Shown: in pieces, positions 1-64,000 of the stretch
Layout of the letters: each line of letters opens with the position of its first letter
How positions within the stretch are numbered: the first letter of the stretch is position 1
NCBI GenBank assembly: GCA_030524055.1
Contig: JAUNHH010000004.1
Coordinates: 1 to 64,000 of the forward strand
Reading direction: 5' to 3'
DNA length: 64,000 nucleotides
Source of the DNA: Actinomycetaceae bacterium
GTDB taxonomy: Bacteria > Actinomycetota > Actinomycetes > Actinomycetales > Actinomycetaceae
Notes under the pieces: model-generated
The model's database searches: none
Told to the model about the DNA's origin: nothing
The model's input: only the letters and a program-made list of their open reading frames with translations
Translations under genes and position numbers: made by a program

Positions 1-455
1 CCAGCGGGTCCCGGTCTTCACCCATCCCCCCCAAAAAACAGACAAACACCACCACGAAAAATGCCTCCCGCCCCTCGCAGGCGGACAAACCGCCGCCAAG
101 ACGCGTTTCCAAACGGCAAATGTCATTGCGGACGCGGTTTATCAAATGGGGCTGAGGATCTGTAATTGCCGACCTGTACACATACGCGGGGTGGGATTGT
201 CCAGACTGACAAACCACCGCGAGGACGTATTTTCGGGTTGCGAATGTGCGTTGTGGCCGCGCTTTGTCACTGAAGGTTCCACGCCAGAATTTTTGACCTG
301 CGCAAATAACGGCCCCGCCCTCGTGCATCTTGACAACCCGCCGCGACAAGGTATTTTCTAGCGCCAAATATCGTCCTGCCAGCGGGTTGTCGTGGTCGTC
401 TATCCGCCAATGCGTGACGCTTAACTGCAACCAACGCAAGATGCCCTATAGGCCA
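1..455. repeat. Degenerate tandem array of 124-bp units, each with a ~60-nt hairpin
   Basis: Three related imperfect palindromes lie at 84-143, 208-268 and 332-391, exactly 124 bp apart. The arms are GACAAACCGC/GCGGTTTATC, GACAAA/TTTGTC with inner CGCG, and a perfect GACAACCCGC/GCGGGTTGTC. The parts between hairpins are also related: GACCTG sits 37 nt before both the second and the third hairpin. Bases 4-16 resemble the right arm of a further, earlier unit, so the array probably continues upstream of the window. No credible gene is present; the short ORFs crossing it are not believable. What it does is unknown. It could be a structured RNA, a protein-binding array or a relic. Confidence 0.6.
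313..325 (-). repeat. Dispersed motif copy (CGAGGRCGGGG family), intergenic
   Basis: Exact core on the minus strand, read CACGAGGGCGGGG. It lies in the segment between the second and third hairpins of the tandem array, outside any gene. Confidence 0.7.
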
Positions 456-498
456 CAGACGGGCCTCGTACGGCACCTGCAGGCGCAGGAAAGAAAGA

Positions 499-525
499 GG
501 GCTCACACGAACATTGTGTGAGCCC
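499..525 (-). terminator. Rho-independent terminator of gdhA
   Basis: A perfect 10-bp stem GGGCTCACAC/GTGTGAGCCC encloses a 7-nt loop. Read on the minus strand it is followed by TCTTTCTTTC, a U-rich tract. It sits 52 bp beyond the gdhA stop codon, so it most likely ends that transcript. Confidence 0.8.
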
Positions 526-576
526 GTCTTGCTATGCCGCGGCGCCTCCGTGGGTGGCGCCAACGATCTGCGTTCT

Positions 577-1827
577 TTATGGGTACAAACCACGCAAAGA
601 ATGCGCCTCAGCAACCCTACCAACCGCCATCGTCGTGGCAGCCGTACGCAAAGACAACCCCTGTTTCTCCGCAAACTCAGTGACCGCATGCCACGCACCG
701 TCCATCCGAGTGCGAAGACGAGTATTCACTTCGTCTTCGCTCCACCAGAACGCCTGATTGCCCTGAACCCACTCAAAATACGACACAACCACGCCACCTG
801 CATTGGCCAAGATATCGGGTACGACGAGAATGCCTTTATCTGCCAAAATCGCGTCAGCCTCAGGGGTTGTCGGCCCATTGGCGCCCTCAACAACGAGTTT
901 CGCGTCCACATTCGGGGCGGTGTTCTTGGTCAGAACGCCCTCAATCGCTGCGGGGACCACTACGTCGCAGGAGATTGTGAAAAATTCATCTGCGGGGAAG
1001 GGGTCGGCACCGGGGAACTCAAGAATACTTCCGTGAGTATCGACATAACTTTCTAGAGCCGGCACGTCAATGCCGTGATCATTGCGTAGTGCTCCAGCGA
1101 CATCGGCGATGGCAACAACCTTTACCCCGGCCTCGTGAAGAAAACGTGCAGCCCCGCGCCCAACCTTGCCGAAACCTTGAACGATAGCCGTGGATTGACT
1201 TGGGTTTAGACCGAGTTTTTCCATGGCATTCAACGCTGTATATACCACGCCCCTCGATGTGGAGGCAGCACGCCCTTGAGAACCACCAAGGTCAATGGGT
1301 TTACCCGTAACACAACCAAGAACTGTGTATCCAGCGGAGACAGAATAGGTATCCATCATCCACGCCATTGTTTTTTCATCGGTACCCATATCTGGGGCAG
1401 GAATATCTTTTCCAGGCCCAAGAATAGGAATAAGTTCGGTGGTATAGCGACGCGTCACACGCTCTAATTCACTAAGGGAATGAGTGGTTGGATCGATCTG
1501 TACGCCACCTTTTGCTCCGCCATACGGCAAATCAAGAAGAGCACATTTCCATGTCATCCACATGGCGAGGGCGCGGACTTCATCAAGATCAACATTGGGC
1601 GAAAAACGCACACCACCTTTAGCGGGGCCTCGCGAAATATTGTGTTGGACGCGATGGCCAATACACAATTCAATCTCACCATCATCGCGTCGGAGTGGGA
1701 CTGCTACTGTCACCTCTTTTCGAGGCGTAGCAAGCATTTGGAATTGGCCGTCACTGAGGCCCAGAAACTCGGCGGCGTCGGCGAGTTGAGAGGTCGCATC
1801 CGCCAGGGGATTTGACAGTGTAGACAC
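577..1827 (-). CDS. gdhA: Glutamate dehydrogenase (Glu/Leu/Phe/Val dehydrogenase family)
   Basis: A 416-residue cytoplasmic enzyme expected to interconvert glutamate and 2-oxoglutarate plus ammonia with NAD(P). The N-terminal dimerisation and substrate domain carries PAKGGVRF and the lysine-rich KCALLDLPYGGAKGG motif; the Rossmann part has VQGFGKVGRGAARFLHEAG. Length fits the short hexameric class. I start it at the GTG at 1827, because AAGGAGG lies just upstream; an in-frame ATG at 1947 has no ribosome site and adds 40 unrelated residues. It is monocistronic, divergent from the RGG-HAD gene, and ended by the hairpin at 499-525. A leucine dehydrogenase-like role cannot be excluded by eye. Confidence 0.88.
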   Translation of the reverse strand: MSTLSNPLADATSQLADAAEFLGLSDGQFQMLATPRKEVTVAVPLRRDDGEIELCIGHRVQHNISRGPAKGGVRFSPNVDLDEVRALAMWMTWKCALLDLPYGGAKGGVQIDPTTHSLSELERVTRRYTTELIPILGPGKDIPAPDMGTDEKTMAWMMDTYSVSAGYTVLGCVTGKPIDLGGSQGRAASTSRGVVYTALNAMEKLGLNPSQSTAIVQGFGKVGRGAARFLHEAGVKVVAIADVAGALRNDHGIDVPALESYVDTHGSILEFPGADPFPADEFFTISCDVVVPAAIEGVLTKNTAPNVDAKLVVEGANGPTTPEADAILADKGILVVPDILANAGGVVVSYFEWVQGNQAFWWSEDEVNTRLRTRMDGAWHAVTEFAEKQGLSLRTAATTMAVGRVAEAHSLRGLYP

Positions 1828-2171
1828 ACAATCCTCCTTGAGTATCACGAGGCTCCATAATGACTGCAATGTCCTGACAGAGCCTCTGGAAGACAATAGG
1901 GAGTTTGCGTTTGCACGCGGAAACCATGGTAGCCCGTTAAGGCTCAAAGGCGTTTTCCCAAACCGGTATTGCCGCTATTTCGTGGGATTACCTGATAAGT
2001 AGGTAGCGCAGCTCGCACACTGATAGAGATCACGAAAATAGGGTCCGGCGCATATGTGGTCCGTTGTTTCAGATGGCACTGTTCGCGCTACTATTGGAGG
2101 GTTGTGGCTTTGCTTCTGCGGCCGCGTAAAGACAAGCCGGAAACCACCCCGTGCAGGAATAGAGGAACACC
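1828..2171. promoter_or_regulatory. Divergent intergenic region, gdhA / RGG-HAD
   Basis: This 344-bp gap must hold both divergent promoters. A perfect 7-bp inverted repeat GAGGCTC/GAGCCTC (1849-1855 and 1880-1886, 24-nt loop) lies in the probable gdhA leader and could be a hairpin or operator. For the plus strand, TTGTTT (2064-2069) and TACTAT (2089-2094) are a weak promoter-like pair with a long 19-bp spacer. No ORF here looks real. Confidence 0.3.
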
Positions 2172-5111
2172 ATGGCGCAGGATTATCGAGGTCGATCTCA
2201 AGGAGATCGTGACAATGGAGCGCGGCGCCAATGGCGTGACAGCGGTGACCGTTCCTGGAGGGGATCTGATCGCGACGATCGTCGTGGCGAGGGCGGGGCG
2301 CGTAGCGGAGGAGACTTCCGCCGTGATGACCGTGGTGGGGATCGTCGTGATTTCAATCGTGATGACCGTCGTGGCGGCGGCCAAGGTTTCCGGCGCGATG
2401 ACCGTGGAGGAGATCGACGCGACTTCCGTGGTGATGACCGTGGTGGATGGCGTCGTGACGACCGTGGGGGAGACCGTCGCGAAGGTCAGGGCTTCCGGCG
2501 CGATGACCGTGGAGGAGATCGTGGTGGTTTCCGTCGTGATGATCGTGGCGGGCGAGATGATTTCCGTGGCGGTGGCCGTAGCGGAGGAGACTTCCGCCGT
2601 GATGACCGTGGTGGGGATCGTCGTGATTTCAATCGTGATGATCGTGGTGGGCAGCGCCGTGAGGACCGTGGCGGCTTCCGTAGAGATGATCGTGGGGGAG
2701 ACCGTCGCGGTGGACAGGGCTTCCGCCGTGACGATCGCGGAGGAGATCGACGTGACTTCCGTCGTGATGATCGTGGGGGAGACCGCCGCGAGGGTCAAGG
2801 GTTCCGCCGCGATGACCGTGGAGGAGATCGACGTGACTTCCGTGGTGGGGATCGTCGTGATTTCAATCGTAATGATCGTGGTGGACAACGCCGTGAGGAC
2901 CGTGGAGGTTTCCGTAGAGACGACCGCGGGGACCGTAAGGACTTCCGCAGGGATGACCGTGGGTCAGGACGCCGCGATTTTCGCAATGATGACCGCTCTA
3001 AGGGGCATAATGCTGCTAAAGGCGCAGGACGCAATGACCGCGCTTCTGAGGCTCCGTGGACCAGCGTTGACGAATACGATTCACCAAACCCTAATGAGCC
3101 CATCATTCCAGCAGGTGTTTCTGCTGATGAACTTGATGCGGAAGCGCTGCGTAGCCTCGATACCCTCTCGGGCCCCAATAAGGACATTGTTGCTCGCCAC
3201 CTTGTGATGGCTGGTCAACTCATTGATATTGACCCGGAAGTTGCTCACCAGCACTCAATGGCGGCAGCATCACGGGCTGGCCGCGTTGACGTCGTTCGTG
3301 AAGCTGCAGCACTCACGGCTTACGCCTCTGGCCGCTATGAGGAAGCACTCCGGGAAGTGCGCGCTGTGCGCCGTATGCGTGGCGATGATTCCCTTCGTGC
3401 TGTTGAAGCTGATATTGAACGCGCATTGGGGCGGCCCGAAAAGGCTGTTGAGATTATTGACGCTACCAATACCTCAACTTTAGATCTTGCCGAACAGGTC
3501 GAACTTGTCCTCGTTTCTTCTGGTGCCCGAGCAGACCTGGGTCAACACGAGGTCGGCCTCGTCCTCGTCGATGATGCCTTGGCAGCCCTACCTGCTGACG
3601 TCAATGTCGAACTCATTCGCCGACTCATGTCCGTAAAAGCCGATCGTCTTCGGGAATTGGGCCGCGAATCGGAAGCTGACGAGGTTGAAGCCTCAATGCC
3701 CGAGGAAATTGAAGACCCCGACATTATTGATGTCGCCCTCATTGCCGATGCCGATGTTGATGCGAAGAACTCTGTTCTGCGTGGCAGTGAATCGACCCTG
3801 TGTACTCAATATGACAGTGCCCTTATTGATCTTGATGGCACTGCCTATGCGGGTGCGCTCCCCATTGATCACGCTGCGCAGTCCGTGATTGACGCCCGCG
3901 CGGCAGGAATGCTGACCGCATTTGTGACCAATAATGCCTCCCGTACAGCTGCCGCTATTGCCGAACACCTGACAGAACTCGGCCATGAAGCCACTGAAGA
4001 TATGGTGATGACTTCGTCTATGGACGTCATTGCCATTATGGAAGAACACCTCGAAGAAGGGGCCAAAGTCCTGGTGATTGGCTCTGACGGCCTGCGTATT
4101 CCTGTGGAAGAAGCGGGCTACGAGGTTGTGGACTCCGCTGATGATGAGCCCGCTGCCGTTGTCCAGGGCCTTGATAAGAGCCTCGATTGGGCACGCTTGA
4201 GTGAAGCTGTTCTCGCTATTAACCGTGGCGCCCTTTTCTTCGCGACCAACCTTGACGCAACCCTGCCAGGGGAACGTGGCGAAATGCTGGGCAATGGTTC
4301 GCTGGTGAAGGCTGTCCAACACGCTTCGCATAAGCGTCCTATTGCCGCTGGCAAACCCGAACCTGGCATTTATACGCGCGGCGCCGCCCTCGTTGGAGGC
4401 AAAAACCCTCTTGCTGTGGGTGATCGCCTTGACACTGACATTGCTGGAGCGGTTGCTGCGGGGATTCCCTCCCTTCATGTGCTCACCGGAGTGTCCTCTG
4501 CGCGTGATGTCATTACCGCTCAGCGTGGACAACGCCCCACATACCTGGCATTGGATATGCGTGGTCTGCTGGAAAATCACCCGCGACCCAAGCATCACCG
4601 TGACGGGACATGGACCTGCGGTGTCTCGCAGATTGCGAAAGTGCTCCGCGATGGGACACTGACACTCGATGACATTCCTCTAACGGAAGAGGCCACACTG
4701 TCATTGGATTCCTACCGCGCACTTGCTGCTGCCGCATGGGAGTCCGCAGCTGAAGGCCGCGATGTCACCTGCCCAGAGATTCACGTTGTGTCCAATGACG
4801 ACCCTGCCGGGATCGTTGAGGCGCCACCTGAGCCCGAAACGCCAGAAGAAGTGGAAACCCTAGAAGGGGAGGAAACCCTGGGTGATGACGCATCTACTGG
4901 CGAGGGCGGGGTGGCACCTGACGAACCCACCGAGACCGCTGGCAGCGCGGAAGTGACCCCTATCAGCACCAGCGCTGAAACGGAGGGGCTTGCCGCCGAT
5001 GCTGACTCACTTCCTGAGGCTCCCGAGGATATCCCTGCCTTCCTGCCCGGTGAAGAAGAACTCGCAGAACTTCTCGCTGCTTCAGATGAAGGGGAGGACG
5101 ACATTCAGTGA
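2172..5111 (+). CDS. RGG-repeat / TPR-like / HAD-IIA phosphatase fusion
   Basis: A 979-residue three-part protein. Residues about 5-277 are low-complexity Arg-Gly-Asp repeats built from units such as FRRDDRGGDRRDF, typical of disordered RNA-binding RGG regions. Residues about 295-540 are helical and resemble the TPR-like protein upstream of the phosphatase in mycobacteria (Rv1691). Residues about 550-830 are a NagD-type HAD phosphatase: DLDGT nucleophile motif at 553-557, TNN, KPEPGIY, and VGDRLDTD at about 749-756. The last ~100 residues are acidic. ATG 2172 has GAGGAA upstream. The stop overlaps the next start by 4 bp. The substrate is unknown; the RGG arm suggests RNA or ribosome association, which is inference. 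Confidence 0.8.
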   Translation: MAQDYRGRSQGDRDNGARRQWRDSGDRSWRGSDRDDRRGEGGARSGGDFRRDDRGGDRRDFNRDDRRGGGQGFRRDDRGGDRRDFRGDDRGGWRRDDRGGDRREGQGFRRDDRGGDRGGFRRDDRGGRDDFRGGGRSGGDFRRDDRGGDRRDFNRDDRGGQRREDRGGFRRDDRGGDRRGGQGFRRDDRGGDRRDFRRDDRGGDRREGQGFRRDDRGGDRRDFRGGDRRDFNRNDRGGQRREDRGGFRRDDRGDRKDFRRDDRGSGRRDFRNDDRSKGHNAAKGAGRNDRASEAPWTSVDEYDSPNPNEPIIPAGVSADELDAEALRSLDTLSGPNKDIVARHLVMAGQLIDIDPEVAHQHSMAAASRAGRVDVVREAAALTAYASGRYEEALREVRAVRRMRGDDSLRAVEADIERALGRPEKAVEIIDATNTSTLDLAEQVELVLVSSGARADLGQHEVGLVLVDDALAALPADVNVELIRRLMSVKADRLRELGRESEADEVEASMPEEIEDPDIIDVALIADADVDAKNSVLRGSESTLCTQYDSALIDLDGTAYAGALPIDHAAQSVIDARAAGMLTAFVTNNASRTAAAIAEHLTELGHEATEDMVMTSSMDVIAIMEEHLEEGAKVLVIGSDGLRIPVEEAGYEVVDSADDEPAAVVQGLDKSLDWARLSEAVLAINRGALFFATNLDATLPGERGEMLGNGSLVKAVQHASHKRPIAAGKPEPGIYTRGAALVGGKNPLAVGDRLDTDIAGAVAAGIPSLHVLTGVSSARDVITAQRGQRPTYLALDMRGLLENHPRPKHHRDGTWTCGVSQIAKVLRDGTLTLDDIPLTEEATLSLDSYRALAAAAWESAAEGRDVTCPEIHVVSNDDPAGIVEAPPEPETPEEVETLEGEETLGDDASTGEGGVAPDEPTETAGSAEVTPISTSAETEGLAADADSLPEAPEDIPAFLPGEEELAELLAASDEGEDDIQ
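2190..3000 (+). repeat. In-gene repeat tract encoding Arg/Gly/Asp-rich units
   Basis: About 0.8 kb of imperfect tandem DNA repeats built on variants of CGTGATGACCGTGGTGG. The repetition keeps other frames open, producing long false ORFs on both strands. The tract is likely to vary in length between strains. Confidence 0.8.
2288..2298 (+). repeat. Dispersed motif copy inside the RGG-HAD gene
   Basis: Exact core CGAGGGCGGGG, read in frame as Gly-Glu-Gly-Gly. Confidence 0.6.
4901..4911 (+). repeat. Dispersed motif copy inside the RGG-HAD gene
   Basis: Exact core CGAGGGCGGGG in the acidic C-terminal tail, again read as Gly-Glu-Gly-Gly. Confidence 0.6.
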
Positions 5112-5275
5112 GTCTTCCTCATCTGCCTAGCCTTCCCGGCGGGGCAGAAGAACCGCCCGACGTCCAGGCCGCTCTGGCCAACTTTGAAGAGAGCAGCCTG
5201 GACGATCAGGTGCGTATTTTGGCAGAGATTGAAGCTGAGCTTCGCGCCTCGCTTGCCCACAGGGAGAACTCATGA
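5108..5275 (+). CDS. Small conserved hypothetical protein, Rv1693-like position
   Basis: A 55-residue ORF starting at GTG 5108. It overlaps the preceding stop by 4 bp and its own TGA overlaps the tlyA ATG by 4 bp, the same coupling used along this cluster. The N-terminus is proline-rich (MSLPHLPSLPGG). The rest is a charged, leucine-containing helix (DDQVRILAEIEAELRASLA). In mycobacteria a protein of about this size, Rv1693, lies between the HAD phosphatase and tlyA, which supports a real gene. Function unknown. Confidence 0.75.
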   Translation: MSLPHLPSLPGGAEEPPDVQAALANFEESSLDDQVRILAEIEAELRASLAHRENS

Positions 5276-6105
5276 AGTTGCGCAGGATTGACTCTGAACT
5301 GCTGCGGCGGGGGTTGGTGCGTTCACGGACCCACGCCCAAGAATTGATTGAAGCCGGTCGTGTTCTTCTCGACGGTGTAGAGGTGCGCAAACCTGCGCGT
5401 CAGGTCGATCCTGCCAGCGCCATTGTGATTCGCGAGGGCGATGCTGTGGATTATGTGTCGCGTGGGGCGCATAAACTTTTAGGCGCATTAGAAGCCTTAG
5501 GGGATCAAGCTCCCCAGATACGAGGGCGACGCTGCCTCGATGCGGGGGCCTCAACCGGCGGATTTACTGACGTGCTTTTGCGCCGTGGGGCAGCCAGCGT
5601 CGTTGCTGTCGATGTGGGGTATGGGCAGCTTGCGTGGAGCCTGCAATCCGACCCACGTGTTGAGGTCCGCGACCGGACCAACGTCCGCACCTTGGCCGCG
5701 GGTGATATTGATCCGCCGCCGCAACTTATTGTCGGCGACCTGTCCTTTATTTCGCTGACCCTTGTGCTGCCGGCTCTGATTACTGTCGCCGATCCTCAGG
5801 CTGATTTTCTTCTCATGGTTAAACCCCAATTTGAGATTGGGAAAGATAAACTCGGTGCTGGTGGGGTTGTCCGCAACCCGGATCACCACGTGGAAACGGT
5901 GGAAAAAGTGGCCCATTGTGCGACCATCCATGGGTTGCATATTCACGCAGTCCAAGCATCCCCACTTCCCGGACCAGCAGGAAATGTTGAATACTTCCTT
6001 TTGATGAATAAGGCCGTCGAGAATGCTATTCCACCTGAAGGATTGCATGAGGCGATTGTCCGCGCCGTTGACGCAGGGCCTGCCGGGAAAGGGGGCCTAG
6101 CGTGA
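5272..6105 (+). CDS. tlyA: TlyA-family 23S/16S rRNA 2'-O-methyltransferase
   Basis: A 277-residue protein with an N-terminal S4 RNA-binding domain (about 1-60, RRGLVRSRTHAQELIEAGRVLLDG) and an FtsJ-like SAM-dependent methyltransferase domain. The SAM-binding site is seen as CLDAGASTGGFTDVLLRRGA, and GDLSFISLTLVLP and KPQFE follow as in TlyA. In mycobacteria TlyA 2'-O-methylates C1409 of 16S and C1920 of 23S rRNA and affects capreomycin sensitivity. It is coupled to both neighbours by 4-bp overlaps (ATGA before, GTGA after). The family was once called haemolysin; nothing here supports that role. Confidence 0.9.
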   Translation: MKLRRIDSELLRRGLVRSRTHAQELIEAGRVLLDGVEVRKPARQVDPASAIVIREGDAVDYVSRGAHKLLGALEALGDQAPQIRGRRCLDAGASTGGFTDVLLRRGAASVVAVDVGYGQLAWSLQSDPRVEVRDRTNVRTLAAGDIDPPPQLIVGDLSFISLTLVLPALITVADPQADFLLMVKPQFEIGKDKLGAGGVVRNPDHHVETVEKVAHCATIHGLHIHAVQASPLPGPAGNVEYFLLMNKAVENAIPPEGLHEAIVRAVDAGPAGKGGLA

Positions 6106-6938
6106 CAGGAACTGTCAGGCTTATTCGCCACATTAACCGTCCTGATGCCATTGAAGCCGCTGACGCTGCTATTACCGAGTTAGAAAAATACGGTGTCACC
6201 GTTATCAGCGGGAAAAATACGGCTCCGGCTGACCTTGTTCTCGCTATTGGTGGTGATGGGACTATTCTGAGCGCCGCAGAATGTGCCCGCAGAGATGATG
6301 TTCCTCTATTAGGCGTCAATTTGGGACATATGGGTTTCCTAGCGGAAAGTTCCGCCGAAGCATTTCCACAGCTCATGCGTCGAATTGCTACCGCTGAATA
6401 TGCAGTGGAAGATCGTATGACCCTCGATATTGAAATCCACAGTCCTGATGGGACGATCCGCTATGACTGGGCACTCAATGAAGCCGTTTTGCGGCACAGC
6501 GATTTAGCGCATCCTGTCCACCTTGTGCTCGCTGTTGATGGGCAACCGGTATCCACATATGGGGCTGATGGGATGATTCTCGCAACCCCAACCGGTTCCA
6601 CCGCCTACTCCTTTTCCGCTGGTGGCCCTGTGGTGTGGCCAGATACCGAAGCCATTGTGATGACTCCATTAGCGGCCCACGGGCTTTTTACTCGCCCTTT
6701 GGTAGTGGGTCCGTCCTCGCGGATTGACGTCGGCGTCGCAGAAGAAAATTGGGCCCCCTCAGAAGTTCACTGTGATGGTCTGAGGCGTCTTCCTGCACCT
6801 GCTGGATCGACCTTGGCGGTTACCGTCGGGAAGAAACCCGTCCATTTAGTGCGCCTGGACGATACGCCTTTTGCTACCCGGTTGGTTCATAAATTCACCC
6901 TGCCTACGGGGGGATGGCGAAGTGGAGCGCACAAGTGA
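6102..6938 (+). CDS. nadK: NAD kinase
   Basis: A 278-residue cytoplasmic ATP/polyphosphate NAD kinase making NADP. The diagnostic GGDGT motif is present (LAIGGDGTILSAAE), as are the conserved LGVNLGHMGFLAE, ALNEAVLRH and ATPTGSTAYSFSAGGP segments. Length is normal for the family. It starts at GTG 6102 inside the tlyA stop (GTGA overlap) and its own stop overlaps the recN start the same way. The tlyA-nadK-recN order is conserved in actinobacteria, where the gene is also named ppnK. Confidence 0.93.
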   Translation: MTGTVRLIRHINRPDAIEAADAAITELEKYGVTVISGKNTAPADLVLAIGGDGTILSAAECARRDDVPLLGVNLGHMGFLAESSAEAFPQLMRRIATAEYAVEDRMTLDIEIHSPDGTIRYDWALNEAVLRHSDLAHPVHLVLAVDGQPVSTYGADGMILATPTGSTAYSFSAGGPVVWPDTEAIVMTPLAAHGLFTRPLVVGPSSRIDVGVAEENWAPSEVHCDGLRRLPAPAGSTLAVTVGKKPVHLVRLDDTPFATRLVHKFTLPTGGWRSGAHK

Positions 6939-8605
6939 TTCGCACAATTTCGATTCGCAACCTAGGAGTCATTGAAAAAGCTGAGCTGGAAATCGGCCCG
7001 GGACTGACTGTCCTCACAGGGGAAACCGGCGCTGGTAAAACCATGGTGCTGACCTCCCTTCATCTCCTTATGGGAGGCCGGGCTGACCCGGGGTGGGTGC
7101 GCAAAGGAGCCGAGAAAGCCGGCGTTGACGGTATTTTCGAGATTGATGCGCAGGTGGCCGCCCTCGTCGATGACCTTGGGGGCGACGTTGATGAGGATGA
7201 ATTAATCGTGTCGCGCACGATTGCCGGCCAGGGGAGGTCGCGCGCGCATTTAGGAGGGTGCTCGGTCCCTGCTGGAACTCTGGTGGAGGTTTTGTCCCCA
7301 TTGGTCACTGTCCACGGGCAAACAGATCAATTGCGTTTGCGCTCGACCCAGGTCCAGCGGGAAACGATTGATAGCCACGGCGGTGCGGCACATGCCAAGC
7401 TCCTGAAAAAATATGCTGCTGCATGGGCTCAAGCAGTGGGTACGAAAAAGCGTCTCGATACGGCGCTTGCGGACGCAGAGTATCGTGCGGACCGTATTGA
7501 GCACCTCAGTGCAATAACAGCAGCCATTAGTGACCTTGATCCGCGTGAAGGGGAAGAAGAGGAACTCCGCAGCGAAGCCGAACGTTTAACCAATGCCGAG
7601 GACTTGAGGATTTTCGCTGAGCAAGCCCGCGTGCATCTTCGTGGCAGTGATGACGAGGACGGGGCCCTAGATTTAGCCAGGCGAGCCCGCGATGGCCTGG
7701 CTCACGCAAGCCGTTTTGATAGTGGACTAGATGACCTTCTTGAACGCCTGACCTTGGCGGTTGTCGAATGGGATTCGATAGCTGACGAAATTGACTCCTA
7801 TTTGGCGACATTACAGGCTGACCCGCAACGTCTTGCTGCTATTCATGAACGGCGCGCACAATTGCGCCGGCTCATGGAAGGGCGGGCCGCTGATATTGGC
7901 GAACTTTTACGTTGGTATGACGATGCTACCCGCGAATTAGCGGATTTAACGGGGACAGGAAGCGACCCGGCCACACTTGAAGCGCAACTAAAAGAAGACC
8001 AAGCGGAAGTATTACGCATTGGGGAAGAGCTCTCTGCCTCTCGCAGAAAAATAGCGGATTCTTTAGCGCGTGCAGTCGATAAAGAATTAGCCGGCTTAGC
8101 CATGAAAGACGCGCATTTCACTATTGAATTTACGCCGTCAAAACCCGCACCCTACGGCTTAGAAGAAATGAAAATGCTTCTTCAAGCCCACCCCAGTGCC
8201 CCCGCCCGGCCCCTCGGGCAGGGGGCGTCCGGCGGTGAACTCTCGCGCGTCATGCTGGCTTTAGAGGTCGTCCTCGGGGCACGCGGCAGCGCCCGCACAT
8301 TTATTTTTGACGAGGTCGATGCCGGCATTGGTGGGCGCACTGCTAATGAAGTGGCCTCCCGCCTGGCCAGACTTGCCCAGGATCGACAGGTCATTGTGGT
8401 GACCCACCTGCCGCAGGTGGCCGCTGTGGCCACCACCCATTTAGTAGTAGAAAAATCTGATGGCCGAACCATTGTGCGCACGGTGGAAGGGGAGGAGCGC
8501 CAAGCCGAGTTGGTGCGAATGATGGGTGGCGATGCCCACTCCGAGGCGGCGCGCCGCCACGCTGCGGAAGTGTTGAAGGTCAACATGTCACAATCGGCAG
8601 GGTGA
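6935..8605 (+). CDS. recN: DNA repair protein RecN
   Basis: A 556-residue SMC-like ATPase of double-strand-break repair. The N-terminus carries the Walker A motif (LTGETGAGKTMVL), the middle is a long coiled coil, and the C-terminus has the ABC signature GQGASGGELSRVMLALEVVLG, Walker B TFIFDEVDAGIGGRTA, and the H-loop VTHLPQVAA. I start it at GTG 6935, which overlaps the nadK stop as GTGA and has GGAG 7 nt upstream; the ATG at 6914 would add seven residues before the conserved IRTISIRNLGVIEKAELEI. A dispersed-motif copy lies at 7652-7664. Confidence 0.92.
   Translation: MIRTISIRNLGVIEKAELEIGPGLTVLTGETGAGKTMVLTSLHLLMGGRADPGWVRKGAEKAGVDGIFEIDAQVAALVDDLGGDVDEDELIVSRTIAGQGRSRAHLGGCSVPAGTLVEVLSPLVTVHGQTDQLRLRSTQVQRETIDSHGGAAHAKLLKKYAAAWAQAVGTKKRLDTALADAEYRADRIEHLSAITAAISDLDPREGEEEELRSEAERLTNAEDLRIFAEQARVHLRGSDDEDGALDLARRARDGLAHASRFDSGLDDLLERLTLAVVEWDSIADEIDSYLATLQADPQRLAAIHERRAQLRRLMEGRAADIGELLRWYDDATRELADLTGTGSDPATLEAQLKEDQAEVLRIGEELSASRRKIADSLARAVDKELAGLAMKDAHFTIEFTPSKPAPYGLEEMKMLLQAHPSAPARPLGQGASGGELSRVMLALEVVLGARGSARTFIFDEVDAGIGGRTANEVASRLARLAQDRQVIVVTHLPQVAAVATTHLVVEKSDGRTIVRTVEGEERQAELVRMMGGDAHSEAARRHAAEVLKVNMSQSAG
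7652..7664 (+). repeat. Dispersed motif copy inside recN
   Basis: Full 13-mer GACGAGGACGGGG, read in frame as Asp-Glu-Asp-Gly in the variable coiled-coil region, where sequence is least constrained. Confidence 0.75.
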
Positions 8606-9753
8606 GTGCCCCTATTATCCATGGTCGGGTGCGTATTGATGAGCGCCCACAGCGCTTAGCATCACGCCTGGAAGCAGGCGAGATTGCCGTTATTGATCAG
8701 CCCGATCTTGATCGGGCTACTGCCCAAGCTCTGATTGCTGCTCGCCCAGCTGCCATTCTCAATGCCGCCCCTTCCGCAACGGGGCGGACCCCTGTCCTTG
8801 GTCCAGGCCTCATTATTTCCGCAGGGGTACCACTGATTGATGACCTGGGTTCTGACCTCATGACCTTACGTGAGGGCGATCAAGTGGCAGTGCGTGGAGG
8901 GGAAATCCTGCGTGGGGATACCCTTATTGCCTCAGGAATACGTCGCGAAAATAATGGGCCTATTGGGGCAGAAAGAATAGCAACGTCGCTGACCTCATTT
9001 GCTGCCTCCGTTGACGAATATCTGGAGCGAGAAGGCGATATTGTCCTTGAAGGCGTGGGTGTGCCCACTCTGCCAGAAAAACTTCAGGGCCGCCCTATTC
9101 TGATTCTTTCTGATGGCACCCACCTAGCGGAAGAACTACGCGGATTAAAATCGTGGATTGGGGATTGCCATCCAGTAATTATTGCCGTTGATCGTGCCGC
9201 AGAAATCGCCATAAAATCCAGGAATACCCCGGATGTCATTATTGGCGATATGGAACTTTTAGCGGAGAAAACCCTCCGCTGCGGAGCGGAACTTATTACG
9301 TTGAGTGGTGAAGGAGATGACGGTGGGGGAGCACGCCTCGCCCGACTGGGGTTGACCTACCAGGATGCGACAATGGCAGCCCTTGCTGAAGACGCGGCGG
9401 TCAATATTGCCGCCCGCGCACGCCCCGTCGCCATTGTTGTGGCCGGTGGCAGTTCCGGTTTAGCTGACTTCCTTGACCGCTCCCGAGCGACAATGGCCCC
9501 GGCATTCCTCACGCGACTCCTGGCCCAGAATGTCCTCGTTTCAGCGCCTGCCATTATTGCGGCCCATCGGCCCCGCCCTCGTTCCTTTGGATTATTCCTC
9601 CTTGCCCTGGCCATGGTTTTCGCGGTGCTTGCTGCCCTATGGTCCACACCCTGGGGGCATGCACTCCTGTCCTCACTTATTCCACCCCCGGCCGCCGTCT
9701 CTAGCCCAATGGACACCCCTGCCCCTCTAAATGCACCTGGGAACCTCTTATGA
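8602..9753 (+). CDS. steA: SteA-like cytokinetic ring protein (Rv1697 family)
   Basis: A 383-residue protein with a thiamin-pyrophosphokinase-like soluble part (RPILILSDGTHLAEELRGLKSWIGDCHPVIIAVDRAAE, PDVIIGDME) followed by one C-terminal membrane helix (about 328-350, GLFLLALAMVFAVLAALW) and a short Pro-rich tail. In Corynebacterium the SteA/SteB pair belongs to the RipC-FtsEX cell-separation pathway. Position between recN and the steB-like gene matches mycobacteria and corynebacteria. It starts at GTG 8602 within the recN stop and ends inside the steB start, so the two are translationally coupled. Biochemical activity is not known. Confidence 0.82.
   Translation: MSAPIIHGRVRIDERPQRLASRLEAGEIAVIDQPDLDRATAQALIAARPAAILNAAPSATGRTPVLGPGLIISAGVPLIDDLGSDLMTLREGDQVAVRGGEILRGDTLIASGIRRENNGPIGAERIATSLTSFAASVDEYLEREGDIVLEGVGVPTLPEKLQGRPILILSDGTHLAEELRGLKSWIGDCHPVIIAVDRAAEIAIKSRNTPDVIIGDMELLAEKTLRCGAELITLSGEGDDGGGARLARLGLTYQDATMAALAEDAAVNIAARARPVAIVVAGGSSGLADFLDRSRATMAPAFLTRLLAQNVLVSAPAIIAAHRPRPRSFGLFLLALAMVFAVLAALWSTPWGHALLSSLIPPPAAVSSPMDTPAPLNAPGNLL
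9571..9583 (-). repeat. Dispersed motif copy inside steA
   Basis: Exact core on the minus strand (CCCCGCCCTCGTT on plus), read in steA as Pro-Arg-Pro-Arg just before the membrane helix. It is one of the few copies not in the usual reading frame. Confidence 0.65.
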
Positions 9754-10649
9754 TGAACTTCCGTTACCACCTGGTTTCACTCATCGCTGTTTTTACTGCC
9801 TTAGCTATCGGCGTGATTCTCGGTGCAGGACCCTTACAAACCTCGATCTCTACAGCCCTATCCTCACCCGGTGGCGCCACAGCCGATGCGCAGACTCTGG
9901 CACAGACCCAAAAGAATGCTCAAGCTGAAGCTGCTGGCGTGACGGCGTTGGCGGGCAAATCTCTGCCAGGGACACTCAACGGTGTCAATGTGGTCACCGT
10001 GTCCCTTCCCGGCGCCACCCCCAGTGACGTTGACCAGGTCCGTAAAGACCTTACGACAGCTGGGGCTAGTGTTGTGGGCCGAGTGTCCCTGACCAATAAC
10101 TGGGATGGCGCCGCCCTGGCCAACTACCGGCAAACCCTGGCAACCTCACTGCAATCGCGCCTACCAAATGCCCCCGCCTCTAATGTCACCCCAGAAGGTA
10201 TTATTGGCTACTCCATTGTCACCGTCTTAACGACGACTGGCAGTCAAAGCGACGTAATCCGCGACATTCTCACCTCGGACTCCAACCCGATCCTTAGTCT
10301 TGAAGAAGACCCGAAAGGTACCGCCCAAGCCATTGTGCTGATTGGCGCTCGCGGAAGTGAAGTAGGCGGACAATCCGGTGCACATGCCTCCGGGGCACAA
10401 TCACCTGAAGCGTGGACCGGTACGGCCCAAGCTGTGGCCACTGCACCTAAGGGTGGAGTAGTGATCGGTGACGCCTCAACTGACAGTGCATTTGTGTCCC
10501 ATATCCGAGCCCTTGGCGTGCCTGTCACCACAGTGGACTCGGTCGGCACTGCCTACTCGTCAGCGGCCGCAGTCCTGGCCCTGCCTACTGCTGGCCCACA
10601 AGCTCGCCCTCTCGGGGTAGGAAAAGGCGCACAATCCGTGCTGCCTTAA
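9750..10649 (+). CDS. SteB/MctB-like membrane-anchored envelope protein (Rv1698 family)
   Basis: A 299-residue protein with one N-terminal membrane anchor (YHLVSLIAVFTALAIGVILGAG) and an outside-facing domain rich in Ala, Thr and Ser. The family is annotated as copper transporter MctB in mycobacteria and as SteB, the partner of SteA in cell separation, in corynebacteria. Direct coupling to steA (ATGATG overlapping the steA stop) favours the SteB role here. There is no obvious metal-binding Cys/His cluster, so I do not infer copper transport. Confidence 0.75.
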   Translation: MMNFRYHLVSLIAVFTALAIGVILGAGPLQTSISTALSSPGGATADAQTLAQTQKNAQAEAAGVTALAGKSLPGTLNGVNVVTVSLPGATPSDVDQVRKDLTTAGASVVGRVSLTNNWDGAALANYRQTLATSLQSRLPNAPASNVTPEGIIGYSIVTVLTTTGSQSDVIRDILTSDSNPILSLEEDPKGTAQAIVLIGARGSEVGGQSGAHASGAQSPEAWTGTAQAVATAPKGGVVIGDASTDSAFVSHIRALGVPVTTVDSVGTAYSSAAAVLALPTAGPQARPLGVGKGAQSVLP

Positions 10650-10736
10650 AGGCCAACGGTTGCCCAAGAACTGGCGATACACTTAAAGGCGCACATGCCC
10701 CACCATGACCCCTTCAACGAAAAGAGTTGATGCCCT

Positions 10737-11381
10737 GTGAGTGCGCAGGAATTGTCACCCCAGACTCCGCTGGCCGACCATCACGTTGACCGCCATATTG
10801 CACAGTCATCAACTCCCTGGCAGGGCCGGATTATTTCTATTGTCGAAGACTCTGTGGAACTCGCAGAAGGCAAAGCACCTGTCACGCGCCAATACACTCG
10901 TCACCCTGGAGCCGTTGCCATTGTTGCCATGCGCGGCGACGATGGCAGTGAAGAAGTTCTCGTTGAACTTCAATACCGTCACCCGGTCAAAGCGCTTCTA
11001 TGGGAAATTCCTGCCGGGTTGCTCGATATTGCCAATGAAGACCCACTGGTTGCTGCAAAGAGAGAACTCGCTGAAGAAGCTGACCTTCAGGCAGCACGAT
11101 GGGATGTTCTTGTCGATTTCTTTAACTCCCCCGGAGGCTCCGACGAATCCCTCCGTGTTTTTCTCGCACGGGACCTTGGCCCAACCAACGAAGTCTTTGA
11201 CCGTGAAGACGAAGAAGCTGACCTGGAACTGCGGTGGGTTCCCCTGGATGAGGCGGTGGCAGCAATTATGGACGGACGAATCCACAACACCTCCGCAGTT
11301 GTTGGATTATTAGCTGCCTACCGTGCGCGGGCTGATAAGTGGGAGAATCTGCGTGCCGCCGATGCCCCCTGGTTCCGCTAG
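10737..11381 (+). CDS. Nudix hydrolase, ADP-ribose pyrophosphatase type
   Basis: A 214-residue hydrolase. The Nudix box is seen around residues 90-115: GLLDIANEDPLVAAKRELAEEADLQA, with the REL-EEA core. Upstream LWEIPAG is typical of ADP-ribose pyrophosphatases, which cleave ADP-ribose to AMP and ribose 5-phosphate. The mycobacterial homologue Rv1700 lies in the same neighbourhood. The start is GTG 10737 after an 87-bp gap from the steB-like gene, with a weak GAAAAGAG upstream. The substrate is inferred from family. Confidence 0.82.
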   Translation: MSAQELSPQTPLADHHVDRHIAQSSTPWQGRIISIVEDSVELAEGKAPVTRQYTRHPGAVAIVAMRGDDGSEEVLVELQYRHPVKALLWEIPAGLLDIANEDPLVAAKRELAEEADLQAARWDVLVDFFNSPGGSDESLRVFLARDLGPTNEVFDREDEEADLELRWVPLDEAVAAIMDGRIHNTSAVVGLLAAYRARADKWENLRAADAPWFR

Positions 11382-11483
11382 GAGGGTGGGGTAGATCCCG
11401 CTAGGACTAGTGGTCCCCTCTTTTCTTCGTGTGATGTGATAGCTTGCGCATTTTCGCAACATACATGTGGCGATAAGTGACGT

Positions 11484-11493
11484 ACACTGGTGT
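11484..11493. promoter_or_regulatory. Candidate SufR operator / -10 region of the suf operon
   Basis: ACAC-TG-GTGT is a short palindrome overlapping a -10-like TACACT at 11483-11488, about 35 bp before the sufR start. SufR proteins repress their own operon from a nearby palindrome, so this is a plausible autoregulatory site. No good -35 box is visible. Confidence 0.35.
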
Positions 11494-11522
11494 TCTCAAC
11501 GTTATTACGGGAGGAGGCCACG

Positions 11523-12215
11523 ATGGAACATACAGACGCATGTACTCGCGAGCAGGTCCTCGACTTGGTTGTCGAAAAAGGTCCTGTAACGGCCTCAACA
11601 ATCGCCAAAATCCTGGGATTGACAACCGCAGCTGTCAGGCGGCACATTACGATCCTCATTGATGGGGAAGAAATCCGCGAAAAAGAGCCCGCTCAATTAG
11701 GTAAACGAGGGCGGGGCCGGCCAGCTCGCCATTATGTCGCTACGGAAAATGCCCACCGTAAACTCCAAGAAGGCTATTCCGACCTTGCGCTCAAAGCCCT
11801 CGGATACTTGGGGCAAGTTGGCGGTGAAGAAGCTGTCGATTCATTTGCTGCAGCGCGTTCGCGCGAAATTGAGCGCCGCTATGCCCCTGTTGTGCGTGAG
11901 GCAGGAACAGATCCACGGGTGCGTGCCCAGGCATTGGCCGATGCCCTCACTCAGGATGGTTTTGCTGCTACTGTGCGCGATATTGGTGGGGGAGGTTTTG
12001 CTATTCAGCTGTGTCAGGGCCACTGCCCGATTCAGCAGGTAGCAGGAGACTTCCCTCAACTGTGCGATGCTGAAACCCAAGCATTTTCCCGATTATTAGA
12101 CGTTCATGTGCAACGTCTTGCCACTCTTGCTGGTGGGGAGCATGTGTGCACCACACACATTCCCGTGGGTATGCCCACCGTTCGCCCATCTACCCGTTTG
12201 GGCGCTCGCCACTGA
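11523..12215 (+). CDS. sufR: SufR-type Fe-S-sensing transcriptional regulator
   Basis: A 230-residue regulator with an N-terminal winged helix (about 5-55, VTASTIAKILGLTTAAVRRHITIL) and a C-terminal Cys cluster (CQGHC, QLCDAE, then HVCTTHIPVG) suited to holding an Fe-S cluster. In cyanobacteria and mycobacteria SufR represses suf genes when clusters are plentiful. I use ATG 11523 with GGGAGGAGG upstream instead of the in-frame ATG at 11490. It is first in the operon, 60 bp before sufB. A dispersed-motif copy at 11704-11716 encodes Lys-Arg-Gly-Arg-Gly. Confidence 0.88.
   Translation: MEHTDACTREQVLDLVVEKGPVTASTIAKILGLTTAAVRRHITILIDGEEIREKEPAQLGKRGRGRPARHYVATENAHRKLQEGYSDLALKALGYLGQVGGEEAVDSFAAARSREIERRYAPVVREAGTDPRVRAQALADALTQDGFAATVRDIGGGGFAIQLCQGHCPIQQVAGDFPQLCDAETQAFSRLLDVHVQRLATLAGGEHVCTTHIPVGMPTVRPSTRLGARH
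11704..11716 (+). repeat. Dispersed motif copy inside sufR
   Basis: AACGAGGGCGGGG, read as Arg-Gly-Arg-Gly, an unusual frame for this motif, in the linker after the winged helix. Confidence 0.65.
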
Positions 12216-12275
12216 CAATACTGGCCCGTTACCAGCGGATCAGTAGCCCTTGATGACCGAAATAGAAGGACAACT

Positions 12276-13724
12276 ATGACCCAGGCCCCGCCGCAGGTTG
12301 CCGATGCAGCGCAGCCAATGACTGATGATGAGATTATTGAATCCATCGGTGGCTACGAATACGGCTGGCGCGATAACGACGACTACTCGCAGGGTGCCCG
12401 CTATGGCATTAACGAGGACGTCGTCCGCGAAATTTCTGCGCATAAGAAAGAATCCGAATGGATGCTCCAACGTCGCCTCAAGGCACTGGAGATTTTCGAG
12501 CGTAAGCCAATGCCCACCTGGGGACCGGACCTGTCGCTGATTAACTTCGACGACTTCAAATACTACGTTTCCCCGACGGATCGCCAGGTTCAGGCCTGGG
12601 AAGACCTCCCTGACGATATTCGCGACACCTATGACCGTCTGGGCATTCCCGAAGCGGAAAAGAAGCGCCTGGTTGCTGGCGTTGCCGCCCAATATGAATC
12701 AGAAGTGGTCTACCACCAGATTCAAGAGGAACTTGAAGCCCAGGGCGTCATCTTCCTTGATACCGATACAGGTTTGCGGGAATATCCAGAGATCTTCGAA
12801 GAGTACTTTGGCAAGTGCATTCCCGCAGGTGACAATAAATTTGCTGCTCTGAATACAGCCGCATGGTCTGGTGGGTCTTTTGTCTATGTGCCCCCGGGTG
12901 TGCACGTAAAGATTCCTCTTCAGGCCTACTTCCGTATTAATACTGAAGCTCTTGGGCAATTTGAGCGGACCCTGATTATTGCCGATGAGGGGTCATATGT
13001 GCACTATGTTGAAGGGTGCACGGCTCCGATTTACGACGAGAATTCTCTTCACTCTGGTGTCATTGAGATCTTCGTGAAGAAGGGCGCCCGCGTCCGCTAT
13101 ACGACCATCCAGAACTGGTCAACCAATGTGCTCAACCTGGTGACCCAGCGTGCCATCGTTGAAGAAGGCGGCACAATGGAATGGGTCGATGGCAATATGG
13201 GTTCCAATATCACCATGAAGTACCCTGCGTGCTTCCTCATGGGCGAGCATGCCCGCGGTGAAACCCTGTCCATTGGTTTTGCTGGCCCCGGTCAGCACCA
13301 GGACACTGGCGCAAAAATGGTCCACATGGCGCCGCACACCTCCTCGTCAATTACGGCAAAGTCGGTGTCCCGTGGCGGTGGCCGCACTTCCTACCGTGGC
13401 TTGGTGCAGGTCAACGCTCGCGCCCGCCATTCCAAGTCCAATGTGCTCTGCGATGCGTTGCTCGTGGACAAGATCTCGCGTACGGATACCTACCCCTATG
13501 TGGATGTGCGTACTGATGACGTAGAAATGGGGCACGAAGCCACCGTTTCTAAGGTCTCCGAAGATCAGCTTTTCTATCTCATGAGCCGTGGTCTTGACGA
13601 ATCTGAAGCAATGGCAATGATTGTCCGTGGCTTCGTTGAGCCCATCGCGAAGGAACTCCCCATGGAGTACGCCCTCGAATTAAACCGCCTCATCGAACTT
13701 CAAATGGAAGGATCGGTGGGCTGA
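12276..13724 (+). CDS. sufB: Fe-S cluster assembly scaffold SufB
   Basis: A 482-residue subunit of the SufBC2D scaffold on which clusters are built. It matches SufB along its length: [71 protein letters not shown] and the C-terminal [17 protein letters not shown]. No intein is present, unlike in mycobacterial SufB. ATG 12276 is preceded by AAGGACA. The sufD start lies one base beyond its stop. Confidence 0.95.
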
Positions 13725-13725
13725 G

Positions 13726-14898
13726 ATGACAACAACCGAATCCATGGCACGTCCACATTCTCACGGCGCTACGCCAGAAGGACCGGTTCACGCGACCCGC
13801 GCTGACCGTTTCACCTCCTTTAACGTCAGTGACTTCTCCGCCCCCACTGGACGGGAAGAAGATTGGCGCTTTACCCCAATGCGGCGTATTGCCCCGGTTC
13901 TGGACCAGGGCGCCTACGGGCAGGGATCGATTGCGGAAACCTATTCTCATCCGCAAGAAGTCACTATTGAGTCCGGCTCCGCCCTCGTCGATGGAAGTGT
14001 TCTTGCACCATCTGACCGCGCAGCTGCGATTGCCTGGGAAACCCGCGAATCCACCACTGTGGTGACGATTCCCGCCAAGGCCGAACTTGAGGCTCCTGTC
14101 ATTATTGATATGGATGCACTCACTGGTGTCCACAGCCACCACCTGGTGATTCGTATTGGCGAATTGGCTCTGGCCACCGTCATTGTCAATCACCGTGGAG
14201 GGGCCGATGCGACCCTGAATCAGACAGTGGAAATTGAGGCAGGGGATTCCTCCCACGCCACTATTGTGGCCGTCCAAGAATGGGAAGACTCCACCATTCA
14301 CGCTGCCAGTCACCGTGTGGCTATTGGGCGCGACGCGAAAGTCCGCCATATTGTCGTGACTCTTGGTGGCGACCTCGTGCGTATTAACGCCGAAACAGAT
14401 TTCCGCGGTCCCGGTGGCGATCTCGAAATGCTGGGCCTGTATTTTGTTGATGCTGGCCAGCATTTAGAACACCGCGTTTTTGTTGACCATTCCCAGCCCC
14501 ATTGCATTTCCCGAGTGACCTATAAAGGCGCCCTCCAAGGTAATGATGCGCATTCTGTGTGGATTGGTGACTGCCTTATTCGCGAGGCTGCAGACGGTAC
14601 TGACACCTATGAACTTAATCGGAATTTGGTCCTCACCGAAGGCGCTAAAGCCGATTCAGTTCCCAATCTCGAAATTGAAAATGGCGAGATTGTAGGCGCA
14701 GGCCATGCCTCAGCAACAGGCCGTTTTGACGACGACCAACTTTTCTACCTCATGAGCCGAGGAATCTCCGAACAAGACGCACGTCGCTTAGTTGTTCGCG
14801 GATTCTTTGCCGAACTCATTGACCAGATTGGTGTGCCAGCTGTCCAAGAACACCTCATGGCCGCCATCGAAACTGAGCTAGAAAAAAGCGCCAACTAA
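13726..14898 (+). CDS. sufD: Fe-S cluster assembly protein SufD
   Basis: A 390-residue paralogue of SufB that completes the SufBC2D complex and is needed for iron entry. The N-terminus has GREEDWRFTPMRRI; the beta-helix part includes LYFVDAGQHLEHRVFVDH, SRVTYKGAL and [21 protein letters not shown], the last shared with SufB. It starts at ATG 13726, almost touching sufB. A 99-bp gap separates it from sufC. Confidence 0.94.
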   Translation: MTTTESMARPHSHGATPEGPVHATRADRFTSFNVSDFSAPTGREEDWRFTPMRRIAPVLDQGAYGQGSIAETYSHPQEVTIESGSALVDGSVLAPSDRAAAIAWETRESTTVVTIPAKAELEAPVIIDMDALTGVHSHHLVIRIGELALATVIVNHRGGADATLNQTVEIEAGDSSHATIVAVQEWEDSTIHAASHRVAIGRDAKVRHIVVTLGGDLVRINAETDFRGPGGDLEMLGLYFVDAGQHLEHRVFVDHSQPHCISRVTYKGALQGNDAHSVWIGDCLIREAADGTDTYELNRNLVLTEGAKADSVPNLEIENGEIVGAGHASATGRFDDDQLFYLMSRGISEQDARRLVVRGFFAELIDQIGVPAVQEHLMAAIETELEKSAN

Positions 14899-14997
14899 AA
14901 GCAGCTGACTCACTCAGCTAGCGCCACCCACTGACCATCTGCGCCTCGCGCACCAAAGACAAACGGCGAGAAACTCGCCGAGGAGGCATTGCCACAC

Positions 14998-15750
14998 ATG
15001 TCCACATTAGAAATTCAGGACCTCCACGTCACCGTGGAAACCGCTGAAGGCCCCAAGGAAATCCTCAAGGGCGTTGACCTGACCATTAACTCCGGGGAAA
15101 TCCACGCGATTATGGGCCCCAACGGGTCGGGTAAATCCACGCTGGCCTATGCTCTTGCTGGCCACCCTGCCTACGAAATCACCTCCGGTCAAGCCCTGCT
15201 CGACGGTGTCGCCATTACCGAATTGGGTGTGGATGAACGCGCCCGCGCTGGCCTCTTCCTGGCTATGCAGTACCCCGTGGAAGTTGCTGGAGTGTCCGTC
15301 ACCAATTTCCTGCGTTCAGCGAAAACCGCGATTGATGGGGAAGCCCCCGCCATTCGCCACTGGGTCAAAGACGTTCGCGCGGCTATGGATGGCCTGCGAA
15401 TGGACCCCGCCTTTGCTGACCGCGATGTCAATGTTAGCTTCTCCGGCGGTGAAAAGAAGCGCCTGGAAATTCTCCAAATGGAGTTGCTGCGCCCCACCTT
15501 TGCCGTCCTCGACGAAACCGACTCCGGTCTGGATGTGGACGCCCTGCGGATTGTCTCCGAAGGAGTCAACCGCGTTCACAGCGACACTGGTTGCGGCGTC
15601 ATGCTTATCACGCACTACACCCGGATCCTGCGCTATATCCACCCCAGTCACGTTCACGTCTTTGTTGACGGTCGCGTGGCGGCTTCGGGCGGCCCGGAAC
15701 TGGCCGAGCGCCTTGAAGAAAACGGATATGACGAGTACCTGAAGTCATGA
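14998..15750 (+). CDS. sufC: Fe-S cluster assembly ATPase SufC
   Basis: A 250-residue ABC-type ATPase driving SufB/SufD rearrangement. Walker A is GPNGSGKST, the signature FSGGEKKRLEILQMELL, and Walker B AVLDETDSGLD. I choose ATG 14998, which has GAGGAGG about 11 nt upstream; a TTG at 14989 is in frame but only 2 nt from that ribosome site. Its stop overlaps the sufS start by 4 bp. Confidence 0.95.
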   Translation: MSTLEIQDLHVTVETAEGPKEILKGVDLTINSGEIHAIMGPNGSGKSTLAYALAGHPAYEITSGQALLDGVAITELGVDERARAGLFLAMQYPVEVAGVSVTNFLRSAKTAIDGEAPAIRHWVKDVRAAMDGLRMDPAFADRDVNVSFSGGEKKRLEILQMELLRPTFAVLDETDSGLDVDALRIVSEGVNRVHSDTGCGVMLITHYTRILRYIHPSHVHVFVDGRVAASGGPELAERLEENGYDEYLKS

Positions 15751-17045
15751 GTGAACAGGTCTCGGCTTCGATGTCCATCCCGGGGGAGGACCTCCACGCC
15801 CTGCGCGACGAATTCCCTATTTTGTCGCGCCAGGGTAGGGGTGGGCACCCCATTGCCTACCTCGATGCTGCGGCCACCTCACAAAAACCCCGTGAGGTCA
15901 TCGAAGCCGAGGCCAGTTTCTATCGTGACTCTAATGCCGCAGTCCACCGCGGCACCCACCTTTTAGGTGACGAATCTACCCAGATTTTTGAAGATGGCCG
16001 TCAGATTCTCGCTTCCTTTATTGGCGGGCGCGGCGATGAAATTGTGTGGACAAAGAATGCGACTGAAGGTATTAACCTGCTGGCCCTGGGCATTGGACAT
16101 GCCTCGTTAGGGCGGGGCGGGGCTGACAGCGCCTCCCTGCGGATCGGCCCCGGGGACCGTATTGTTGTCACCCGCGCAGAACACCATGCCAATCTCGTGC
16201 CATGGCAGGAACTGTGTGCCCGTACAGGTGCAGAACTCGCGTGGATCGACCTGACCCCTGAGGGGCGACTAGACCTGGACACCCTGGGGGTGATTACCCC
16301 CAATACCCGCATTGTGGCCTTCACTCATGCGTCGAATGTGACGGGTGCGATTTCTCCAGTGGATGAGGTCGTGGCTGCCGCCCGGGCGGTCGGCGCGCTA
16401 GTCGTCCTTGACACCTGCCAATCCAGCGCCCATATGAGCGTGGATGTGGCTGCCCTGGGCGTGGATGCCGCCGTTTTTTCTAGTCATAAGATGCTGGGGC
16501 CAACGGGAGTCGGCGCCCTGTGGGCTAAACGTGACCTTCTGGAAGCCCTGCCGCCAGTGCTGACCGGCGGGTCAATGGTGGCCTGGGTGCGGATGGAATC
16601 GGCGGACTATATGCCGGTGCCGGAGCGTTTTGAAGCCGGTTCGCAGCCGGTGGCGCAAATTGCGGGGTGGAGTGCGTCGCTGCGTTATTTAGCTGGCATT
16701 GGAATGGATCGTATTGCCGCCCATGAAGAGGCATTGACCGCGCATCTTTTGGAAGGGATCGCCTCAGTGCCGGGGGTGAAAATCCTTGGGCCAGCCCAGA
16801 TGGGCCAGCGTTTAGGTGTTGTTGCTTTTGCGGTCGATGGGGTTCACCCGCATGACGTGGGGCAGATTCTGGACAGTGCCGATGTGGCGGTCCGAGTTGG
16901 ACACCACTGTGCGATTCCTCTTCACCAGTTCTTTGGAGTCCGGTCATCAACGAGGGCATCATTGAGTGTGACCTCAACGCGGGAGGATATTGACCGTCTG
17001 ATTGAGGCCCTCGGAACTGTTCGCTCCTACTTTAAGGATGTGTAA
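15747..17045 (+). CDS. sufS: Cysteine desulfurase SufS
   Basis: A 432-residue PLP enzyme supplying sulfur from cysteine. The PLP lysine is in SSHKMLGPTG, the catalytic cysteine in VRVGHHCAIPLHQFFG, and the N-terminal YLDAAATSQKP and TKNATEGINLLA are typical of class II desulfurases. The sulfur is normally passed to SufU, encoded next with a one-base overlap of stop and start. Length is usual for the family, slightly long at the N-terminus. Confidence 0.95.
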   Translation: MSEQVSASMSIPGEDLHALRDEFPILSRQGRGGHPIAYLDAAATSQKPREVIEAEASFYRDSNAAVHRGTHLLGDESTQIFEDGRQILASFIGGRGDEIVWTKNATEGINLLALGIGHASLGRGGADSASLRIGPGDRIVVTRAEHHANLVPWQELCARTGAELAWIDLTPEGRLDLDTLGVITPNTRIVAFTHASNVTGAISPVDEVVAAARAVGALVVLDTCQSSAHMSVDVAALGVDAAVFSSHKMLGPTGVGALWAKRDLLEALPPVLTGGSMVAWVRMESADYMPVPERFEAGSQPVAQIAGWSASLRYLAGIGMDRIAAHEEALTAHLLEGIASVPGVKILGPAQMGQRLGVVAFAVDGVHPHDVGQILDSADVAVRVGHHCAIPLHQFFGVRSSTRASLSVTSTREDIDRLIEALGTVRSYFKDV

Positions 17046-17512
17046 TGTCGAGTTTGGAGCAGCTGTATCAGCAGGTCATTTTGGACCATTCGCGCCGCCG
17101 CGATGGTGCGGGAAGAGTTGAGTCTTTTGAAGTGACCTCCCATCAGGTCAATCCTACGTGCGGGGATGAAGTGACCCTTGGGGTGGAGGTTGACGAGGAC
17201 GGGGTGGTGACCCGTCTTGCGTGGGATGGAGATGGATGCTCCATTTCGCAGGCCTCACTGTCAATGATGTATTCCATGGTGTTAGGTGCGGATACTCCGC
17301 GTGTGAGCGCCTTATATGAGGCCATGGAGACAATGATGCATTCGCGCGGCGGAGGCGTCGATGATGAGATTCTTGATCGTCTTGAGGATGCCGCGGCTTT
17401 AGAAGGCACCTCGCAATTTCCTAATCGTATTAAATGCGCTTTGCTGGGCTGGTATGCCCTGCGGGATGCATTGGCTCGCCACGGCACCGATATTCAAGGA
17501 GGTACACGGTGA
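17045..17512 (+). CDS. sufU: Zinc-dependent sulfurtransferase SufU
   Basis: A 155-residue SufU that accepts sulfur from SufS. The three conserved cysteines are visible in NPTCGDEV, GDGCSISQAS and RIKCALLGW, with the Asp of the GDE motif as a further zinc ligand. The start ATG 17045 overlaps the sufS stop, and its own stop overlaps the next gene (GTGA). A full 13-bp dispersed-motif copy at 17192-17204 encodes Asp-Glu-Asp-Gly in the middle of the fold. Confidence 0.94.
   Translation: MSSLEQLYQQVILDHSRRRDGAGRVESFEVTSHQVNPTCGDEVTLGVEVDEDGVVTRLAWDGDGCSISQASLSMMYSMVLGADTPRVSALYEAMETMMHSRGGGVDDEILDRLEDAAALEGTSQFPNRIKCALLGWYALRDALARHGTDIQGGTR
17192..17204 (+). repeat. Dispersed motif copy inside sufU
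   Basis: Full 13-mer GACGAGGACGGGG, read as Asp-Glu-Asp-Gly. Confidence 0.75.
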
Positions 17513-17925
17513 ATAACCCTATGGCTCAATCTGACCCTGTTGAACAGCGTTTTGCTCCCGCCCCAAGTATGGAGGAGCCCGCTCAGATTAATGGGACTGA
17601 CCTTATTGAGGAAGGATCCATTGCAGGAGCGGATGTTTTAGAGGCACTCAAAGACGTTATTGATCCCGAATTAGGGATTAATATTGTGGACCTCGGCCTC
17701 GTTTATGGGGTGAATATCCACTCTGATGATTCCGTGGTTTTGGATATGACATTAACGTCGGCGGCCTGCCCTCTTACCGATGTGATTGAACGGCAAGCAC
17801 AAACGATTTTGTCGTCGTTATCAAGTGACGTCACCATTAATTGGGTGTGGATGCCGCCGTGGGGGCCCGATCGTATTACTCCCGATGGACGCGACCAATT
17901 GCGTGCGATCGGATTTAATGTCTGA
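17509..17925 (+). CDS. sufT: SufT-like MIP18/DUF59 Fe-S maturation factor
   Basis: A 138-residue protein with an MIP18 (DUF59) domain: LKDVIDPELGINIVDLGLVYGV and MTLTSAACPLTDVIERQ with its conserved cysteine. Such proteins help mature Fe-S enzymes and are often the last gene of actinobacterial suf operons. I start it at GTG 17509, which overlaps the sufU stop and follows AAGGAGG; ATG 17521 is an alternative. A ~40-residue acidic N-terminal extension precedes the domain. The terminator at 17997 follows. Confidence 0.88.
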   Translation: MNNPMAQSDPVEQRFAPAPSMEEPAQINGTDLIEEGSIAGADVLEALKDVIDPELGINIVDLGLVYGVNIHSDDSVVLDMTLTSAACPLTDVIERQAQTILSSLSSDVTINWVWMPPWGPDRITPDGRDQLRAIGFNV

Positions 17926-17984
17926 GAGGTGAACGCGGGCGTTTTCGCGCGAGGCGGGCGTGCGCGTGGGCTTGTGTCTTCATT

Positions 17985-17997
17985 GACGAGGGCGGGG
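17985..17997 (+). repeat. Dispersed motif copy, intergenic, abutting the suf terminator
   Basis: Exact GACGAGGGCGGGG preceded by ATT, giving the fullest form of the motif. It lies between the convergent suf operon and peptidase gene, joined directly to a separate hairpin. Confidence 0.8.
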
Positions 17998-18031
17998 CGG
18001 CGGCCATTAAGGCCGCCGCTTCCCTTTATTT
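17997..18031 (+). terminator. Rho-independent terminator of the suf operon
   Basis: Perfect 9-bp stem GCGGCGGCC/GGCCGCCGC with ATTAA loop, then TTCCCTTTATTT. It ends the sufR-to-sufT transcript and may serve the peptidase gene coming the other way. Confidence 0.85.
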
Positions 18032-18048
18032 AGAGGTCAGGCGTGGTT

Positions 18049-18945
18049 TTACAGACTGGGTGCATCGAAAGTATTGCAGGCGGAGAGTGAGCCTTGTTCT
18101 AAGCCCACCATGAGCCAGCGTTGACGCTGCTCGGCTGAACCGTGGGTCCACGTCTCGGGGTTTGAGGTGCCCTGGTAACGCTCTTGAATACGGTCATCGC
18201 CAATAGCTTCTGCGGTGGCCAGAGCGTCAGCAATCTGGTCTTGAGTGGGTTTAATGAGGAAGGGGACACCAGATTCTGGATCGACTGTGGTCGATGCCCA
18301 GTGCATCCACACCCCTGCGTAGCAATCGGCTTGGAGCTCGGTACGCACACCATCACCATCGGGGCCAGCTTCATGGGCATTATGGGCTTGGAAGGTGCCT
18401 TCGAGGTTTTGGATATGGTGTCCCCATTCATGAGCGACCACATATTCCTGCGCTAGTGGCGCATTCTGTGCGCCAAATTGGGATTCCATCTGCTCAAAGA
18501 AGCCCAAATCCATATAGACAGTGGAATCGGCTGGGCAATAGAAAGGCCCAGAAGCAGAGGTCGCTGAACCGCAGGCAGTATTCACACCATCAGTAAAGAT
18601 GACGAATTGGGCAGGGGAGTAGTCCACTGATCCTTGGCCGGGCAACTGTGCTTTCCATACCTCGTCAAGGGATTCGGCGGTCACCACCATGCGGCATTCC
18701 GTGTGCTGATTTGCTGCTGCCCCTGTGGTGCAGTGGGACAGGTCCGCACTGGGCGCTGCTGAGGTTTGTGGCGCAGAGGTGCTTGGGCCAACGAATTGGG
18801 TCAGGTCTACGCCGGTGTATTGGGAGATGAGGAAAACGGCGATGGCAACGAGGATCGATCCTCCGCCGAGTCCTCCGGCCATTCGGCCACCCCCACCGGA
18901 GCGGACCCGCCCAGAATCTGACTGGACTGACTCATTGAAACTCAT
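18049..18945 (-). CDS. Membrane-anchored neutral zinc metallopeptidase (YpfJ family)
   Basis: A 298-residue protein of the putative neutral zinc metallopeptidase family. A Gly-rich N-terminus is followed by one membrane helix (about 28-45, GGSILVAIAVFLISQYTG) and an outside catalytic domain with HEWGHH, an HEXXH zinc site, plus the later ELQADCYAGVW segment carrying the third ligand. Its start overlaps the tgt stop by 4 bp, so it is last in a transporter-tgt-peptidase operon; the functional link to queuosine is unclear. Substrates of this family are unknown. Confidence 0.83.
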   Translation of the reverse strand: MSFNESVQSDSGRVRSGGGGRMAGGLGGGSILVAIAVFLISQYTGVDLTQFVGPSTSAPQTSAAPSADLSHCTTGAAANQHTECRMVVTAESLDEVWKAQLPGQGSVDYSPAQFVIFTDGVNTACGSATSASGPFYCPADSTVYMDLGFFEQMESQFGAQNAPLAQEYVVAHEWGHHIQNLEGTFQAHNAHEAGPDGDGVRTELQADCYAGVWMHWASTTVDPESGVPFLIKPTQDQIADALATAEAIGDDRIQERYQGTSNPETWTHGSAEQRQRWLMVGLEQGSLSACNTFDAPSL

Positions 18946-20261
18946 GGGGTTCCTCCCCTTGTATGGCGAGCATGGAAACGTCCGAGCATCTCGGCGCGGA
19001 AATCCTCGAAATAATCACCGTCAATGGAGTCGCGAATGGCGTCAACCAATCGAATAGTGAACCACTCATTATGGATAGTGGTGAGAGTCGACGAGACAAT
19101 TTCCTTTGCCTTAAAGAGATGGTGGACATAGGCACGAGTGTAGTTGCTACACGTGTAACACCCACATCCATCAACGAGGGGCGTAAAGTCCCTTTTGAAG
19201 CGCGAATTCGTAATATTGAATCGGCCATCAGGAGAATAAATAGCCGCATTACGGGCAACTCGGGAAGGATTCACACAATCAAAAGTATCGGCCCCGGCCT
19301 CGACACCACGGAAAAGATCTTCCGGTTCGGAAATGCCTAAAAGGTGACGAGGGCGGTCTTCTCCGAGTTCTTCACACACCCAGGACACGATAGTGCCGAG
19401 ATTTTCTTTTTCTAATGCTCCGCCCACGCCAAAACCGTCAAAGCGGGTGCCTTCTTCATCCATATCTGCCATTGTGCGCGCAGCAAGGCGGCGAAGATCT
19501 TCATAATGAGCACCCTGAATAACGCCCCATAATTGCTGGTAAGGCTTGTGGGAGCGTTCAGCAGTGAGGCGTGCATGTTCGGCTAAGCACCGGCGTGCCC
19601 AGGCATGGGTGCGCTCTAGGGATTCTTCCTGATAGCTGCGTGGATGGAGGAGGGAAGTGAGCTCGTCAAAAGCGAACATAATATCGGAGCCCAATTGGTG
19701 TTGAATCCCCATTGAGACTTCCGGAGTAAAACGGTGATAGGAGCCATCAATATGGGATTGGAAAGTCACCGAGTCATTATCGACAACGGCGCGCGAGGCT
19801 TTAATGGCCTGTTTATGGAGTCGCTGATCATCAAGGCTGGTCTCGCCAGAAAATTGCTGGGAGAGGACCTTTTTAAACCCTGCGCCCAATGAGAGAACTT
19901 GGAATCCACCAGAATCTGTATAGGTCGGTCCATTCCAGGCCATAAAAGGTGCTAAACCGCCGGCCTCATCGACAATATCGGCACCTGGTTGCAAATAGAG
20001 GTGATAGGCATTAGCGAGAACAGCTTGCGCCCCGACCTCGCGAATTGTTGACGGCAGGACAGCTTTTACTGTTGCCTTTGTCCCCACGGGGATAAAGGCG
20101 GGGGTGCGAATAATCCCATGAGCAGTATGGAGAACCCCCGTGCGGCCAAGTCCTGGGCCACTGGCAAGTCGGGTGGTGATATCGAAACCGCGGTCACGCT
20201 CGGAGAGCTCGGGGCCAGTCGGAAATGGGGACGAGGGCGGACCAATCCAGTCGGCGCTCAT
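18942..20261 (-). CDS. tgt: tRNA-guanine(34) transglycosylase
   Basis: A 439-residue enzyme swapping guanine for a queuine precursor at wobble position 34 of GUN tRNAs. Seen are the base-binding TYTDSGGFQVLSLG, the nucleophile region FDCVNPSRVARNA (most homologues read MPTR where this has NPSR) and the zinc site CGCYTCSNYTRAYVHHLF. It is coupled by 4-bp overlaps to the YhhQ transporter upstream and the peptidase downstream. No queuosine synthesis gene is in the window, so the pair suggests import and salvage of precursor base. Confidence 0.92.
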   Translation of the reverse strand: MSADWIGPPSSPFPTGPELSERDRGFDITTRLASGPGLGRTGVLHTAHGIIRTPAFIPVGTKATVKAVLPSTIREVGAQAVLANAYHLYLQPGADIVDEAGGLAPFMAWNGPTYTDSGGFQVLSLGAGFKKVLSQQFSGETSLDDQRLHKQAIKASRAVVDNDSVTFQSHIDGSYHRFTPEVSMGIQHQLGSDIMFAFDELTSLLHPRSYQEESLERTHAWARRCLAEHARLTAERSHKPYQQLWGVIQGAHYEDLRRLAARTMADMDEEGTRFDGFGVGGALEKENLGTIVSWVCEELGEDRPRHLLGISEPEDLFRGVEAGADTFDCVNPSRVARNAAIYSPDGRFNITNSRFKRDFTPLVDGCGCYTCSNYTRAYVHHLFKAKEIVSSTLTTIHNEWFTIRLVDAIRDSIDGDYFEDFRAEMLGRFHARHTRGGTP

Positions 20262-20959
20262 AGCGCACCTTGAGTGAGTTTGCCGTCGGTTAAAGAAATG
20301 CCTTCGAGGCGGCGCACGCCAGAAATGACCTGATAGGTAATCGGCAGAAGAATAATCTCTACTGCGACTTTATAGACGTAACCCGTCACCACATAGTTAA
20401 GGAAATCTGCGGCAGGAATAACGCCTGCAAAGGCAATGGTGCAGAAAAGAATCGTATCGACGCCTTCACCAACCAGAGTGGAGCCTAAAAGGCGTGCCCA
20501 TAAATGGTTGGCCCCCCACCGCTGGCGAATCTTTACCAGGACCAGAGCGTTCACAAGTTGGCCGGCTAAAAAGCCAATGACTGAGGCGGCGACAATACGG
20601 GGGACAAAACCAAGAACGGCTTCAAAAGCTGCCTGATTTTCATAGCCCGGCCCAACGGGAGCCTGAGCGATAAGAAGGAAAGATAGAGAAGCGAGAATAG
20701 AGGCGGCAAAACCCATAAAAACGACGCGCCGTGCCCGGCCAAAACCATACACTTCTGCAAGAACATCGCCGAGAACGTAGGTCAGTGGGAAAAGGAGGGC
20801 GCCTCCATCAAAGACAAGATGGTAGGGGCCAAGATGGACAGCCGTAATTTTTGTTGCTGCGATATTAGAAATCAGCAGGAAGGCAACAAAAAGGACAGCG
20901 ATAACGTCGTATCCGCGTGGGTGGGTTACTGACCCCTGTTGTGGTGATGCGGTATTCAC
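20258..20959 (-). CDS. Queuosine precursor transporter (YhhQ/QPTR family)
   Basis: A 233-residue membrane protein with about six helices, for example DVIAVLFVAFLLISNIAATKI, FPLTYVLGDVLAEVYGFGRARRVVFMGF and GEGVDTILFCTIAFAGVI. The LTYVLGDVLAEVYG and GEGVDTI blocks are typical of the family importing preQ0, preQ1 or queuine. It starts at GTG 20959 with GAGGAGAA upstream and leads the operon with tgt. I looked upstream for a preQ1 riboswitch and saw none. Confidence 0.88.
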   Translation of the reverse strand: MNTASPQQGSVTHPRGYDVIAVLFVAFLLISNIAATKITAVHLGPYHLVFDGGALLFPLTYVLGDVLAEVYGFGRARRVVFMGFAASILASLSFLLIAQAPVGPGYENQAAFEAVLGFVPRIVAASVIGFLAGQLVNALVLVKIRQRWGANHLWARLLGSTLVGEGVDTILFCTIAFAGVIPAADFLNYVVTGYVYKVAVEIILLPITYQVISGVRRLEGISLTDGKLTQGAL

Positions 20960-21093
20960 AATTCTTCTCCTCAGTGGTATCTCCTCTATTGTCTCGCTCG
21001 ACGGTGGGGATATGCCACTTTCATTGAGCGCAGGGCGGTGGTGATGCCCACAGGCGGTGCGAGGGTGTGGCGTGGGCGCTTTAGACTTGGCCA

Positions 21094-22704
21094 GTGATTA
21101 CTGTCCAGAACTTTTCGCTCCGTATTGGAGCCCGGCCCCTCGTGACTGGCCTGAATTTCCGCCTCGATAAGGGAATGCGGATCGGGTTGGTGGGCCGTAA
21201 TGGGGCGGGAAAGACCACAACAATGCGTCTTCTTGCGGGCGAGCGGGACCACGGAGCAGCAGAGTTTGAGGGGACGATCTCCTCTAATGGGACAATCGGG
21301 TATTTGCCGCAGGACACGACGATTGGCGATCATACGCAGATTGCGCGGGACCGCATTATTTCTGTGCGCGGAATCGACACGATTATTGCGCGTATTCGCA
21401 AAGCAGAAAAAGAAATGTCCACCACTGAGGGTGACCGCCAGATTAAGGCAATGGAACGTTATGTGCGCCTTGATCAAGAATTCACCGCCGCTGGTGGCTG
21501 GGCCGCTAATGCGCAGGCAGCGCAGATTGCTGCGGCGCTGGGGTTGCCCGATCGCGTTCTTGAACAGCCTCTTGGGACCTTATCGGGCGGCCAGCGTAGG
21601 CGCGTGGAGTTAGCGAGGGTTCTTTTTTCTGAAGCGGATGTTCTTCTTCTGGATGAGCCCACTAATCACCTAGACCATGACTCCATTGAGTGGCTGCGTG
21701 ATTGGATTAAAACATTCCCCGGTGGCGTGATGGTGATTTCCCACGACGTGAAATTACTGGGAGAGACCGTCAATCAGGTCTTTTTCCTCGACGCCACGCG
21801 GGCACAGGTCGATATTTATCACCTGGGGTGGCACGCCTATTTAAAGGCGCGTGAAGAAGATGAGCGCAGGCGCCGCAAAGAACGCGCTATTGCGATGAAA
21901 AAGGCCGAGCAATTGCGGGCCCAAGGCGAGAAAATGCGGGCGAAAGCAACAAAAGCAGTGGCCGCCCAGCAAATGCTGCGTAGGGCCGATGAACTCATGG
22001 CTTCCCTTGGGGAAGAACGCATCCAAGAAAAAGTGGCGCGTTTGCGTTTTCCGGAGCCTGCTCCGTGTGGAAAAGTGCCTTTAAGTGCCCAGGGCCTGTC
22101 AAAATCTTATGGCTCGCTTGAGGTTTTTACGGGGGTCGATCTTGCCATTGATAAAGGCGCAAAAGTGGTGGTTTTGGGTCTTAATGGTGCTGGTAAAACC
22201 ACGCTTTTACGCCTTCTGGCTGGGATTGAAGAGGCGGATTTAGGTGAGGTGACCCCGGGCCACGGATTGCGGTTGGGATATTACGCGCAGGAGCATGAAA
22301 CCCTGGATTTAGGGGCGAGTGTTGAAGAGAATATGGCCGCTAATGCGCCGGGGTTAGATAGTACCCAGGTGCGTTCTGTCCTTGGCCAATTCCTTTTCAG
22401 TGGTGATGACGTCAATAAGCCTGCCCATGTGTTGTCCGGTGGGGAAAAGACTCGCCTCGCTTTAGCAACATTAGTGGTTTCTGGTGCGAATGTTCTTCTT
22501 CTTGACGAGCCAACAAATAACCTTGATCCGGCCTCGCGAGAAGAAATCCTCGAAGCTTTACGCACCTATGAAGGTGCCGTTGTATTGGTGACCCACGATC
22601 CGGGCGCTGTTGTGGCATTGAATCCAGATCGGGTCCTGATTTTGCCCGATGCGGATGAGGATTTGTGGGATGAGAGCTATCTCGATTTGGTGACGTTGAC
22701 CTAA
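21094..22704 (+). CDS. ABC-F family ATPase
   Basis: A 536-residue soluble protein with two ABC ATPase domains and no membrane segment: Walker A GRNGAGKTT and GLNGAGKTT, signatures LSGGQRRRVELARVLF and LSGGEKTRLALATLVV, and Walker B DVLLLDEPTNHLDHDS and NVLLLDEPTNNLDPAS. The charged linker (about 250-300, REEDERRRRKERAIAMKKAEQL) is the tRNA-interaction motif of ABC-F ribosome factors. It probably relieves stalled translation; antibiotic protection is possible but not shown. It begins at GTG 21094 and ends just before a motif-built bidirectional terminator. Confidence 0.88.
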   Translation: MITVQNFSLRIGARPLVTGLNFRLDKGMRIGLVGRNGAGKTTTMRLLAGERDHGAAEFEGTISSNGTIGYLPQDTTIGDHTQIARDRIISVRGIDTIIARIRKAEKEMSTTEGDRQIKAMERYVRLDQEFTAAGGWAANAQAAQIAAALGLPDRVLEQPLGTLSGGQRRRVELARVLFSEADVLLLDEPTNHLDHDSIEWLRDWIKTFPGGVMVISHDVKLLGETVNQVFFLDATRAQVDIYHLGWHAYLKAREEDERRRRKERAIAMKKAEQLRAQGEKMRAKATKAVAAQQMLRRADELMASLGEERIQEKVARLRFPEPAPCGKVPLSAQGLSKSYGSLEVFTGVDLAIDKGAKVVVLGLNGAGKTTLLRLLAGIEEADLGEVTPGHGLRLGYYAQEHETLDLGASVEENMAANAPGLDSTQVRSVLGQFLFSGDDVNKPAHVLSGGEKTRLALATLVVSGANVLLLDEPTNNLDPASREEILEALRTYEGAVVLVTHDPGAVVALNPDRVLILPDADEDLWDESYLDLVTLT

Positions 22705-22713
22705 ATGGAAAAA

Positions 22714-22751
22714 CCCCGTCCTCGTGAAAAGAAGAATTCACGAGGACGGGG
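22714..22751. terminator. Bidirectional terminator made of an inverted dispersed-motif pair
   Basis: Stem of 15 bp, CCCCGTCCTCGTGAA (22714-22728) with its exact complement at 22737-22751, and an 8-nt A/G-rich loop. Each arm holds a full motif core. It lies between the convergent ABC-F and GlnQ-like genes. Confidence 0.88.
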
Positions 22752-22772
22752 CTAGCTCCACGTTCAGGGCGA

Positions 22773-23576
22773 TTACAGGACTTTCGAGAAGAAATCCTGT
22801 GTGCGTGGCTGCTGCGGATTATCAATCACATCAGCGGGCGGACCCATTTCCACGACGACACCCTCATCCATAAAGACGACAGTGTCAGCCACTTCCCGGG
22901 CGAATCCGACTTCGTGGGTGACCACAACCATGGTCATTCCATCTGCCGCTAAATCCTTCATGACGCCAAGAACTTCGCCCACTAATTCGGGATCTAGAGC
23001 CGAGGTTGGCTCATCAAAGAGCATGAGTTCCGGGTCCATTGCTAAAGCGCGCGCAATAGCCACACGCTGCTGCTGGCCACCGGATAGTTCTGCCGGATAA
23101 TGATCGGCGCGATCAGCGAGTCCGACACGAGCCAGTAATTCTTCGGCTCGCTTTCGTGCCTTGTCTTTCGGCACCTTATTGACATGGATAGGTGCTTCCA
23201 TGACATTTTCCAGTGCCGTCTTATGAGGGAAGAGATTGAAGCGCTGGAAGACCATCCCAATATGGGAACGCTGTTCAGCGATTTTCTTATCGGGAAGCTC
23301 GTGGAGGATGGTTTTCCCGTCTTTTTCCTGTTCCCAATAACCCAGAAGTTCGCCCTCGATTTCAATGCGGCCCGCCGAAATAGCTTCCAACTGGTTGAGG
23401 CAACGCAAAAGGGTGGATTTACCGGAACCAGAGGGGCCAAGAATGACGCAGACTTCCCCAGAGGTAACCTCCAGATCAATCCCTTTGAGAACGTGGAGAT
23501 CGCCGAAGAATTTATGGACGCCGTCGACTTTCACCATAGGGGCAGAGGAATTCGTGGTGGATTGAGTATCGTTCAT
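22773..23576 (-). CDS. Polar amino-acid ABC transporter ATPase (GlnQ type)
   Basis: A 267-residue ATPase with Walker [10 protein letters not shown], signature [35 protein letters not shown] and H-loop [15 protein letters not shown], characteristic of GlnQ/HisP importers. A ~25-residue insert after the Q-loop region ([21 protein letters not shown]) is longer than in Escherichia coli GlnQ. The start overlaps the permease stop by 4 bp. With the permease and lipoprotein upstream it forms a complete importer. Confidence 0.92.
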
Positions 23577-24514
23577 GGGGTCACATCCAAGAATTGGGTT
23601 GAAGAAGAGGGCCCGTCTTTTGCTGAGGAGGATGAGGAGTCTTTTTGTGTTCCCGTATTATCACGGCGTTCAAAGCCCCGGCCGAAATACTTCTCAATAC
23701 GAGACTGTACCCACATTAAAATGGTGGTAATGACGAGATACCAAATAGCCGCAGCAATAAGGAGAGGCACAGGTTTGAAAAGGTCCTGACCACGATCGCT
23801 GGCGATAAAGGTGAGTTCCAGAGTAAAGGGGATTGCTGAGACCAGTGAGGTCGTTTTCAGCATGGAGATTGTTTCATTGCCGAGTGGTGGAACAATCACC
23901 CGCATTGCCTGGGGGAGGATAATCCGAGAGAAAATGAGGGAACGTGGCATTCCCAGTGCTGTCGCGGCTTCCCACTGGCCTTTATCAACCGAGAGAATCC
24001 CCGCACGCATAATTTCTGCCAGATACGCCCCCTCATTCAGGCTGAGTCCCACACAGGCCATCCAAAAGGGGGTAAACCACACTTGTGTTTCAGCAGTAAA
24101 CACCGGGGGAAGGAAAGGGAGACCAATAACTGTTTGAGGGTAAAGGACGGGGATAAGTGACCAAAAGATGAGCTGGGTGTAAACAGGAGTCCCACGGAAA
24201 AACCAAATATAAGCGGTAGCAACCCCGCGCAGAACCGGGTTAATGGACTGACGCATCAGTGCCATGGCAATAGCCAGGGCAGTACCGCCCACCATAGCGA
24301 CAACGGTGAGAATAATGGTAAATGCTACCGCGGAAAGGAATGTCCGGGTGAATAGCCATTGGAAGGCAAAACCCCATTCATATGTCGGGTTGGTGGCGAG
24401 TGAATAGAGGAGGAGGGCGCCTAAAAGGAAGACAACAACTGCTGAGATAATGCGTCCTGGCCGCGGGGCAGGGCGAGCATTAATCAGCTTAATCCCATCT
24501 TTTACGTGTTGCAT
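23573..24514 (-). CDS. Amino-acid ABC transporter permease (HisM/GlnP type)
   Basis: A 313-residue inner-membrane permease. After a hydrophobic N-terminal helix it has the HisMQ fold, including [37 protein letters not shown] and the EAA loop [22 protein letters not shown], which docks onto the ATPase. A Ser-rich cytoplasmic tail ([15 protein letters not shown]) is an unusual addition. It probably works as a homodimer because only one permease gene is present. Confidence 0.92.
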
Positions 24515-24573
24515 ATGGAGTCCTTGAAATCGGCCTATCTCTCTAGTGGTGAGAGCAGGGAAGAAAAAGTGAC

Positions 24574-25512
24574 TTACTGAGTGGGGTCAAGTTCGGCCCG
24601 AGAAAGGCCAGCTTGTTCCGCACCGTAGTTATCAAGAATGTCAGTGAGGATGCCTTTATCCATAAGGTGCTGCATAGCTGCTTGCACCGCTTTGGCGAGC
24701 TGCTCGTCTTCTTTGGATACAGTAATTCCCTGTGGGGCTGATTCAATGACTTCGCCAACTTGTTCCATCTGTCCCTGAGATTTCTCTACGGCAAAACCGA
24801 CCACTGTTGAGTCAGCAAAAGTTGCATCGTATTGGCGGCCAATCACTTTAGTGGCAATATCGGTTTGAAGGTCGTGGGGCATAATCTCGATTTTGGCTTT
24901 ACCTGCCTTCACGCATTTTTCAGATTCTGCTGCCGCATAGTCTTGCTGGTAGGTGCCGGTTTGGACGCCAATGGTGGAGCCGCAAAGATCATTAGGATTG
25001 AATTTCCCTGGGTTGCCTTTCGCAACGGCAAAGGAAGAGCCCACCTGCACATAGGAGATCATGTGGACCTGGGCGAGGCGTTCATTGGTAATGGTGAAGG
25101 AGGAGGCACCAACGTCAAATTTCGTGCCGAGCGCGGGCAAGATGGTCGGGAACTCAGCGTGACTGGTTTGCCCCTTTTCTAGGCCCATGACTTTGGCAAG
25201 GGCATTGACAATATCAATGTCATATCCAACCGGGGTCTGTCCATCAGAAGCGCGGAATTCGCCGGGTGCATACTCTGTGGAGGCTCCATTGCGAAGAATG
25301 CCTCGTTCCTTGACTGATGCGGGCACCATTGCAGCGATTTCTGGGACGGTTTCAATGCTGGAGGTGTCAAAGGGTTCTGGTGCACTCATTGACACTGCGC
25401 CTGACTGGGACTGGCCATTAGCAACCAGCGATGGTGGCACTGGATCATCGCATCCAGCGACCATTAAGGTTGCTGCGCCCAGGAAGGCAATAGTGGTGGC
25501 AAGCCTGCGCAT
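24574..25512 (-). CDS. Amino-acid ABC transporter substrate-binding lipoprotein
   Basis: A 312-residue SBP of the family 3 type. The N-terminus MRRLATTIAFLGAATLMVAGC is a lipoprotein signal peptide with lipobox VAGC, so I start at ATG 25512, not at the ATG at 25578 that would precede the signal. The body carries VGYDIDIVNALAKVMG and FDVGASSFTITNERL, typical of polar amino-acid binders. It leads the importer operon and is preceded by three phased ATGCAT boxes. The exact substrate cannot be read from sequence. Confidence 0.9.
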   Translation of the reverse strand: MRRLATTIAFLGAATLMVAGCDDPVPPSLVANGQSQSGAVSMSAPEPFDTSSIETVPEIAAMVPASVKERGILRNGASTEYAPGEFRASDGQTPVGYDIDIVNALAKVMGLEKGQTSHAEFPTILPALGTKFDVGASSFTITNERLAQVHMISYVQVGSSFAVAKGNPGKFNPNDLCGSTIGVQTGTYQQDYAAAESEKCVKAGKAKIEIMPHDLQTDIATKVIGRQYDATFADSTVVGFAVEKSQGQMEQVGEVIESAPQGITVSKEDEQLAKAVQAAMQHLMDKGILTDILDNYGAEQAGLSRAELDPTQ

Positions 25513-25552
25513 AGCTGGTGGCCTCTCAGTTGTAGGAATGACTCCCACCATT

Positions 25553-25578
25553 ATGCATGGTAATGCATAAGTATGCAT
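25553..25578. promoter_or_regulatory. Three ATGCAT boxes at 10-bp spacing upstream of the amino-acid importer
   Basis: The self-complementary hexamer ATGCAT occurs at 25553, 25563 and 25573, one helical turn apart, 41-66 bp before the lipoprotein start. On the minus strand a -10-like CATAAT (25555-25550) overlaps the nearest box. This looks like an operator that phased dimers bind on one DNA face. The regulator is unknown. Confidence 0.55.
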
Positions 25579-25597
25579 ATGCCTGTCTCAGGATATG

Positions 25598-25633
25598 GCT
25601 CTGCCCCAAGACTTTCTCGTCTTGGGGCAGAGC
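25598..25633 (-). terminator. Strong hairpin downstream of the DUF4191 gene
   Basis: Perfect 15-bp stem GCTCTGCCCCAAGAC/GTCTTGGGGCAGAGC with a 6-nt loop, 24 bp beyond the DUF4191 stop. There is no U-run on either strand, so it may be an intrinsic terminator of weak type or an RNA-protecting stem. Confidence 0.6.
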
Positions 25634-25656
25634 GTAGGGCTGGAAAAAATGCGGTT

Positions 25657-26352
25657 TTACTTCCCGCGCAATGCGCGTCGACTGGGTCTCGCGCGAGTGG
25701 GGTCAATGCCCTTAGGAATTGGCAGAGCGGTTGATGATAGCGCCGCCAAACGTGCTGAAACGGCAGGAACTTCTTCCCTCGTGAGCACCTTTTTCAGTTT
25801 ACGGAGGCGCGATTCCAGTTCTGCCAAGGGAATTTGCCCCTCATCGTGACCCACCTGGATGGTGTGGATCGGGACATTTTTCATGACCCGAGAGATCTTC
25901 CGGCGTTCGGTGTCGAGAATTCCTTTAGCTCGCGAGGCGGGGCCTTCGGAGATGAGGACTACGCCAGGGCGGCCAATAATCCGCCACACAAGATCCTGAT
26001 CGCGGGTCACATGCTGTGGCTGGTCGGACACGATCCACCCAGATCTAATCTGAGAGACGACGGCATAAACGGCTCCGGTTGTGCCATCAACTTGGGTGTA
26101 CATTGCCCGGCGGACAAAGAAGGAAAGGAGTGTAATGGCGGCCAAAAGCCCAGCCATTACGCCAAAGAGGCCCCACAGAATCCAGTTCTGATCCGTCAGT
26201 GCGGCAATAAGGATCGATAGTGCCAGGACGACAAGGGCGAGACCGCCCATCGCCCACCCGATCCAGGAGTAGGTACGCGCAGTAATGGTGTAAGCGTCCT
26301 TCAGGTTGTGATACCAGCGGCGCTTTTTCGGGGGTGAGGTGTTCTCGCTCAT
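25657..26352 (-). CDS. DUF4191 family membrane protein
   Basis: A 231-residue actinobacterial protein. A basic N-terminus (PPKKRRWYHNLKDAYTITAR) precedes two membrane helices, about 34-56 (GWAMGGLALVVLALSILIAAL) and 62-82 (GLFGVMAGLLAAITLLSFFV), then a soluble domain ending in a basic stretch. In many actinobacteria it lies beside lipA; here lipA is absent and the gene stands alone. Function unknown. Confidence 0.82.
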   Translation of the reverse strand: MSENTSPPKKRRWYHNLKDAYTITARTYSWIGWAMGGLALVVLALSILIAALTDQNWILWGLFGVMAGLLAAITLLSFFVRRAMYTQVDGTTGAVYAVVSQIRSGWIVSDQPQHVTRDQDLVWRIIGRPGVVLISEGPASRAKGILDTERRKISRVMKNVPIHTIQVGHDEGQIPLAELESRLRKLKKVLTREEVPAVSARLAALSSTALPIPKGIDPTRARPSRRALRGK

Positions 26353-26455
26353 GACCTTCCTATCCTAGCGGCCTTTGACAGTGCCTCGGTCAAAAGTTAT
26401 CCACAGGCAGAATTTAGGGCTTGCGTCACGTGTTTCATAGGAGGAAAATATATCC

Positions 26456-27730
26456 ATGGAAATAGACGGATATGAACTGGGTGAAATCATCCATGTGTCG
26501 CGTGCTGGTCCACTCTGGTCAACGACGACTCCCGCAGGTCACCGTGGACTTGCTCAAATACGTGGGGCTGAAGAAGCAGGCAAACTTCTGCCCCGATGGA
26601 GAGCCTGGGCCCGAATCGACCACCCCCATGTGGTGGCATTAGTTGACCTCGTCCGCCAAAGAGATGGGCGCATTGTCCTCGTACAAGAAGAAATTGAGGG
26701 GCCAACCCTTCAAGCGGCCCTCGACAATGGCCTCCTGCGTACCGTTGCGCAACGTCAGCGAACCGTAAAGGAACTCCGTAACGGCCTCGCTGCACTACAC
26801 AATGCGGGAATCGTGCACGGTGACCTCAGCCCCTCCAATGTCATTCTTTCGCCAGAACGTGGGGCCGTCATTATTGATATTGCCGATGAAACCTCCCACG
26901 AAGGCGGAACCCCAGGGTGGACTGTAGGGCTCGAAAGAAACGAGGACGGGGACCGAAAAGCAATTGACGCTATCGCTACAGCATTAGGTTGCGAAAGTAA
27001 TGGTGCACGATGGCATGCCGTTTCTGCGCCCACGGATAATCCCAGTGATGCCCTGCGCTCCGCAATACAAACCGCCCCAACATTGGCGCCAAAAGAAGCG
27101 CTCGCTAATCGTCGTGGGCGTTTCTGGCGTTTTGCTATAGCCGGCGCGATTGTTGGCGGACTGGGAGTGGGGGCGTATGTGATGACCGAGTCTGGGATGA
27201 TCACACCCTTCTTTATCGGACAATCCGAGGCCGCGGCACAAAGTACACAAAGCCTCCCAATGGCAAGCGATGGACAGTCAGAGCAGATAATGTCCGGAGT
27301 TCAGACAATTGCGCAGAAATGCCTCGGTGAAGAAGATGTGCGCGTGCGCCTTAAAGAGATTATTGAACAGCGCGATGCAGCGTTAGTCAGCGCCGATACC
27401 ACACAATTGCAAGCCGTTTTAGGTGCCGATATCTTGAGGTCGGATGAGGAATTAATTCGGGCAATGAAAGCCCAAGATATTCAGGTCAATGGCTTGAAAA
27501 CCCTCATTGAGAATGTCGCGATTGATACTTGTAGGAATGGGCATGTCTCTATACGCGCCGACATTACACAAATGGCACATCAGCGCTGCGAAAAAGGGGA
27601 ATGCCGTACTGTCCCTGAAGAACCCCAGGTTCCACTGCGAATTTATATGGAAGGAAATCCCCTGAAAGTCGTGGGAGTAGAAGACGGGCAATCAACAACT
27701 GCCGCACATGCGCCCCGTCCTCGTCAATAA
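26456..27730 (+). CDS. Degenerate serine/threonine kinase-like membrane protein (probable pseudokinase)
   Basis: A 424-residue protein with a shortened kinase-like domain (about 1-190), one membrane helix (about 222-243, FWRFAIAGAIVGGLGVGAYVM) and an outside domain with four cysteines, two of them in CEKGEC. The catalytic loop reads HGDLSPSNV (121-129), keeping Asp123 and Asn128, but the DFG motif is DIA at about 141 and no clear VAIK lysine is present. It resembles PknB-type layout but is probably a scaffold or sensor. AGGAGG precedes ATG 26456. One motif copy is at 26939, another forms the last codons. Confidence 0.72.
   Translation: MEIDGYELGEIIHVSRAGPLWSTTTPAGHRGLAQIRGAEEAGKLLPRWRAWARIDHPHVVALVDLVRQRDGRIVLVQEEIEGPTLQAALDNGLLRTVAQRQRTVKELRNGLAALHNAGIVHGDLSPSNVILSPERGAVIIDIADETSHEGGTPGWTVGLERNEDGDRKAIDAIATALGCESNGARWHAVSAPTDNPSDALRSAIQTAPTLAPKEALANRRGRFWRFAIAGAIVGGLGVGAYVMTESGMITPFFIGQSEAAAQSTQSLPMASDGQSEQIMSGVQTIAQKCLGEEDVRVRLKEIIEQRDAALVSADTTQLQAVLGADILRSDEELIRAMKAQDIQVNGLKTLIENVAIDTCRNGHVSIRADITQMAHQRCEKGECRTVPEEPQVPLRIYMEGNPLKVVGVEDGQSTTAAHAPRPRQ
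26939..26951 (+). repeat. Dispersed motif copy inside the pseudokinase gene
   Basis: AACGAGGACGGGG, read as Asn-Glu-Asp-Gly in the region linking the kinase-like lobe to the membrane helix. Confidence 0.7.
27713..27725 (-). repeat. Dispersed motif copy forming the last codons of the pseudokinase gene
   Basis: CCCCGTCCTCGTC followed by AATAA; the motif supplies the C-terminal Pro-Arg-Pro-Arg-Gln and leads straight into the stop. The other arm of an inverted pair is not intact here. Confidence 0.7.
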
Positions 27731-27755
27731 AAAAGACAGGGGTGGAGATAAAGAA

Positions 27756-27788
27756 AGGGCTGGGATAGCGCAATGCCATCCCAGCCCT
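27756..27788. terminator. Terminator between the pseudokinase and acyltransferase genes
   Basis: Perfect 11-bp stem AGGGCTGGGAT/ATCCCAGCCCT with an 11-nt loop, flanked by ATTCTT on plus and TTTCTT on minus. It lies between convergent genes and probably works in both directions. Confidence 0.78.
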
Positions 27789-27801
27789 ATTCTTGGCCTA
27801 T

Positions 27802-29574
27802 TTACAGGCCAAGATCAGCCTCGAAAGCGCCTTCTTCCAGACGCTTCTTGACATCAGCCAGGAAACGGGAAGCGTCAGCGCCATCAACGAGACGGTGATC
27901 GTAGGAAATCGACAGGTACACCATCGAACGAATGGCAATGGCGTCGCCACCATTGGCATCCTTCACCACAACGGGCCGCTTGACAATCGTGCCCACACCC
28001 ATAATGGCGGTCTCTGGCATATTCAACACGGGGGTGTCGAAAAGAGCTCCACCAGAACCGGTATTCGTAATGGTAAAGGTCGAACCGGAAAGCTCATCTG
28101 CCCCAGTCTTTCCATCACGAGTACGGCCAGCCAGGTCATTAATAGAGCGCGCAATATCCGCCAGCGACTTGCTGCCCGCATCCTTAATCACCGGAACCAA
28201 AAGGCCGCGCTCAGTATCCACGGCAATACCAATGTGCTCGTGGTCGTGGTAGGTCACCTCAGGCTCATTAATGGTGGCATTGACCTTCGGGTGATAGGGC
28301 AAGGCCTCCGTTGCTGCCTTGACAAAGAAAGGCAGGAAGGTGAGCTTGGTCTGCTCGCGCTCGGCAAAAGCATCCTTAGCACGGGCACGCAGTGCAGCAA
28401 TCTTCGTGACATCAACCTCCACAACTGTGGTCAGCTGAGCCGAGGACTGCAACGACTCCATCATGCGGCGCGAAATAGTTTGACGCAGACGCGACATTTT
28501 CTCGGTAGTACCGCGTAGCGCAGACGGCTCGCGCGCAGGGGCAGCAGCTGCGGCGACAGGAGCCGCAGCGGGCGCCTCAGGGGCGGCTGGTGCAGAAGCC
28601 GCTGCGGCCGCAGCTTCACGCTGGGCAATAGCAGCAGCAATATCTTCGCGGCGAATACGTCCGCCTACCCCGGAACCGGTAATAGTGGCCAGATCAATAC
28701 CCGCTTCACGTGCCAACTTACGCACGATGGGGGTGACATAGCCGCCGCTAACCGGAGGGGCAACATTTGCCTGAGGAACGGCCACACCAGCAGTGGGGCT
28801 TGGCGGCTGAGGAATATTCGAGGCCGCATCTGGGGTGGGCGCAGGAGCAGTAACTTCGGGAGCAGGCGCCGGAGCGGCCGGTGCAGGCTCAGCAGGCGCG
28901 GAAGGAGCCGGGGCGGTTGCTTCAGGCGCAGCAGGTGCCTCACTTGCGGGAGCCGCAGCAGCGCCCTCACCGGGGGCAGCATCAGAAATAATCGCCACAG
29001 GGGTACCCACAGCCACTGTTTCATCTTCGCCCACAAGGATCTGGGCGAGGAAACCAGCAACAGGGGAGGGGACCTCAGAATCCACCTTGTCAGTAGAGAC
29101 TTCAAGAAGGGCCTCATCAGCCTCAACCTTGTCGCCCACACTCTTCAGCCAGGTGGTGACTGTTCCTTCAGTGACAGACTCGCCAAGGGCAGGCATAGTG
29201 ACTTCAGTGCCACCACTGGGCTGGGCAGGTGCGGCGCTCGCGGCCTGGGGTGCTTCCTGAGTTGGGGCAGGAGCCGGGGCGCTTTCAACTTCAGGAGCAG
29301 TCTCTTGAGCTGGCGCGGGAGCGGAACCCGCCTCAGAAGCATCGCCAATACGGGCAATAACAGTGCCCACCTCAACGGTTTCGTCCTCAGGGACGAGAAT
29401 CTCCAGCAAAGTGCCTTCAACAGGGGAGGGAACTTCAGAATCCACCTTGTCAGTAGAGACCTCAACAATGGGCTCGTCGAGGGCGACAGTATCGCCCACA
29501 TTCTTGAGCCAGGTGGTCACGGTGCCCTCAGTCACCGACTCGCCCAAAGCGGGCATGGTTACGTCAGTTGCCAT
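27802..29574 (-). CDS. Dihydrolipoamide acyltransferase (E2) with two lipoyl domains
   Basis: A 590-residue E2 of a 2-oxoacid dehydrogenase complex. Two near-identical lipoyl domains carry [13 protein letters not shown] around the lipoylated lysine, joined by Ala/Pro linkers. A peripheral subunit-binding domain follows ([21 protein letters not shown]), then the catalytic domain with the DHR-type active site [19 protein letters not shown] start at ATG 29574 after AAGGAGAAA; the upstream in-frame 30 residues lack lipoyl homology. It is 28 bp after lpd. Actinobacteria often use one such protein, called SucB or DlaT, in pyruvate dehydrogenase; which complex it serves here is not decided by sequence alone. 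Confidence 0.9.
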
Positions 29575-29602
29575 CGCGTGTTTCTCCTTGTCGGTGATGG
29601 GT

Positions 29603-30976
29603 TCAGTTGTGGGAGTGAAGGGGTTTGCCAGCAAGAGCCAAAGCGGCTTCGCCAATGGACTCATTCTGGGTGGGGTGGGCGTGGATCAGTGAGGCCACGT
29701 CTTCAGGGTACGCCTCCCAATTCACCAGGAGTTCGCCCTCGCCAACCTGTTCGCCAATACGGGCTCCAATACCGTGGAAGCCCACAATGGGACCGTTTTC
29801 AACGGAAATGAGCTTAATAAAGCCAGCGGTGCCGAGGATATTCGACTTTCCATTGCCTGCGAGGTTGTATTCAACGGTGCGCACTGCGTCGCCATACTCT
29901 TCGCGGGCTTGCTTTTCTGTCAGACCAACTGAGGCAATTTCTGGTTCGCAGAAAGTGACGCGAGGAATTCCTGACTCGACAATGGGGGCAGGATTGAGTC
30001 CAGCAATTTCTTCAGCGACAAAAAGGCCCTGGAGGAATCCGCGGTGAGCGAGCTGCAATCCGGGAACAATATCGCCAACGGCGCGAATATTGCCGACCCC
30101 GGTGTGCAGGTGTTCATCAACGAGGACGAAGCCGCGATCCATACGGATACCCTGCTCTTCAAAACCAAGGCCTTCGGTTACGGGGCCGCGGCCAACAGCG
30201 ACAAGAAGAATATCGGCATCAAAAGTCTTGCCGTCTTCAGTCCACACATGAACCCCGCCCTCGTGCTGATTAGCCCCAGCAAAACGAGTATTCGTGTGGA
30301 ACTCAATGCCACGCTTGCGGAATGAACGTTCCAAGTGCTTGGAAACGGATTCATCTTCATTATTGGCCAGGTGGGGGAGGGCTTCAATAACGGTGACTTC
30401 GGCGCCAAATGAGCGCCAAACAGAAGCGAATTCCAGGCCAATAACCCCGCCGCCAAGAACAATCGCGCGCGATGGCACCCATTCCATTTGGAGAGCCTGG
30501 TCGGAGGTAATGATTCGCCCGCCAATATCTAAACCAGGCAGGGATCGAGAATACGATCCCGTGGCCAAAATAATGTGGGTGCCTTTAAGTAGGCGGCCAT
30601 CAACATCAATAGTGTCAGGTGCAACCAAGCGGCCCCAACCCTGAATAACCTCAACCCCGCGTGAGGAGAGAAGGCCCTGCAGCCCCTTGAAGAGCTTGGT
30701 AATGACCGAATCGCGGTAGGACGCAATCTGATTCATGTCGATGCCGTGGAAAGTGGAGTTCACACCAAATGCGGCGGACTCTCGGACCGCGTCGGCGGTT
30801 TCAGCGGCATGAAGGTAAGCCTTAGTGGGGATGCAGCCCCGGTGGAGGCAGGTGCCTCCCACCTTGTCTCCTTCGACAAGGGCCACCTTCAGTCCGAGCT
30901 GTGAGGCGCGTAGGGCAGCAGCATAGCCACCCGAACCCGCACCGAGGATGACGACGTCGTATTGGGACTCGGTCAC
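29603..30976 (-). CDS. lpd: Dihydrolipoamide dehydrogenase (E3)
   Basis: A 457-residue FAD flavoenzyme that reoxidises the lipoyl arm. It has the FAD site [21 protein letters not shown], redox disulfide [14 protein letters not shown], an NAD site ([15 protein letters not shown] type, here [15 protein letters not shown]) and the catalytic [16 protein letters not shown] start at GTG 30976 with AAGGAG upstream; the ATG at 31039 adds residues before the FAD fold with no support. It forms a two-gene operon with the E2. A dispersed-motif copy at 30253-30265 encodes His-Glu-Gly-Gly. Confidence 0.94.
30253..30265 (-). repeat. Dispersed motif copy inside lpd
   Basis: CACGAGGGCGGGG in the sense strand of lpd, read as His-Glu-Gly-Gly. 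Confidence 0.7.
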
Positions 30977-31132
30977 GTGATCCACTCCTTGGATATTGAC
31001 GGCTGGGCGTGAAATGCCCACATGGGGCCATTGTCCCACCAGTCGCGACTAATGTCGCCACTGCGGATGGTGACCATTGGTGGAAAAGCCCACATGTCAC
31101 AGGAAAACATGCTGGTAGTAGCGAGATGAGAG

Positions 31133-31594
31133 TTATACAGCTCCGAAAAAATTCAGTTGACGCCACGCTTCATACAGAGCAATAGAAGCAGAGTTCGCTA
31201 AGTTCAATGAACGAATACCCTCAACCATAGGGATCCGTAAATGATCGGTGACACGTGGGTGGGTCAAAGCTTCCGGTGGCAGGCCAGTCGATTCGCGCCC
31301 AAGGAGTAAGCCATCACCGTCATGGTAGGTAACATCCGTAATGTGGCGCGTGGCGTGACCTGTCAGCGCCCACACATTTCCCGGTACCTGCGCCAGTGCA
31401 TGGTCAAGATCGGGGTGAATGGTGACATGGGCGAGGTCGTGATAATCCAAGCCAGCCCGGCGAAGTTTCGCGTCATCCATATCAAAGCCAAGAGGCTCAA
31501 CAAGGTGCAGATGCGCCCCCGTACAGGCGGCTAAACGAATAGCAGCGCCAGAGTTTCCAGGGATTTCGGGTGTCAGGAAAATAATGTGGAGCAC
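31133..31594 (-). CDS. trmL: tRNA (cytidine/uridine(34)-2'-O)-methyltransferase
   Basis: A 153-residue SPOUT methyltransferase, length usual for TrmL. PEIPGNSGAAIRLAACTGAHLHLVEPLGFD is the family N-terminus, and LLLGRESTGLPPE plus RIPMVEGIRSLNLANSASIALYE form the knotted SAM site. It probably methylates the wobble ribose of leucine tRNAs. It is transcribed away from the PEBP-like gene in the same direction, 72 bp apart. Confidence 0.9.
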   Translation of the reverse strand: MLHIIFLTPEIPGNSGAAIRLAACTGAHLHLVEPLGFDMDDAKLRRAGLDYHDLAHVTIHPDLDHALAQVPGNVWALTGHATRHITDVTYHDGDGLLLGRESTGLPPEALTHPRVTDHLRIPMVEGIRSLNLANSASIALYEAWRQLNFFGAV

Positions 31595-31666
31595 CCCCTG
31601 ATTGTGCCACCAGGAGGTGCTTCAACGGGAATGTACGTGGGTGGTTGTTTGTCGTGTGGGCGGGCG

Positions 31667-32209
31667 CTAGGACTGGGCGCTTTCTTGATGGGTGACTGTG
31701 AGGGTTGCCCGCCCAATTGTGTGGAAAAGAGCGTGGAAGGAGGCCATTGTTGCGGTGGCCTCATCATCAAGACCAAGGGTGGGGACATCGAGTGCGTGGA
31801 TAGCGAAAATGTAGCGGTGAGGGCGATCTCCTGGTGGGGGAGCGGCCCCTAAATAGGAGGCCTGGCCATGATCCGCGCGAAGGTGGAAGGCAGCTCCATC
31901 GAGGTGAAGATCAGATTCGCCGGCGCCTGTGGCGATCTCGTGGACGCGTGCGTCAATATCGACAATCGTCCAATGCCACCAGCCAGCAGGGGTGGGAGCA
32001 TCGGGATCAAAACAGGTCAGAAGGAAACTCTGGGTTCCCTCCGGTTCGCCGCTCCACTCCAAATGTGGCGAGGTATTACCGCCAGCAGCAACCTGAGCAG
32101 ATGGCATGGCCTGCCCATCGGTAAGATCGCGTGAAGTAAGGGTAAAAGAGGGGACCTCAGGGAGAGATTCGTAAGGGTCTGGGGCGATTGGGCGGCTGTC
32201 AAGATTCAT
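31667..32209 (-). CDS. PEBP-like protein (YbhB/YbcL family)
   Basis: A 180-residue phosphatidylethanolamine-binding-like protein. Signature blocks are SPHLEWSGEPEGTQSFLLTCFDPDAPTPAGWWHWTIVDI and the later YIFAIHALDVPTLGL. No signal peptide is seen, so it is probably cytoplasmic. Bacterial members have no settled function. It may be co-transcribed with trmL downstream. The divergent region upstream holds a motif copy at 32234. Confidence 0.85.
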   Translation of the reverse strand: MNLDSRPIAPDPYESLPEVPSFTLTSRDLTDGQAMPSAQVAAGGNTSPHLEWSGEPEGTQSFLLTCFDPDAPTPAGWWHWTIVDIDARVHEIATGAGESDLHLDGAAFHLRADHGQASYLGAAPPPGDRPHRYIFAIHALDVPTLGLDDEATATMASFHALFHTIGRATLTVTHQESAQS

Positions 32210-32233
32210 GGTCGCTTGCCTTTACTCTTCATT

Positions 32234-32246
32234 GACGAGGGCGGGG
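32234..32246 (+). repeat. Dispersed motif copy, divergent intergenic region
   Basis: Exact GACGAGGGCGGGG preceded by ATT. Unlike most intergenic copies it lies between divergent genes, so it is not a terminator here. Confidence 0.8.
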
Positions 32247-32374
32247 GTAGTTCAATAATGAGGTGTGCCTCAGGGGGATGCCACTTATCACCAGCCGGTG
32301 TGGCGCGAGAATGTCCCGCTGGCGATGTTTTGGCCACCGAATCTGTCACCGAATATGCCAGGGAGAATTCCTTT

Positions 32375-32983
32375 ATGTCACACGTGCCGCACAGTGACCT
32401 TTTTCCTGAGAATGAATGGGAATATGAGGATGGTTGGTATACGCATCGCTGTCCTCCGGCTATTCCAGTTCTCGGCCGCCCAGACTTCGTCTCATGTGAT
32501 CCAGTCGGTGATGGGCGTGGAAAAGAATATGCGTGGCAGGCATGGGAAAGGATCCGCACCGCTCATGCTGATCAATTGCGTGAGTCACTTGTTCTGGCAT
32601 TGAGAAATCTGAGCTACCGGGCACGTGAGTGCGAGGCGAGTGAAGAAATATGGGGAAGTACGGTGCCGATCCCGCTGATGGTGAATACGGCGGAACATAT
32701 CGCAGCGTCAGTATCTGAAGGCCTGGATTTGGATGCTTGCCCCATTGTGGAGGAAGTGATGGTGACAATCCCCCTGCAAGATAATAATCCGGGACGTTTT
32801 ATTATCGCGGCATTGACCTGCCAGGATTCGCAGGTGGAGATTGAAATTGTCATTTATGGTGAGAAAGCGATTCTTGCGGGCGAGTTTTCTGGAATCTATG
32901 CCCGATTAGAGTGGTCTCAAGGAGAAAAACCCTTTAACTCCCGTACCTTTAAGCCTGAATTCGCACAGCACCCATACTATTAA
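32375..32983 (+). CDS. Hypothetical protein
   Basis: A 202-residue acidic, soluble protein I do not recognise. There is no signal peptide or membrane segment. The N-terminal part is aromatic and acidic (LFPENEWEYEDGWYTHRCPP), a helical part follows (YAWQAWERIRTAHADQLRESLVLALRNLS), and the C-terminal half has alternating hydrophobic strands (EEVMVTIPLQ, RFIIAALTC, QVEIEIVIYGEKAILAG). I start at ATG 32375 with AGGGAGA upstream; an ATG-like start at 32216 would run through the dispersed motif. It ends before the inverted motif pair at 33048. It stands alone. Confidence 0.6.
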   Translation: MSHVPHSDLFPENEWEYEDGWYTHRCPPAIPVLGRPDFVSCDPVGDGRGKEYAWQAWERIRTAHADQLRESLVLALRNLSYRARECEASEEIWGSTVPIPLMVNTAEHIAASVSEGLDLDACPIVEEVMVTIPLQDNNPGRFIIAALTCQDSQVEIEIVIYGEKAILAGEFSGIYARLEWSQGEKPFNSRTFKPEFAQHPYY

Positions 32984-33047
32984 TCTGAAGAGAGATTTTT
33001 TGGGGGGCGGGGGAGCGGGCTATCGGCGTGAAGAAATAGGACAAATA

Positions 33048-33087
33048 TACGAGGGCGGGGCTGAAAAGAATCAACCCCGCCCTCGTC
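33048..33087. terminator. Bidirectional terminator made of an inverted dispersed-motif pair
   Basis: Motif copies at 33048-33060 (plus) and 33075-33087 (minus) form a 12-bp stem ACGAGGGCGGGG/CCCCGCCCTCGT, or slightly longer with a mismatch, around a 14-nt A-rich loop. It lies between the convergent hypothetical gene and the AspT-type transporter. Confidence 0.85.
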
Positions 33088-33101
33088 AATGGAAATGCTA
33101 A

Positions 33102-34709
33102 CTACAGGCCACCAAGGATCTGAGCAACGAGAATCTTGCCCACCATTGCCACGGGATACACAAGGGCATACCCCAGGGCGACGCGAGGATCGGCATTGGT
33201 CCGCGAATTCGCGAAGGCCAAAACTGCAGGCTGCGTTTGAGAACCGCCCAAAAGGCCAGACAATTGTGTGCCACCCATTTTGAACATCCAGCGCATGGTG
33301 ACATAGAGGCCAATCGCCATAATCAATGTCATGACCACACCCAAAATCAAGATATTCACCCACGCACCCGAGGTAAAGGCATTAAGAATTTGGCCACCGG
33401 CACGCGCTCCTGCGGTAGCGAGGAAGACAAGAAGTCCGAGTTCAGCAAGAACCTGGCAGGCTGTGAAAGGAAGGGCCGTGACCACGGGGCCAACTCGCCC
33501 AATACGACCAAAAATCAGGCCAATAATCAGAGTTCCCGCTGCTGCACCAATTTCAAAGTGGTCGCCTCCAGGAATCGGAATGGGGAACTCACCAATAAAG
33601 ATGCCAACAGCCATGCCAATACCCAAAGCAACCGGGTTAAGATCAGCCAAACCGCGGGCAGAATCGCCAAAGAACTTCGTAATCTCCGCCATTTTCGAGG
33701 TCGGGGCAACAACACGAACGCGGTCACCCTGCTGAAGAACGAGCCCAGGCTCGGCAATCATATCGACATCGCCACGGCGTACACGGGAAATAGTCGCAGA
33801 GAAACGCTTTGACATCTCTAATTCGCCAACCGTACGACCCGCAATCTTTGGATCGGAAATCGTCATACGACGGAAATCAAGGTAGGTGCGATCCTGCATT
33901 AATGAATGCGAGGAAGAGTGCCCAAGTTCAGTTGCCGCACGTGCTACTAATTCGCGCGGACCCACCACGGTGACAAGGTCGCCAGCATCAAGAGTGTCAG
34001 CCATTGACGGGCGGGAAATAGGGCCCGTTTCTCCACGGCGCAGGCGGGAAAAAGTCACCTTGCCGCCCAGCTTTTCGTAAATATCGCCAATGCAAGGGTG
34101 GTCATCGCGTTCCACACGAATAGTGCGATTCGCCAGTGGGCTAGGAGCGTCTTTATCGTGCTTTCCATAATGCAAAGCAGCCATTGCTGCGCCCATCATG
34201 CCGATCACACCAAAAAGATAGGCAATCGAATATCCCACAGTGGCTAAATCAGGATTTCCTGAGGAGTCACCAGCAGCAGCAAGAGCCGGAGTATTTGTGA
34301 GTGCACCAGCAAAAGTACCGGCAATAAGTGCGGTATCCATGCCCAGGAAACGACCCAGCGTTAAACCTGCAATAGCGGCAACAACATAAAGGGCCACCAT
34401 GGTTAACAGTGGTCCAACGGCTGTACGCAGATTATGGAAGAACGATGCCCCAGAGTTCACGCCAATAGCAAAGGTGAAAAGGGTGAGCCCCAAGGTTCCT
34501 AACTGTGGAGTAACTCTCAACTCAATACCGTAGGACTGGGCCCAGGCAGCTAATGCAATAGCAAGGAAGAGGACTGCTGCGGCCCCAAGGCTAATTCCTC
34601 GGATTTTGATATGACCAAAGGCCATTCCCGCGCCAATAAGAATGAAGAGGAAAATGACCGGCTGCTCAGCAAGATAAGTAAAGACTTCAGCCACTGTTGT
34701 GGGCTCCAT
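33102..34709 (-). CDS. AspT/YidE-type transporter with two TrkA-C domains
   Basis: A 535-residue membrane protein of the aspartate:alanine exchanger superfamily. Membrane helices fill residues about 15-185 (PVIFLFILIGAGMAFGHI, GTFAGALTNTPALAAAG), then two cytoplasmic TrkA-C domains (about 200-350, RFSATISRVRRGDVDM and similar), then a second membrane bundle (about 360-535). The GTFAGALTNTPAL and GGSQTQPAVLAFANSRT repeats are typical. Substrate unknown; dicarboxylate or amino-acid efflux is likely by family. It is divergent from the ilv operon. Confidence 0.85.
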   Translation of the reverse strand: MEPTTVAEVFTYLAEQPVIFLFILIGAGMAFGHIKIRGISLGAAAVLFLAIALAAWAQSYGIELRVTPQLGTLGLTLFTFAIGVNSGASFFHNLRTAVGPLLTMVALYVVAAIAGLTLGRFLGMDTALIAGTFAGALTNTPALAAAGDSSGNPDLATVGYSIAYLFGVIGMMGAAMAALHYGKHDKDAPSPLANRTIRVERDDHPCIGDIYEKLGGKVTFSRLRRGETGPISRPSMADTLDAGDLVTVVGPRELVARAATELGHSSSHSLMQDRTYLDFRRMTISDPKIAGRTVGELEMSKRFSATISRVRRGDVDMIAEPGLVLQQGDRVRVVAPTSKMAEITKFFGDSARGLADLNPVALGIGMAVGIFIGEFPIPIPGGDHFEIGAAAGTLIIGLIFGRIGRVGPVVTALPFTACQVLAELGLLVFLATAGARAGGQILNAFTSGAWVNILILGVVMTLIMAIGLYVTMRWMFKMGGTQLSGLLGGSQTQPAVLAFANSRTNADPRVALGYALVYPVAMVGKILVAQILGGL

Positions 34710-34848
34710 CGTGAGTTCGGAAATGTATGAACGCGTCTCAGTATCTCAGTTTCAGTGTGCTTTTCCGGTGGCCCATCGTCCCACCCCTAGGGGACCGAAC
34801 TGTGAGACGTCACCCACCACAGGAAAAAGTGCGGCTACCGTTGATCAG

Positions 34849-34917
34849 GTGCTCGACATTCAACTCGCAGGAGTCGCCCTCGTACTTGTACCCGGGCGTG
34901 CGATTCCTGCCGTGTGA
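34849..34917 (+). CDS. ilv leader peptide (branched-chain amino-acid attenuation)
   Basis: A 22-codon reading frame ending in TGA, of which 10 of the 21 residues after the start are Leu, Ile or Val, including the run VALVLV. It is followed at once by a mutually exclusive hairpin set and a U-run terminator before ilvB. The start GTG 34849 lacks a clear ribosome site and the frame is open further upstream, so the exact start is uncertain. Stalling at the Val/Leu run when charged tRNA is low would favour read-through. Confidence 0.65.
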   Translation: MLDIQLAGVALVLVPGRAIPAV

Positions 34918-34969
34918 AATGGGTGGATCGCACGCCTTGTCCCCACGCATTAGGCGGAGGGGGCTTTTT
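34895..34969 (+). promoter_or_regulatory. Transcription attenuator of ilvBNC
   Basis: Arm 1 GGCGTGCGAT (34895-34904, overlapping the end of the leader peptide) pairs perfectly with arm 2 ATCGCACGCC (34927-34936). Arm 2 with the next base, CGCCT (34933-34937), can instead pair with AGGCG (34952-34956). That blocks the terminator GTCCCCACGC/GCG-GA-GGGGGC (34939-34964) followed by TTTTT (34965-34969). The order leader, 1:2 hairpin, alternative 2:3, terminator is that of ribosome-mediated attenuation. Confidence 0.75.
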
Positions 34970-35004
34970 CATGAGACCCACCCAAGACCTGAGAGGACGA
35001 CGCG

Positions 35005-36768
35005 GTGACAGACACTGCTCAACCCCAGACAATGACTGGCGCACAGGCCATTGTCGCTAGCCTTGAAGCACTAGGCGTGACGGATGTTTTCGGTATGCCT
35101 GGTGGCGCAATTCTTCCCACCTATGACCCATTAATGGCCTCATCTTTGCGCCATATTCTGGTCCGCCATGAACAGGGCGCTGGACATGCAGCCGAAGGAT
35201 ATGCACTGTCATCTGGAAAAGTTGGCTGCGCAATTGTGACATCTGGCCCTGCAGCTACCAATGTAATGACGGCGTTGGCTGACGCCAATATGGACTCCGT
35301 TCCTATTGTCATCATTACCGGGCAGGTGGGCGCTGCCCTGATTGGCACTGATGCCTTTCAGGAAGCCGACATTGTGGGCGCCTCGGTGCCCGTGACAAAA
35401 CATTCTTTCCTTGTCACCGATGCCGCTGACATTCCCTCCCGTTTAGCGGAAGCCTTCCATTTGGCTGCTACTGGGCGCCCCGGACCAGTACTGGTGGACA
35501 TTACAAAGTCCGCTCAGGTGGCGTCCATGGAGTTCTCGTGGCCACCTGTCCTGGATCTGCCTGGCTACCGCCAGGCTGGCAAACCCCATATGAAGCAGGT
35601 GCGGGCTGCGGCTGCTGACATCGTTCAAGCGCAAGCTCCCGTGATGTACGTCGGTGGGGGAGTGATCCGTGCTGGCGCCAGTGAGGAACTGGCACGCCTA
35701 GTGGAACTGACGGATGCGCCTGTGGTGACCACTTTGGCTGCTAGAGGTGCTTTCCCTGATTCGGATTCCCATAACCTGGGAATGCCCGGGATGCACGGCA
35801 CTGTTGCCGCTGTGGGCGCATTGCAGCGTGCTGACCTGATTATTGCGCTCGGCTCCCGTTTCGATGACCGAGTGACCGGCAATCTTGATTCCTTTGCGCC
35901 GCGTGCTCGGGTGATTCATGTCGATATTGATGCCGCGGAAATCTCGAAAAATCGCACAGCCGATGTGCCTATTGTTGGGGACTTGGCTCAGGTGTTAGCG
36001 GCATTGGTGGAGGAAGTTCCTGTCGCGCAAAAAGAGCACGGCCGTCCTGATCTCAGCGGTTGGTGGCGTTATCTTGATCGCCTGCGCAGTCGCTACCCCA
36101 TGGGATGGACTGAACCATCGGATGGGCTGATGGCTCCTCAGGATGTGTTGACCCGCCTATCCCGTATTGCTGGTCCTGACGCTATTTATGTCACGGGAGT
36201 TGGTCAGCACCAAATGTGGGCTGCCCAATTTATTGGCTGCGATAAGCCGCGCCACTTTATTTCCTCCTGTGGTTTGGGAACTATGGGCTATGCGATTCCC
36301 GCCGCAATGGGTGCTCAAGTCGGGCAGCCGGATCTAGCAGTGTGGGCGATTGACGGTGATGGCTCATTCCAAATGACTAATCAGGAATTAGCGACCTGCA
36401 CGGTGAATAATATTCCCATTAAGGTGTGCCTGATTAATAACTCAGTGCTGGGAATGGTGCGGCAATGGCAATCCCTTTTCTATGGGCAACGCTATTCCAA
36501 CACCACATTGAACCCTGTTGATGGCGAACAAATCCCGAATTTCGAGATGTTAGCGACCGCTTATGGGGTTGCTGCGCGGACTGTTCGTTCTATTGACGAG
36601 GTCGATGAAGCAATTGAATGGGCAATGTCCATTAATGACCGCCCAGTGCTCATCGACTTCCGGGTGTCAAAAGACGCCATGGTGTGGCCAATGGTTGCTG
36701 CCGGGGTCTCAAATGACGAAATTCGCTATGCCCAGGGCATGGCCCCGGATTGGGAAGTGGAGGACTGA
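35005..36768 (+). CDS. ilvB: Acetolactate synthase large subunit
   Basis: A 587-residue TPP- and FAD-dependent enzyme joining two pyruvates, or pyruvate and 2-oxobutyrate, in branched-chain amino-acid synthesis. The catalytic glutamate is in [14 protein letters not shown], the TPP/Mg site in [29 protein letters not shown]. It starts at GTG 35005 after GAGAGG and is followed after one base by the regulatory subunit. Expression is governed by the attenuator upstream. Confidence 0.95.
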
Positions 36769-36769
36769 C

Positions 36770-38310
<1,541 letters not shown>

Positions 38311-38325
38311 GTAGCTGTCAATGTC

Positions 38326-38367
38326 AAAACGTCGCCCCGCCAAAACTAACTGGCGGGGCGACGTTTT
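38326..38367. terminator. Strong bidirectional terminator, ilvC / DUF4282 gene
   Basis: Perfect 17-bp stem AAAACGTCGCCCCGCCA/TGGCGGGGCGACGTTTT with an 8-nt loop; the A/T flanks give U-runs both ways. It does not contain the dispersed motif, unlike other convergent ends in the window. Confidence 0.92.
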
Positions 38368-38398
38368 TAGTGGCGTGAGAAGAAGAATCGAGAAGAGG

Positions 38399-39454
38399 CT
38401 ACTTCATCTTCTTCACCATGTCACTGGTGTTCTGTGCAGTGCGGATAAGTGCCACGGCGACTTCAATAGTGACGCGAGCGAGCACAATCCCAAACAAAGT
38501 GAAGACTGCGCCAACAATGAACGCGCCAATTCCGGCGAAGGGACCAAATTGGAAGGCGCTGATTGTGCTAAATGCCCAGCCAAGAACTGAGAGGCCGATA
38601 ATGAGAATGTAAATGATCTTCGCGAAGGTCAGGGTGATGAAATTCGAGAAGGACCAGTCAAAGAGGGCCTTAAAGAAACCTGCTCCCTCTTTCTGGGCGA
38701 ATTGTGCGCCAGAGGAAGCAAAACCTGCAGCAGCACTAGCGGCTTGCGAGCCAAAACTTGGCTGGCCAGGAGCGCCAGGGCCGGGTTGACCAGGGGCACC
38801 AGGTCCAGGCTGACCCGGTGCGCCGGGACCTGGCTGGCCGGGGCCGCCAGGAACGCCACCAGGTCCACCGGGTGCGTGGGCGCCGGGTGCGGAGGGCCCG
38901 CCAGGAGCTGAAGGACCACCAGGACCTGCGGGGCCGTTGGGTGACGACGAAGAAGAGCCTGGAGCCGAGGGGCCGTTAGAAGAGCCGGGCGCAGCGGGTG
39001 CGCCCGGACGACCTGGGGGAACACTGCCAGGTGCGCCAGAAGAAGCTGAACCAGGGCCACCAGGCATACCCTGCGGGCTCGACGGTGCGCCGGGTGCAGT
39101 AGAAGCTGGGGAACCGGGTGCAGAACCAGGAGCGCCGGGGAAGCCCTGGGGAGTCCCTGGGCGAGAAGGCTGGTTAGGTGCACCTGGACCGGAGGGGCCA
39201 CTGCCGGGTTGGCCCGGACGTGCTGGCGGATAAGGCGACGGGGTACTGCTGCTGGGAGCCTGGGAGCCGCTCGGTGCAGGCTGACCGTACTGGCCGGGAG
39301 CCGGGAAGGGGCTCTGACCGGAAGAGGGGTACTGCGATGAACTTGGGTTTTGTCCAGTTGACGGTGCCCGCCCACCGGAAGGGGTTTGGCCAGCGGAGCC
39401 GGGCGTATTCTGGCTTCCGTACTGAGGGCCCTGCGGGGGATAGGGGGTGCTCAC
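38399..39454 (-). CDS. DUF4282 membrane protein with long Pro/Gly-rich N-terminus
   Basis: A 351-residue protein. Residues 1 to about 245 are low-complexity Pro/Gly/Ser with collagen-like repeats such as GPGAPGQP, certainly disordered. The C-terminal ~100 residues are a DUF4282 domain with two membrane helices ([24 protein letters not shown] and [21 protein letters not shown]). It starts at GTG 39454 after AGGAGA. The function of DUF4282 is unknown; the tail probably lies in the cytoplasm. Confidence 0.8.
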
Positions 39455-39648
39455 GAAGTCTCCTGACGTTGCTCTTGCCGCGGCGGAGGCGCGCGACTAT
39501 GTGATCGTATCAATCCTCGTACACGCCCGCGGAGGGTTGATCGGGAAGTGGACCACACTTTTGATACATGCGGGTAGGGGTCAGAGCCTGAATTCCGTTA
39601 GGTGGACGCTTCATCAATACAGTCTCGCCCAGGAGGACAATAGCGACT

Positions 39649-40704
39649 ATGACCACAATAGATCTGGCTGTTATTCCTGGCGACGGTATTGGACAAGAAG
39701 TTGTCCCCGAAGGCCTGAAAGTCCTTCATCGGGCGCTTGCGGACTCTGGTAATAACGTCCAGGAAACGCACTACGATCTTGGCGCCAGTCGTTGGCATCG
39801 CACAGGTGAAACTCTGACTGACGAGGATTTAGAGAGCCTGAAAAAGCATGACGCCATTCTTTTAGGCGCTGTGGGAGATCCTTCCGTTCCTTCTGGCGTT
39901 TTAGAGCGTGGCCTTCTTTTGCGTTTGCGCTTCGCCCTCGACCATTATGTGAATTTGCGTCCATCGAAACTTTTCCCCGGAGTTCCCAGCCCATTGGCCA
40001 ATCCTGGTGCCATTGATTTTATTGTGGTTCGTGAAGGCACTGAGGGACTCTATTGCGGAAATGGCGGGGCAGTGCGGGTAGGGACCCCGCAGGAAATCGC
40101 CACCGAAACGAGTGTGAATACCGCATTTGGCGTTGAGCGCGTTGTGCGTTACGCCTTTGAACAAGCCAATTCGCGCCCCAAGCGCCACTTGACATTGGTC
40201 CATAAACACAATGTGTTGGTCCACGCTGGCTCACTCTGGGCCCGGACTGTAGAAGCAATTGGCGCGGAATATCCCGAGGTGCGTGTGGACTATTGCCATA
40301 TTGATGCGGCCACTATTTATATGGTGACTGACCCGGGCAGATTCGATGTGATTGTCACGGATAATCTTTTCGGAGATATTCTCACTGACGAGGCCGGGGC
40401 CATTACTGGAGGAATTGGCCTGGCTGCTTCAGGCAATATTAATCCCGATAAGACATTCCCCTCGATGTTTGAGCCTGTTCATGGATCGGCACCGGATATT
40501 GCGGGGCAAGGAAAAGCAGACCCAACAGCAACAATTTCCTCCGTCGCATTGTTATTGCGCCATTTGGGTTTCGTCAAGGAAGCCGACCGGGTAGATGCTG
40601 CTATTGAAGCCGATATGGCTGCGCGCGCTGAAGCGGCCGCTAAGGGTGCCCCTTTGCAGCGTTCGACATCCGAAATAGGGGATGCTATTGCTGCGCTCAT
40701 TTGA
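39649..40704 (+). CDS. leuB: 3-isopropylmalate dehydrogenase
   Basis: A 351-residue NAD-dependent enzyme of leucine synthesis. Motifs include [39 protein letters not shown], the catalytic VHKHNVL with lysine, metal site [21 protein letters not shown] and [36 protein letters not shown] 39649 has AGGAGG about 13 nt upstream. A GU-containing 8-bp hairpin lies at 39509-39541 in the leader; its role is unknown. The leuACD genes are not in the window. Confidence 0.94.
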
Positions 40705-40825
40705 GTGCCAATAGCACGTTGTCGCCTGACGAATAGCGCCTCTAAGCACAGCTAAGAAGAATTCATCGACTATCCGGGAGCCGGTGATCCGCAATAGCGG
40801 CTAAGCCACCCGGCGGAGGAATATT

Positions 40826-41971
40826 ATGACTGGGGAATATCCGCTGACCGCCCTCGAAAATGCTGCACAACACCCATTGGCAGCAAGCAACGAGTTAGCA
40901 TCCCGCTTTCACCTAACGCCTAATCCTTCCCCTGCCTCAGATGCGGATTATTCGGAGGTCATGACCCAACTGGCCTTTGGGAAAGCCTTTACTGACCATA
41001 TGGCCCATATTGTCTGGACCCCCGACCAGGGATGGCATGACCATGAGGTCATTCCTTTTGGAGACCTGACGATTTCCCCGGCGGCCTCAGTCTTCCATTA
41101 CGGACAGGAACTTTTTGAGGGCATTAAAGCCTATCGTCATGCGGATGGGTCAGTATGGACATTCCGCCCCACTTTTAATGCGGCGCGTTTTAATCATTCC
41201 GCTCGGCGAATGGCCATGCCGGAACTTCCTATTGATGACTTTGTGGGCTCTATTGCAGCTTATGTGGGCCAGGATGAGAAATGGGTTCCTACAAAGGAGG
41301 GCGCGAGTTTATATCTGCGTCCTTTTATGATTGCCACCGAGCCTTTCCTTGGGGTGCGTTCCGCCCACCGTTTTGATTACTACCTTATCGGTGCACCGTC
41401 GGGCGCCTATTTTTCTGGCGGCCCTAAGGGCGTGGCTATTGAAGTGGTCAAGGGATATCATCGCGCAGGCCCGGGGGGAACTGGTTCAGCCAAAGTGGGG
41501 GGAAATTATGCGGCTTCATTATTGCCGCAAGCTGAAGCTGCGGGACGAGGATTCGATCAGATTTGTTTCCTCGATGCCAGGGAAGAAAAATGGGTGGAAG
41601 AACTCGGCGGAATGAATGTTTTTATTGTTCGCGCTGATGGTGATGTGTATACCCCTGCCCTGACAGGCACCATTCTTGAGGGCTCAACCCGATCATCTAT
41701 TACTCGCCTTTTGCGTGATGGTGGAACTGCTGTTCATGAAGACCATATTGCGATTGCTGATCTGATTGCGGATATTGAATCAGGTGCGGTGAAGGAAGTT
41801 TTCGCCTGTGGAACTGCGGCCGTGGTGACACCTATTACCCGACTTGCTGGGGATGGCTTTGATGTGCATTTGCCGGTGGGCGAGGTCACGTTAGGGATTC
41901 ATTCCGCATTGACCTCGATCCAAACCGGGGAGGCAGACGACCCGTATGGGTGGATGTATCGCTTAGTGTGA
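40826..41971 (+). CDS. ilvE: Branched-chain amino-acid aminotransferase
   Basis: A 381-residue class IV PLP aminotransferase making Val, Leu and Ile from their keto acids. The PLP lysine lies in GTGSAKVGGNYAASLLPQ; FHYGQELFEGIKAYRHADG and FACGTAAVVTPI are typical. ATG 40826 follows GGAGGA. It is 121 bp after leuB with no terminator between, so the two may be co-transcribed. Confidence 0.94.
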   Translation: MTGEYPLTALENAAQHPLAASNELASRFHLTPNPSPASDADYSEVMTQLAFGKAFTDHMAHIVWTPDQGWHDHEVIPFGDLTISPAASVFHYGQELFEGIKAYRHADGSVWTFRPTFNAARFNHSARRMAMPELPIDDFVGSIAAYVGQDEKWVPTKEGASLYLRPFMIATEPFLGVRSAHRFDYYLIGAPSGAYFSGGPKGVAIEVVKGYHRAGPGGTGSAKVGGNYAASLLPQAEAAGRGFDQICFLDAREEKWVEELGGMNVFIVRADGDVYTPALTGTILEGSTRSSITRLLRDGGTAVHEDHIAIADLIADIESGAVKEVFACGTAAVVTPITRLAGDGFDVHLPVGEVTLGIHSALTSIQTGEADDPYGWMYRLV

Positions 41972-42020
41972 GTGCCAGGCTATGCTTCAGTTGCGTTAGG
42001 TAGGTCACTGTTAACGCGGG

Positions 42021-42057
42021 ATGACAGCGTGTCATAACCCGAGTTAGGCTTACCTCA
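42021..42057. promoter_or_regulatory. DtxR/IdeR-like iron box and adjacent palindrome upstream of the ABC pair
   Basis: GTTAGGCTTACCTCA (42043-42057) matches 13 of the last 15 bases of the DtxR/IdeR consensus ending GTTAGGCTAACCTAA. Just before it lies a perfect palindrome ATGACA-GCG-TGTCAT (42021-42035). Both sit within 60 bp of the start of the first ABC gene, so iron-dependent repression is likely; the palindrome could bind a second regulator. Confidence 0.6.
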
Positions 42058-42079
42058 TTACTTCGATCTGAGGAGTAGC

Positions 42080-43687
42080 GTGACTCGTCAAATTCCTATT
42101 GCCTTAGCACTATTATCCTCAGTGGCCCTATGCGGAAGTTATCTGATGGTAGGGGCCGGAATAGATGCTGCTCTGACACAGCGTGACTTCACAAGCGCCT
42201 TTATTATCGCCTCAGTCTGTGCTCTCCTCGCAGGATTTGCCACCTTCGCGGTAGGGCGAATCTGCACATCGGCAATAGGTATAGAAGAAAAGAGTGCGCG
42301 CAGACGACTTTTGCGCCACGTGTTTGCCCTAGGAGTAGCTCAGCGTACTTCCGAGCGGGCGGGGCGCATCGTGAATACGATGACTGATGGCGTTGAGCGC
42401 CACGCATTACATACCTCCTCTTTTATAGGGCCGATGATTGCCTCTTTGGCGACCCCCGCCCTCGTTATTGCCATAATTGCGATCTCCTTAGATTGGGTTA
42501 CTGCCCTCATCCTTGCTATTGCTATTCCCGTAGTGCCCGCCTCTGTCGTGGCATTCCAAATGGCATTTAAATCGGTGTCCGCCAAATATCGTGCATCGTC
42601 GCGCGCGTTAGCCGCCCAGGAACTTGATGCCATTCAAGGGTTGGGAACATTAGCGCGAATGAATGCTGGCCGAGCAATGAGCGCCACCTTGGCTCGCGCC
42701 GCTGAAGAAGTCCGTATTCGGGTAATGCGGTATTTAGCGGGAAATCAGCTAGTCCTGTTGGTGGTTGATGCCGTCTTTTCTTTAGGGATGGTGACCGCTG
42801 CTGCTGCCCTTGCATTATGGCGAATGGAGGCAGGGGTTTTATCGCCTGGGGGAGCACTGGCCTTAGTCCTTTTATCGACAATTATGCTTGACCCCTTAGA
42901 TCGCATTGGCCAATTCTTCTATATTGGCATGGGAGGAATGGCAGCAGGGCGGGAAATGAAAACATTCCTCGCAGAAGTTCCCGCCACAAAGGACGAGGAC
43001 GGGGTGAGAATTCCTCATAATGACGATGTCGCTGATGGGCGCATCGATATCGATAATCTCCACTTTAGGTGGGATAACGAAGTTCCGGTTTTAGAAGGGG
43101 CACATCTGCATATTGACCACGGTGAACATCTTGTGATCCGTGGGGTTTCCGGGGCTGGAAAATCAACCCTGTCTGCCTTGCTTCAAGGTCACCAACGCCC
43201 TGAATCCGGCACTATTCGTATTGAAGGAATCGATATGCAGAGCGCTCCGCTGGCATGGCTACGATCGCGAATAGCCGTGGTCGAACAAACGACCTATCTT
43301 TTTAGTGGAACCCTGCGAGATAACCTGCTAATAGCGAGTCCTAATGCCACCGATAATGATCTTCTTCAGGCATTATCACGAGCACATCTTGATGACCTTA
43401 TGGCGCGTCTACCTGAAGGATTAGATACCCCTGTTGGGCAACGCGGATTGGCATTATCAGGCGGTGAGGCTCAACGCTTGGCAATAGCGCGAGCTCTATT
43501 AAAAGATGCGCCCATAATGCTCCTTGATGAACCCACTGCCCATGTTGATTTGGCCTCAGAACGCCTTATTCTTGAGGCTCTTTCGGATGTGACAAAGGGG
43601 CGAACAACGCTGACAATATCCCACCGCAATGCGACTATTGCTAGTGGTAGCCGAGTCGTCGAATTGACGCAAGGAAAACTCCAATGA
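42080..43687 (+). CDS. Exporter-fold ABC transporter half, probably iron-related
   Basis: A 535-residue fusion of six membrane helices and an ATPase: Walker A RGVSGAGKSTL, signature ALSGGEAQRLAIARALLK, Walker B PIMLLDEPTAHVD. It pairs with the following gene (4-bp overlap). The family includes siderophore importers such as YbtPQ and IrtAB, and CydDC. There is no cydAB, and an iron box lies upstream, so iron or siderophore uptake is the best guess. GTG 42080 follows GAGGAG. Two dispersed-motif copies are inside, at 42454 and 42992. Confidence 0.8.
   Translation: MTRQIPIALALLSSVALCGSYLMVGAGIDAALTQRDFTSAFIIASVCALLAGFATFAVGRICTSAIGIEEKSARRRLLRHVFALGVAQRTSERAGRIVNTMTDGVERHALHTSSFIGPMIASLATPALVIAIIAISLDWVTALILAIAIPVVPASVVAFQMAFKSVSAKYRASSRALAAQELDAIQGLGTLARMNAGRAMSATLARAAEEVRIRVMRYLAGNQLVLLVVDAVFSLGMVTAAAALALWRMEAGVLSPGGALALVLLSTIMLDPLDRIGQFFYIGMGGMAAGREMKTFLAEVPATKDEDGVRIPHNDDVADGRIDIDNLHFRWDNEVPVLEGAHLHIDHGEHLVIRGVSGAGKSTLSALLQGHQRPESGTIRIEGIDMQSAPLAWLRSRIAVVEQTTYLFSGTLRDNLLIASPNATDNDLLQALSRAHLDDLMARLPEGLDTPVGQRGLALSGGEAQRLAIARALLKDAPIMLLDEPTAHVDLASERLILEALSDVTKGRTTLTISHRNATIASGSRVVELTQGKLQ
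42454..42466 (-). repeat. Dispersed motif copy inside the first ABC gene
   Basis: CCCCGCCCTCGTT on the gene's sense strand, read Pro-Ala-Leu-Val within a membrane helix. Confidence 0.7.
42992..43004 (+). repeat. Dispersed motif copy inside the first ABC gene
   Basis: Full GACGAGGACGGGG, read Asp-Glu-Asp-Gly in the linker between membrane and ATPase domains. Confidence 0.75.
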
Positions 43688-45492
43688 CCGCCACACATAT
43701 GACCCGGCGATGGCTAGCTCGGCGCCTTTTATCAGTAGCTCGCCCCGTTATTGCGCCTTTGGCGATTTCAATGTGTGCCCGCCTTGCCGCATTATTGGCA
43801 GGGGTCGCTATGTTCGCCATTGCCGGGTGGCAAGTAGGAGCATTTGCTGCCGAGCGTGTAGGGCATGACAATACGCATCCGTGGCCATTAGGCGTCACTA
43901 TTGGAGCCCTTGTTGGATTGGCCTTAGCGAAAGCAGTCCTGCGTTACCTCGAGCAGTTTTCTGGCCATTGGGTTGCTTTCCGTTCCCTGGCACTATTACG
44001 CACGTACTTTTTTGATCGCCTCGAACCCCAGGCCCCTGCATTAACGGAAGCGCTGGATTCCGGGGACCTTATGAATCGCGTGACTAAAGATGTCGATCGG
44101 GTTGAGGTCTTTTTTGCCCACACCTTGGCGCCAGGGGTGACAGCTTTTGTTGCTCCGCCACTGGTCTTGCTTTGGCTAGGTAATGCGACCTCCTGGTGGA
44201 TTGCTCTTCTACTGGCACCTTTCCTTTTCCTTGTGGGCGTTGTGGTCCCCCTATTGGGTGGGGCCAGTAGCGAGCGTGCAGCGGGCCGTGCCCGGCATAT
44301 ACGAGGGCGACTTGCCCACCATGTCACGGATTCTGTTCAAGGGGTTCGCGAAGTGCTGGCTTTTGGCGCCCAAGAGCGTCGCGAAAGAGAAATGGCCGCA
44401 CTGGAGGAGGAAATTTCCACTGCAACCACAACAATGGGATCGTGGGTTGCTGTGCGGCGCGGAGTCAATCAAACTCTTGTGGGGGCAGCAGTTATTGCCG
44501 TGGCGTGGCTGTCTACGGCTTTGTTCGCACGTGGAGAGATTGATCTTGCACAGGCAGGTGCGGCTATTGCGGTGGCTCTTGCCTCCTTTGCCCCGGTCCT
44601 CGCGGTGGAGGATTTTGCTGCTGATTTAGACCAGGCGTGGGCTAGTGCTCGCCGTATTTTTGCGGTGACTGACCGTCTTCCTCTGGTTACTGACCCCGAG
44701 AATGGGACTGAGAAAGACACGGATGGGCGCGGCGATATTCTCATTGAGAATGTCGATTTTACTCACCCAGAAATTCGTCTTGAAGGGGCAGGGGACTATC
44801 GGGCTCGCCCACAAGTACTTCATCATGTGTCATTGAGGATTCCGCGGGGACAATTCACCGCAATAGTGGGCGCCTCAGGGTGCGGAAAATCTACCCTGGC
44901 TTCGCTTTTATGCCGCACCTGGGACCCCGATTCTGGCTCTATTTCCATTGGCGGTGTGGACCTGAAAGACCTGCGGGTTCATCGGGTACGGGAATTAGTG
45001 ACCTTAAGTCCCCAGCGTCCGCATCTTTTTAATGAGTCCATTCGCGACAATCTGCTTTTAGGTCATCCCAGCGCGACCGATGAGGATATTGATGCGGTAT
45101 TGCGCGCCGTAAATGTGGATGAGTGGGTTGCGAATGAACCCGATGGAATTCATACGCGCGTTGGCGAAATGGGAGAGCGGATTTCTGGCGGCCAACGCCA
45201 GCGCCTGGCAATTGCACGAAGTCTCTTGCGCGGCACCCCAATCCTCATTTTCGACGAGGCCACCAGTCAGGTTGATTCCGTGACAGAAAATCATGTGCTT
45301 GACGGTATTCGCCAGCACACTAAAGGTGCCACAGTTGTGTTTATTGCCCATAGGCTGAGCACGGTGAAAAACGCTGACCAGATTATTGTGATGGATGGTG
45401 GCAGAGTCGTTGAAAGTGGAACCTGGGAAGAATTAGTGCGCGCTGGCGGCGCATTCACCACCCTGCTAGCCCGCGAAGGAATAGGGGAATAA
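43684..45492 (+). CDS. Exporter-fold ABC transporter half, partner subunit
   Basis: A 602-residue ABC half-transporter, larger than its partner. Membrane domain about 1-300 (for example PLAISMCARLAALLAGVAMFAIAGW), then an ATPase with Walker A VGASGCGKSTL, signature ISGGQRQRLAIARSLLRG and Walker B PILIFDEATSQVD. Both ATP sites of the pair look competent. The start overlaps the first ABC gene as ATGA. Substrate not readable from sequence; CydC-like in part. Confidence 0.82.
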   Translation: MTATHMTRRWLARRLLSVARPVIAPLAISMCARLAALLAGVAMFAIAGWQVGAFAAERVGHDNTHPWPLGVTIGALVGLALAKAVLRYLEQFSGHWVAFRSLALLRTYFFDRLEPQAPALTEALDSGDLMNRVTKDVDRVEVFFAHTLAPGVTAFVAPPLVLLWLGNATSWWIALLLAPFLFLVGVVVPLLGGASSERAAGRARHIRGRLAHHVTDSVQGVREVLAFGAQERREREMAALEEEISTATTTMGSWVAVRRGVNQTLVGAAVIAVAWLSTALFARGEIDLAQAGAAIAVALASFAPVLAVEDFAADLDQAWASARRIFAVTDRLPLVTDPENGTEKDTDGRGDILIENVDFTHPEIRLEGAGDYRARPQVLHHVSLRIPRGQFTAIVGASGCGKSTLASLLCRTWDPDSGSISIGGVDLKDLRVHRVRELVTLSPQRPHLFNESIRDNLLLGHPSATDEDIDAVLRAVNVDEWVANEPDGIHTRVGEMGERISGGQRQRLAIARSLLRGTPILIFDEATSQVDSVTENHVLDGIRQHTKGATVVFIAHRLSTVKNADQIIVMDGGRVVESGTWEELVRAGGAFTTLLAREGIGE

Positions 45493-45504
45493 TTCGTGCC
45501 ATGA

Positions 45505-45574
45505 CACCAAACGGGCACAGGGCGACAAAAAGGGCGATTTTCGGGCAATAATGTCGCCCTTTGACGGTTTGGTG
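45505..45574. other. Large two-tier hairpin in the intergenic region
   Basis: Outer stem CACCAAAC (45505-45512)/GTTTGGTG (45567-45574) and inner stem AGGGCGACA (45519-45527)/TGTCGCCCT (45552-45560), separated by 6-nt symmetric internal loops, with a 24-nt apical loop. It follows the ABC pair and precedes a separate motif-built terminator. It could be a transcript-end structure or a small RNA. Confidence 0.6.
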
Positions 45575-45619
45575 CACAGCAGGGGCGAGGTAATGCGCTC
45601 ACCCTCCGTAAAAAGCGGG

Positions 45620-45651
45620 CCCCGCCCTCGCCAATAGTGACGAGGACGGGG
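45620..45651. terminator. Bidirectional terminator made of an inverted dispersed-motif pair
   Basis: Arms CCCCGCCCTCG (45620-45630) and CGAGGACGGGG (45641-45651) pair with one G-T wobble around a 10-nt loop. Extra G-C pairs can form just outside. It lies between the convergent ABC pair and the MetE-like gene. Confidence 0.8.
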
Positions 45652-45669
45652 CGCAACTACTGATAGCAA

Positions 45670-46857
45670 TCAGACCAGGCGAGCACCTTCAGCCAGAGCC
45701 TCCAACTTGGCCCACGCAATGGAGGGATAAATACGTCCACCCAAACCGCAGTCAGTCGAAGCGACAACGCGATCCTTGCCGACAAGATCAGTGAATTGGC
45801 GAATACGCTGCGCCACCAATTCAGGATGCTCCACCACATTTGTCGAGTGGGAAACAATACCTGGAATCAGGTACTTGCCCTCGGGAAGGGGAGTGTCCTT
45901 CCAGATTTCCCATTCGTGAGCGTGGCGGGCATTCGCGGCCTCGAAAGTCAGGCCATTGGCGTTCACCGATAGCGCCAAATCGACGATCTCTTTAAAGGCA
46001 ATATCTGTGCTGTGAGGACCGTGCCACGAGCCCCAACAGACATGGAAACGCACCAGGTCAGGATCAATACCTTCAAGGGCATGATTGAGGGCATCAATAC
46101 GCACTTTCGAGAAGGCAATGTAATCCTCAATACTGGGCTCAACGGCGAATTGATCCCAACCCTCAGCAATATCTGGAGCGTCAATCTGAACGGTCAGACC
46201 CGCATCAGTAATGCGCTTATATTCTTCGCGCAGGCCCTCAGCAAAAGCCCACACAACAGCCTCGTCATCCTCATAGAAGGCATTGGCAACACGGGCTGCA
46301 GAACCGGGGGAAATAGCGGCAACAAAGCCATCAGAAACGGGCTTTCCTGCTGCCTCAAGGCCCGCCTTGGTGCCCGCAATATCGCGTTCAACAGCATCGG
46401 CGCCAATGTAGGTCAGCTCAGAGGTAATAGTGGGGAAAGCGATGGCATTTTCGTTGGCAATGTGAATACCAGACTTTGGATCCCCGTAGGCATCGGCAAA
46501 ACGCTGCCAGTCACGGCGCTCGGCAAAAGAAGAGAATGAAATACGGCCTTCGCGACCAGCAGGAGGACGGACATCAAAACGATCCACATCCTCAATACTT
46601 AATCCGCCGAAACGGGAAAATGAATAGGTCCACCAGGCGCCGTAATCCACCGCGTCAATCATGGCGTGTCCATATTCACCGTCATTCACAATATCCAGGC
46701 CGATTTCTGCCTGGCGTGCAATAACGCCATTGACTTCTTCCTGAAGAAGAGCGGCAAATTCGGTCTTGTCAGCACTGCCATCAACGTAGGCCTTATTGGC
46801 TTCACGAAGACGATCGGTGCGGGGCAAAGAGCCCACGTGAGTGGTGCGAACGGCCAT
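45670..46857 (-). CDS. Stand-alone MetE C-terminal-domain protein (core-MetE type)
   Basis: A 395-residue protein matching only the catalytic half of cobalamin-independent methionine synthase. Zinc ligands appear as FHVCWGSWHG (His and Cys), TFEAAN (Glu) and STDCGLGGR (Cys). It lacks the N-terminal domain that binds polyglutamyl folate in full MetE, so the methyl donor may differ. Related stand-alone proteins include archaeal core-MetE and epoxyalkane:CoM transferase-like enzymes. ATG 46857 follows AAAGGA. Methionine synthesis is the likeliest role but unproven. Confidence 0.78.
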   Translation of the reverse strand: MAVRTTHVGSLPRTDRLREANKAYVDGSADKTEFAALLQEEVNGVIARQAEIGLDIVNDGEYGHAMIDAVDYGAWWTYSFSRFGGLSIEDVDRFDVRPPAGREGRISFSSFAERRDWQRFADAYGDPKSGIHIANENAIAFPTITSELTYIGADAVERDIAGTKAGLEAAGKPVSDGFVAAISPGSAARVANAFYEDDEAVVWAFAEGLREEYKRITDAGLTVQIDAPDIAEGWDQFAVEPSIEDYIAFSKVRIDALNHALEGIDPDLVRFHVCWGSWHGPHSTDIAFKEIVDLALSVNANGLTFEAANARHAHEWEIWKDTPLPEGKYLIPGIVSHSTNVVEHPELVAQRIRQFTDLVGKDRVVASTDCGLGGRIYPSIAWAKLEALAEGARLV

Positions 46858-47153
46858 GACGGGTCCTTTCTAGGAAACAAGAGCTTGAGGCGCTCCCTCA
46901 AGGCTGGTCTCAAGATTAGGGATGCCTTCGCACTCTCCGGTAGGCGTCCACCCAGCGGAATAATGTTTCAAGTGGGTGGGAAAGGGCAGGGCGGGAACGA
47001 GGGCGGAGCGAAGATGTCAATAGGGGCACGGTTCACACATATGTACCTCAAAAAGGGCCGATGCCGTGACTTTCCCCGCAAGTATCCTATTTTCGCAGGT
47101 AGAAGCTAAAAGGCGCCGGGTCGCTGGGCGAACTTTTAGATATAGTCAGTGAT
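46858..47153. promoter_or_regulatory. Divergent region with structured MetE-side leader
   Basis: A 296-bp gap between the MetE-like gene and dedA. On the MetE side a perfect hairpin CTTGAGG-CGCTC-CCTCAAG (46884-46902) lies 27 bp from the start codon, with further imperfect pairing around 46931-46965. I could not match a SAM, cobalamin or glycine riboswitch. A one-mismatch motif copy AACGAGGGCGGAG lies at 46997-47009. Confidence 0.35.
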
Positions 47154-47816
47154 ATGAGTGGAGCCTCAGAACCTAGTTTGATTGACCGTATTGTCGATGC
47201 AGTTGTTGGCCTTATCGAAATTCTCGGTGCCCCGGGCGTCGGAATTGCCGTGGCCCTGGAGAATCTTTTCCCTCCCATTCCTTCCGAGGTGATTCTTCCT
47301 GCCGCTGGTTTTGCCGCTCACTCCGGCAAAATTGGTCTGATCGAAGCAATTATTTACGCCACCATTGGTTCTGTGGTTGGTGCACTCGCTCTGTATGGAA
47401 TTGGGCGTAGCCTGGGCAGGGAGCGTTTTGATGCCTTGGCCGCACGCATTCCTTTTGTTAACCGTGAAGACCTAGACCGTACCCACGCATGGATGCACCG
47501 TTTCGGCAATATTGCTGTGCTTATTGGGCGCCTTGTCCCCATTATTCGCTCATTGGTCTCTATTCCTGCTGGCATTGAACGTATGCCAGTTGTGCAATTT
47601 ACTCTTCTGACAACTATTGGTGCGGGAGTGTGGAATACTCTTCTTGTCGGCGTTGGATATTATCTTGGATCACGCTGGACAGAAGTTGAAGTGTGGATTG
47701 AGCGCTACCAACTGTTGGTCATTATTATTGCGGTCATTCTCATTGCTGTGTGGCTCGGAATGAAGATTCGCCGCTATATGGCAGAGCGGGCTGCAAAAAG
47801 CAATGAAGTTGTCTAA
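47154..47816 (+). CDS. DedA/VTT-domain membrane protein
   Basis: A 220-residue inner-membrane protein of the DedA family, linked to undecaprenyl-phosphate or phospholipid flipping. Conserved blocks ENLFPPIPSEVILPAAGF and GRLVPIIRSLVSIPAG with the two arginines are present, plus C-terminal helices (LLVIIIAVILIAVWLGM). It stands alone between the MetE-like gene and ilvD and ends at a strong terminator. Confidence 0.88.
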   Translation: MSGASEPSLIDRIVDAVVGLIEILGAPGVGIAVALENLFPPIPSEVILPAAGFAAHSGKIGLIEAIIYATIGSVVGALALYGIGRSLGRERFDALAARIPFVNREDLDRTHAWMHRFGNIAVLIGRLVPIIRSLVSIPAGIERMPVVQFTLLTTIGAGVWNTLLVGVGYYLGSRWTEVEVWIERYQLLVIIIAVILIAVWLGMKIRRYMAERAAKSNEVV

Positions 47817-47847
47817 GAGACCCACCTTCTTTTAGCGACTGACATTC

Positions 47848-47884
47848 ATGACGCGATAGGCATGACCTATCGCGTCATTTTCTT
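47848..47884 (+). terminator. Rho-independent terminator of the dedA gene
   Basis: Perfect 13-bp stem ATGACGCGATAGG/CCTATCGCGTCAT with a 5-nt loop, then TTTCTTA. Confidence 0.9.
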
Positions 47885-48004
47885 AGCGCGCGGATTGACA
47901 AATAGGTCTCATATGACTGCTGGTGTCCATACCCCGGCCATTGCCACCCCTGCAGGATCCTCCTCCTAGGCTATATATAGAGAAAGACAGCAGGAGGAAC
48001 ACTC

Positions 48005-49909
48005 ATGGCTAAGGCCCGGCAATTGCGATCCGCAACCTCGACTCAAGGGCGGAATATGGCGGGAGCTCGTGCACTATGGCGCGCCACCGGAATGGGCGAT
48101 GATGATTTTGGAAAGCCCATTATTGCGGTAGTCAACTCCTTCACTGAGTTTGTTCCAGGCCACGTTCACCTTCGTGACGTCGGTCGCATTGTGGCAGACG
48201 CCATTGTCGAGGCCGGTGGTGTCGCTAAAGAAATGAACACCATTGCTGTTGACGATGGTATTGCCATGGGTCACACGGGCATGCTGTATTCATTACCTAG
48301 TCGCGAAGTCATTGCTGACTCTGTGGAATATATGGTCAACGCCCATTGTGCTGACGCTATGGTCTGTATTTCCAATTGCGACAAAATCACCCCGGGAATG
48401 CTGATTGCTGCGATGAGGCTAGATATTCCCGTGGTTTTTGTTTCTGGTGGACCAATGGAGGCAGGGAAAAATATTGACCCCACCACTATTATTGGTGATT
48501 CCCGTGAGGGACACGGAAATCTCATTACGGTAATGAATGCGACCGCTAATGATTCCATTAGCGATGATCAGCTTTTAGCTATTGAAAGGCTAGCCTGCCC
48601 CACCTGTGGCTCCTGTTCAGGAATGTTCACGGCAAACTCCATGAATTGCCTGACTGAAGCCCTTGGTCTTTCCCTCCCGGGAAATGGTTCGACTTTGGCC
48701 ACTCATAGTGCCCGACGCGACCTTTTTACCCGTGCAGGGAAACTTATTGTTGACCTGTGCCGCCGCTATTACACCGAGGGCGACGATAGTGTGACCCCGC
48801 GCAATATCGCCTCTACTGACGCCTTCTGGAATGCGATGACCCTTGATATGGCCATGGGGGGCTCTTCAAATACGGTCCTGCATATTTTGGCGGTGGCTCA
48901 TGAAGGGGGAGTGGATTTCGACCTCTCAGACATTGCGGAGCTCGGGAAAAATGTTCCCTGTCTGTCAAAAGTCGCCCCCAATCACAATGACTACCATATG
49001 GAAGATGTGCACCGCGCAGGCGGTATTCCTCGGCTTTTAGGTGAACTCGACCGCGGTGGCTTCCTCCGTCACACCGTCCATTCTGTGCATTCTTCGGATT
49101 TAGCGTCGTGGCTGTCTGACTGGGATCCATGTTCACCTGCAGTGACGCAACAAGCCGTGGAACTGTGGCATGCTGCGCCCGGAAATGTCCGCACCACCGA
49201 GCCTTTCTCGACCTCGAATCGGTGGGTGGATCTGGATCTTGACGCCGAAGGTGGGTGTGTCCGCGATATCGCCCATGCCTACACCGCCAGCGGCGGATTA
49301 ACTGTTCTCTATGGCAATTTGGCCACTGAAGGCGCCATTATTAAATCTGCTGGTATTGATCCTTCCCTTTTCCATTTCGAGGGTACTGCCCGCGTTATGG
49401 AATCCCAGGATGAGGCGATTGAAAAGATCCTCGATAAGACCGTTCAAGCGGGCGATGTTGTGGTGATTCGCTATGAAGGCCCTGCTGGTGGGCCAGGAAT
49501 GCAAGAAATGCTCTACCCGACTTCCTTTATTAAGGGACGTGGTTTAGGTAAAGCCTGCGCATTGATTACTGATGGTCGTTTTTCGGGTGGCACATCCGGT
49601 ATTTCCGTTGGCCATATTTCCCCGGAAGCTGCTGATGGTGGCCTCATTGGATTGGTCGAGGACGGGGATCGAATCATTATCGACGTTAATGAAGGTCTCC
49701 TCCACCTGGATGTTCCGGAAGAGGAAATCGAACGGCGCCGCGCTGCGCAAATAGCACGCGAAAATCCCTGGACACCGGTTGCCCGCGACCGGATAGTATC
49801 CCCAGCTCTCCAGCTGTATGCAGCTACCGCATTATCAGCGTCAAAGGGTGCTGCTCGCGACGTCTCGCGCATTGTTGGTGCTCGTCACCGTAAAGGAGCC
49901 GAAGTATGA
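48005..49909 (+). CDS. ilvD: Dihydroxy-acid dehydratase
   Basis: A 634-residue Fe-S enzyme of valine and isoleucine synthesis, longer than the usual ~560-615. Cluster cysteines appear in NCDKITPGM and [31 protein letters not shown]; the C-terminal [19 protein letters not shown] is typical. ATG 48005 follows GGAGGA. It overlaps cimA by 4 bp, joining it to the citramalate route. A motif copy at 49655 reads Val-Glu-Asp-Gly. Confidence 0.94.
49655..49667 (+). repeat. Dispersed motif copy inside ilvD
   Basis: Core CGAGGACGGGG preceded by GT, read Val-Glu-Asp-Gly in the C-terminal domain. Confidence 0.65.
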
Positions 49910-51552
49910 CCGCTGCGGTGAATTCGGTGAATTCGGACCCCGCCCTCGTTGATCTTTATGACACCACTTTGCGTGATGGCGCCCAGCAAGAAGGAATCTC
50001 TTTATCGGTGGCAGATAAACTTGCCGCTTTGCAGATTCTCGACGATTTAGGTGTGGCCATTATTGAAGGGGGATGGCCAGGTGCTATTCCCAAAGACACC
50101 GAGTTTTTTGCTCGGGCAGCCGCAATAGAGTTAAAAAATGCGCGGCTTGCGGCTTTTGGTGCGACAGTAAAAGCTGGCCTTGAACCCAGTGATGACCCTC
50201 AAGTGGTGGCACTGCGTGATTCGGGTGCCCCAATCATTACCCTCGTGGCAAAATCTGATCCACGTCATGTGGAAAAAGCCCTGCGCACAACTACAGAAGA
50301 AAACCTGCGAATGGTGCGTTCTACTGTGGAGTTTTTGCGCAGCGAAGGGCGCGACGTCATGGTGGATCTCGAGCATTTTTTCGATGGCCTCGACGCCGAT
50401 CCTGATTATGGTTTCCAAGTGCTTCTTACTGCTGCCCAAGCAGGTGCCAGTGCTGTTATTCCTTGCGATACTAATGGTGGAAATCTGCCAGCGCGGATTG
50501 GGGCTGTCTGTGCGCAGGCACGAGAAAAACTCGATGCCAATGGTTACCGCGATGTGGTTTTAGGAATCCACGCCCATAATGACACCGGATGTGCGGTGGC
50601 TAATACTTTAGCTGCCGTCGATGCTGGCGCCCGCCATATTCAAGGTACCGTTAATGGTTATGGCGAACGCACTGGCAATGCCAATTTGCTGACCTGCGCG
50701 GCGAACCTCGAATTAAAAACGCCTTTTACCTGCCTGCCTGAAGGGCATTTGGCGAAACTCGATCGCGTCTCTCACCAGATTGCCGAACTGGTCAATATTG
50801 CGCCTTTTACCCGTGATCCTTATGTTGGTCGCAGTGCATTTGCCCATAAAGCAGGTTTACATGCCAGCGCTATTCGTGTGGATGCTGATTTATATCAGCA
50901 TATTGATCCTGCGGTGGTGGGTAATGATATGCGAATGCTGGTTTCGGAAATGGCTGGGCGAGCGTCCATCGAATTAAAAGCCGCCGAATTAGGGATTGAC
51001 CTTTCCACTGATCCACAGGTGACTGCCCGCGTTTCCGCCACTATTAAGGCGCGTGAAGCCGAAGGTTATACCTATGACGCCGCGGATGCTTCCTTTGAGT
51101 TACTTCTCCGTGAGGAATTGGGGAGTCTTCCGCGTTTTGTTCGCGTGGAATCCTGGAAGGTCGAAACCCAAGAAATTGCTGAAGTCCAGGGTGAACCATT
51201 TACCCTCTCGGAAGCAACTGTCAAAGTCCATACGGACCGGCGCCATATTCGCACCGCAGAAGGAAATGGCCCCGTTAATGCTTTAGACCGGGCGCTGCGG
51301 CATGTATTAACCCGCGATTATCCGCTTGCCGCGACCTTTGAGCTCACCGACTTTAAGGTGCGTATTCTTGAAGACGTTCATGCAGGCACTGATGCCACTA
51401 CTCGTGTCCTGGTGACAATGGGTGACCATGAGCGTTCCTGGACCACCGTGGGCATTGGCACTGACATTATTGAAGCCTCATGGGAAGCCCTTTTTGACGC
51501 CTATTGGTGGGGCCTCATGTCAGCTCGCGTCGTGCCGCTATTGGCCCAATAG
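49906..51552 (+). CDS. cimA: Citramalate synthase
   Basis: A 548-residue enzyme condensing acetyl-CoA and pyruvate to (R)-citramalate, the entry to threonine-independent isoleucine synthesis. [19 protein letters not shown], the metal motif [39 protein letters not shown] and a C-terminal LeuA-type regulatory domain are seen. [12 protein letters not shown] distinguishes it from 2-isopropylmalate synthase. It overlaps the ilvD stop as ATGA. A motif copy at 49938 encodes Pro-Ala-Leu-Val-Asp in the N-terminus. Confidence 0.9.
49938..49950 (-). repeat. Dispersed motif copy inside cimA
   Basis: CCCCGCCCTCGTT on the sense strand, read Pro-Ala-Leu-Val near the N-terminus. Confidence 0.75.
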
Positions 51553-51571
51553 GAAGGCGTGAAAAAGTTCG

Positions 51572-51611
51572 CCCCGCCCTCGTCAATTCCGAAAAAGAAA
51601 CGAGGGCGGGG
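51572..51611. terminator. Bidirectional terminator made of an inverted dispersed-motif pair
   Basis: CCCCGCCCTCGT (51572-51583) and ACGAGGGCGGGG (51600-51611) pair exactly around a 16-nt loop. It sits between the convergent cimA and GH3 genes, 20 bp and 7 bp from their stops. Confidence 0.88.
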
Positions 51612-51618
51612 CAATGCT

Positions 51619-53367
51619 TTAGTCCCTGTAACGTAAGCCAAAACCATGGGTGAACGTCGGATTTTCCGTATCAAAAGGAACATCCGGCAATTGCTGATCA
51701 GCTGCAGATTGCGATTTCGGAATATCAAAGGGCAGACGCCCTAATGGTGCAGCCTGACCGGAGATAACCGTGAATAACGCCCGATCGCTGGCCCCGTAAT
51801 TCACAATAAGTGCCGAGGCAATATCAGCAATTGGCCCAAGAATAACGGGGCGATCCAGATATACATCAACGACAACAGGAACAACTTCGGCCAGGTCACG
51901 CAAATGAGTAATAGTCTCGGGAGAAAACTCTAAGGACCCTGCGTGGAAGAAGGACTCTAAGGTCCCCACCTCACCGCGAGGCTCATAGGGTGCCTGGAGA
52001 CGAATCAGTGCAATATCCGCTTGAGTAGGGCTATCGACACAGGTGAATGGGGCAGAGGGTGATTGCGGGTCAATACCCTCGCAATAGATCCGGTAATGCT
52101 GGGGAATAGGCAATAGGGGGGCATGGCTATGCTCGGATTCGTCATTCTTTAGCAGGGTCAATGAGGCGCATTGGGCATCAAAACCCTCTTTTTGTGCATC
52201 CGCTTGGCCCACCAAATGGATGGCTTTCTCAACGTCAACAAAACGAGCGTCATCAAATTGGCCGAGAAGGAACTTCTGCTTGAGGAGGCGCCGTACCGAT
52301 TCGTCAATTCGTGATTCACTGACCGTTCCGGCGCGCACTAAGTCAATGAGGACATCGGGGCTATATTCTCCACCAAATTGGTCTACCCCTGCGTCAAGTG
52401 CCTTGGCCATACGTTCGGGAATAGTCAGATCTTCCACGCCCCAGAAGGTCATATTTAGGATTCCCCAGTCAGAACAAATAATGCCTTCATAACCAAGTTC
52501 TCCACGCAGCAGATCCGTTAATATGCCCTTATTGAAAGCAAATCCAACTTCTTCATATTGTGTCCCCATTGGCTTGCCGTAATAGGGCATCATCTGAGCA
52601 ACGCCAGCTTTAATTGCCGCCTTAAATGGCGTAAGGTGCAGATCAAATTGTCCGCCCGGATAGACCTGTTCTGCACCATAAGCAAAGTGGGGATCTTCGC
52701 CATCTTTTTGTGGACCACCGCCAGGGAAATGTTTGGCAATGGCAGATAGGGTAGTTGGGCTAACCCCATCACCCTGCAACCCTTCAATATAAGCCACCCC
52801 ATGGCGGGTGACAATATCTGCATCTTCTCCAAATGTGCCATTTGTACGGCCCCACCGCGGATCGGTCGAAATATCAATTTGAGGGTGAAGAGCGGTGCGA
52901 ATACCGACAGCTAAATATTCGCGACGCACAATATCGGCATAACGGCGAGTCAACTCCACATCATCAAGTGCCGCAAAAGCAAGAAATTCAGGCCAGGCGG
53001 AAAATTCGTCGGCCGCTAACATTGCTCCCGGGTTATTCGTAAAGGTATGGCGCGGATCCGAGGAAATAGTAAAAGGGATACCCAGAGGCGTTTTCAGGCA
53101 TTCCTCTTGAATAGCATTATGCCATTGAGCAATTTCTCGTACCTTTCCTGGCCCTAAAATATTGGCATGTGTGATCCGACGCGATAATAGTTCCCGCACC
53201 GACGGGAAACCCATAAATCCTGGAGTGTCGAGATCGCCCAAAACTGCCATTGGCTGAAAAAGTTGCCCTGCTTTATCCTCTAAAGTCATCCGCGAGAGGA
53301 GATCTTCGACCCGGCGATTTACTGGTACCGCGTGATCCTGGTAGGGGAAACGGGGAAGTGACGTCAT
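51619..53367 (-). CDS. Glycoside hydrolase family 3 protein
   Basis: A 582-residue GH3 hydrolase, probably a beta-glucosidase-type exo-enzyme. The N-terminal barrel holds DPRWGRTNGTFGEDADIVTRHGVAYIEGLQG, KHFPGGG and the nucleophile aspartate in GIICSDWGILN. A shortened second domain follows (DIALIRLQAPYEPRG), with no fibronectin-like C-terminus and no signal peptide, so it is cytoplasmic. Substrate unknown; intracellular disaccharide cleavage fits. Confidence 0.85.
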   Translation of the reverse strand: MTSLPRFPYQDHAVPVNRRVEDLLSRMTLEDKAGQLFQPMAVLGDLDTPGFMGFPSVRELLSRRITHANILGPGKVREIAQWHNAIQEECLKTPLGIPFTISSDPRHTFTNNPGAMLAADEFSAWPEFLAFAALDDVELTRRYADIVRREYLAVGIRTALHPQIDISTDPRWGRTNGTFGEDADIVTRHGVAYIEGLQGDGVSPTTLSAIAKHFPGGGPQKDGEDPHFAYGAEQVYPGGQFDLHLTPFKAAIKAGVAQMMPYYGKPMGTQYEEVGFAFNKGILTDLLRGELGYEGIICSDWGILNMTFWGVEDLTIPERMAKALDAGVDQFGGEYSPDVLIDLVRAGTVSESRIDESVRRLLKQKFLLGQFDDARFVDVEKAIHLVGQADAQKEGFDAQCASLTLLKNDESEHSHAPLLPIPQHYRIYCEGIDPQSPSAPFTCVDSPTQADIALIRLQAPYEPRGEVGTLESFFHAGSLEFSPETITHLRDLAEVVPVVVDVYLDRPVILGPIADIASALIVNYGASDRALFTVISGQAAPLGRLPFDIPKSQSAADQQLPDVPFDTENPTFTHGFGLRYRD

Positions 53368-53518
53368 TGTGGGAGCCTCGCCTTCAGAAAATGTGGCTGC
53401 CTAGCGTCAGCATTAACGCGGCGCCATTAGCTCCTGATGCTAGCGCCAAATGCGCCTAATCGCGAGGCCAACACATAATTCTTTGCGCTACGGCGACCGA
53501 AGCCCCGACAATAGGGGT

Positions 53519-54568
53519 ATGCATGGCGAATATAAGGCCCCTGGTGGGAAACTCGTTGTTGTTGACGTTGAGGTGGCAGACGGGAAGTTAGTCAATGTCC
53601 GCGTCTCTGGCGACTTTTTCCTCACTCCCGATGAGGCACTTGACCGGATTACGACAGCCCTCGAAGGAGCAGACACTGAGGAGTCCGCGCGGGATCTTGC
53701 CAACCGGATTTCTGCGGCGCTACACACTAGTGACGAATTACTGGGCATTACTCCCCAAGGTGTGGGGATTGCTGTGCGCCGTGCCTTAGGTGCGGCCCTG
53801 TCCTGGGAAGACATTGATTTCGAGGTGATCCACGGCCCGGTCCTGGACCCCATGATGAATGTGGCACTCGATGAGACTCTGGTAGAAGAGGTGGCCGCAG
53901 GGCGCCGAAAACCCTTTATGCGCTTATGGGAATGGGAAGGCTCCCAGGTGGTGATTGGCTCATTCCAGTCCTATTCCAATGAACTTCAACCAGAGGGCGT
54001 TGCTCGCCATGGGATTACAGTGACCCGGCGCGTTTCAGGTGGCGGAGCTATGTTTATGGAAAGCGGGAATTGCGTCACCTATTCTCTGGTTGTTCCCACT
54101 GCCCTTGTGGAAGGAATGAGCTTTGAACAGTCCTATCCCTATTTAGACCAGTGGGTTATGGAAGTCCTGGCCAAACTTGGTATTGCCGCGAAATATGTAC
54201 CCCTTAATGATATTGCCTCCGATAAAGGGAAAATTGGCGGGGCAGCGCAAAAACGGTGGGCCAATGGTTATATGTTGCACCATGTCACCATGGCCTATGA
54301 TATCGACGCGGTAAAAATGAATGAGGTCCTGCGTATTGGTATGGAGAAAATTCGCGATAAAGGGACCCGCAGTGCTGTGAAAAGAGTGGACCCTATGCGC
54401 TCACAAACAGGTCTGCCCAGGGAAGTAATTATGGAGGTCTTCCGCACCTACTTCCTAGAAAAATACGCGGCGACAATGTCGAGTTTGACCGAAGAAGAAT
54501 TGGCTGTCGCCCGCAGGCGCTGTGAAGAAAAATTCGCCACCGATGAATGGACTTTCCGCTTGCCATAA
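53519..54568 (+). CDS. Lipoate-protein ligase with N-terminal accessory domain
   Basis: A 349-residue lipoate ligase attaching lipoate to E2-type proteins. The first ~100 residues (GGKLVVVDVEVADGKLVNVRVSGDFFLTPDEAL) resemble the lipoate-ligase accessory domain, here ahead of the catalytic domain instead of behind it as in Escherichia coli LplA. The catalytic part carries RRVSGGGAMFMESGNCVTYS and the lysine in NDIASDKGKIGGAAQKR. I start at ATG 53519; the ATG at 53450 adds an arginine-rich stretch. It could serve the E2 at 27.8-29.6 kb. Confidence 0.85.
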   Translation: MHGEYKAPGGKLVVVDVEVADGKLVNVRVSGDFFLTPDEALDRITTALEGADTEESARDLANRISAALHTSDELLGITPQGVGIAVRRALGAALSWEDIDFEVIHGPVLDPMMNVALDETLVEEVAAGRRKPFMRLWEWEGSQVVIGSFQSYSNELQPEGVARHGITVTRRVSGGGAMFMESGNCVTYSLVVPTALVEGMSFEQSYPYLDQWVMEVLAKLGIAAKYVPLNDIASDKGKIGGAAQKRWANGYMLHHVTMAYDIDAVKMNEVLRIGMEKIRDKGTRSAVKRVDPMRSQTGLPREVIMEVFRTYFLEKYAATMSSLTEEELAVARRRCEEKFATDEWTFRLP

Positions 54569-54592
54569 AAGCCAGCGGTTGGACGTTTCGCG

Positions 54593-54627
54593 CCCTGCCC
54601 TCGTGAATTCAATTGACGAGGACGGGG
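54593..54627. terminator. Bidirectional terminator made of an inverted dispersed-motif pair
   Basis: Left arm CCCTGCCCTCGTG (one mismatch to the motif) and right arm GACGAGGACGGGG (54615-54627) with imperfect pairing, and AATT runs in the loop. It lies between the convergent lipoate ligase and dehydrogenase genes. Confidence 0.72.
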
Positions 54628-54646
54628 CCAACTTTTCCCTGCCGCA

Positions 54647-55687
54647 TTACGGCGTCACAGCCACCTTGAGCCCACTTCTTTGCTCAACGGCAGTAATCGC
54701 CGCATCTAATTCTCCCAAGGGAAAAGTGTGTGTCACCAGTGGAGATAGATCTAAAGCTCCAGAAGACAAAAGCCGCACTGCCTGGGCGACATCTGCCCGC
54801 CGCGCATTAGAACCACCAGTCACCACTAATTCTTTATAGTGGATAAGGTTGACGTCAACGGTGGCAACTGAGCCTTTAGGGAATCCCGCAAAGTAGTTAA
54901 CCCGACCGCCAATAGCAGCAGCTTCAAGGGCAACCTGCGCTAATTCCAGATCCCCTACAGCAACAATCACCACATCAGCTCCACGCCCACCAGTAATCGA
55001 GCGAATCTCTTTCAGCAACTCGTCTCCCGTTGCTGATGTAGTGTGCGTAGCCCCTAAACGTTCAGCAGGCTCAAGGCGCCCTTTACGTCCTGACGCGATA
55101 ATGGTGCTTGCCCCCGCGAGACGCGCTAAAGCGCAATGAATTAACCCAATAGGTCCCGTCCCTAAAACCACTACTGTGTCGCCGGGTTGGACATTAAATT
55201 GATGTGCCCCATTTAAACAACATGACACAGGCTCAGCTAAAGCCAAAAGGGTGGGCGGGAGCTCTTCTGCCACCGGGATAAAATTGCCGCGCTCCATTGC
55301 AGCACGGGGAATAAGCATATATTCGGCTAGTCCGCCATCAATTTCGTACCCAAAAAGCGATAGCTGCGCACATAAATGTTCCCGATTATTTGCACACGCC
55401 TCGCAGCGTCCACAACTGAGCACAATAGAGCATGTTGCCTGGGTGCCTATGGCGATGTCATCAATCCCTTGTCCAACATCTGCTACTCGCCCCGCAAATT
55501 CGTGACCCATAATGACGCCCGGACGAACGCCCGCGGTCTTTGCGCCCGAAATAATCCGCAAATCAGTTCCACAGATCGTATTTGCCTCAACTTTAAGGAG
55601 CACCTCACCGGGGCCTACCTCAGGAATGGGAACGTCGCGAAGACGAAGATCGTTAATCCCACCCAAAACTGCTGCCTGCATAGTCAT
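54647..55687 (-). CDS. Zinc-dependent medium-chain dehydrogenase
   Basis: A 346-residue enzyme of the alcohol/sorbitol dehydrogenase family. The catalytic zinc region is NTICGTDLRI with GHEFAGRV, the structural zinc loop CGRCEACANNREHLC, and the NAD site VVLGTGPIGLIHCALARLAG. It probably oxidises a polyol or threonine-like alcohol; the substrate is unknown. It is divergent from dihydroxyacetone kinase, hinting at polyol or glycerol metabolism. Confidence 0.87.
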   Translation of the reverse strand: MTMQAAVLGGINDLRLRDVPIPEVGPGEVLLKVEANTICGTDLRIISGAKTAGVRPGVIMGHEFAGRVADVGQGIDDIAIGTQATCSIVLSCGRCEACANNREHLCAQLSLFGYEIDGGLAEYMLIPRAAMERGNFIPVAEELPPTLLALAEPVSCCLNGAHQFNVQPGDTVVVLGTGPIGLIHCALARLAGASTIIASGRKGRLEPAERLGATHTTSATGDELLKEIRSITGGRGADVVIVAVGDLELAQVALEAAAIGGRVNYFAGFPKGSVATVDVNLIHYKELVVTGGSNARRADVAQAVRLLSSGALDLSPLVTHTFPLGELDAAITAVEQRSGLKVAVTP

Positions 55688-55860
55688 AAAACGAGCCTAA
55701 ACCAGGAGCCTCTGACTGCGTGGCGGGATGAGGAAAAGCCGCTGTCACTTTTGAAAGCTGTCGTGGTGTGAAGCACATATGTGCGCCCTTGCGCGGCGTG
55801 GCGTGGTGATGCCTACGGTGTTGACATCCGCACAGACGCGGAAGAATCGAGAGGATAGCA

Positions 55861-57561
55861 ATGACGCGCCTAGTGAATACCCCGTCAGATTTCCCGAGTG
55901 AAGCTCTTCGCGGATTCGTTGCGGCAAATCGCCGTTATGTTAAACCGGTCCATGGAGGAGTAGTTCGCTCAACCGCAACCCCACAGGGCAAGGTTGCTGT
56001 GGTTTATGGTGGTGGCTCTGGCCACTACCCAGCATTTGCTGGGTGGGTTGGTCACGGTTTTGCCGATGGAGCTGTGTGTGGCAATATTTTCAGCTCACCC
56101 TCCGGAGGGCAGGCCTATTCTGTATTGAAGGCCGCTGAACGCGGAGCAGGGGTCCTTATTGGTTTTGGAAATTACGCTGGGGATGTTCTGCATTTCGGTC
56201 AGGCAATCGAACGTCTGCGCGCAGAAGGTATCGACGCTGACACTTTAGTGGTCACTGATGACATTGCTTCTGGCAGCGTCGAAGAAATAGAAAAACGACG
56301 CGGTATTGCTGGCGACTTCCCGATCTTCAAAATCACTGGAGCAGCCGCGGAAGCTGGCCTGAGCTTCGACGAGGTTAAACGAGTATTCGCTAAAGCAAAT
56401 GCCGCCACCCGCAGTTTTGGTGTGGCTTTTGCTGGCTGCACATTGCCGGGCGCCAAAGAACCACTGTTTACCGTTCCCGCCGGAAAAATGGGGATTGGCC
56501 TAGGGATTCACGGCGAACCTGGTGTGGATGAAGCAGACCTGGGCACGGCCAATGAAGTCGCAGACACCCTGGTTGAGGGTCTTTTAAAAGAACGCCCCGC
56601 CGATGGAAATAATCGCGTTGTGGCGATTATTAACGGCCTAGGCGCTACCAAATATGAAGAGCTTTTCGTGGTGACAGCGCGCGTTGAAGAAGCCCTTAAA
56701 GAGGCGGGTGTTGAATGTGCCGATATTGAATCTGGCGAATTTGTCACCTCCTTGGATATGGCTGGTATTTCACTCACTCTGGTCTGGGTGGATGATGAAT
56801 TACTCGACTATTGGAATGCTCCTTGTGATTCGCCGGCCTATCGGAAAGGATCCGTTGGTGAGGTAGCGCGTGACGATGCCGCAGTGAATCAAGAAGCCCT
56901 TGCTGTGGAGATTTCTGCAGTTGGTTCCCCTGAGTCTCAAGCGGTTGCTCGCACGGTCGCTGATGTGCTGGACGAGATTGCCCAGATGCTGGAGGGAGCC
57001 CAGGATGACCTGGGCAAACTCGATGCGGTCGCAGGCGACGGGGACCACGGCATTGGGATGGCCAATGGCGCACGTGCGGCTGCTAAGGCAGCCCGGGGGA
57101 TTGCCGACCAAGGTGGCGGCGCACAGACCCTACTGAATGCGGCCGGTAACGCCTGGTCTGATGGGGCAGGTGGAACCTCTGGAGCCCTCTGGGGAGCAAT
57201 GCTCACTGCTTTTGGATCGGTGCTCACTGATCAGGAGGCTGTGACGACAGAGACATTGCTTGAGGCTGCCACTGCTGCGGTTTCTGCGGTTCAGCGTTTG
57301 GGCGGGGCCCAGGTGGGGGATAAGACTCTGGTGGACGCCTTGGTACCTGCCCGAGAAGCATTTGCCAGTTCCTCAGGAGATTTGGGAACCCGGCTGCAGG
57401 CGGCTGCCCAGGCGGCAGATAAAGGGGCCGATTCAACGAAGGCGTTGAAAGCAAAGCTGGGTCGGGCGCGTCCTTTGGGAGAAAAATCCATTGGTACGCC
57501 GGACCCGGGTGCTGTCTCGCTGTCACTGGTGATCGACCTATTGGCAGGTAAAGCGAGGTAA
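55861..57561 (+). CDS. Dihydroxyacetone kinase, DhaK-DhaL fusion
   Basis: A 566-residue single-chain ATP-dependent kinase. The N-terminal DhaK domain (about 1-330) has GGGSGHYPAFAGWVG with the substrate-binding His; the C-terminal DhaL domain (about 355-566) has DAVAGDGDHGIGMANGA with the Mg-binding aspartates and SDGAGGTSGALWGAML. It phosphorylates dihydroxyacetone to the glycolytic ester. ATG 55861 follows GAGAGGAT. The linker (SAVGSPESQAVARTV) joins the two. Confidence 0.92.
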   Translation: MTRLVNTPSDFPSEALRGFVAANRRYVKPVHGGVVRSTATPQGKVAVVYGGGSGHYPAFAGWVGHGFADGAVCGNIFSSPSGGQAYSVLKAAERGAGVLIGFGNYAGDVLHFGQAIERLRAEGIDADTLVVTDDIASGSVEEIEKRRGIAGDFPIFKITGAAAEAGLSFDEVKRVFAKANAATRSFGVAFAGCTLPGAKEPLFTVPAGKMGIGLGIHGEPGVDEADLGTANEVADTLVEGLLKERPADGNNRVVAIINGLGATKYEELFVVTARVEEALKEAGVECADIESGEFVTSLDMAGISLTLVWVDDELLDYWNAPCDSPAYRKGSVGEVARDDAAVNQEALAVEISAVGSPESQAVARTVADVLDEIAQMLEGAQDDLGKLDAVAGDGDHGIGMANGARAAAKAARGIADQGGGAQTLLNAAGNAWSDGAGGTSGALWGAMLTAFGSVLTDQEAVTTETLLEAATAAVSAVQRLGGAQVGDKTLVDALVPAREAFASSSGDLGTRLQAAAQAADKGADSTKALKAKLGRARPLGEKSIGTPDPGAVSLSLVIDLLAGKAR

Positions 57562-57578
57562 AGGGGAGCGGAGAAGGG

Positions 57579-58295
57579 CTAGATTGCTGAGCGCGCCCCG
57601 AATACCGCGGTGCCAATTCGGATAATCGTGGCGCCCTCAGCAATCGCCCACTCCAGATCTCGGGACATACCCATTGACAGTTCCAGGGATTCCTCTGGCT
57701 GACCCAAGTGGGCAGCAGTCGCATTGCGGATGGTGCGTAAGCGCTCATAGGCCTTGCGCACTGCTCCTTCTTCGGGGGAGTTCAACCCAACCGTCATGAA
57801 TCCGCGGAAGTCAAGGTATGCAGATTCCGTAATCACATCAACGAGGGCGGGGCAGTCCTTTTCATGACATCCGGACTTTGCTTCCTCCCCAGAGACATTC
57901 ACTTGTACGAGGACGGGGAGCGGATTTTCTGTCTGGAGAATAGTCAGGCGCCGGTTGAGCCGGTGGATAAGGTCCACGCGGTCAATAGTGTCAATGCCAT
58001 CGACCCAGCGCAGTGCATGGTTCACCTTATTGCTTTGTAGTGGCCCAATAAGGTGGAGGCGAGCGCCAGGAATAGCGTGGATGGCCTCAGCAGTGGCGGC
58101 AGCTTCTTGAACGCGATTATGTCCCAGGAGGATAGGGAGGCCGCGATCAGCGAGGACGTGTGCGGCTTGAGCACATTCTGTGCTGGTCCGCGTTTTCACT
58201 GCCAATTGCAGGGCGACGCTGTCTGAACGGCCTGCAATTTCACAGGCTGCGCGGATTCGGTGGCAGGCCTGATCAATGCCATGAGCAATATCCAT
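57579..58295 (-). CDS. YggS/PLPBP-family pyridoxal phosphate homeostasis protein
   Basis: A 238-residue PLP-binding barrel, no known catalysis. The PLP lysine is in QLAVKTRT, followed by LGHNRVQEA where homologues usually read GENRVQE, then HLIGPLQSNK, LSMGMSRDLEWAIAEGATIIRIGTAVFG. I start at ATG 58295; upstream in-frame sequence is low-complexity and overlaps yccF. A GAGG lies only a few bases before. It holds two motif copies, at 57840 and 57906. Confidence 0.86.
   Translation of the reverse strand: MDIAHGIDQACHRIRAACEIAGRSDSVALQLAVKTRTSTECAQAAHVLADRGLPILLGHNRVQEAAATAEAIHAIPGARLHLIGPLQSNKVNHALRWVDGIDTIDRVDLIHRLNRRLTILQTENPLPVLVQVNVSGEEAKSGCHEKDCPALVDVITESAYLDFRGFMTVGLNSPEEGAVRKAYERLRTIRNATAAHLGQPEESLELSMGMSRDLEWAIAEGATIIRIGTAVFGARSAI
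57840..57852 (+). repeat. Dispersed motif copy inside the yggS-like gene
   Basis: AACGAGGGCGGGG, antisense to the gene, which reads Pro-Ala-Leu-Val-Asp. Confidence 0.72.
57906..57918 (+). repeat. Dispersed motif copy inside the yggS-like gene
   Basis: TACGAGGACGGGG, antisense to the gene, which reads Pro-Val-Leu-Val; only 66 bp from the previous copy. Confidence 0.72.
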
Positions 58296-58412
58296 ACCCT
58301 CAAGCCTAGGGCGAATCAGGGAAAAATCAGGGGTGGAGAGGCCATGTGAGGGTCGCGCCGCCATGTTGGCAATGTGACAATAGGGGTACTCCATTATGAA
58401 AGGACATCCCCG

Positions 58413-58802
58413 GTGCGGACTCTTCTGAATATTATCTGGGTAATTTTTGGCGGGTTTCCACTTTTCCTGGCGTATATTTTCTTCGGCCTGATCGCTATTA
58501 TCCCGATTATCACTATTCCTGCCGCAGTTGCATGCTTTAGGATTGCTGGCTACGTGATTTGGCCTTTTGGCCGCAGGGTCGTTGAACGGCCTGATGCTGG
58601 CGCATTTTCTGCACTGTCTAATGTGATCTGGTTTATTGTTGCAGGACTGTGGCTTGCTATTAGTCATGTTGTGACGGCAGTCGCAATGGCAATCACCATT
58701 ATTGGAATTCCTTTGGCGATTGCCAATCTCAAGTTAATTCCCGTCACCTGTTTCCCCTTCGGGAAATATATTGTGGAAGACCGCTCGGGGGCGATTATCT
58801 AA
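58413..58802 (+). CDS. YccF-domain membrane protein
   Basis: A 129-residue protein with two YccF repeats, each a helix pair (TLLNIIWVIFGGFPLFLAYIFFGLI and NVIWFIVAGLWLAISHVVTAVAM) ending in the conserved PFGRRVV and PFGKYIV. I start at GTG 58413 with AAAGGA upstream instead of ATG 58374, which overlaps the opposite gene's upstream region. Function unknown. It faces the helicase gene with 23 bp between stops. Confidence 0.85.
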   Translation: MRTLLNIIWVIFGGFPLFLAYIFFGLIAIIPIITIPAAVACFRIAGYVIWPFGRRVVERPDAGAFSALSNVIWFIVAGLWLAISHVVTAVAMAITIIGIPLAIANLKLIPVTCFPFGKYIVEDRSGAII

Positions 58803-58825
58803 ATATGTCCTGCGGGGTCAGGCAT

Positions 58826-61528
58826 TTACCATACGCCAACATCAATGACCTCAAGGTGAAGAGCATCAGCTTTATCGGCGGCTTCAGTGTCAATGACAGC
58901 AATAATGCGCCAATCGCCGTCCCCATTAGGGTCGCTGAGAGTTTGGGTTGCTAGCCATAAATGCTCTGAACGCTGTGCGTCTTCAGCAGGATATCCTGCG
59001 GCAATGAGGTCCTCAGGGGTGGGATGTTCATTCAGTGTGCATAGGGCGCTGGAGCGTGCCTGTTGATCAATACCAATCCAGTCATGCTCGGCCCAATAGC
59101 GGCCCAGCACCTCATCCCACCGGTCAGCATCCCACCCTGATTCTGCGTCAAGGGCTCCAAGAGCATCAATATCATCACGGGAAGCGAGTTCAACACGGCG
59201 GAAGAGGGCAGCGCGAATAGCTGTGCGGAAAGCATGTCGATTGGCGGAAAAAGCGATGCTCCCGTCCTCGCGCGCACCAAATGCACGTTCTTCCCCGCTA
59301 CTTGCCCTACCTTCTGCCTCGTCCAAGGAGGTGCGACCAGCGGCTAAAGCCTCCCATTCATCCAAAAGTGAGGAGTCAACGGCGCGAATCAGATCCCCAC
59401 ACCACTGGATAATCGACTCAATTTCTTCTGTCATGAGCTCATCGGGAATCAATTGACGCAAGGCGCGATAGGCGTCTGTGAGATAGCGAAGAATAACGCC
59501 TTCGGAACGCCCCACGTCATATCGGGAAATCAGGGAGGAAAAAGTCATTGCATTTTCGACCATTTCCCGCAAGACTGATTTTGGTGAGATCTCTAAATCC
59601 CCCACCCATGGATTTGTTTGGCAGTAGAGCGTAAAAGCTCCTTCGAGAAGGTCAGCAAGGGGCTGTGGCCACGTGACATTTTCGAGGGCGGTCATTCTCT
59701 GGTCATAATCCATCCCCTGAGCTTTCATTGCTGCGACAGCATCAGCACGGGCAATTCTTTGCTGCGCAAAAAGAAGGGGCCGCGGGTCCTCTAAAACAGA
59801 CTCGATAACCGATACCGCATCAAGAGCAAAAGAAGGATCCGCCGGATCAAGGAGTTCCAGTGCCGCTAAAGCAAAAGGGGAGAGAGGCTGATTTAAGGCA
59901 AAGTCATCGGGAAGGTCACGCATAAGGCGCAGCCGTGGAACGCCTTCTTCTTTTGCGCGCGCTGAAGAAATATGGTCGATGACTTCAGAGGTGCGTAAAG
60001 AGGCAATAATCTCGCCGAGGCGCCGCAAATGCGGATTTGATTCGCGCAGGGGATCATCATTGCCGAGCGCTAAATCAACAAGGTGTTCGCCCGGATCACG
60101 TAATGGCATAGAGGAGTCACCTGCGTGAGCTCCTGCTAAAACATTAAGGACGAGGGCGTGGGAAATATGGAAACGTGATTGCAATTGCTCAGGCGGGGCT
60201 GACACAAGGCGATCAAAAGTACCACGGGTCCAGGAAATCTGACCTGCCGGCCCCGATGATGTCTTTTTTGACGCCTTTTTCTTTGCGCGTTTCGCTTCGC
60301 GAGCATCACGGGCAGCTTCTTGAGCGGCTGTGAGGCGTGCTTTTTCCCGTGCGGCCTCGACCTCGTGAATGGGGGCAAGAACACGCACAAAACCGACGGT
60401 ATCGAATCCAGCCCTGCCGGCTCTACCCGCAATCTGGTGGAATTCGCGTGCCGATAAATGACGCATTTTATTGCCGTCGAATTTGACTAATGAGGTGACA
60501 AGAACAGTACGGATAGGAACGTTAATTCCCACCCCTAAAGTGTCCGTTCCACAAATGACGGCAAGGAGGCCACTTTGGGTCAGTCTTTCGACGAGGCGTC
60601 GATATCTGGGGAGCATTCCCGCGTGGTGGACGCCGACCCCACGTAATAGCAGGGTTTTTAATGTCTGGCCAAAGCCTTTCCCAAAGGAAAAGCCGCTGAC
60701 AGCGATTTTGAGTTTCTCTGACTGCTCTTTTGTCAGCAATTTCGTGTGCTCAAAAGACTTCGCCGTGTCCAGGGCGTCTTTTTGGGCGAAATGGACAATA
60801 TAAATAGGCCAGCGGCCTTCACTAATCAGTCGCTCAGTTGTGGCCGCTAAGTCATCGACGACATACTCAAACTCTAAAGGCACAGGACGCTCGGCATTGT
60901 CCACGAGAGCCACATCTTTGCCAGTGCGTTCTTTCCACGCGTGATGGAAACGAGAGGTATCACCTAAAGTTGCTGATAGGGCAATAAATTGTGGGTGGGT
61001 AAGTTCTAATAACGGCACCTGCCATGCCCAGCCGCGCTGTGGATCTCCATAAAAATGGAACTCGTCCATAATCACCATATCGGTGTCGAGATTTGGGCCC
61101 TCCCTTAACGACTGATTCGCCAGGATTTCTGCGGTGCAACAAATAATTGGCGCGTCGCCATTTAACGACACATCACCGGTGACCATACCAACATTGGAGG
61201 CGCCAAATAGATCAACCAGCTCAAAGAATTTCTCTGAGACAAGAGCTTTTAGTGGCGCCGTATAGTAACTGCGTCCCCCATGGGCCATTGAGACAAAATG
61301 TGCCGCTAAAGCAATCATTGATTTTCCAGAGCCCGTAGGAGTTGCTGCAATGACATGATTGCCAGAGAGAATCTCTAAAAGTGCTTCCTCCTGATGGGGA
61401 TAAAGCGGACGCCCGGTGGAATCTGCCCACGCGGTAAAAGCCTCATATAGTGCATCGTCATTATGTGACTGGCCCGCATCGTCGAGGCGGTCGAGAAGGG
61501 CATTGAGGGCGTGGGCAGTGCGGCTCAT
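58826..61528 (-). CDS. SKI2-like DEAD/DEAH helicase with DUF3516
   Basis: A 900-residue superfamily 2 helicase. Walker A is ATPTGSGKSM, Walker B VIMDEFHFYGD (DEFH), motif III SATLGD, motif VI QIAGRAGRAGFD. The C-terminal half is the actinobacterial DUF3516 region. A lysine-rich insert (AKRAKKKASKKTSSG) lies at about 445-460. The start ATG 61528 has GGAGG directly adjacent, unusually close; an ATG at 61609 lacks a ribosome site. Probably an RNA helicase; targets unknown. Confidence 0.87.
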   Translation of the reverse strand: MSRTAHALNALLDRLDDAGQSHNDDALYEAFTAWADSTGRPLYPHQEEALLEILSGNHVIAATPTGSGKSMIALAAHFVSMAHGGRSYYTAPLKALVSEKFFELVDLFGASNVGMVTGDVSLNGDAPIICCTAEILANQSLREGPNLDTDMVIMDEFHFYGDPQRGWAWQVPLLELTHPQFIALSATLGDTSRFHHAWKERTGKDVALVDNAERPVPLEFEYVVDDLAATTERLISEGRWPIYIVHFAQKDALDTAKSFEHTKLLTKEQSEKLKIAVSGFSFGKGFGQTLKTLLLRGVGVHHAGMLPRYRRLVERLTQSGLLAVICGTDTLGVGINVPIRTVLVTSLVKFDGNKMRHLSAREFHQIAGRAGRAGFDTVGFVRVLAPIHEVEAAREKARLTAAQEAARDAREAKRAKKKASKKTSSGPAGQISWTRGTFDRLVSAPPEQLQSRFHISHALVLNVLAGAHAGDSSMPLRDPGEHLVDLALGNDDPLRESNPHLRRLGEIIASLRTSEVIDHISSARAKEEGVPRLRLMRDLPDDFALNQPLSPFALAALELLDPADPSFALDAVSVIESVLEDPRPLLFAQQRIARADAVAAMKAQGMDYDQRMTALENVTWPQPLADLLEGAFTLYCQTNPWVGDLEISPKSVLREMVENAMTFSSLISRYDVGRSEGVILRYLTDAYRALRQLIPDELMTEEIESIIQWCGDLIRAVDSSLLDEWEALAAGRTSLDEAEGRASSGEERAFGAREDGSIAFSANRHAFRTAIRAALFRRVELASRDDIDALGALDAESGWDADRWDEVLGRYWAEHDWIGIDQQARSSALCTLNEHPTPEDLIAAGYPAEDAQRSEHLWLATQTLSDPNGDGDWRIIAVIDTEAADKADALHLEVIDVGVW

Positions 61529-61704
61529 ACCTCCATTGTGCCTGCCAAAGTCGGACAAGCTAAAACACTGTGCTGTCGCGTCGCTAGTGATTGTGGGTGT
61601 TGGGTTCATAGTGCGAAACGTTCACGCTGGGTTGTCGTGTGCTGTGGCAGCATCAATAGGCCACATGAGTGCCTCACCCATCACAGTAGAGTCGGAGGAA
61701 CGCC

Positions 61705-63195
61705 GTGCTAGTCATGGAAGATATGCCGCAAGAGATGACTTTGGCTGATCATGTCAAAGTTGTTGCTGATACCATCACCATTTCAATGACCCTCTGGGTG
61801 CTGGTTGGGGTCGGTATTTACCTCACTATTGCTTCCCGCGGCCTACAAATACGGCATTTCGGCTCAATGATTCGGATGGCCACATCATCGCGTCAAGGAG
61901 CCCAGGGAGGAATTTCTTCCTTCCAGGCCTTTACGATTTCCCTCGCGGCCAGGGTCGGGGTAGGCAATGTTTTTGGTGTGGCTGCGGCACTATTGATGGG
62001 TGGACCCGGAGCGATTTTCTGGATGTGGATTGTGGCCGGTGTCGGTATGGCCACCGCATTCTTTGAGGCAACACTCGCCCAGATCTTCAAGGTCAAAGCC
62101 GAGGACGGGACCTTCCGGGGTGGGCCCGCCTACTACATTTGGCTGGGCATGAAAAATAAGACCTTGGCTATGGTTTTTGCGGTGATCACTGTCGCCACAT
62201 GCGCATTTGCTATTACCTCGGTACAGTCAAATGCGATTGCGGGCACCCTTCTTTCTGCAGTGTCACAACCTGGCCCAGGGGAGGGCGTCTTCTTTTCTCC
62301 CTTCCAATTGACGATTGCCGCACTTCTTTTTGTCTTCTCCTCAATGGTGATTTTCGGTGGAATCCGCACCGTTGCCCGCGTTACCGAGTGGATGGCGCCC
62401 ATTATGGCGTTGATCTACGTCATTTTAGTGGCCGTTATTGTCGTAATGAATATTGGCGAATTTGGCGCGGTGCTGAGTCAGATCTTTACCACTGCCTTCG
62501 ATGCGCGTCCCTTAGCTGGGGGAGTTGCGGGCGGTATTCTCGCCGCGATTATTAATGGCACTCAGCGTGGACTTTTCTCTAATGAAGCGGGGCAGGGTAC
62601 TGCCCCCAATGCTGCAGCAACAGCAACAGTGGCCCATCCGGTGAGTCAGGGACTAATCCAATCTCTGGGTGTCTTTATTGACACGATTATTGTCTGCACC
62701 GCCACTGCCTTTGTCATTCTTATTGCTGGTGAAAGCATATGGGCAGTTCCAGGAGTGAATCCGGCAAATCTGACGACATTAGCTGTGGCTTCTCAACTTG
62801 GTCAGTGGACTATTTTGCCAATGGCTGTCCTGATTTTCGTTCTGGCCTATTCGTCAATTATTGCGGCCTACGTCTATTCCGAAACGAATATGACCTTTGT
62901 GACGCAGGCGCCGTGGGCCAAAATCCTCGTCCGATCAGTTTCGGTAGCTTCGGTTGTTCTTGGTGCCTTAGTTCCGCTGGATTTAGTGTGGAATGCCGTC
63001 GATATTGCCATGGCTGTGATGACGGTAACGAATTTACTTGCTCTGATTTGGCTGGCCCGTTGGGGCTTGGGCGCGCTGCGAGATTGGGAAGCGCAACGTC
63101 GCAGCGGAGTAACTGAGCCAATTTTTAACGGGAGGGAGAATCCGCATCTTCCTGCAGACGTGCCTACCGAAACGTGGAATGGTCACAGCGCCTAA
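61705..63195 (+). CDS. AGCS-family alanine/glycine:cation symporter
   Basis: A 496-residue sodium-coupled amino-acid transporter with about 11 helices. Signature blocks are GGPAYYIWLGMKNK, the AGCS motif NGTQRGLFSNEAGQGTAPNAAATATVAHPVSQG and VFIDTIIVCTATAFVIL. It starts at GTG 61705 with GGAGGA 7 nt upstream. It is divergent from the helicase, and an 8-bp hairpin follows at 63211. Confidence 0.92.
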   Translation: MLVMEDMPQEMTLADHVKVVADTITISMTLWVLVGVGIYLTIASRGLQIRHFGSMIRMATSSRQGAQGGISSFQAFTISLAARVGVGNVFGVAAALLMGGPGAIFWMWIVAGVGMATAFFEATLAQIFKVKAEDGTFRGGPAYYIWLGMKNKTLAMVFAVITVATCAFAITSVQSNAIAGTLLSAVSQPGPGEGVFFSPFQLTIAALLFVFSSMVIFGGIRTVARVTEWMAPIMALIYVILVAVIVVMNIGEFGAVLSQIFTTAFDARPLAGGVAGGILAAIINGTQRGLFSNEAGQGTAPNAAATATVAHPVSQGLIQSLGVFIDTIIVCTATAFVILIAGESIWAVPGVNPANLTTLAVASQLGQWTILPMAVLIFVLAYSSIIAAYVYSETNMTFVTQAPWAKILVRSVSVASVVLGALVPLDLVWNAVDIAMAVMTVTNLLALIWLARWGLGALRDWEAQRRSGVTEPIFNGRENPHLPADVPTETWNGHSA

Positions 63196-63210
63196 CGTAA
63201 CCCGCTAAAC

Positions 63211-63237
63211 TGACCAGCTGTGAAGAATTGCTGGTCA
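63211..63237 (+). other. Hairpin overlapping the candidate start of the last gene
   Basis: TGACCAGC/GCTGGTCA, perfect 8-bp stem with an 11-nt loop that contains the GTG at 63220. There is no U-run, so it may block translation there or show that the true start is further downstream. A second palindrome GCCACT...AGTGGC lies at 63255-63285. Confidence 0.55.
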
Positions 63238-64000
63238 GGGATATTTCCGCAGGTGCCACTGCCCTCTTGGCGAGGGCGAGTGGCAGCCGTGGTCTTGGGA
63301 AATGTTTTCTCACTTGCGTGGACGCTCGGTCGGCGCTTCGATGCTCATGAAGCATGGATGCTTGTCGGGCGAAGTAATGTGGCACTATTTCTCCTCGAAT
63401 ATGCGGTAATGGCTGCCGTATTTATTCCTCTCACCCTGTTCTTTTATCGACTGGTCGAAAAGCGGTGGTCGCAACGTTGCCGCAGCCAAAAATATCGTGA
63501 AGCATCGGCAGAAACCTCGCCTGCCAGCACATTCTTTTCCTCATGGCGGCGTATCGCACTTTTTCTAGGTAGTGCCTGGTTACCTTGGTGGCTTTTCCTT
63601 ATGCCCGGACAAATCACCATGGATTCAGCAACTCAGATCCGACAGGCTCTCGGTCTTCTGCCATATACCGATCACCATCCCATTGCGATGACAGCACTAA
63701 TGGGCCTGATTATTGCTCCGCTGCGTGCCCTGACCGGATCTACCAATTTCGCATTAGCGATGTGGACGCTACTGCAACTTGCCGTATTAGCTGTCATCTT
63801 CGCTCGAATGTTGATCCACCTTCACGCTAATCGCACCCCGCTGTGGGTTTTGCAGACCACTATTGCCTTTTTGGTTCTTCATCCGATGATCGGCTGGTAT
63901 TCAGTGACTGTGTGGAAAGATGTGTGGCTGGGTGCTCTACTCGCACTCTTATCTGCCGTCATTGTGCGCATTTTGACCACCCTTTACGCGGGAGAAAAGA
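63220..64000 (+). CDS. Partial polytopic membrane protein, DUF6020-like
   Basis: An open frame of 260 codons running off the window. At least six membrane helices are seen, for example VALFLLEYAVMAAVFIPLTL, LFLGSAWLPWWLFLMP and FALAMWTLLQLAVLAVIFA. The blocks QITMDSATQIRQALG, YTDHHPIAMTAL and WYSVTVWKDVWLG resemble DUF6020, a glycosyltransferase-C-like membrane family. The start is uncertain: GTG 63220 lies in a hairpin loop without a ribosome site, and GTG 63251 is an alternative. Confidence 0.65.
   Translation, partial: MKNCWSGIFPQVPLPSWRGRVAAVVLGNVFSLAWTLGRRFDAHEAWMLVGRSNVALFLLEYAVMAAVFIPLTLFFYRLVEKRWSQRCRSQKYREASAETSPASTFFSSWRRIALFLGSAWLPWWLFLMPGQITMDSATQIRQALGLLPYTDHHPIAMTALMGLIIAPLRALTGSTNFALAMWTLLQLAVLAVIFARMLIHLHANRTPLWVLQTTIAFLVLHPMIGWYSVTVWKDVWLGALLALLSAVIVRILTTLYAGEK

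What the first reader, a model, noticed from the sequence alone, without database searches (positions are those of the whole stretch)
313..57918. A dispersed 11-16-bp motif, CGAGGRCGGGG, with the behaviour of a DNA uptake sequence
By reading both strands I find 27 exact copies of the 11-bp core, starting (plus-strand coordinates) at 313, 2288, 4901, 7654, 9571, 11706, 17194, 17987, 22714, 22741, 26941, 27713, 30253, 32236, 33050, 33075, 42454, 42994, 45620, 45641, 49657, 49938, 51572, 51601, 54617, 57842 and 57908. The usual flank is A before the core, and the fullest form is ATTGACGAGGRCGGGG. One-mismatch 13-mers occur at 3557, 13977, 40387, 46997, 54593 and 60149. Assuming about 56% G+C (assumed, not counted), my rough hand estimate is that an 11-mer of this composition should occur about 0.15 times in both strands of 64 kb. 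About 15 copies lie in unrelated housekeeping genes and 12 between genes; 17 are on plus and 10 on minus. Density, mixed orientation and gene/intergene mix match DUS of Neisseriaceae and USS of Pasteurellaceae. I know of no uptake sequence described in Actinobacteria.
Basis: partly seen in the sequence, partly recalled or inferred. Interest (0 to 1): 0.92.

Follow-up and report, generated by a model that had tools for sequence, protein, structure and literature searches.

The report
Candidate DNA uptake tags in Schaalia
A Gram-positive bacterium of the Schaalia group carries over a thousand copies of one short DNA word, and its relatives carry their own variants of it, which looks like a tag that lets cells prefer DNA of their own kind; such tags are so far described only in two Gram-negative families.

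Summary
All 27 copies of CGAGGRCGGGG are in place (27 vs 0.08 expected). The whole genome holds 1,323 copies, 674 and 649 on the two strands, against 11 of the reversed word; in 464 kb of it, 188 stand against 1.5 after synonymous-codon shuffling. Sites lie in and between genes, favour convergent gaps and form inverted pairs. The genome belongs to the Schaalia/'Actinomyces' group. Relatives carry other versions of the word: CGAGGCCGGGG in ten S. odontolytica-like genomes, ACGAGGACGAG in G005, CGAGGCC forms in a low-GC clade, all sharing CGAGG. Intergenic odontolytica-type sites are 98% identical where flanks are 78-81%. comEA-comEC and two tad loci, of the kinds that Micrococcus luteus needs for transformation, are present. 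Best reading: a DNA uptake sequence with dialects, evolved apart from Neisseriaceae DUS and Pasteurellaceae USS, probably read by a Tad/Flp-pilus machine. Against it: uptake is untested, no receptor was found, high-G+C relatives are unclear, and the low-GC clade keeps a dialect without tad-1.

The parts
313..323 (-). exact site CGAGGGCGGGG, before the first called gene
   Evidence: genes
2288..2298 (+). exact site in gene 2172-5111 (HAD-hydrolase domains)
4901..4911 (+). exact site in gene 2172-5111
7654..7664 (+). exact site in gene 6914-8605 (RecF/RecN/SMC-type ATPase domain)
9571..9581 (-). exact site in gene 8602-9753 (SteA-like match below the curated cut-off)
11706..11716 (+). exact site in gene 11490-12215 (HTH)
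17194..17204 (+). exact site in gene 17045-17512 (NifU_N)
17987..17997 (+). exact site, intergenic, between a plus gene and a minus gene
22714..22724 (-). exact site, left arm of an inverted pair in a convergent gap
   Evidence: stem -33.7 kcal/mol
22741..22751 (+). exact site, right arm of that inverted pair
26941..26951 (+). exact site in gene 26456-27730 (protein-kinase domain)
27713..27723 (-). exact site at the 3' end of gene 26456-27730
30253..30263 (-). exact site in gene 29603-31039 (pyridine nucleotide-disulphide oxidoreductase)
32236..32246 (+). exact site, intergenic or at the very start of ORF 32216-32983
33050..33060 (+). exact site, left arm of an inverted pair in a convergent gap
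   Evidence: stem -29.6 kcal/mol
33075..33085 (-). exact site, right arm of that inverted pair
42454..42464 (-). exact site in gene 42080-43687 (ABC transporter)
42994..43004 (+). exact site in gene 42080-43687
45620..45630 (-). exact site, left arm of an inverted pair in a convergent gap
   Evidence: stem -25.4 kcal/mol
45641..45651 (+). exact site, right arm of that inverted pair
49657..49667 (+). exact site in gene 48005-49909 (ILVD_EDD dehydratase)
49938..49948 (-). exact site in gene 49906-51552
51572..51582 (-). exact site, left arm of an inverted pair in a convergent gap
   Evidence: stem -32.8 kcal/mol
51601..51611 (+). exact site, right arm of that inverted pair
54617..54627 (+). exact site in a convergent gap, facing a one-mismatch site at 54593-54603 (minus)
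57842..57852 (+). exact site in ORF 57579-58667
57908..57918 (+). exact site in ORF 57579-58667

Best explanation
The motif is a DNA uptake sequence of a naturally competent Schaalia-group actinobacterium, evolved independently of Neisseriaceae DUS and Pasteurellaceae USS. Proposed working: (1) a surface receptor tied to the Tad/Flp-pilus competence machine binds double-stranded DNA that carries the core (A)CGAGGnCG, with the 3' part (GGGG here) setting the dialect; (2) retraction brings such DNA to ComEA and then ComEC, so fragments with the word enter more often; (3) biased uptake followed by homologous recombination spreads and repairs the word in the genome, so it piles up wherever it is tolerated, in genes at tolerable phases and above all at gene ends, where inverted pairs can also serve as terminator-like stems; (4) when a receptor's preference drifts, the genome follows, which yields lineage dialects. 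Shown here: the enrichment, both orientations without consistent polarity, the dialects, the core/outer-position pattern, inverted pairs, conservation of sites above flanks in the odontolytica-like genomes, and presence of com and tad genes. Inferred: steps 1-4, including that uptake is biased at all.
For: Copy number 1,323 vs 11 for the reversed word. Codon-aware null in 464 kb: CGAGGRCGGGG 188 vs 1.5, ACGAGGGCGG 199 vs 3.8. Dialects, copies/reversed control: CGAGGRCGGGG own 1323/11 but G005 63/1, G016 3/3, G018 9/4, and 26-57 copies in the ten odontolytica-like genomes; CGAGGCCGGGG 192-565 in those ten, own 196/2, G013 235/8, G005 12/4; ACGAGGACGAG G005 426/2, own 24/1, G016 1/4; TTGMCGAGGC G016 243/10, G018 242/10, own 103/12. 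Outside genus g1 and G039, the 62 other genomes show at most 5.3 times the control, leaving out G040 and G077 (one copy, control 0). Exact ACGAGGRCGGGG 153 vs 0.3, one mismatch 144 vs 13.7; 131 of these 144 mismatches are at positions 1, 7, 10, 11, 12, the core CGAGG.CG being nearly fixed. 91 of 188 sites in the 12.6% intergenic DNA, 43 in convergent against 11 in divergent gaps; 16 of 17 neighbours within 100 bp inverted; spacing CV 0.72. No consistent polarity. Odontolytica-like intergenic sites 97.9% and 98.2% identical against flanks 77.7% and 81.2%, while G+C-rich control words match their flanks. comEA-comEC and two tad loci present; M. luteus needs both its tad clusters for transformation (PMC4322843, passages).
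Against: No competence or uptake experiment in Schaalia was found (listing). No receptor: none of seven pilin-like Tad proteins nor the ComEA ectodomain is electropositive overall, although a local positive stripe such as that described for ComP (passage) could still exist. In low-GC, G030, G004 and G005 samples sites are not enriched between genes (15 of 142, 2 of 40, 1 of 26, 5 of 24), unlike the window's genome. High-G+C relatives show only about 2-5 fold enrichment over the codon null at 8-9 bases, and G001, G006 and the pooled G027/G033 sample gave no clear word. Strand is uneven in the longest own contig piece (49 plus, 27 minus, P 0.015). ComEC is nearly universal in the order, so its presence proves little.
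Confidence: 0.76

Rival explanations
1. A chromosome-maintenance word: a Chi-like recombination site, FtsK-orienting site or nucleoid-protein site, kept by selection inside the cell.
For: Genome-wide spread, fairly even spacing (CV 0.72), conservation above flanks, and an uneven strand count in one own contig (49 to 27).
Against: Such words are strand-polar (recalled); here 674 vs 649 genome-wide over 47 contigs of arbitrary orientation, no consistent link with GC skew in own contigs, and both strands in most 20-kb pieces of odontolytica-like genomes. Inverted pairs and convergent-gap enrichment are not expected. Dialects between sister species are not expected of an essential internal word.
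Confidence: 0.1
2. A family of transcription terminators or RNA stems whose arm sequence became standardised.
For: 16 of 17 close neighbours are inverted; 43 of 88 placeable intergenic sites in convergent gaps; four pairs fold at -25 to -34 kcal/mol; the two pairs within the 16 kb scanned fit a terminator pattern with a T-rich tail.
Against: 97 of 188 sites lie inside genes and most sites are single. That terminator pattern is no more frequent in the scanned 16 kb than in shuffles (19 vs 18.0). A terminator needs no fixed arm sequence. In low-GC, G030 and G004 relatives sites are mostly genic.
Confidence: 0.06
3. A self/non-self mark other than uptake: recognition site of a modification, restriction or defence system.
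For: Non-palindromic, lineage-specific, genome-wide word.
Against: Restriction sites are usually avoided rather than enriched 100-fold (recalled). No such system was looked for here. Terminator-type pairing is unexplained.
Confidence: 0.04
4. A small mobile repeat (REP or MITE type) that has spread.
For: Many dispersed near-identical copies.
Against: Among the 27 window copies conservation stops after about 16 bases and flanks are unrelated; copies sit inside open reading frames; one-mismatch copies differ mainly at set positions.
Confidence: 0.02
5. An artefact of codon or composition bias.
For: GAC GAG (Asp-Glu) is a common codon pair (recalled); TTGACGAGG is raised across the family, and that part looks codon-driven at least in G190, G208, G058 and G059, whose codon-aware lists hold no CGAGG word.
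Against: Synonymous-codon shuffling gives 1.5 against 188; half of the sites are intergenic and both orientations occur in genes.
Confidence: 0.01

Closest known systems
DNA uptake sequence (DUS) of Neisseriaceae, read by minor pilin ComP
   Same: Short word in thousands of copies, species dialects with a fixed inner core, more tolerant outer positions, inverted pairs at terminators, intergenic and intragenic copies (PMC3630211, passages).
   Different: Unrelated sequence (no CTG core), unrelated phylum, no ComP-like protein found; two Tad/Flp loci were found, and type IVa pili were not specifically searched for beyond the secretion-ATPase family.
Uptake signal sequence (USS) of Pasteurellaceae
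   Same: Short enriched word and types with a fixed core (PMC12616744, passages).
   Different: AAGTGCGGT or ACAAGCGGT there. The GCGG inside the window's G-form is absent from the odontolytica-like dialect CGAGGCCGGGG, so the likeness is probably coincidence.
Tad/Flp-pilus transformation of Micrococcus luteus
   Same: comEA-comEC plus two tad clusters, one with separate tadB and tadC and TadE/F, one with fused tadB/C and Flp; both needed for transformation (PMC4322843, passages).
   Different: No uptake sequence is mentioned in PMC4322843 (0 occurrences of the term), and a paper search for uptake sequence with M. luteus listed one review only.

Membership tests
DNA uptake sequence (functional class DUS/USS) | Word of about 9-12 bases enriched far above chance across the genome | tested here: met
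   1,323 vs 11; 188 vs 1.5 under the codon-aware null
DNA uptake sequence (functional class DUS/USS) | Both orientations, no replication polarity | tested here: met
   674/649; no consistent link with skew, both strands in pieces of relatives; one own contig is uneven, 49/27; a closed own genome was not available
DNA uptake sequence (functional class DUS/USS) | Dialects in related species with a shared core | tested here: met
   unclear in high-G+C members
DNA uptake sequence (functional class DUS/USS) | Copies in and between genes, with inverted pairs at gene ends | tested here: met
   Own genome and odontolytica-like genomes; not seen in low-GC, G030, G004 and G005 samples
DNA uptake sequence (functional class DUS/USS) | Competence machinery in the genome | tested here: met
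   ComEC, ComEA domains, two tad loci
DNA uptake sequence (functional class DUS/USS) | Dedicated receptor that binds the word | tested here: inconclusive
   No electropositive pilin-like protein in the tad loci; the rest of the genome was not surveyed for receptors
DNA uptake sequence (functional class DUS/USS) | Preferential uptake of DNA that carries the word | not testable with these tools
   needs a bench assay
Neisseriaceae DUS lineage | CTG core | tested here: not met
   Own consensus ACGAGGRCGGGG; the core as given in PMC3630211 (passages)
Pasteurellaceae USS lineage | AAGTGCGGT or ACAAGCGGT | tested here: not met
   Own consensus; USS types as given in PMC12616744 (passages)
Chi or FtsK-orienting (KOPS) words | Strand polarity about the replication origin (recalled) | tested here: not met
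   partial test, own genome not closed
REP/MITE mobile repeats | Longer conserved unit around the word | tested here: not met
   No conserved flank beyond about 16 bases among 27 copies

The most novel reading that the evidence does not exclude
A third, independent origin of a DNA uptake sequence, the first in Actinobacteria and in any Gram-positive, read by a Tad/Flp-pilus competence machine rather than a type IVa pilus, with at least four dialects inside one genus-level group that may act as barriers to gene exchange between species.
Probability: 0.7. Interest if true: 0.93.

Novelty: new variant of a known kind. Interest (0 to 1): 0.88.

Why it matters
[quoted passage not shown] An independent case in a Gram-positive phylum with a different pilus would show that the trait evolves repeatedly, would imply that Schaalia species are naturally competent, and would offer a system where the open question of how a Tad pilus meets DNA is directly testable. 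The dialects predict which species can exchange genes.

Tried and rejected
Rejected: codon bias as the cause in the window's genome, although it probably explains part of the raised TTGACGAGG counts across the family. Rejected: replication polarity. Two listings (G190, G028) showed plus-strand places only, which looked like strong polarity; reading the G028 sequence showed minus-strand sites in the same stretch, so the listing seems to print plus matches first. G190 was not settled this way: three 20-kb pieces hold only three plus and one minus copies of TTGACGAGG.

Led nowhere: an expectation-maximisation motif search from one seed was swamped by codon periodicity in all 14 relatives given to it and gave a clean motif only for the window's genome. 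A LepA tree picked wrong paralogues for G016, G018, G024 and G026 (26-27% identity), so those four of 22 rows were disregarded. Charge of pilin-like proteins gave no receptor candidate. TadE family counts did not separate genomes with and without the word (a match in 9 of 13). A viral-contig scan with a 15-base form gave 83 stretches, each with one match, so no phage-borne clusters. Named Cellulomonas, Georgenia, Frankia and Actinomyces oris/johnsonii loci showed no clear excess of the CGAGGnCGGGG words (at most 7 vs 2.8 in Cellulomonas and 4 vs 0.7 in Frankia); these are one locus per genome. The best words of the G008, G010 and G021 samples are long clustered repeats, probably CRISPR arrays; G008 was masked for its repeat, and G010 is read from whole-genome counts only. 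Four fetched pieces were under 7 kb (L244, L255, L260, L262) and were left out. No structure prediction was run. Veillonella parvula was screened by others for such words, with none of 10 bases or more found at 100 or more copies (PMC5397411, passage).
Full report
Observation. With one mismatch there are 42 against 3.6 expected. Using the ORF list, 15 sites lie in genes and 12 between. The base before the core is A in 23 of 27, and the wider preference is ATTGACGAGGRCGGGGC, with no clear conservation further out.

Genome-wide. The assembly behind the window has 3,034,260 bases in 47 contigs and holds 674 plus and 649 minus copies, against 4 and 7 of the word read backwards. I sampled 464 kb (the window and 20 stretches of 20 kb). 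There the word occurs 188 times. Shuffling synonymous codons within called genes and resampling intergenic DNA leaves 1.5 (mean of six). The highest ten-base word on the codon-aware list is ACGAGGGCGG with 199 against 3.8, 84 of them between genes.

Anatomy. For ACGAGGRCGGGG, 153 exact copies stand against 0.3 in the null, 144 with one mismatch against 13.7, and 166 with two against 136. Of the 144 one-mismatch copies, 131 depart at positions 1, 7, 10, 11 or 12; the core CGAGG.CG hardly ever varies. Of 188 sites, 91 lie in the 12.6% of bases outside called genes; of the 88 of these with a called gene on both sides, 43 are in convergent gaps and 11 in divergent gaps, which have about the same total length. 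Of 17 neighbours within 100 bases, 16 are inverted (P 0.0003). Spacings above 100 bases have a coefficient of variation of 0.72, more even than a random scatter, for which about 1 is expected (recalled). Four inverted pairs of the window fold as stems of -25 to -34 kcal/mol; the two that lie in the 16 kb scanned fit a terminator pattern with a T-rich tail, though that pattern as such is no commoner there than in shuffles (19 vs 18.0). Inside genes both orientations occur (53 same, 44 opposite), with a preference for certain codon phases. The gene finder was my own script; it missed or misplaced a few genes in the window, such as 29603-31039.

Whose genome. Schaalia is in Actinomycetaceae, Actinomycetota.

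Dialects. I counted four words in whole genomes, each with its reversed control. CGAGGRCGGGG (98 genomes with the own one): own 1323/11; G013 460/11, G007 310/12, G015 309/14, G005 63/1, but G016 3/3 and G018 9/4. Among the 62 genomes outside the genus and G039, the highest ratio to control is 5.3 (G048, 16/3), leaving out G040 and G077 with one copy and control 0. G039, of another genus of the family, has 100/5. CGAGGCCGGGG (68 genomes): G010 342/1, G011 565/5, G012 472/1, G019 480/6, G022 495/11, G023 536/6, G025 351/6, G028 433/6, G031 192/8, G034 455/6. Two genomes of other dialects overlap the bottom of this range, G013 235/8 and own 196/2; G005 has 12/4. In the ten odontolytica-like genomes the window's form has only 26 to 57 copies, so the two forms swap places. 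ACGAGGACGAG (38 genomes): G005 426/2; next are G013 177/3 and G009 109/6; own 24/1; G016 1/4. TTGMCGAGGC (38 genomes): G016 243/10, G018 242/10, G002 171/13, G001 139/9, own 103/12. The last two words were not counted in G024-G034.

Word searches in samples of 20 to 80 kb per genome (320 kb pooled for the odontolytica-like set) under the codon-aware null gave a matching picture: CGAGGCCG 40 vs 7.0, 46 vs 6.1 and 35 vs 4.4 in G016, G018 and G024, and 21 vs 2.4 in G026 pooled with one G032 stretch; CGAGGCCGGG 99 vs 11.0 in the odontolytica-like set; ACGAGGACGA 24 vs 1.6 in G005; ACGAGGCG 25 vs 2.6 in G030; ACGAGGGCG 26 vs 3.0 in G004; CGAGGGCG 20 vs 2.0 in G039; and 11 vs 1.0 in a named 21-kb locus of S. 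vaccimaxillae. High-G+C members show weaker excess (3.6 to 4.6 fold for ACGAGGGCG in G007, G014, G015 and G020; 1.9 fold for CGAGGGCG in G013), so their dialects are uncertain; G001, G006 and the pooled G027/G033 sample gave no clear word. Samples of other genera (G054, G056, G058, G059, G099, G110, G190, G208, G036) gave no CGAGGnCG word among their top words; G051 has CGACGAGG at 33 vs 11.2, within a set of ACGACGA-type words. In a LepA tree the six odontolytica-like rows form one clade (support 99/99) and the window's genome is sister to G015 (99/96), which shares its word at lower density.

Conservation. Around comEC in nine odontolytica-like genomes, and around tad-1 in six loci, sites of CGAGGCCGGGG were followed between genomes. 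Intergenic sites are 97.9% and 98.2% identical where flanks are 77.7% and 81.2%; genic sites are 92.2% and 88.9% against 76.8% and 76.7%. Random G+C-rich words match their own flanks (84.7 vs 85.5%; 89.2 vs 88.6%). The 393 and 114 site-genome pairs are ordered pairs and not independent, and an alignment may anchor on a site, so the size of the effect is approximate. This was not done for the window's own dialect, for lack of near relatives that share it.

Polarity. Site strand does not follow GC skew among the sampled own contigs: C32 has negative skew and 26 plus to 15 minus, C44 has positive skew and 2 to 6. One contig piece, C3, is uneven at 49 to 27 (P 0.015). Most 20-kb pieces of the odontolytica-like genomes, some of them complete, carry both strands (10 of 12). 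This argues against Chi-like or FtsK-orienting words, without closing the matter.

Machinery. The own genome has a ComEA-like protein (SLBB and helix-hairpin-helix domains) next to ComEC, and two tad loci: one with separate tadA, tadB, tadC, a small Flp-like protein and TadE/TadG-like proteins (L078), and one with a fused TadB/C and a DUF4244 Flp-like protein (L079). In Micrococcus luteus two tad clusters of these two layouts are both needed for transformation (PMC4322843, passages). ComEC occurs in 55 of 58 genomes searched, so it does not discriminate. Among the 16 genomes, tad-1 type TadA (61-77% identity) is in G003, G005, G015, G027, G028, G030, G033 and G039 and missing from G051, G054 and G058, which show no CGAGGnCG word; but it is also missing from G016, G018, G024, G026 and G032, a low-GC set that carries a CGAGGCC word (G032 least certain). 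ComEA-like matches remain in G016, G018 and G024. Actinomyces oris and Cellulomonas have tad-1-like loci without a clear excess of this word. No pilin-like protein of the two tad loci and not the ComEA ectodomain is electropositive overall.

Reading. The combination of features is what DUS and USS genomes show (PMC3630211 and PMC12616744, passages): copy number, dialects around a fixed core, tolerant outer positions, inverted pairs at gene ends. I therefore take it as an uptake sequence, with the uptake step itself inferred. It is not a member of either known lineage by sequence. Nine literature searches listed no title or abstract reporting an uptake sequence in Actinobacteria; they cover open-licence PubMed Central papers only, two of the lists were cut (15 of 44, 12 of 31), and I read listings and passages, not whole texts.

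Noticed in passing
window 33085-42454: Longest stretch of the window without an exact site (9.4 kb). It holds an acetolactate-synthase-type / KARI / isopropylmalate-dehydrogenase-type / aminotransferase gene run, so it is housekeeping DNA rather than an obvious foreign insert.
   Followed up: partly
G016, G018, G024, G026, G032: A low-GC set of genomes in the genus lacks the tad-1 type TadA but keeps a second TadA type, ComEC and a CGAGGCC word. A natural test of which tad locus matters.
   Followed up: partly
L214-L216 (G010), L220-L221 (G021), L097-L099 (G008): Words present about 20-40 times each, of long repeat type, probably CRISPR arrays.
   Followed up: no
L264 (G036, C1:1-20000): GACCGTGACC and shifted forms 11-14 times in 20 kb against about 0.3-1.4 in the null; a clustered repeat of unknown nature.
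   Followed up: no
L225-L237 and L241-L243 (odontolytica-like samples): TTATCCACAG is 25 vs 0.3, a DnaA-box-like word (recalled); it serves as a positive control of the word search.
   Followed up: no
L132, L133: Records titled Xylanimonas cellulosilytica 352_XCEL and Sanguibacter keddieii 250_SKED carry a tad-1 locus as close to the query as that of S. odontolytica (66, 66 and 65% identity) and were pooled with it; the titles look wrong.
   Followed up: no
G016, G018, G026 samples: The palindrome CGAGGCCTCG, two overlapping inverted words, is itself enriched (7 vs 0.2, 6 vs 0.1, 5 vs 0.3), like the overlapping dyads described for Simonsiella muelleri in PMC3630211 (passage).
   Followed up: no
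G190: The 26 listed places of TTGACGAGG are all on the plus strand of one contig; the same in G028 proved to be a listing order, but G190 itself was not settled.
   Followed up: partly
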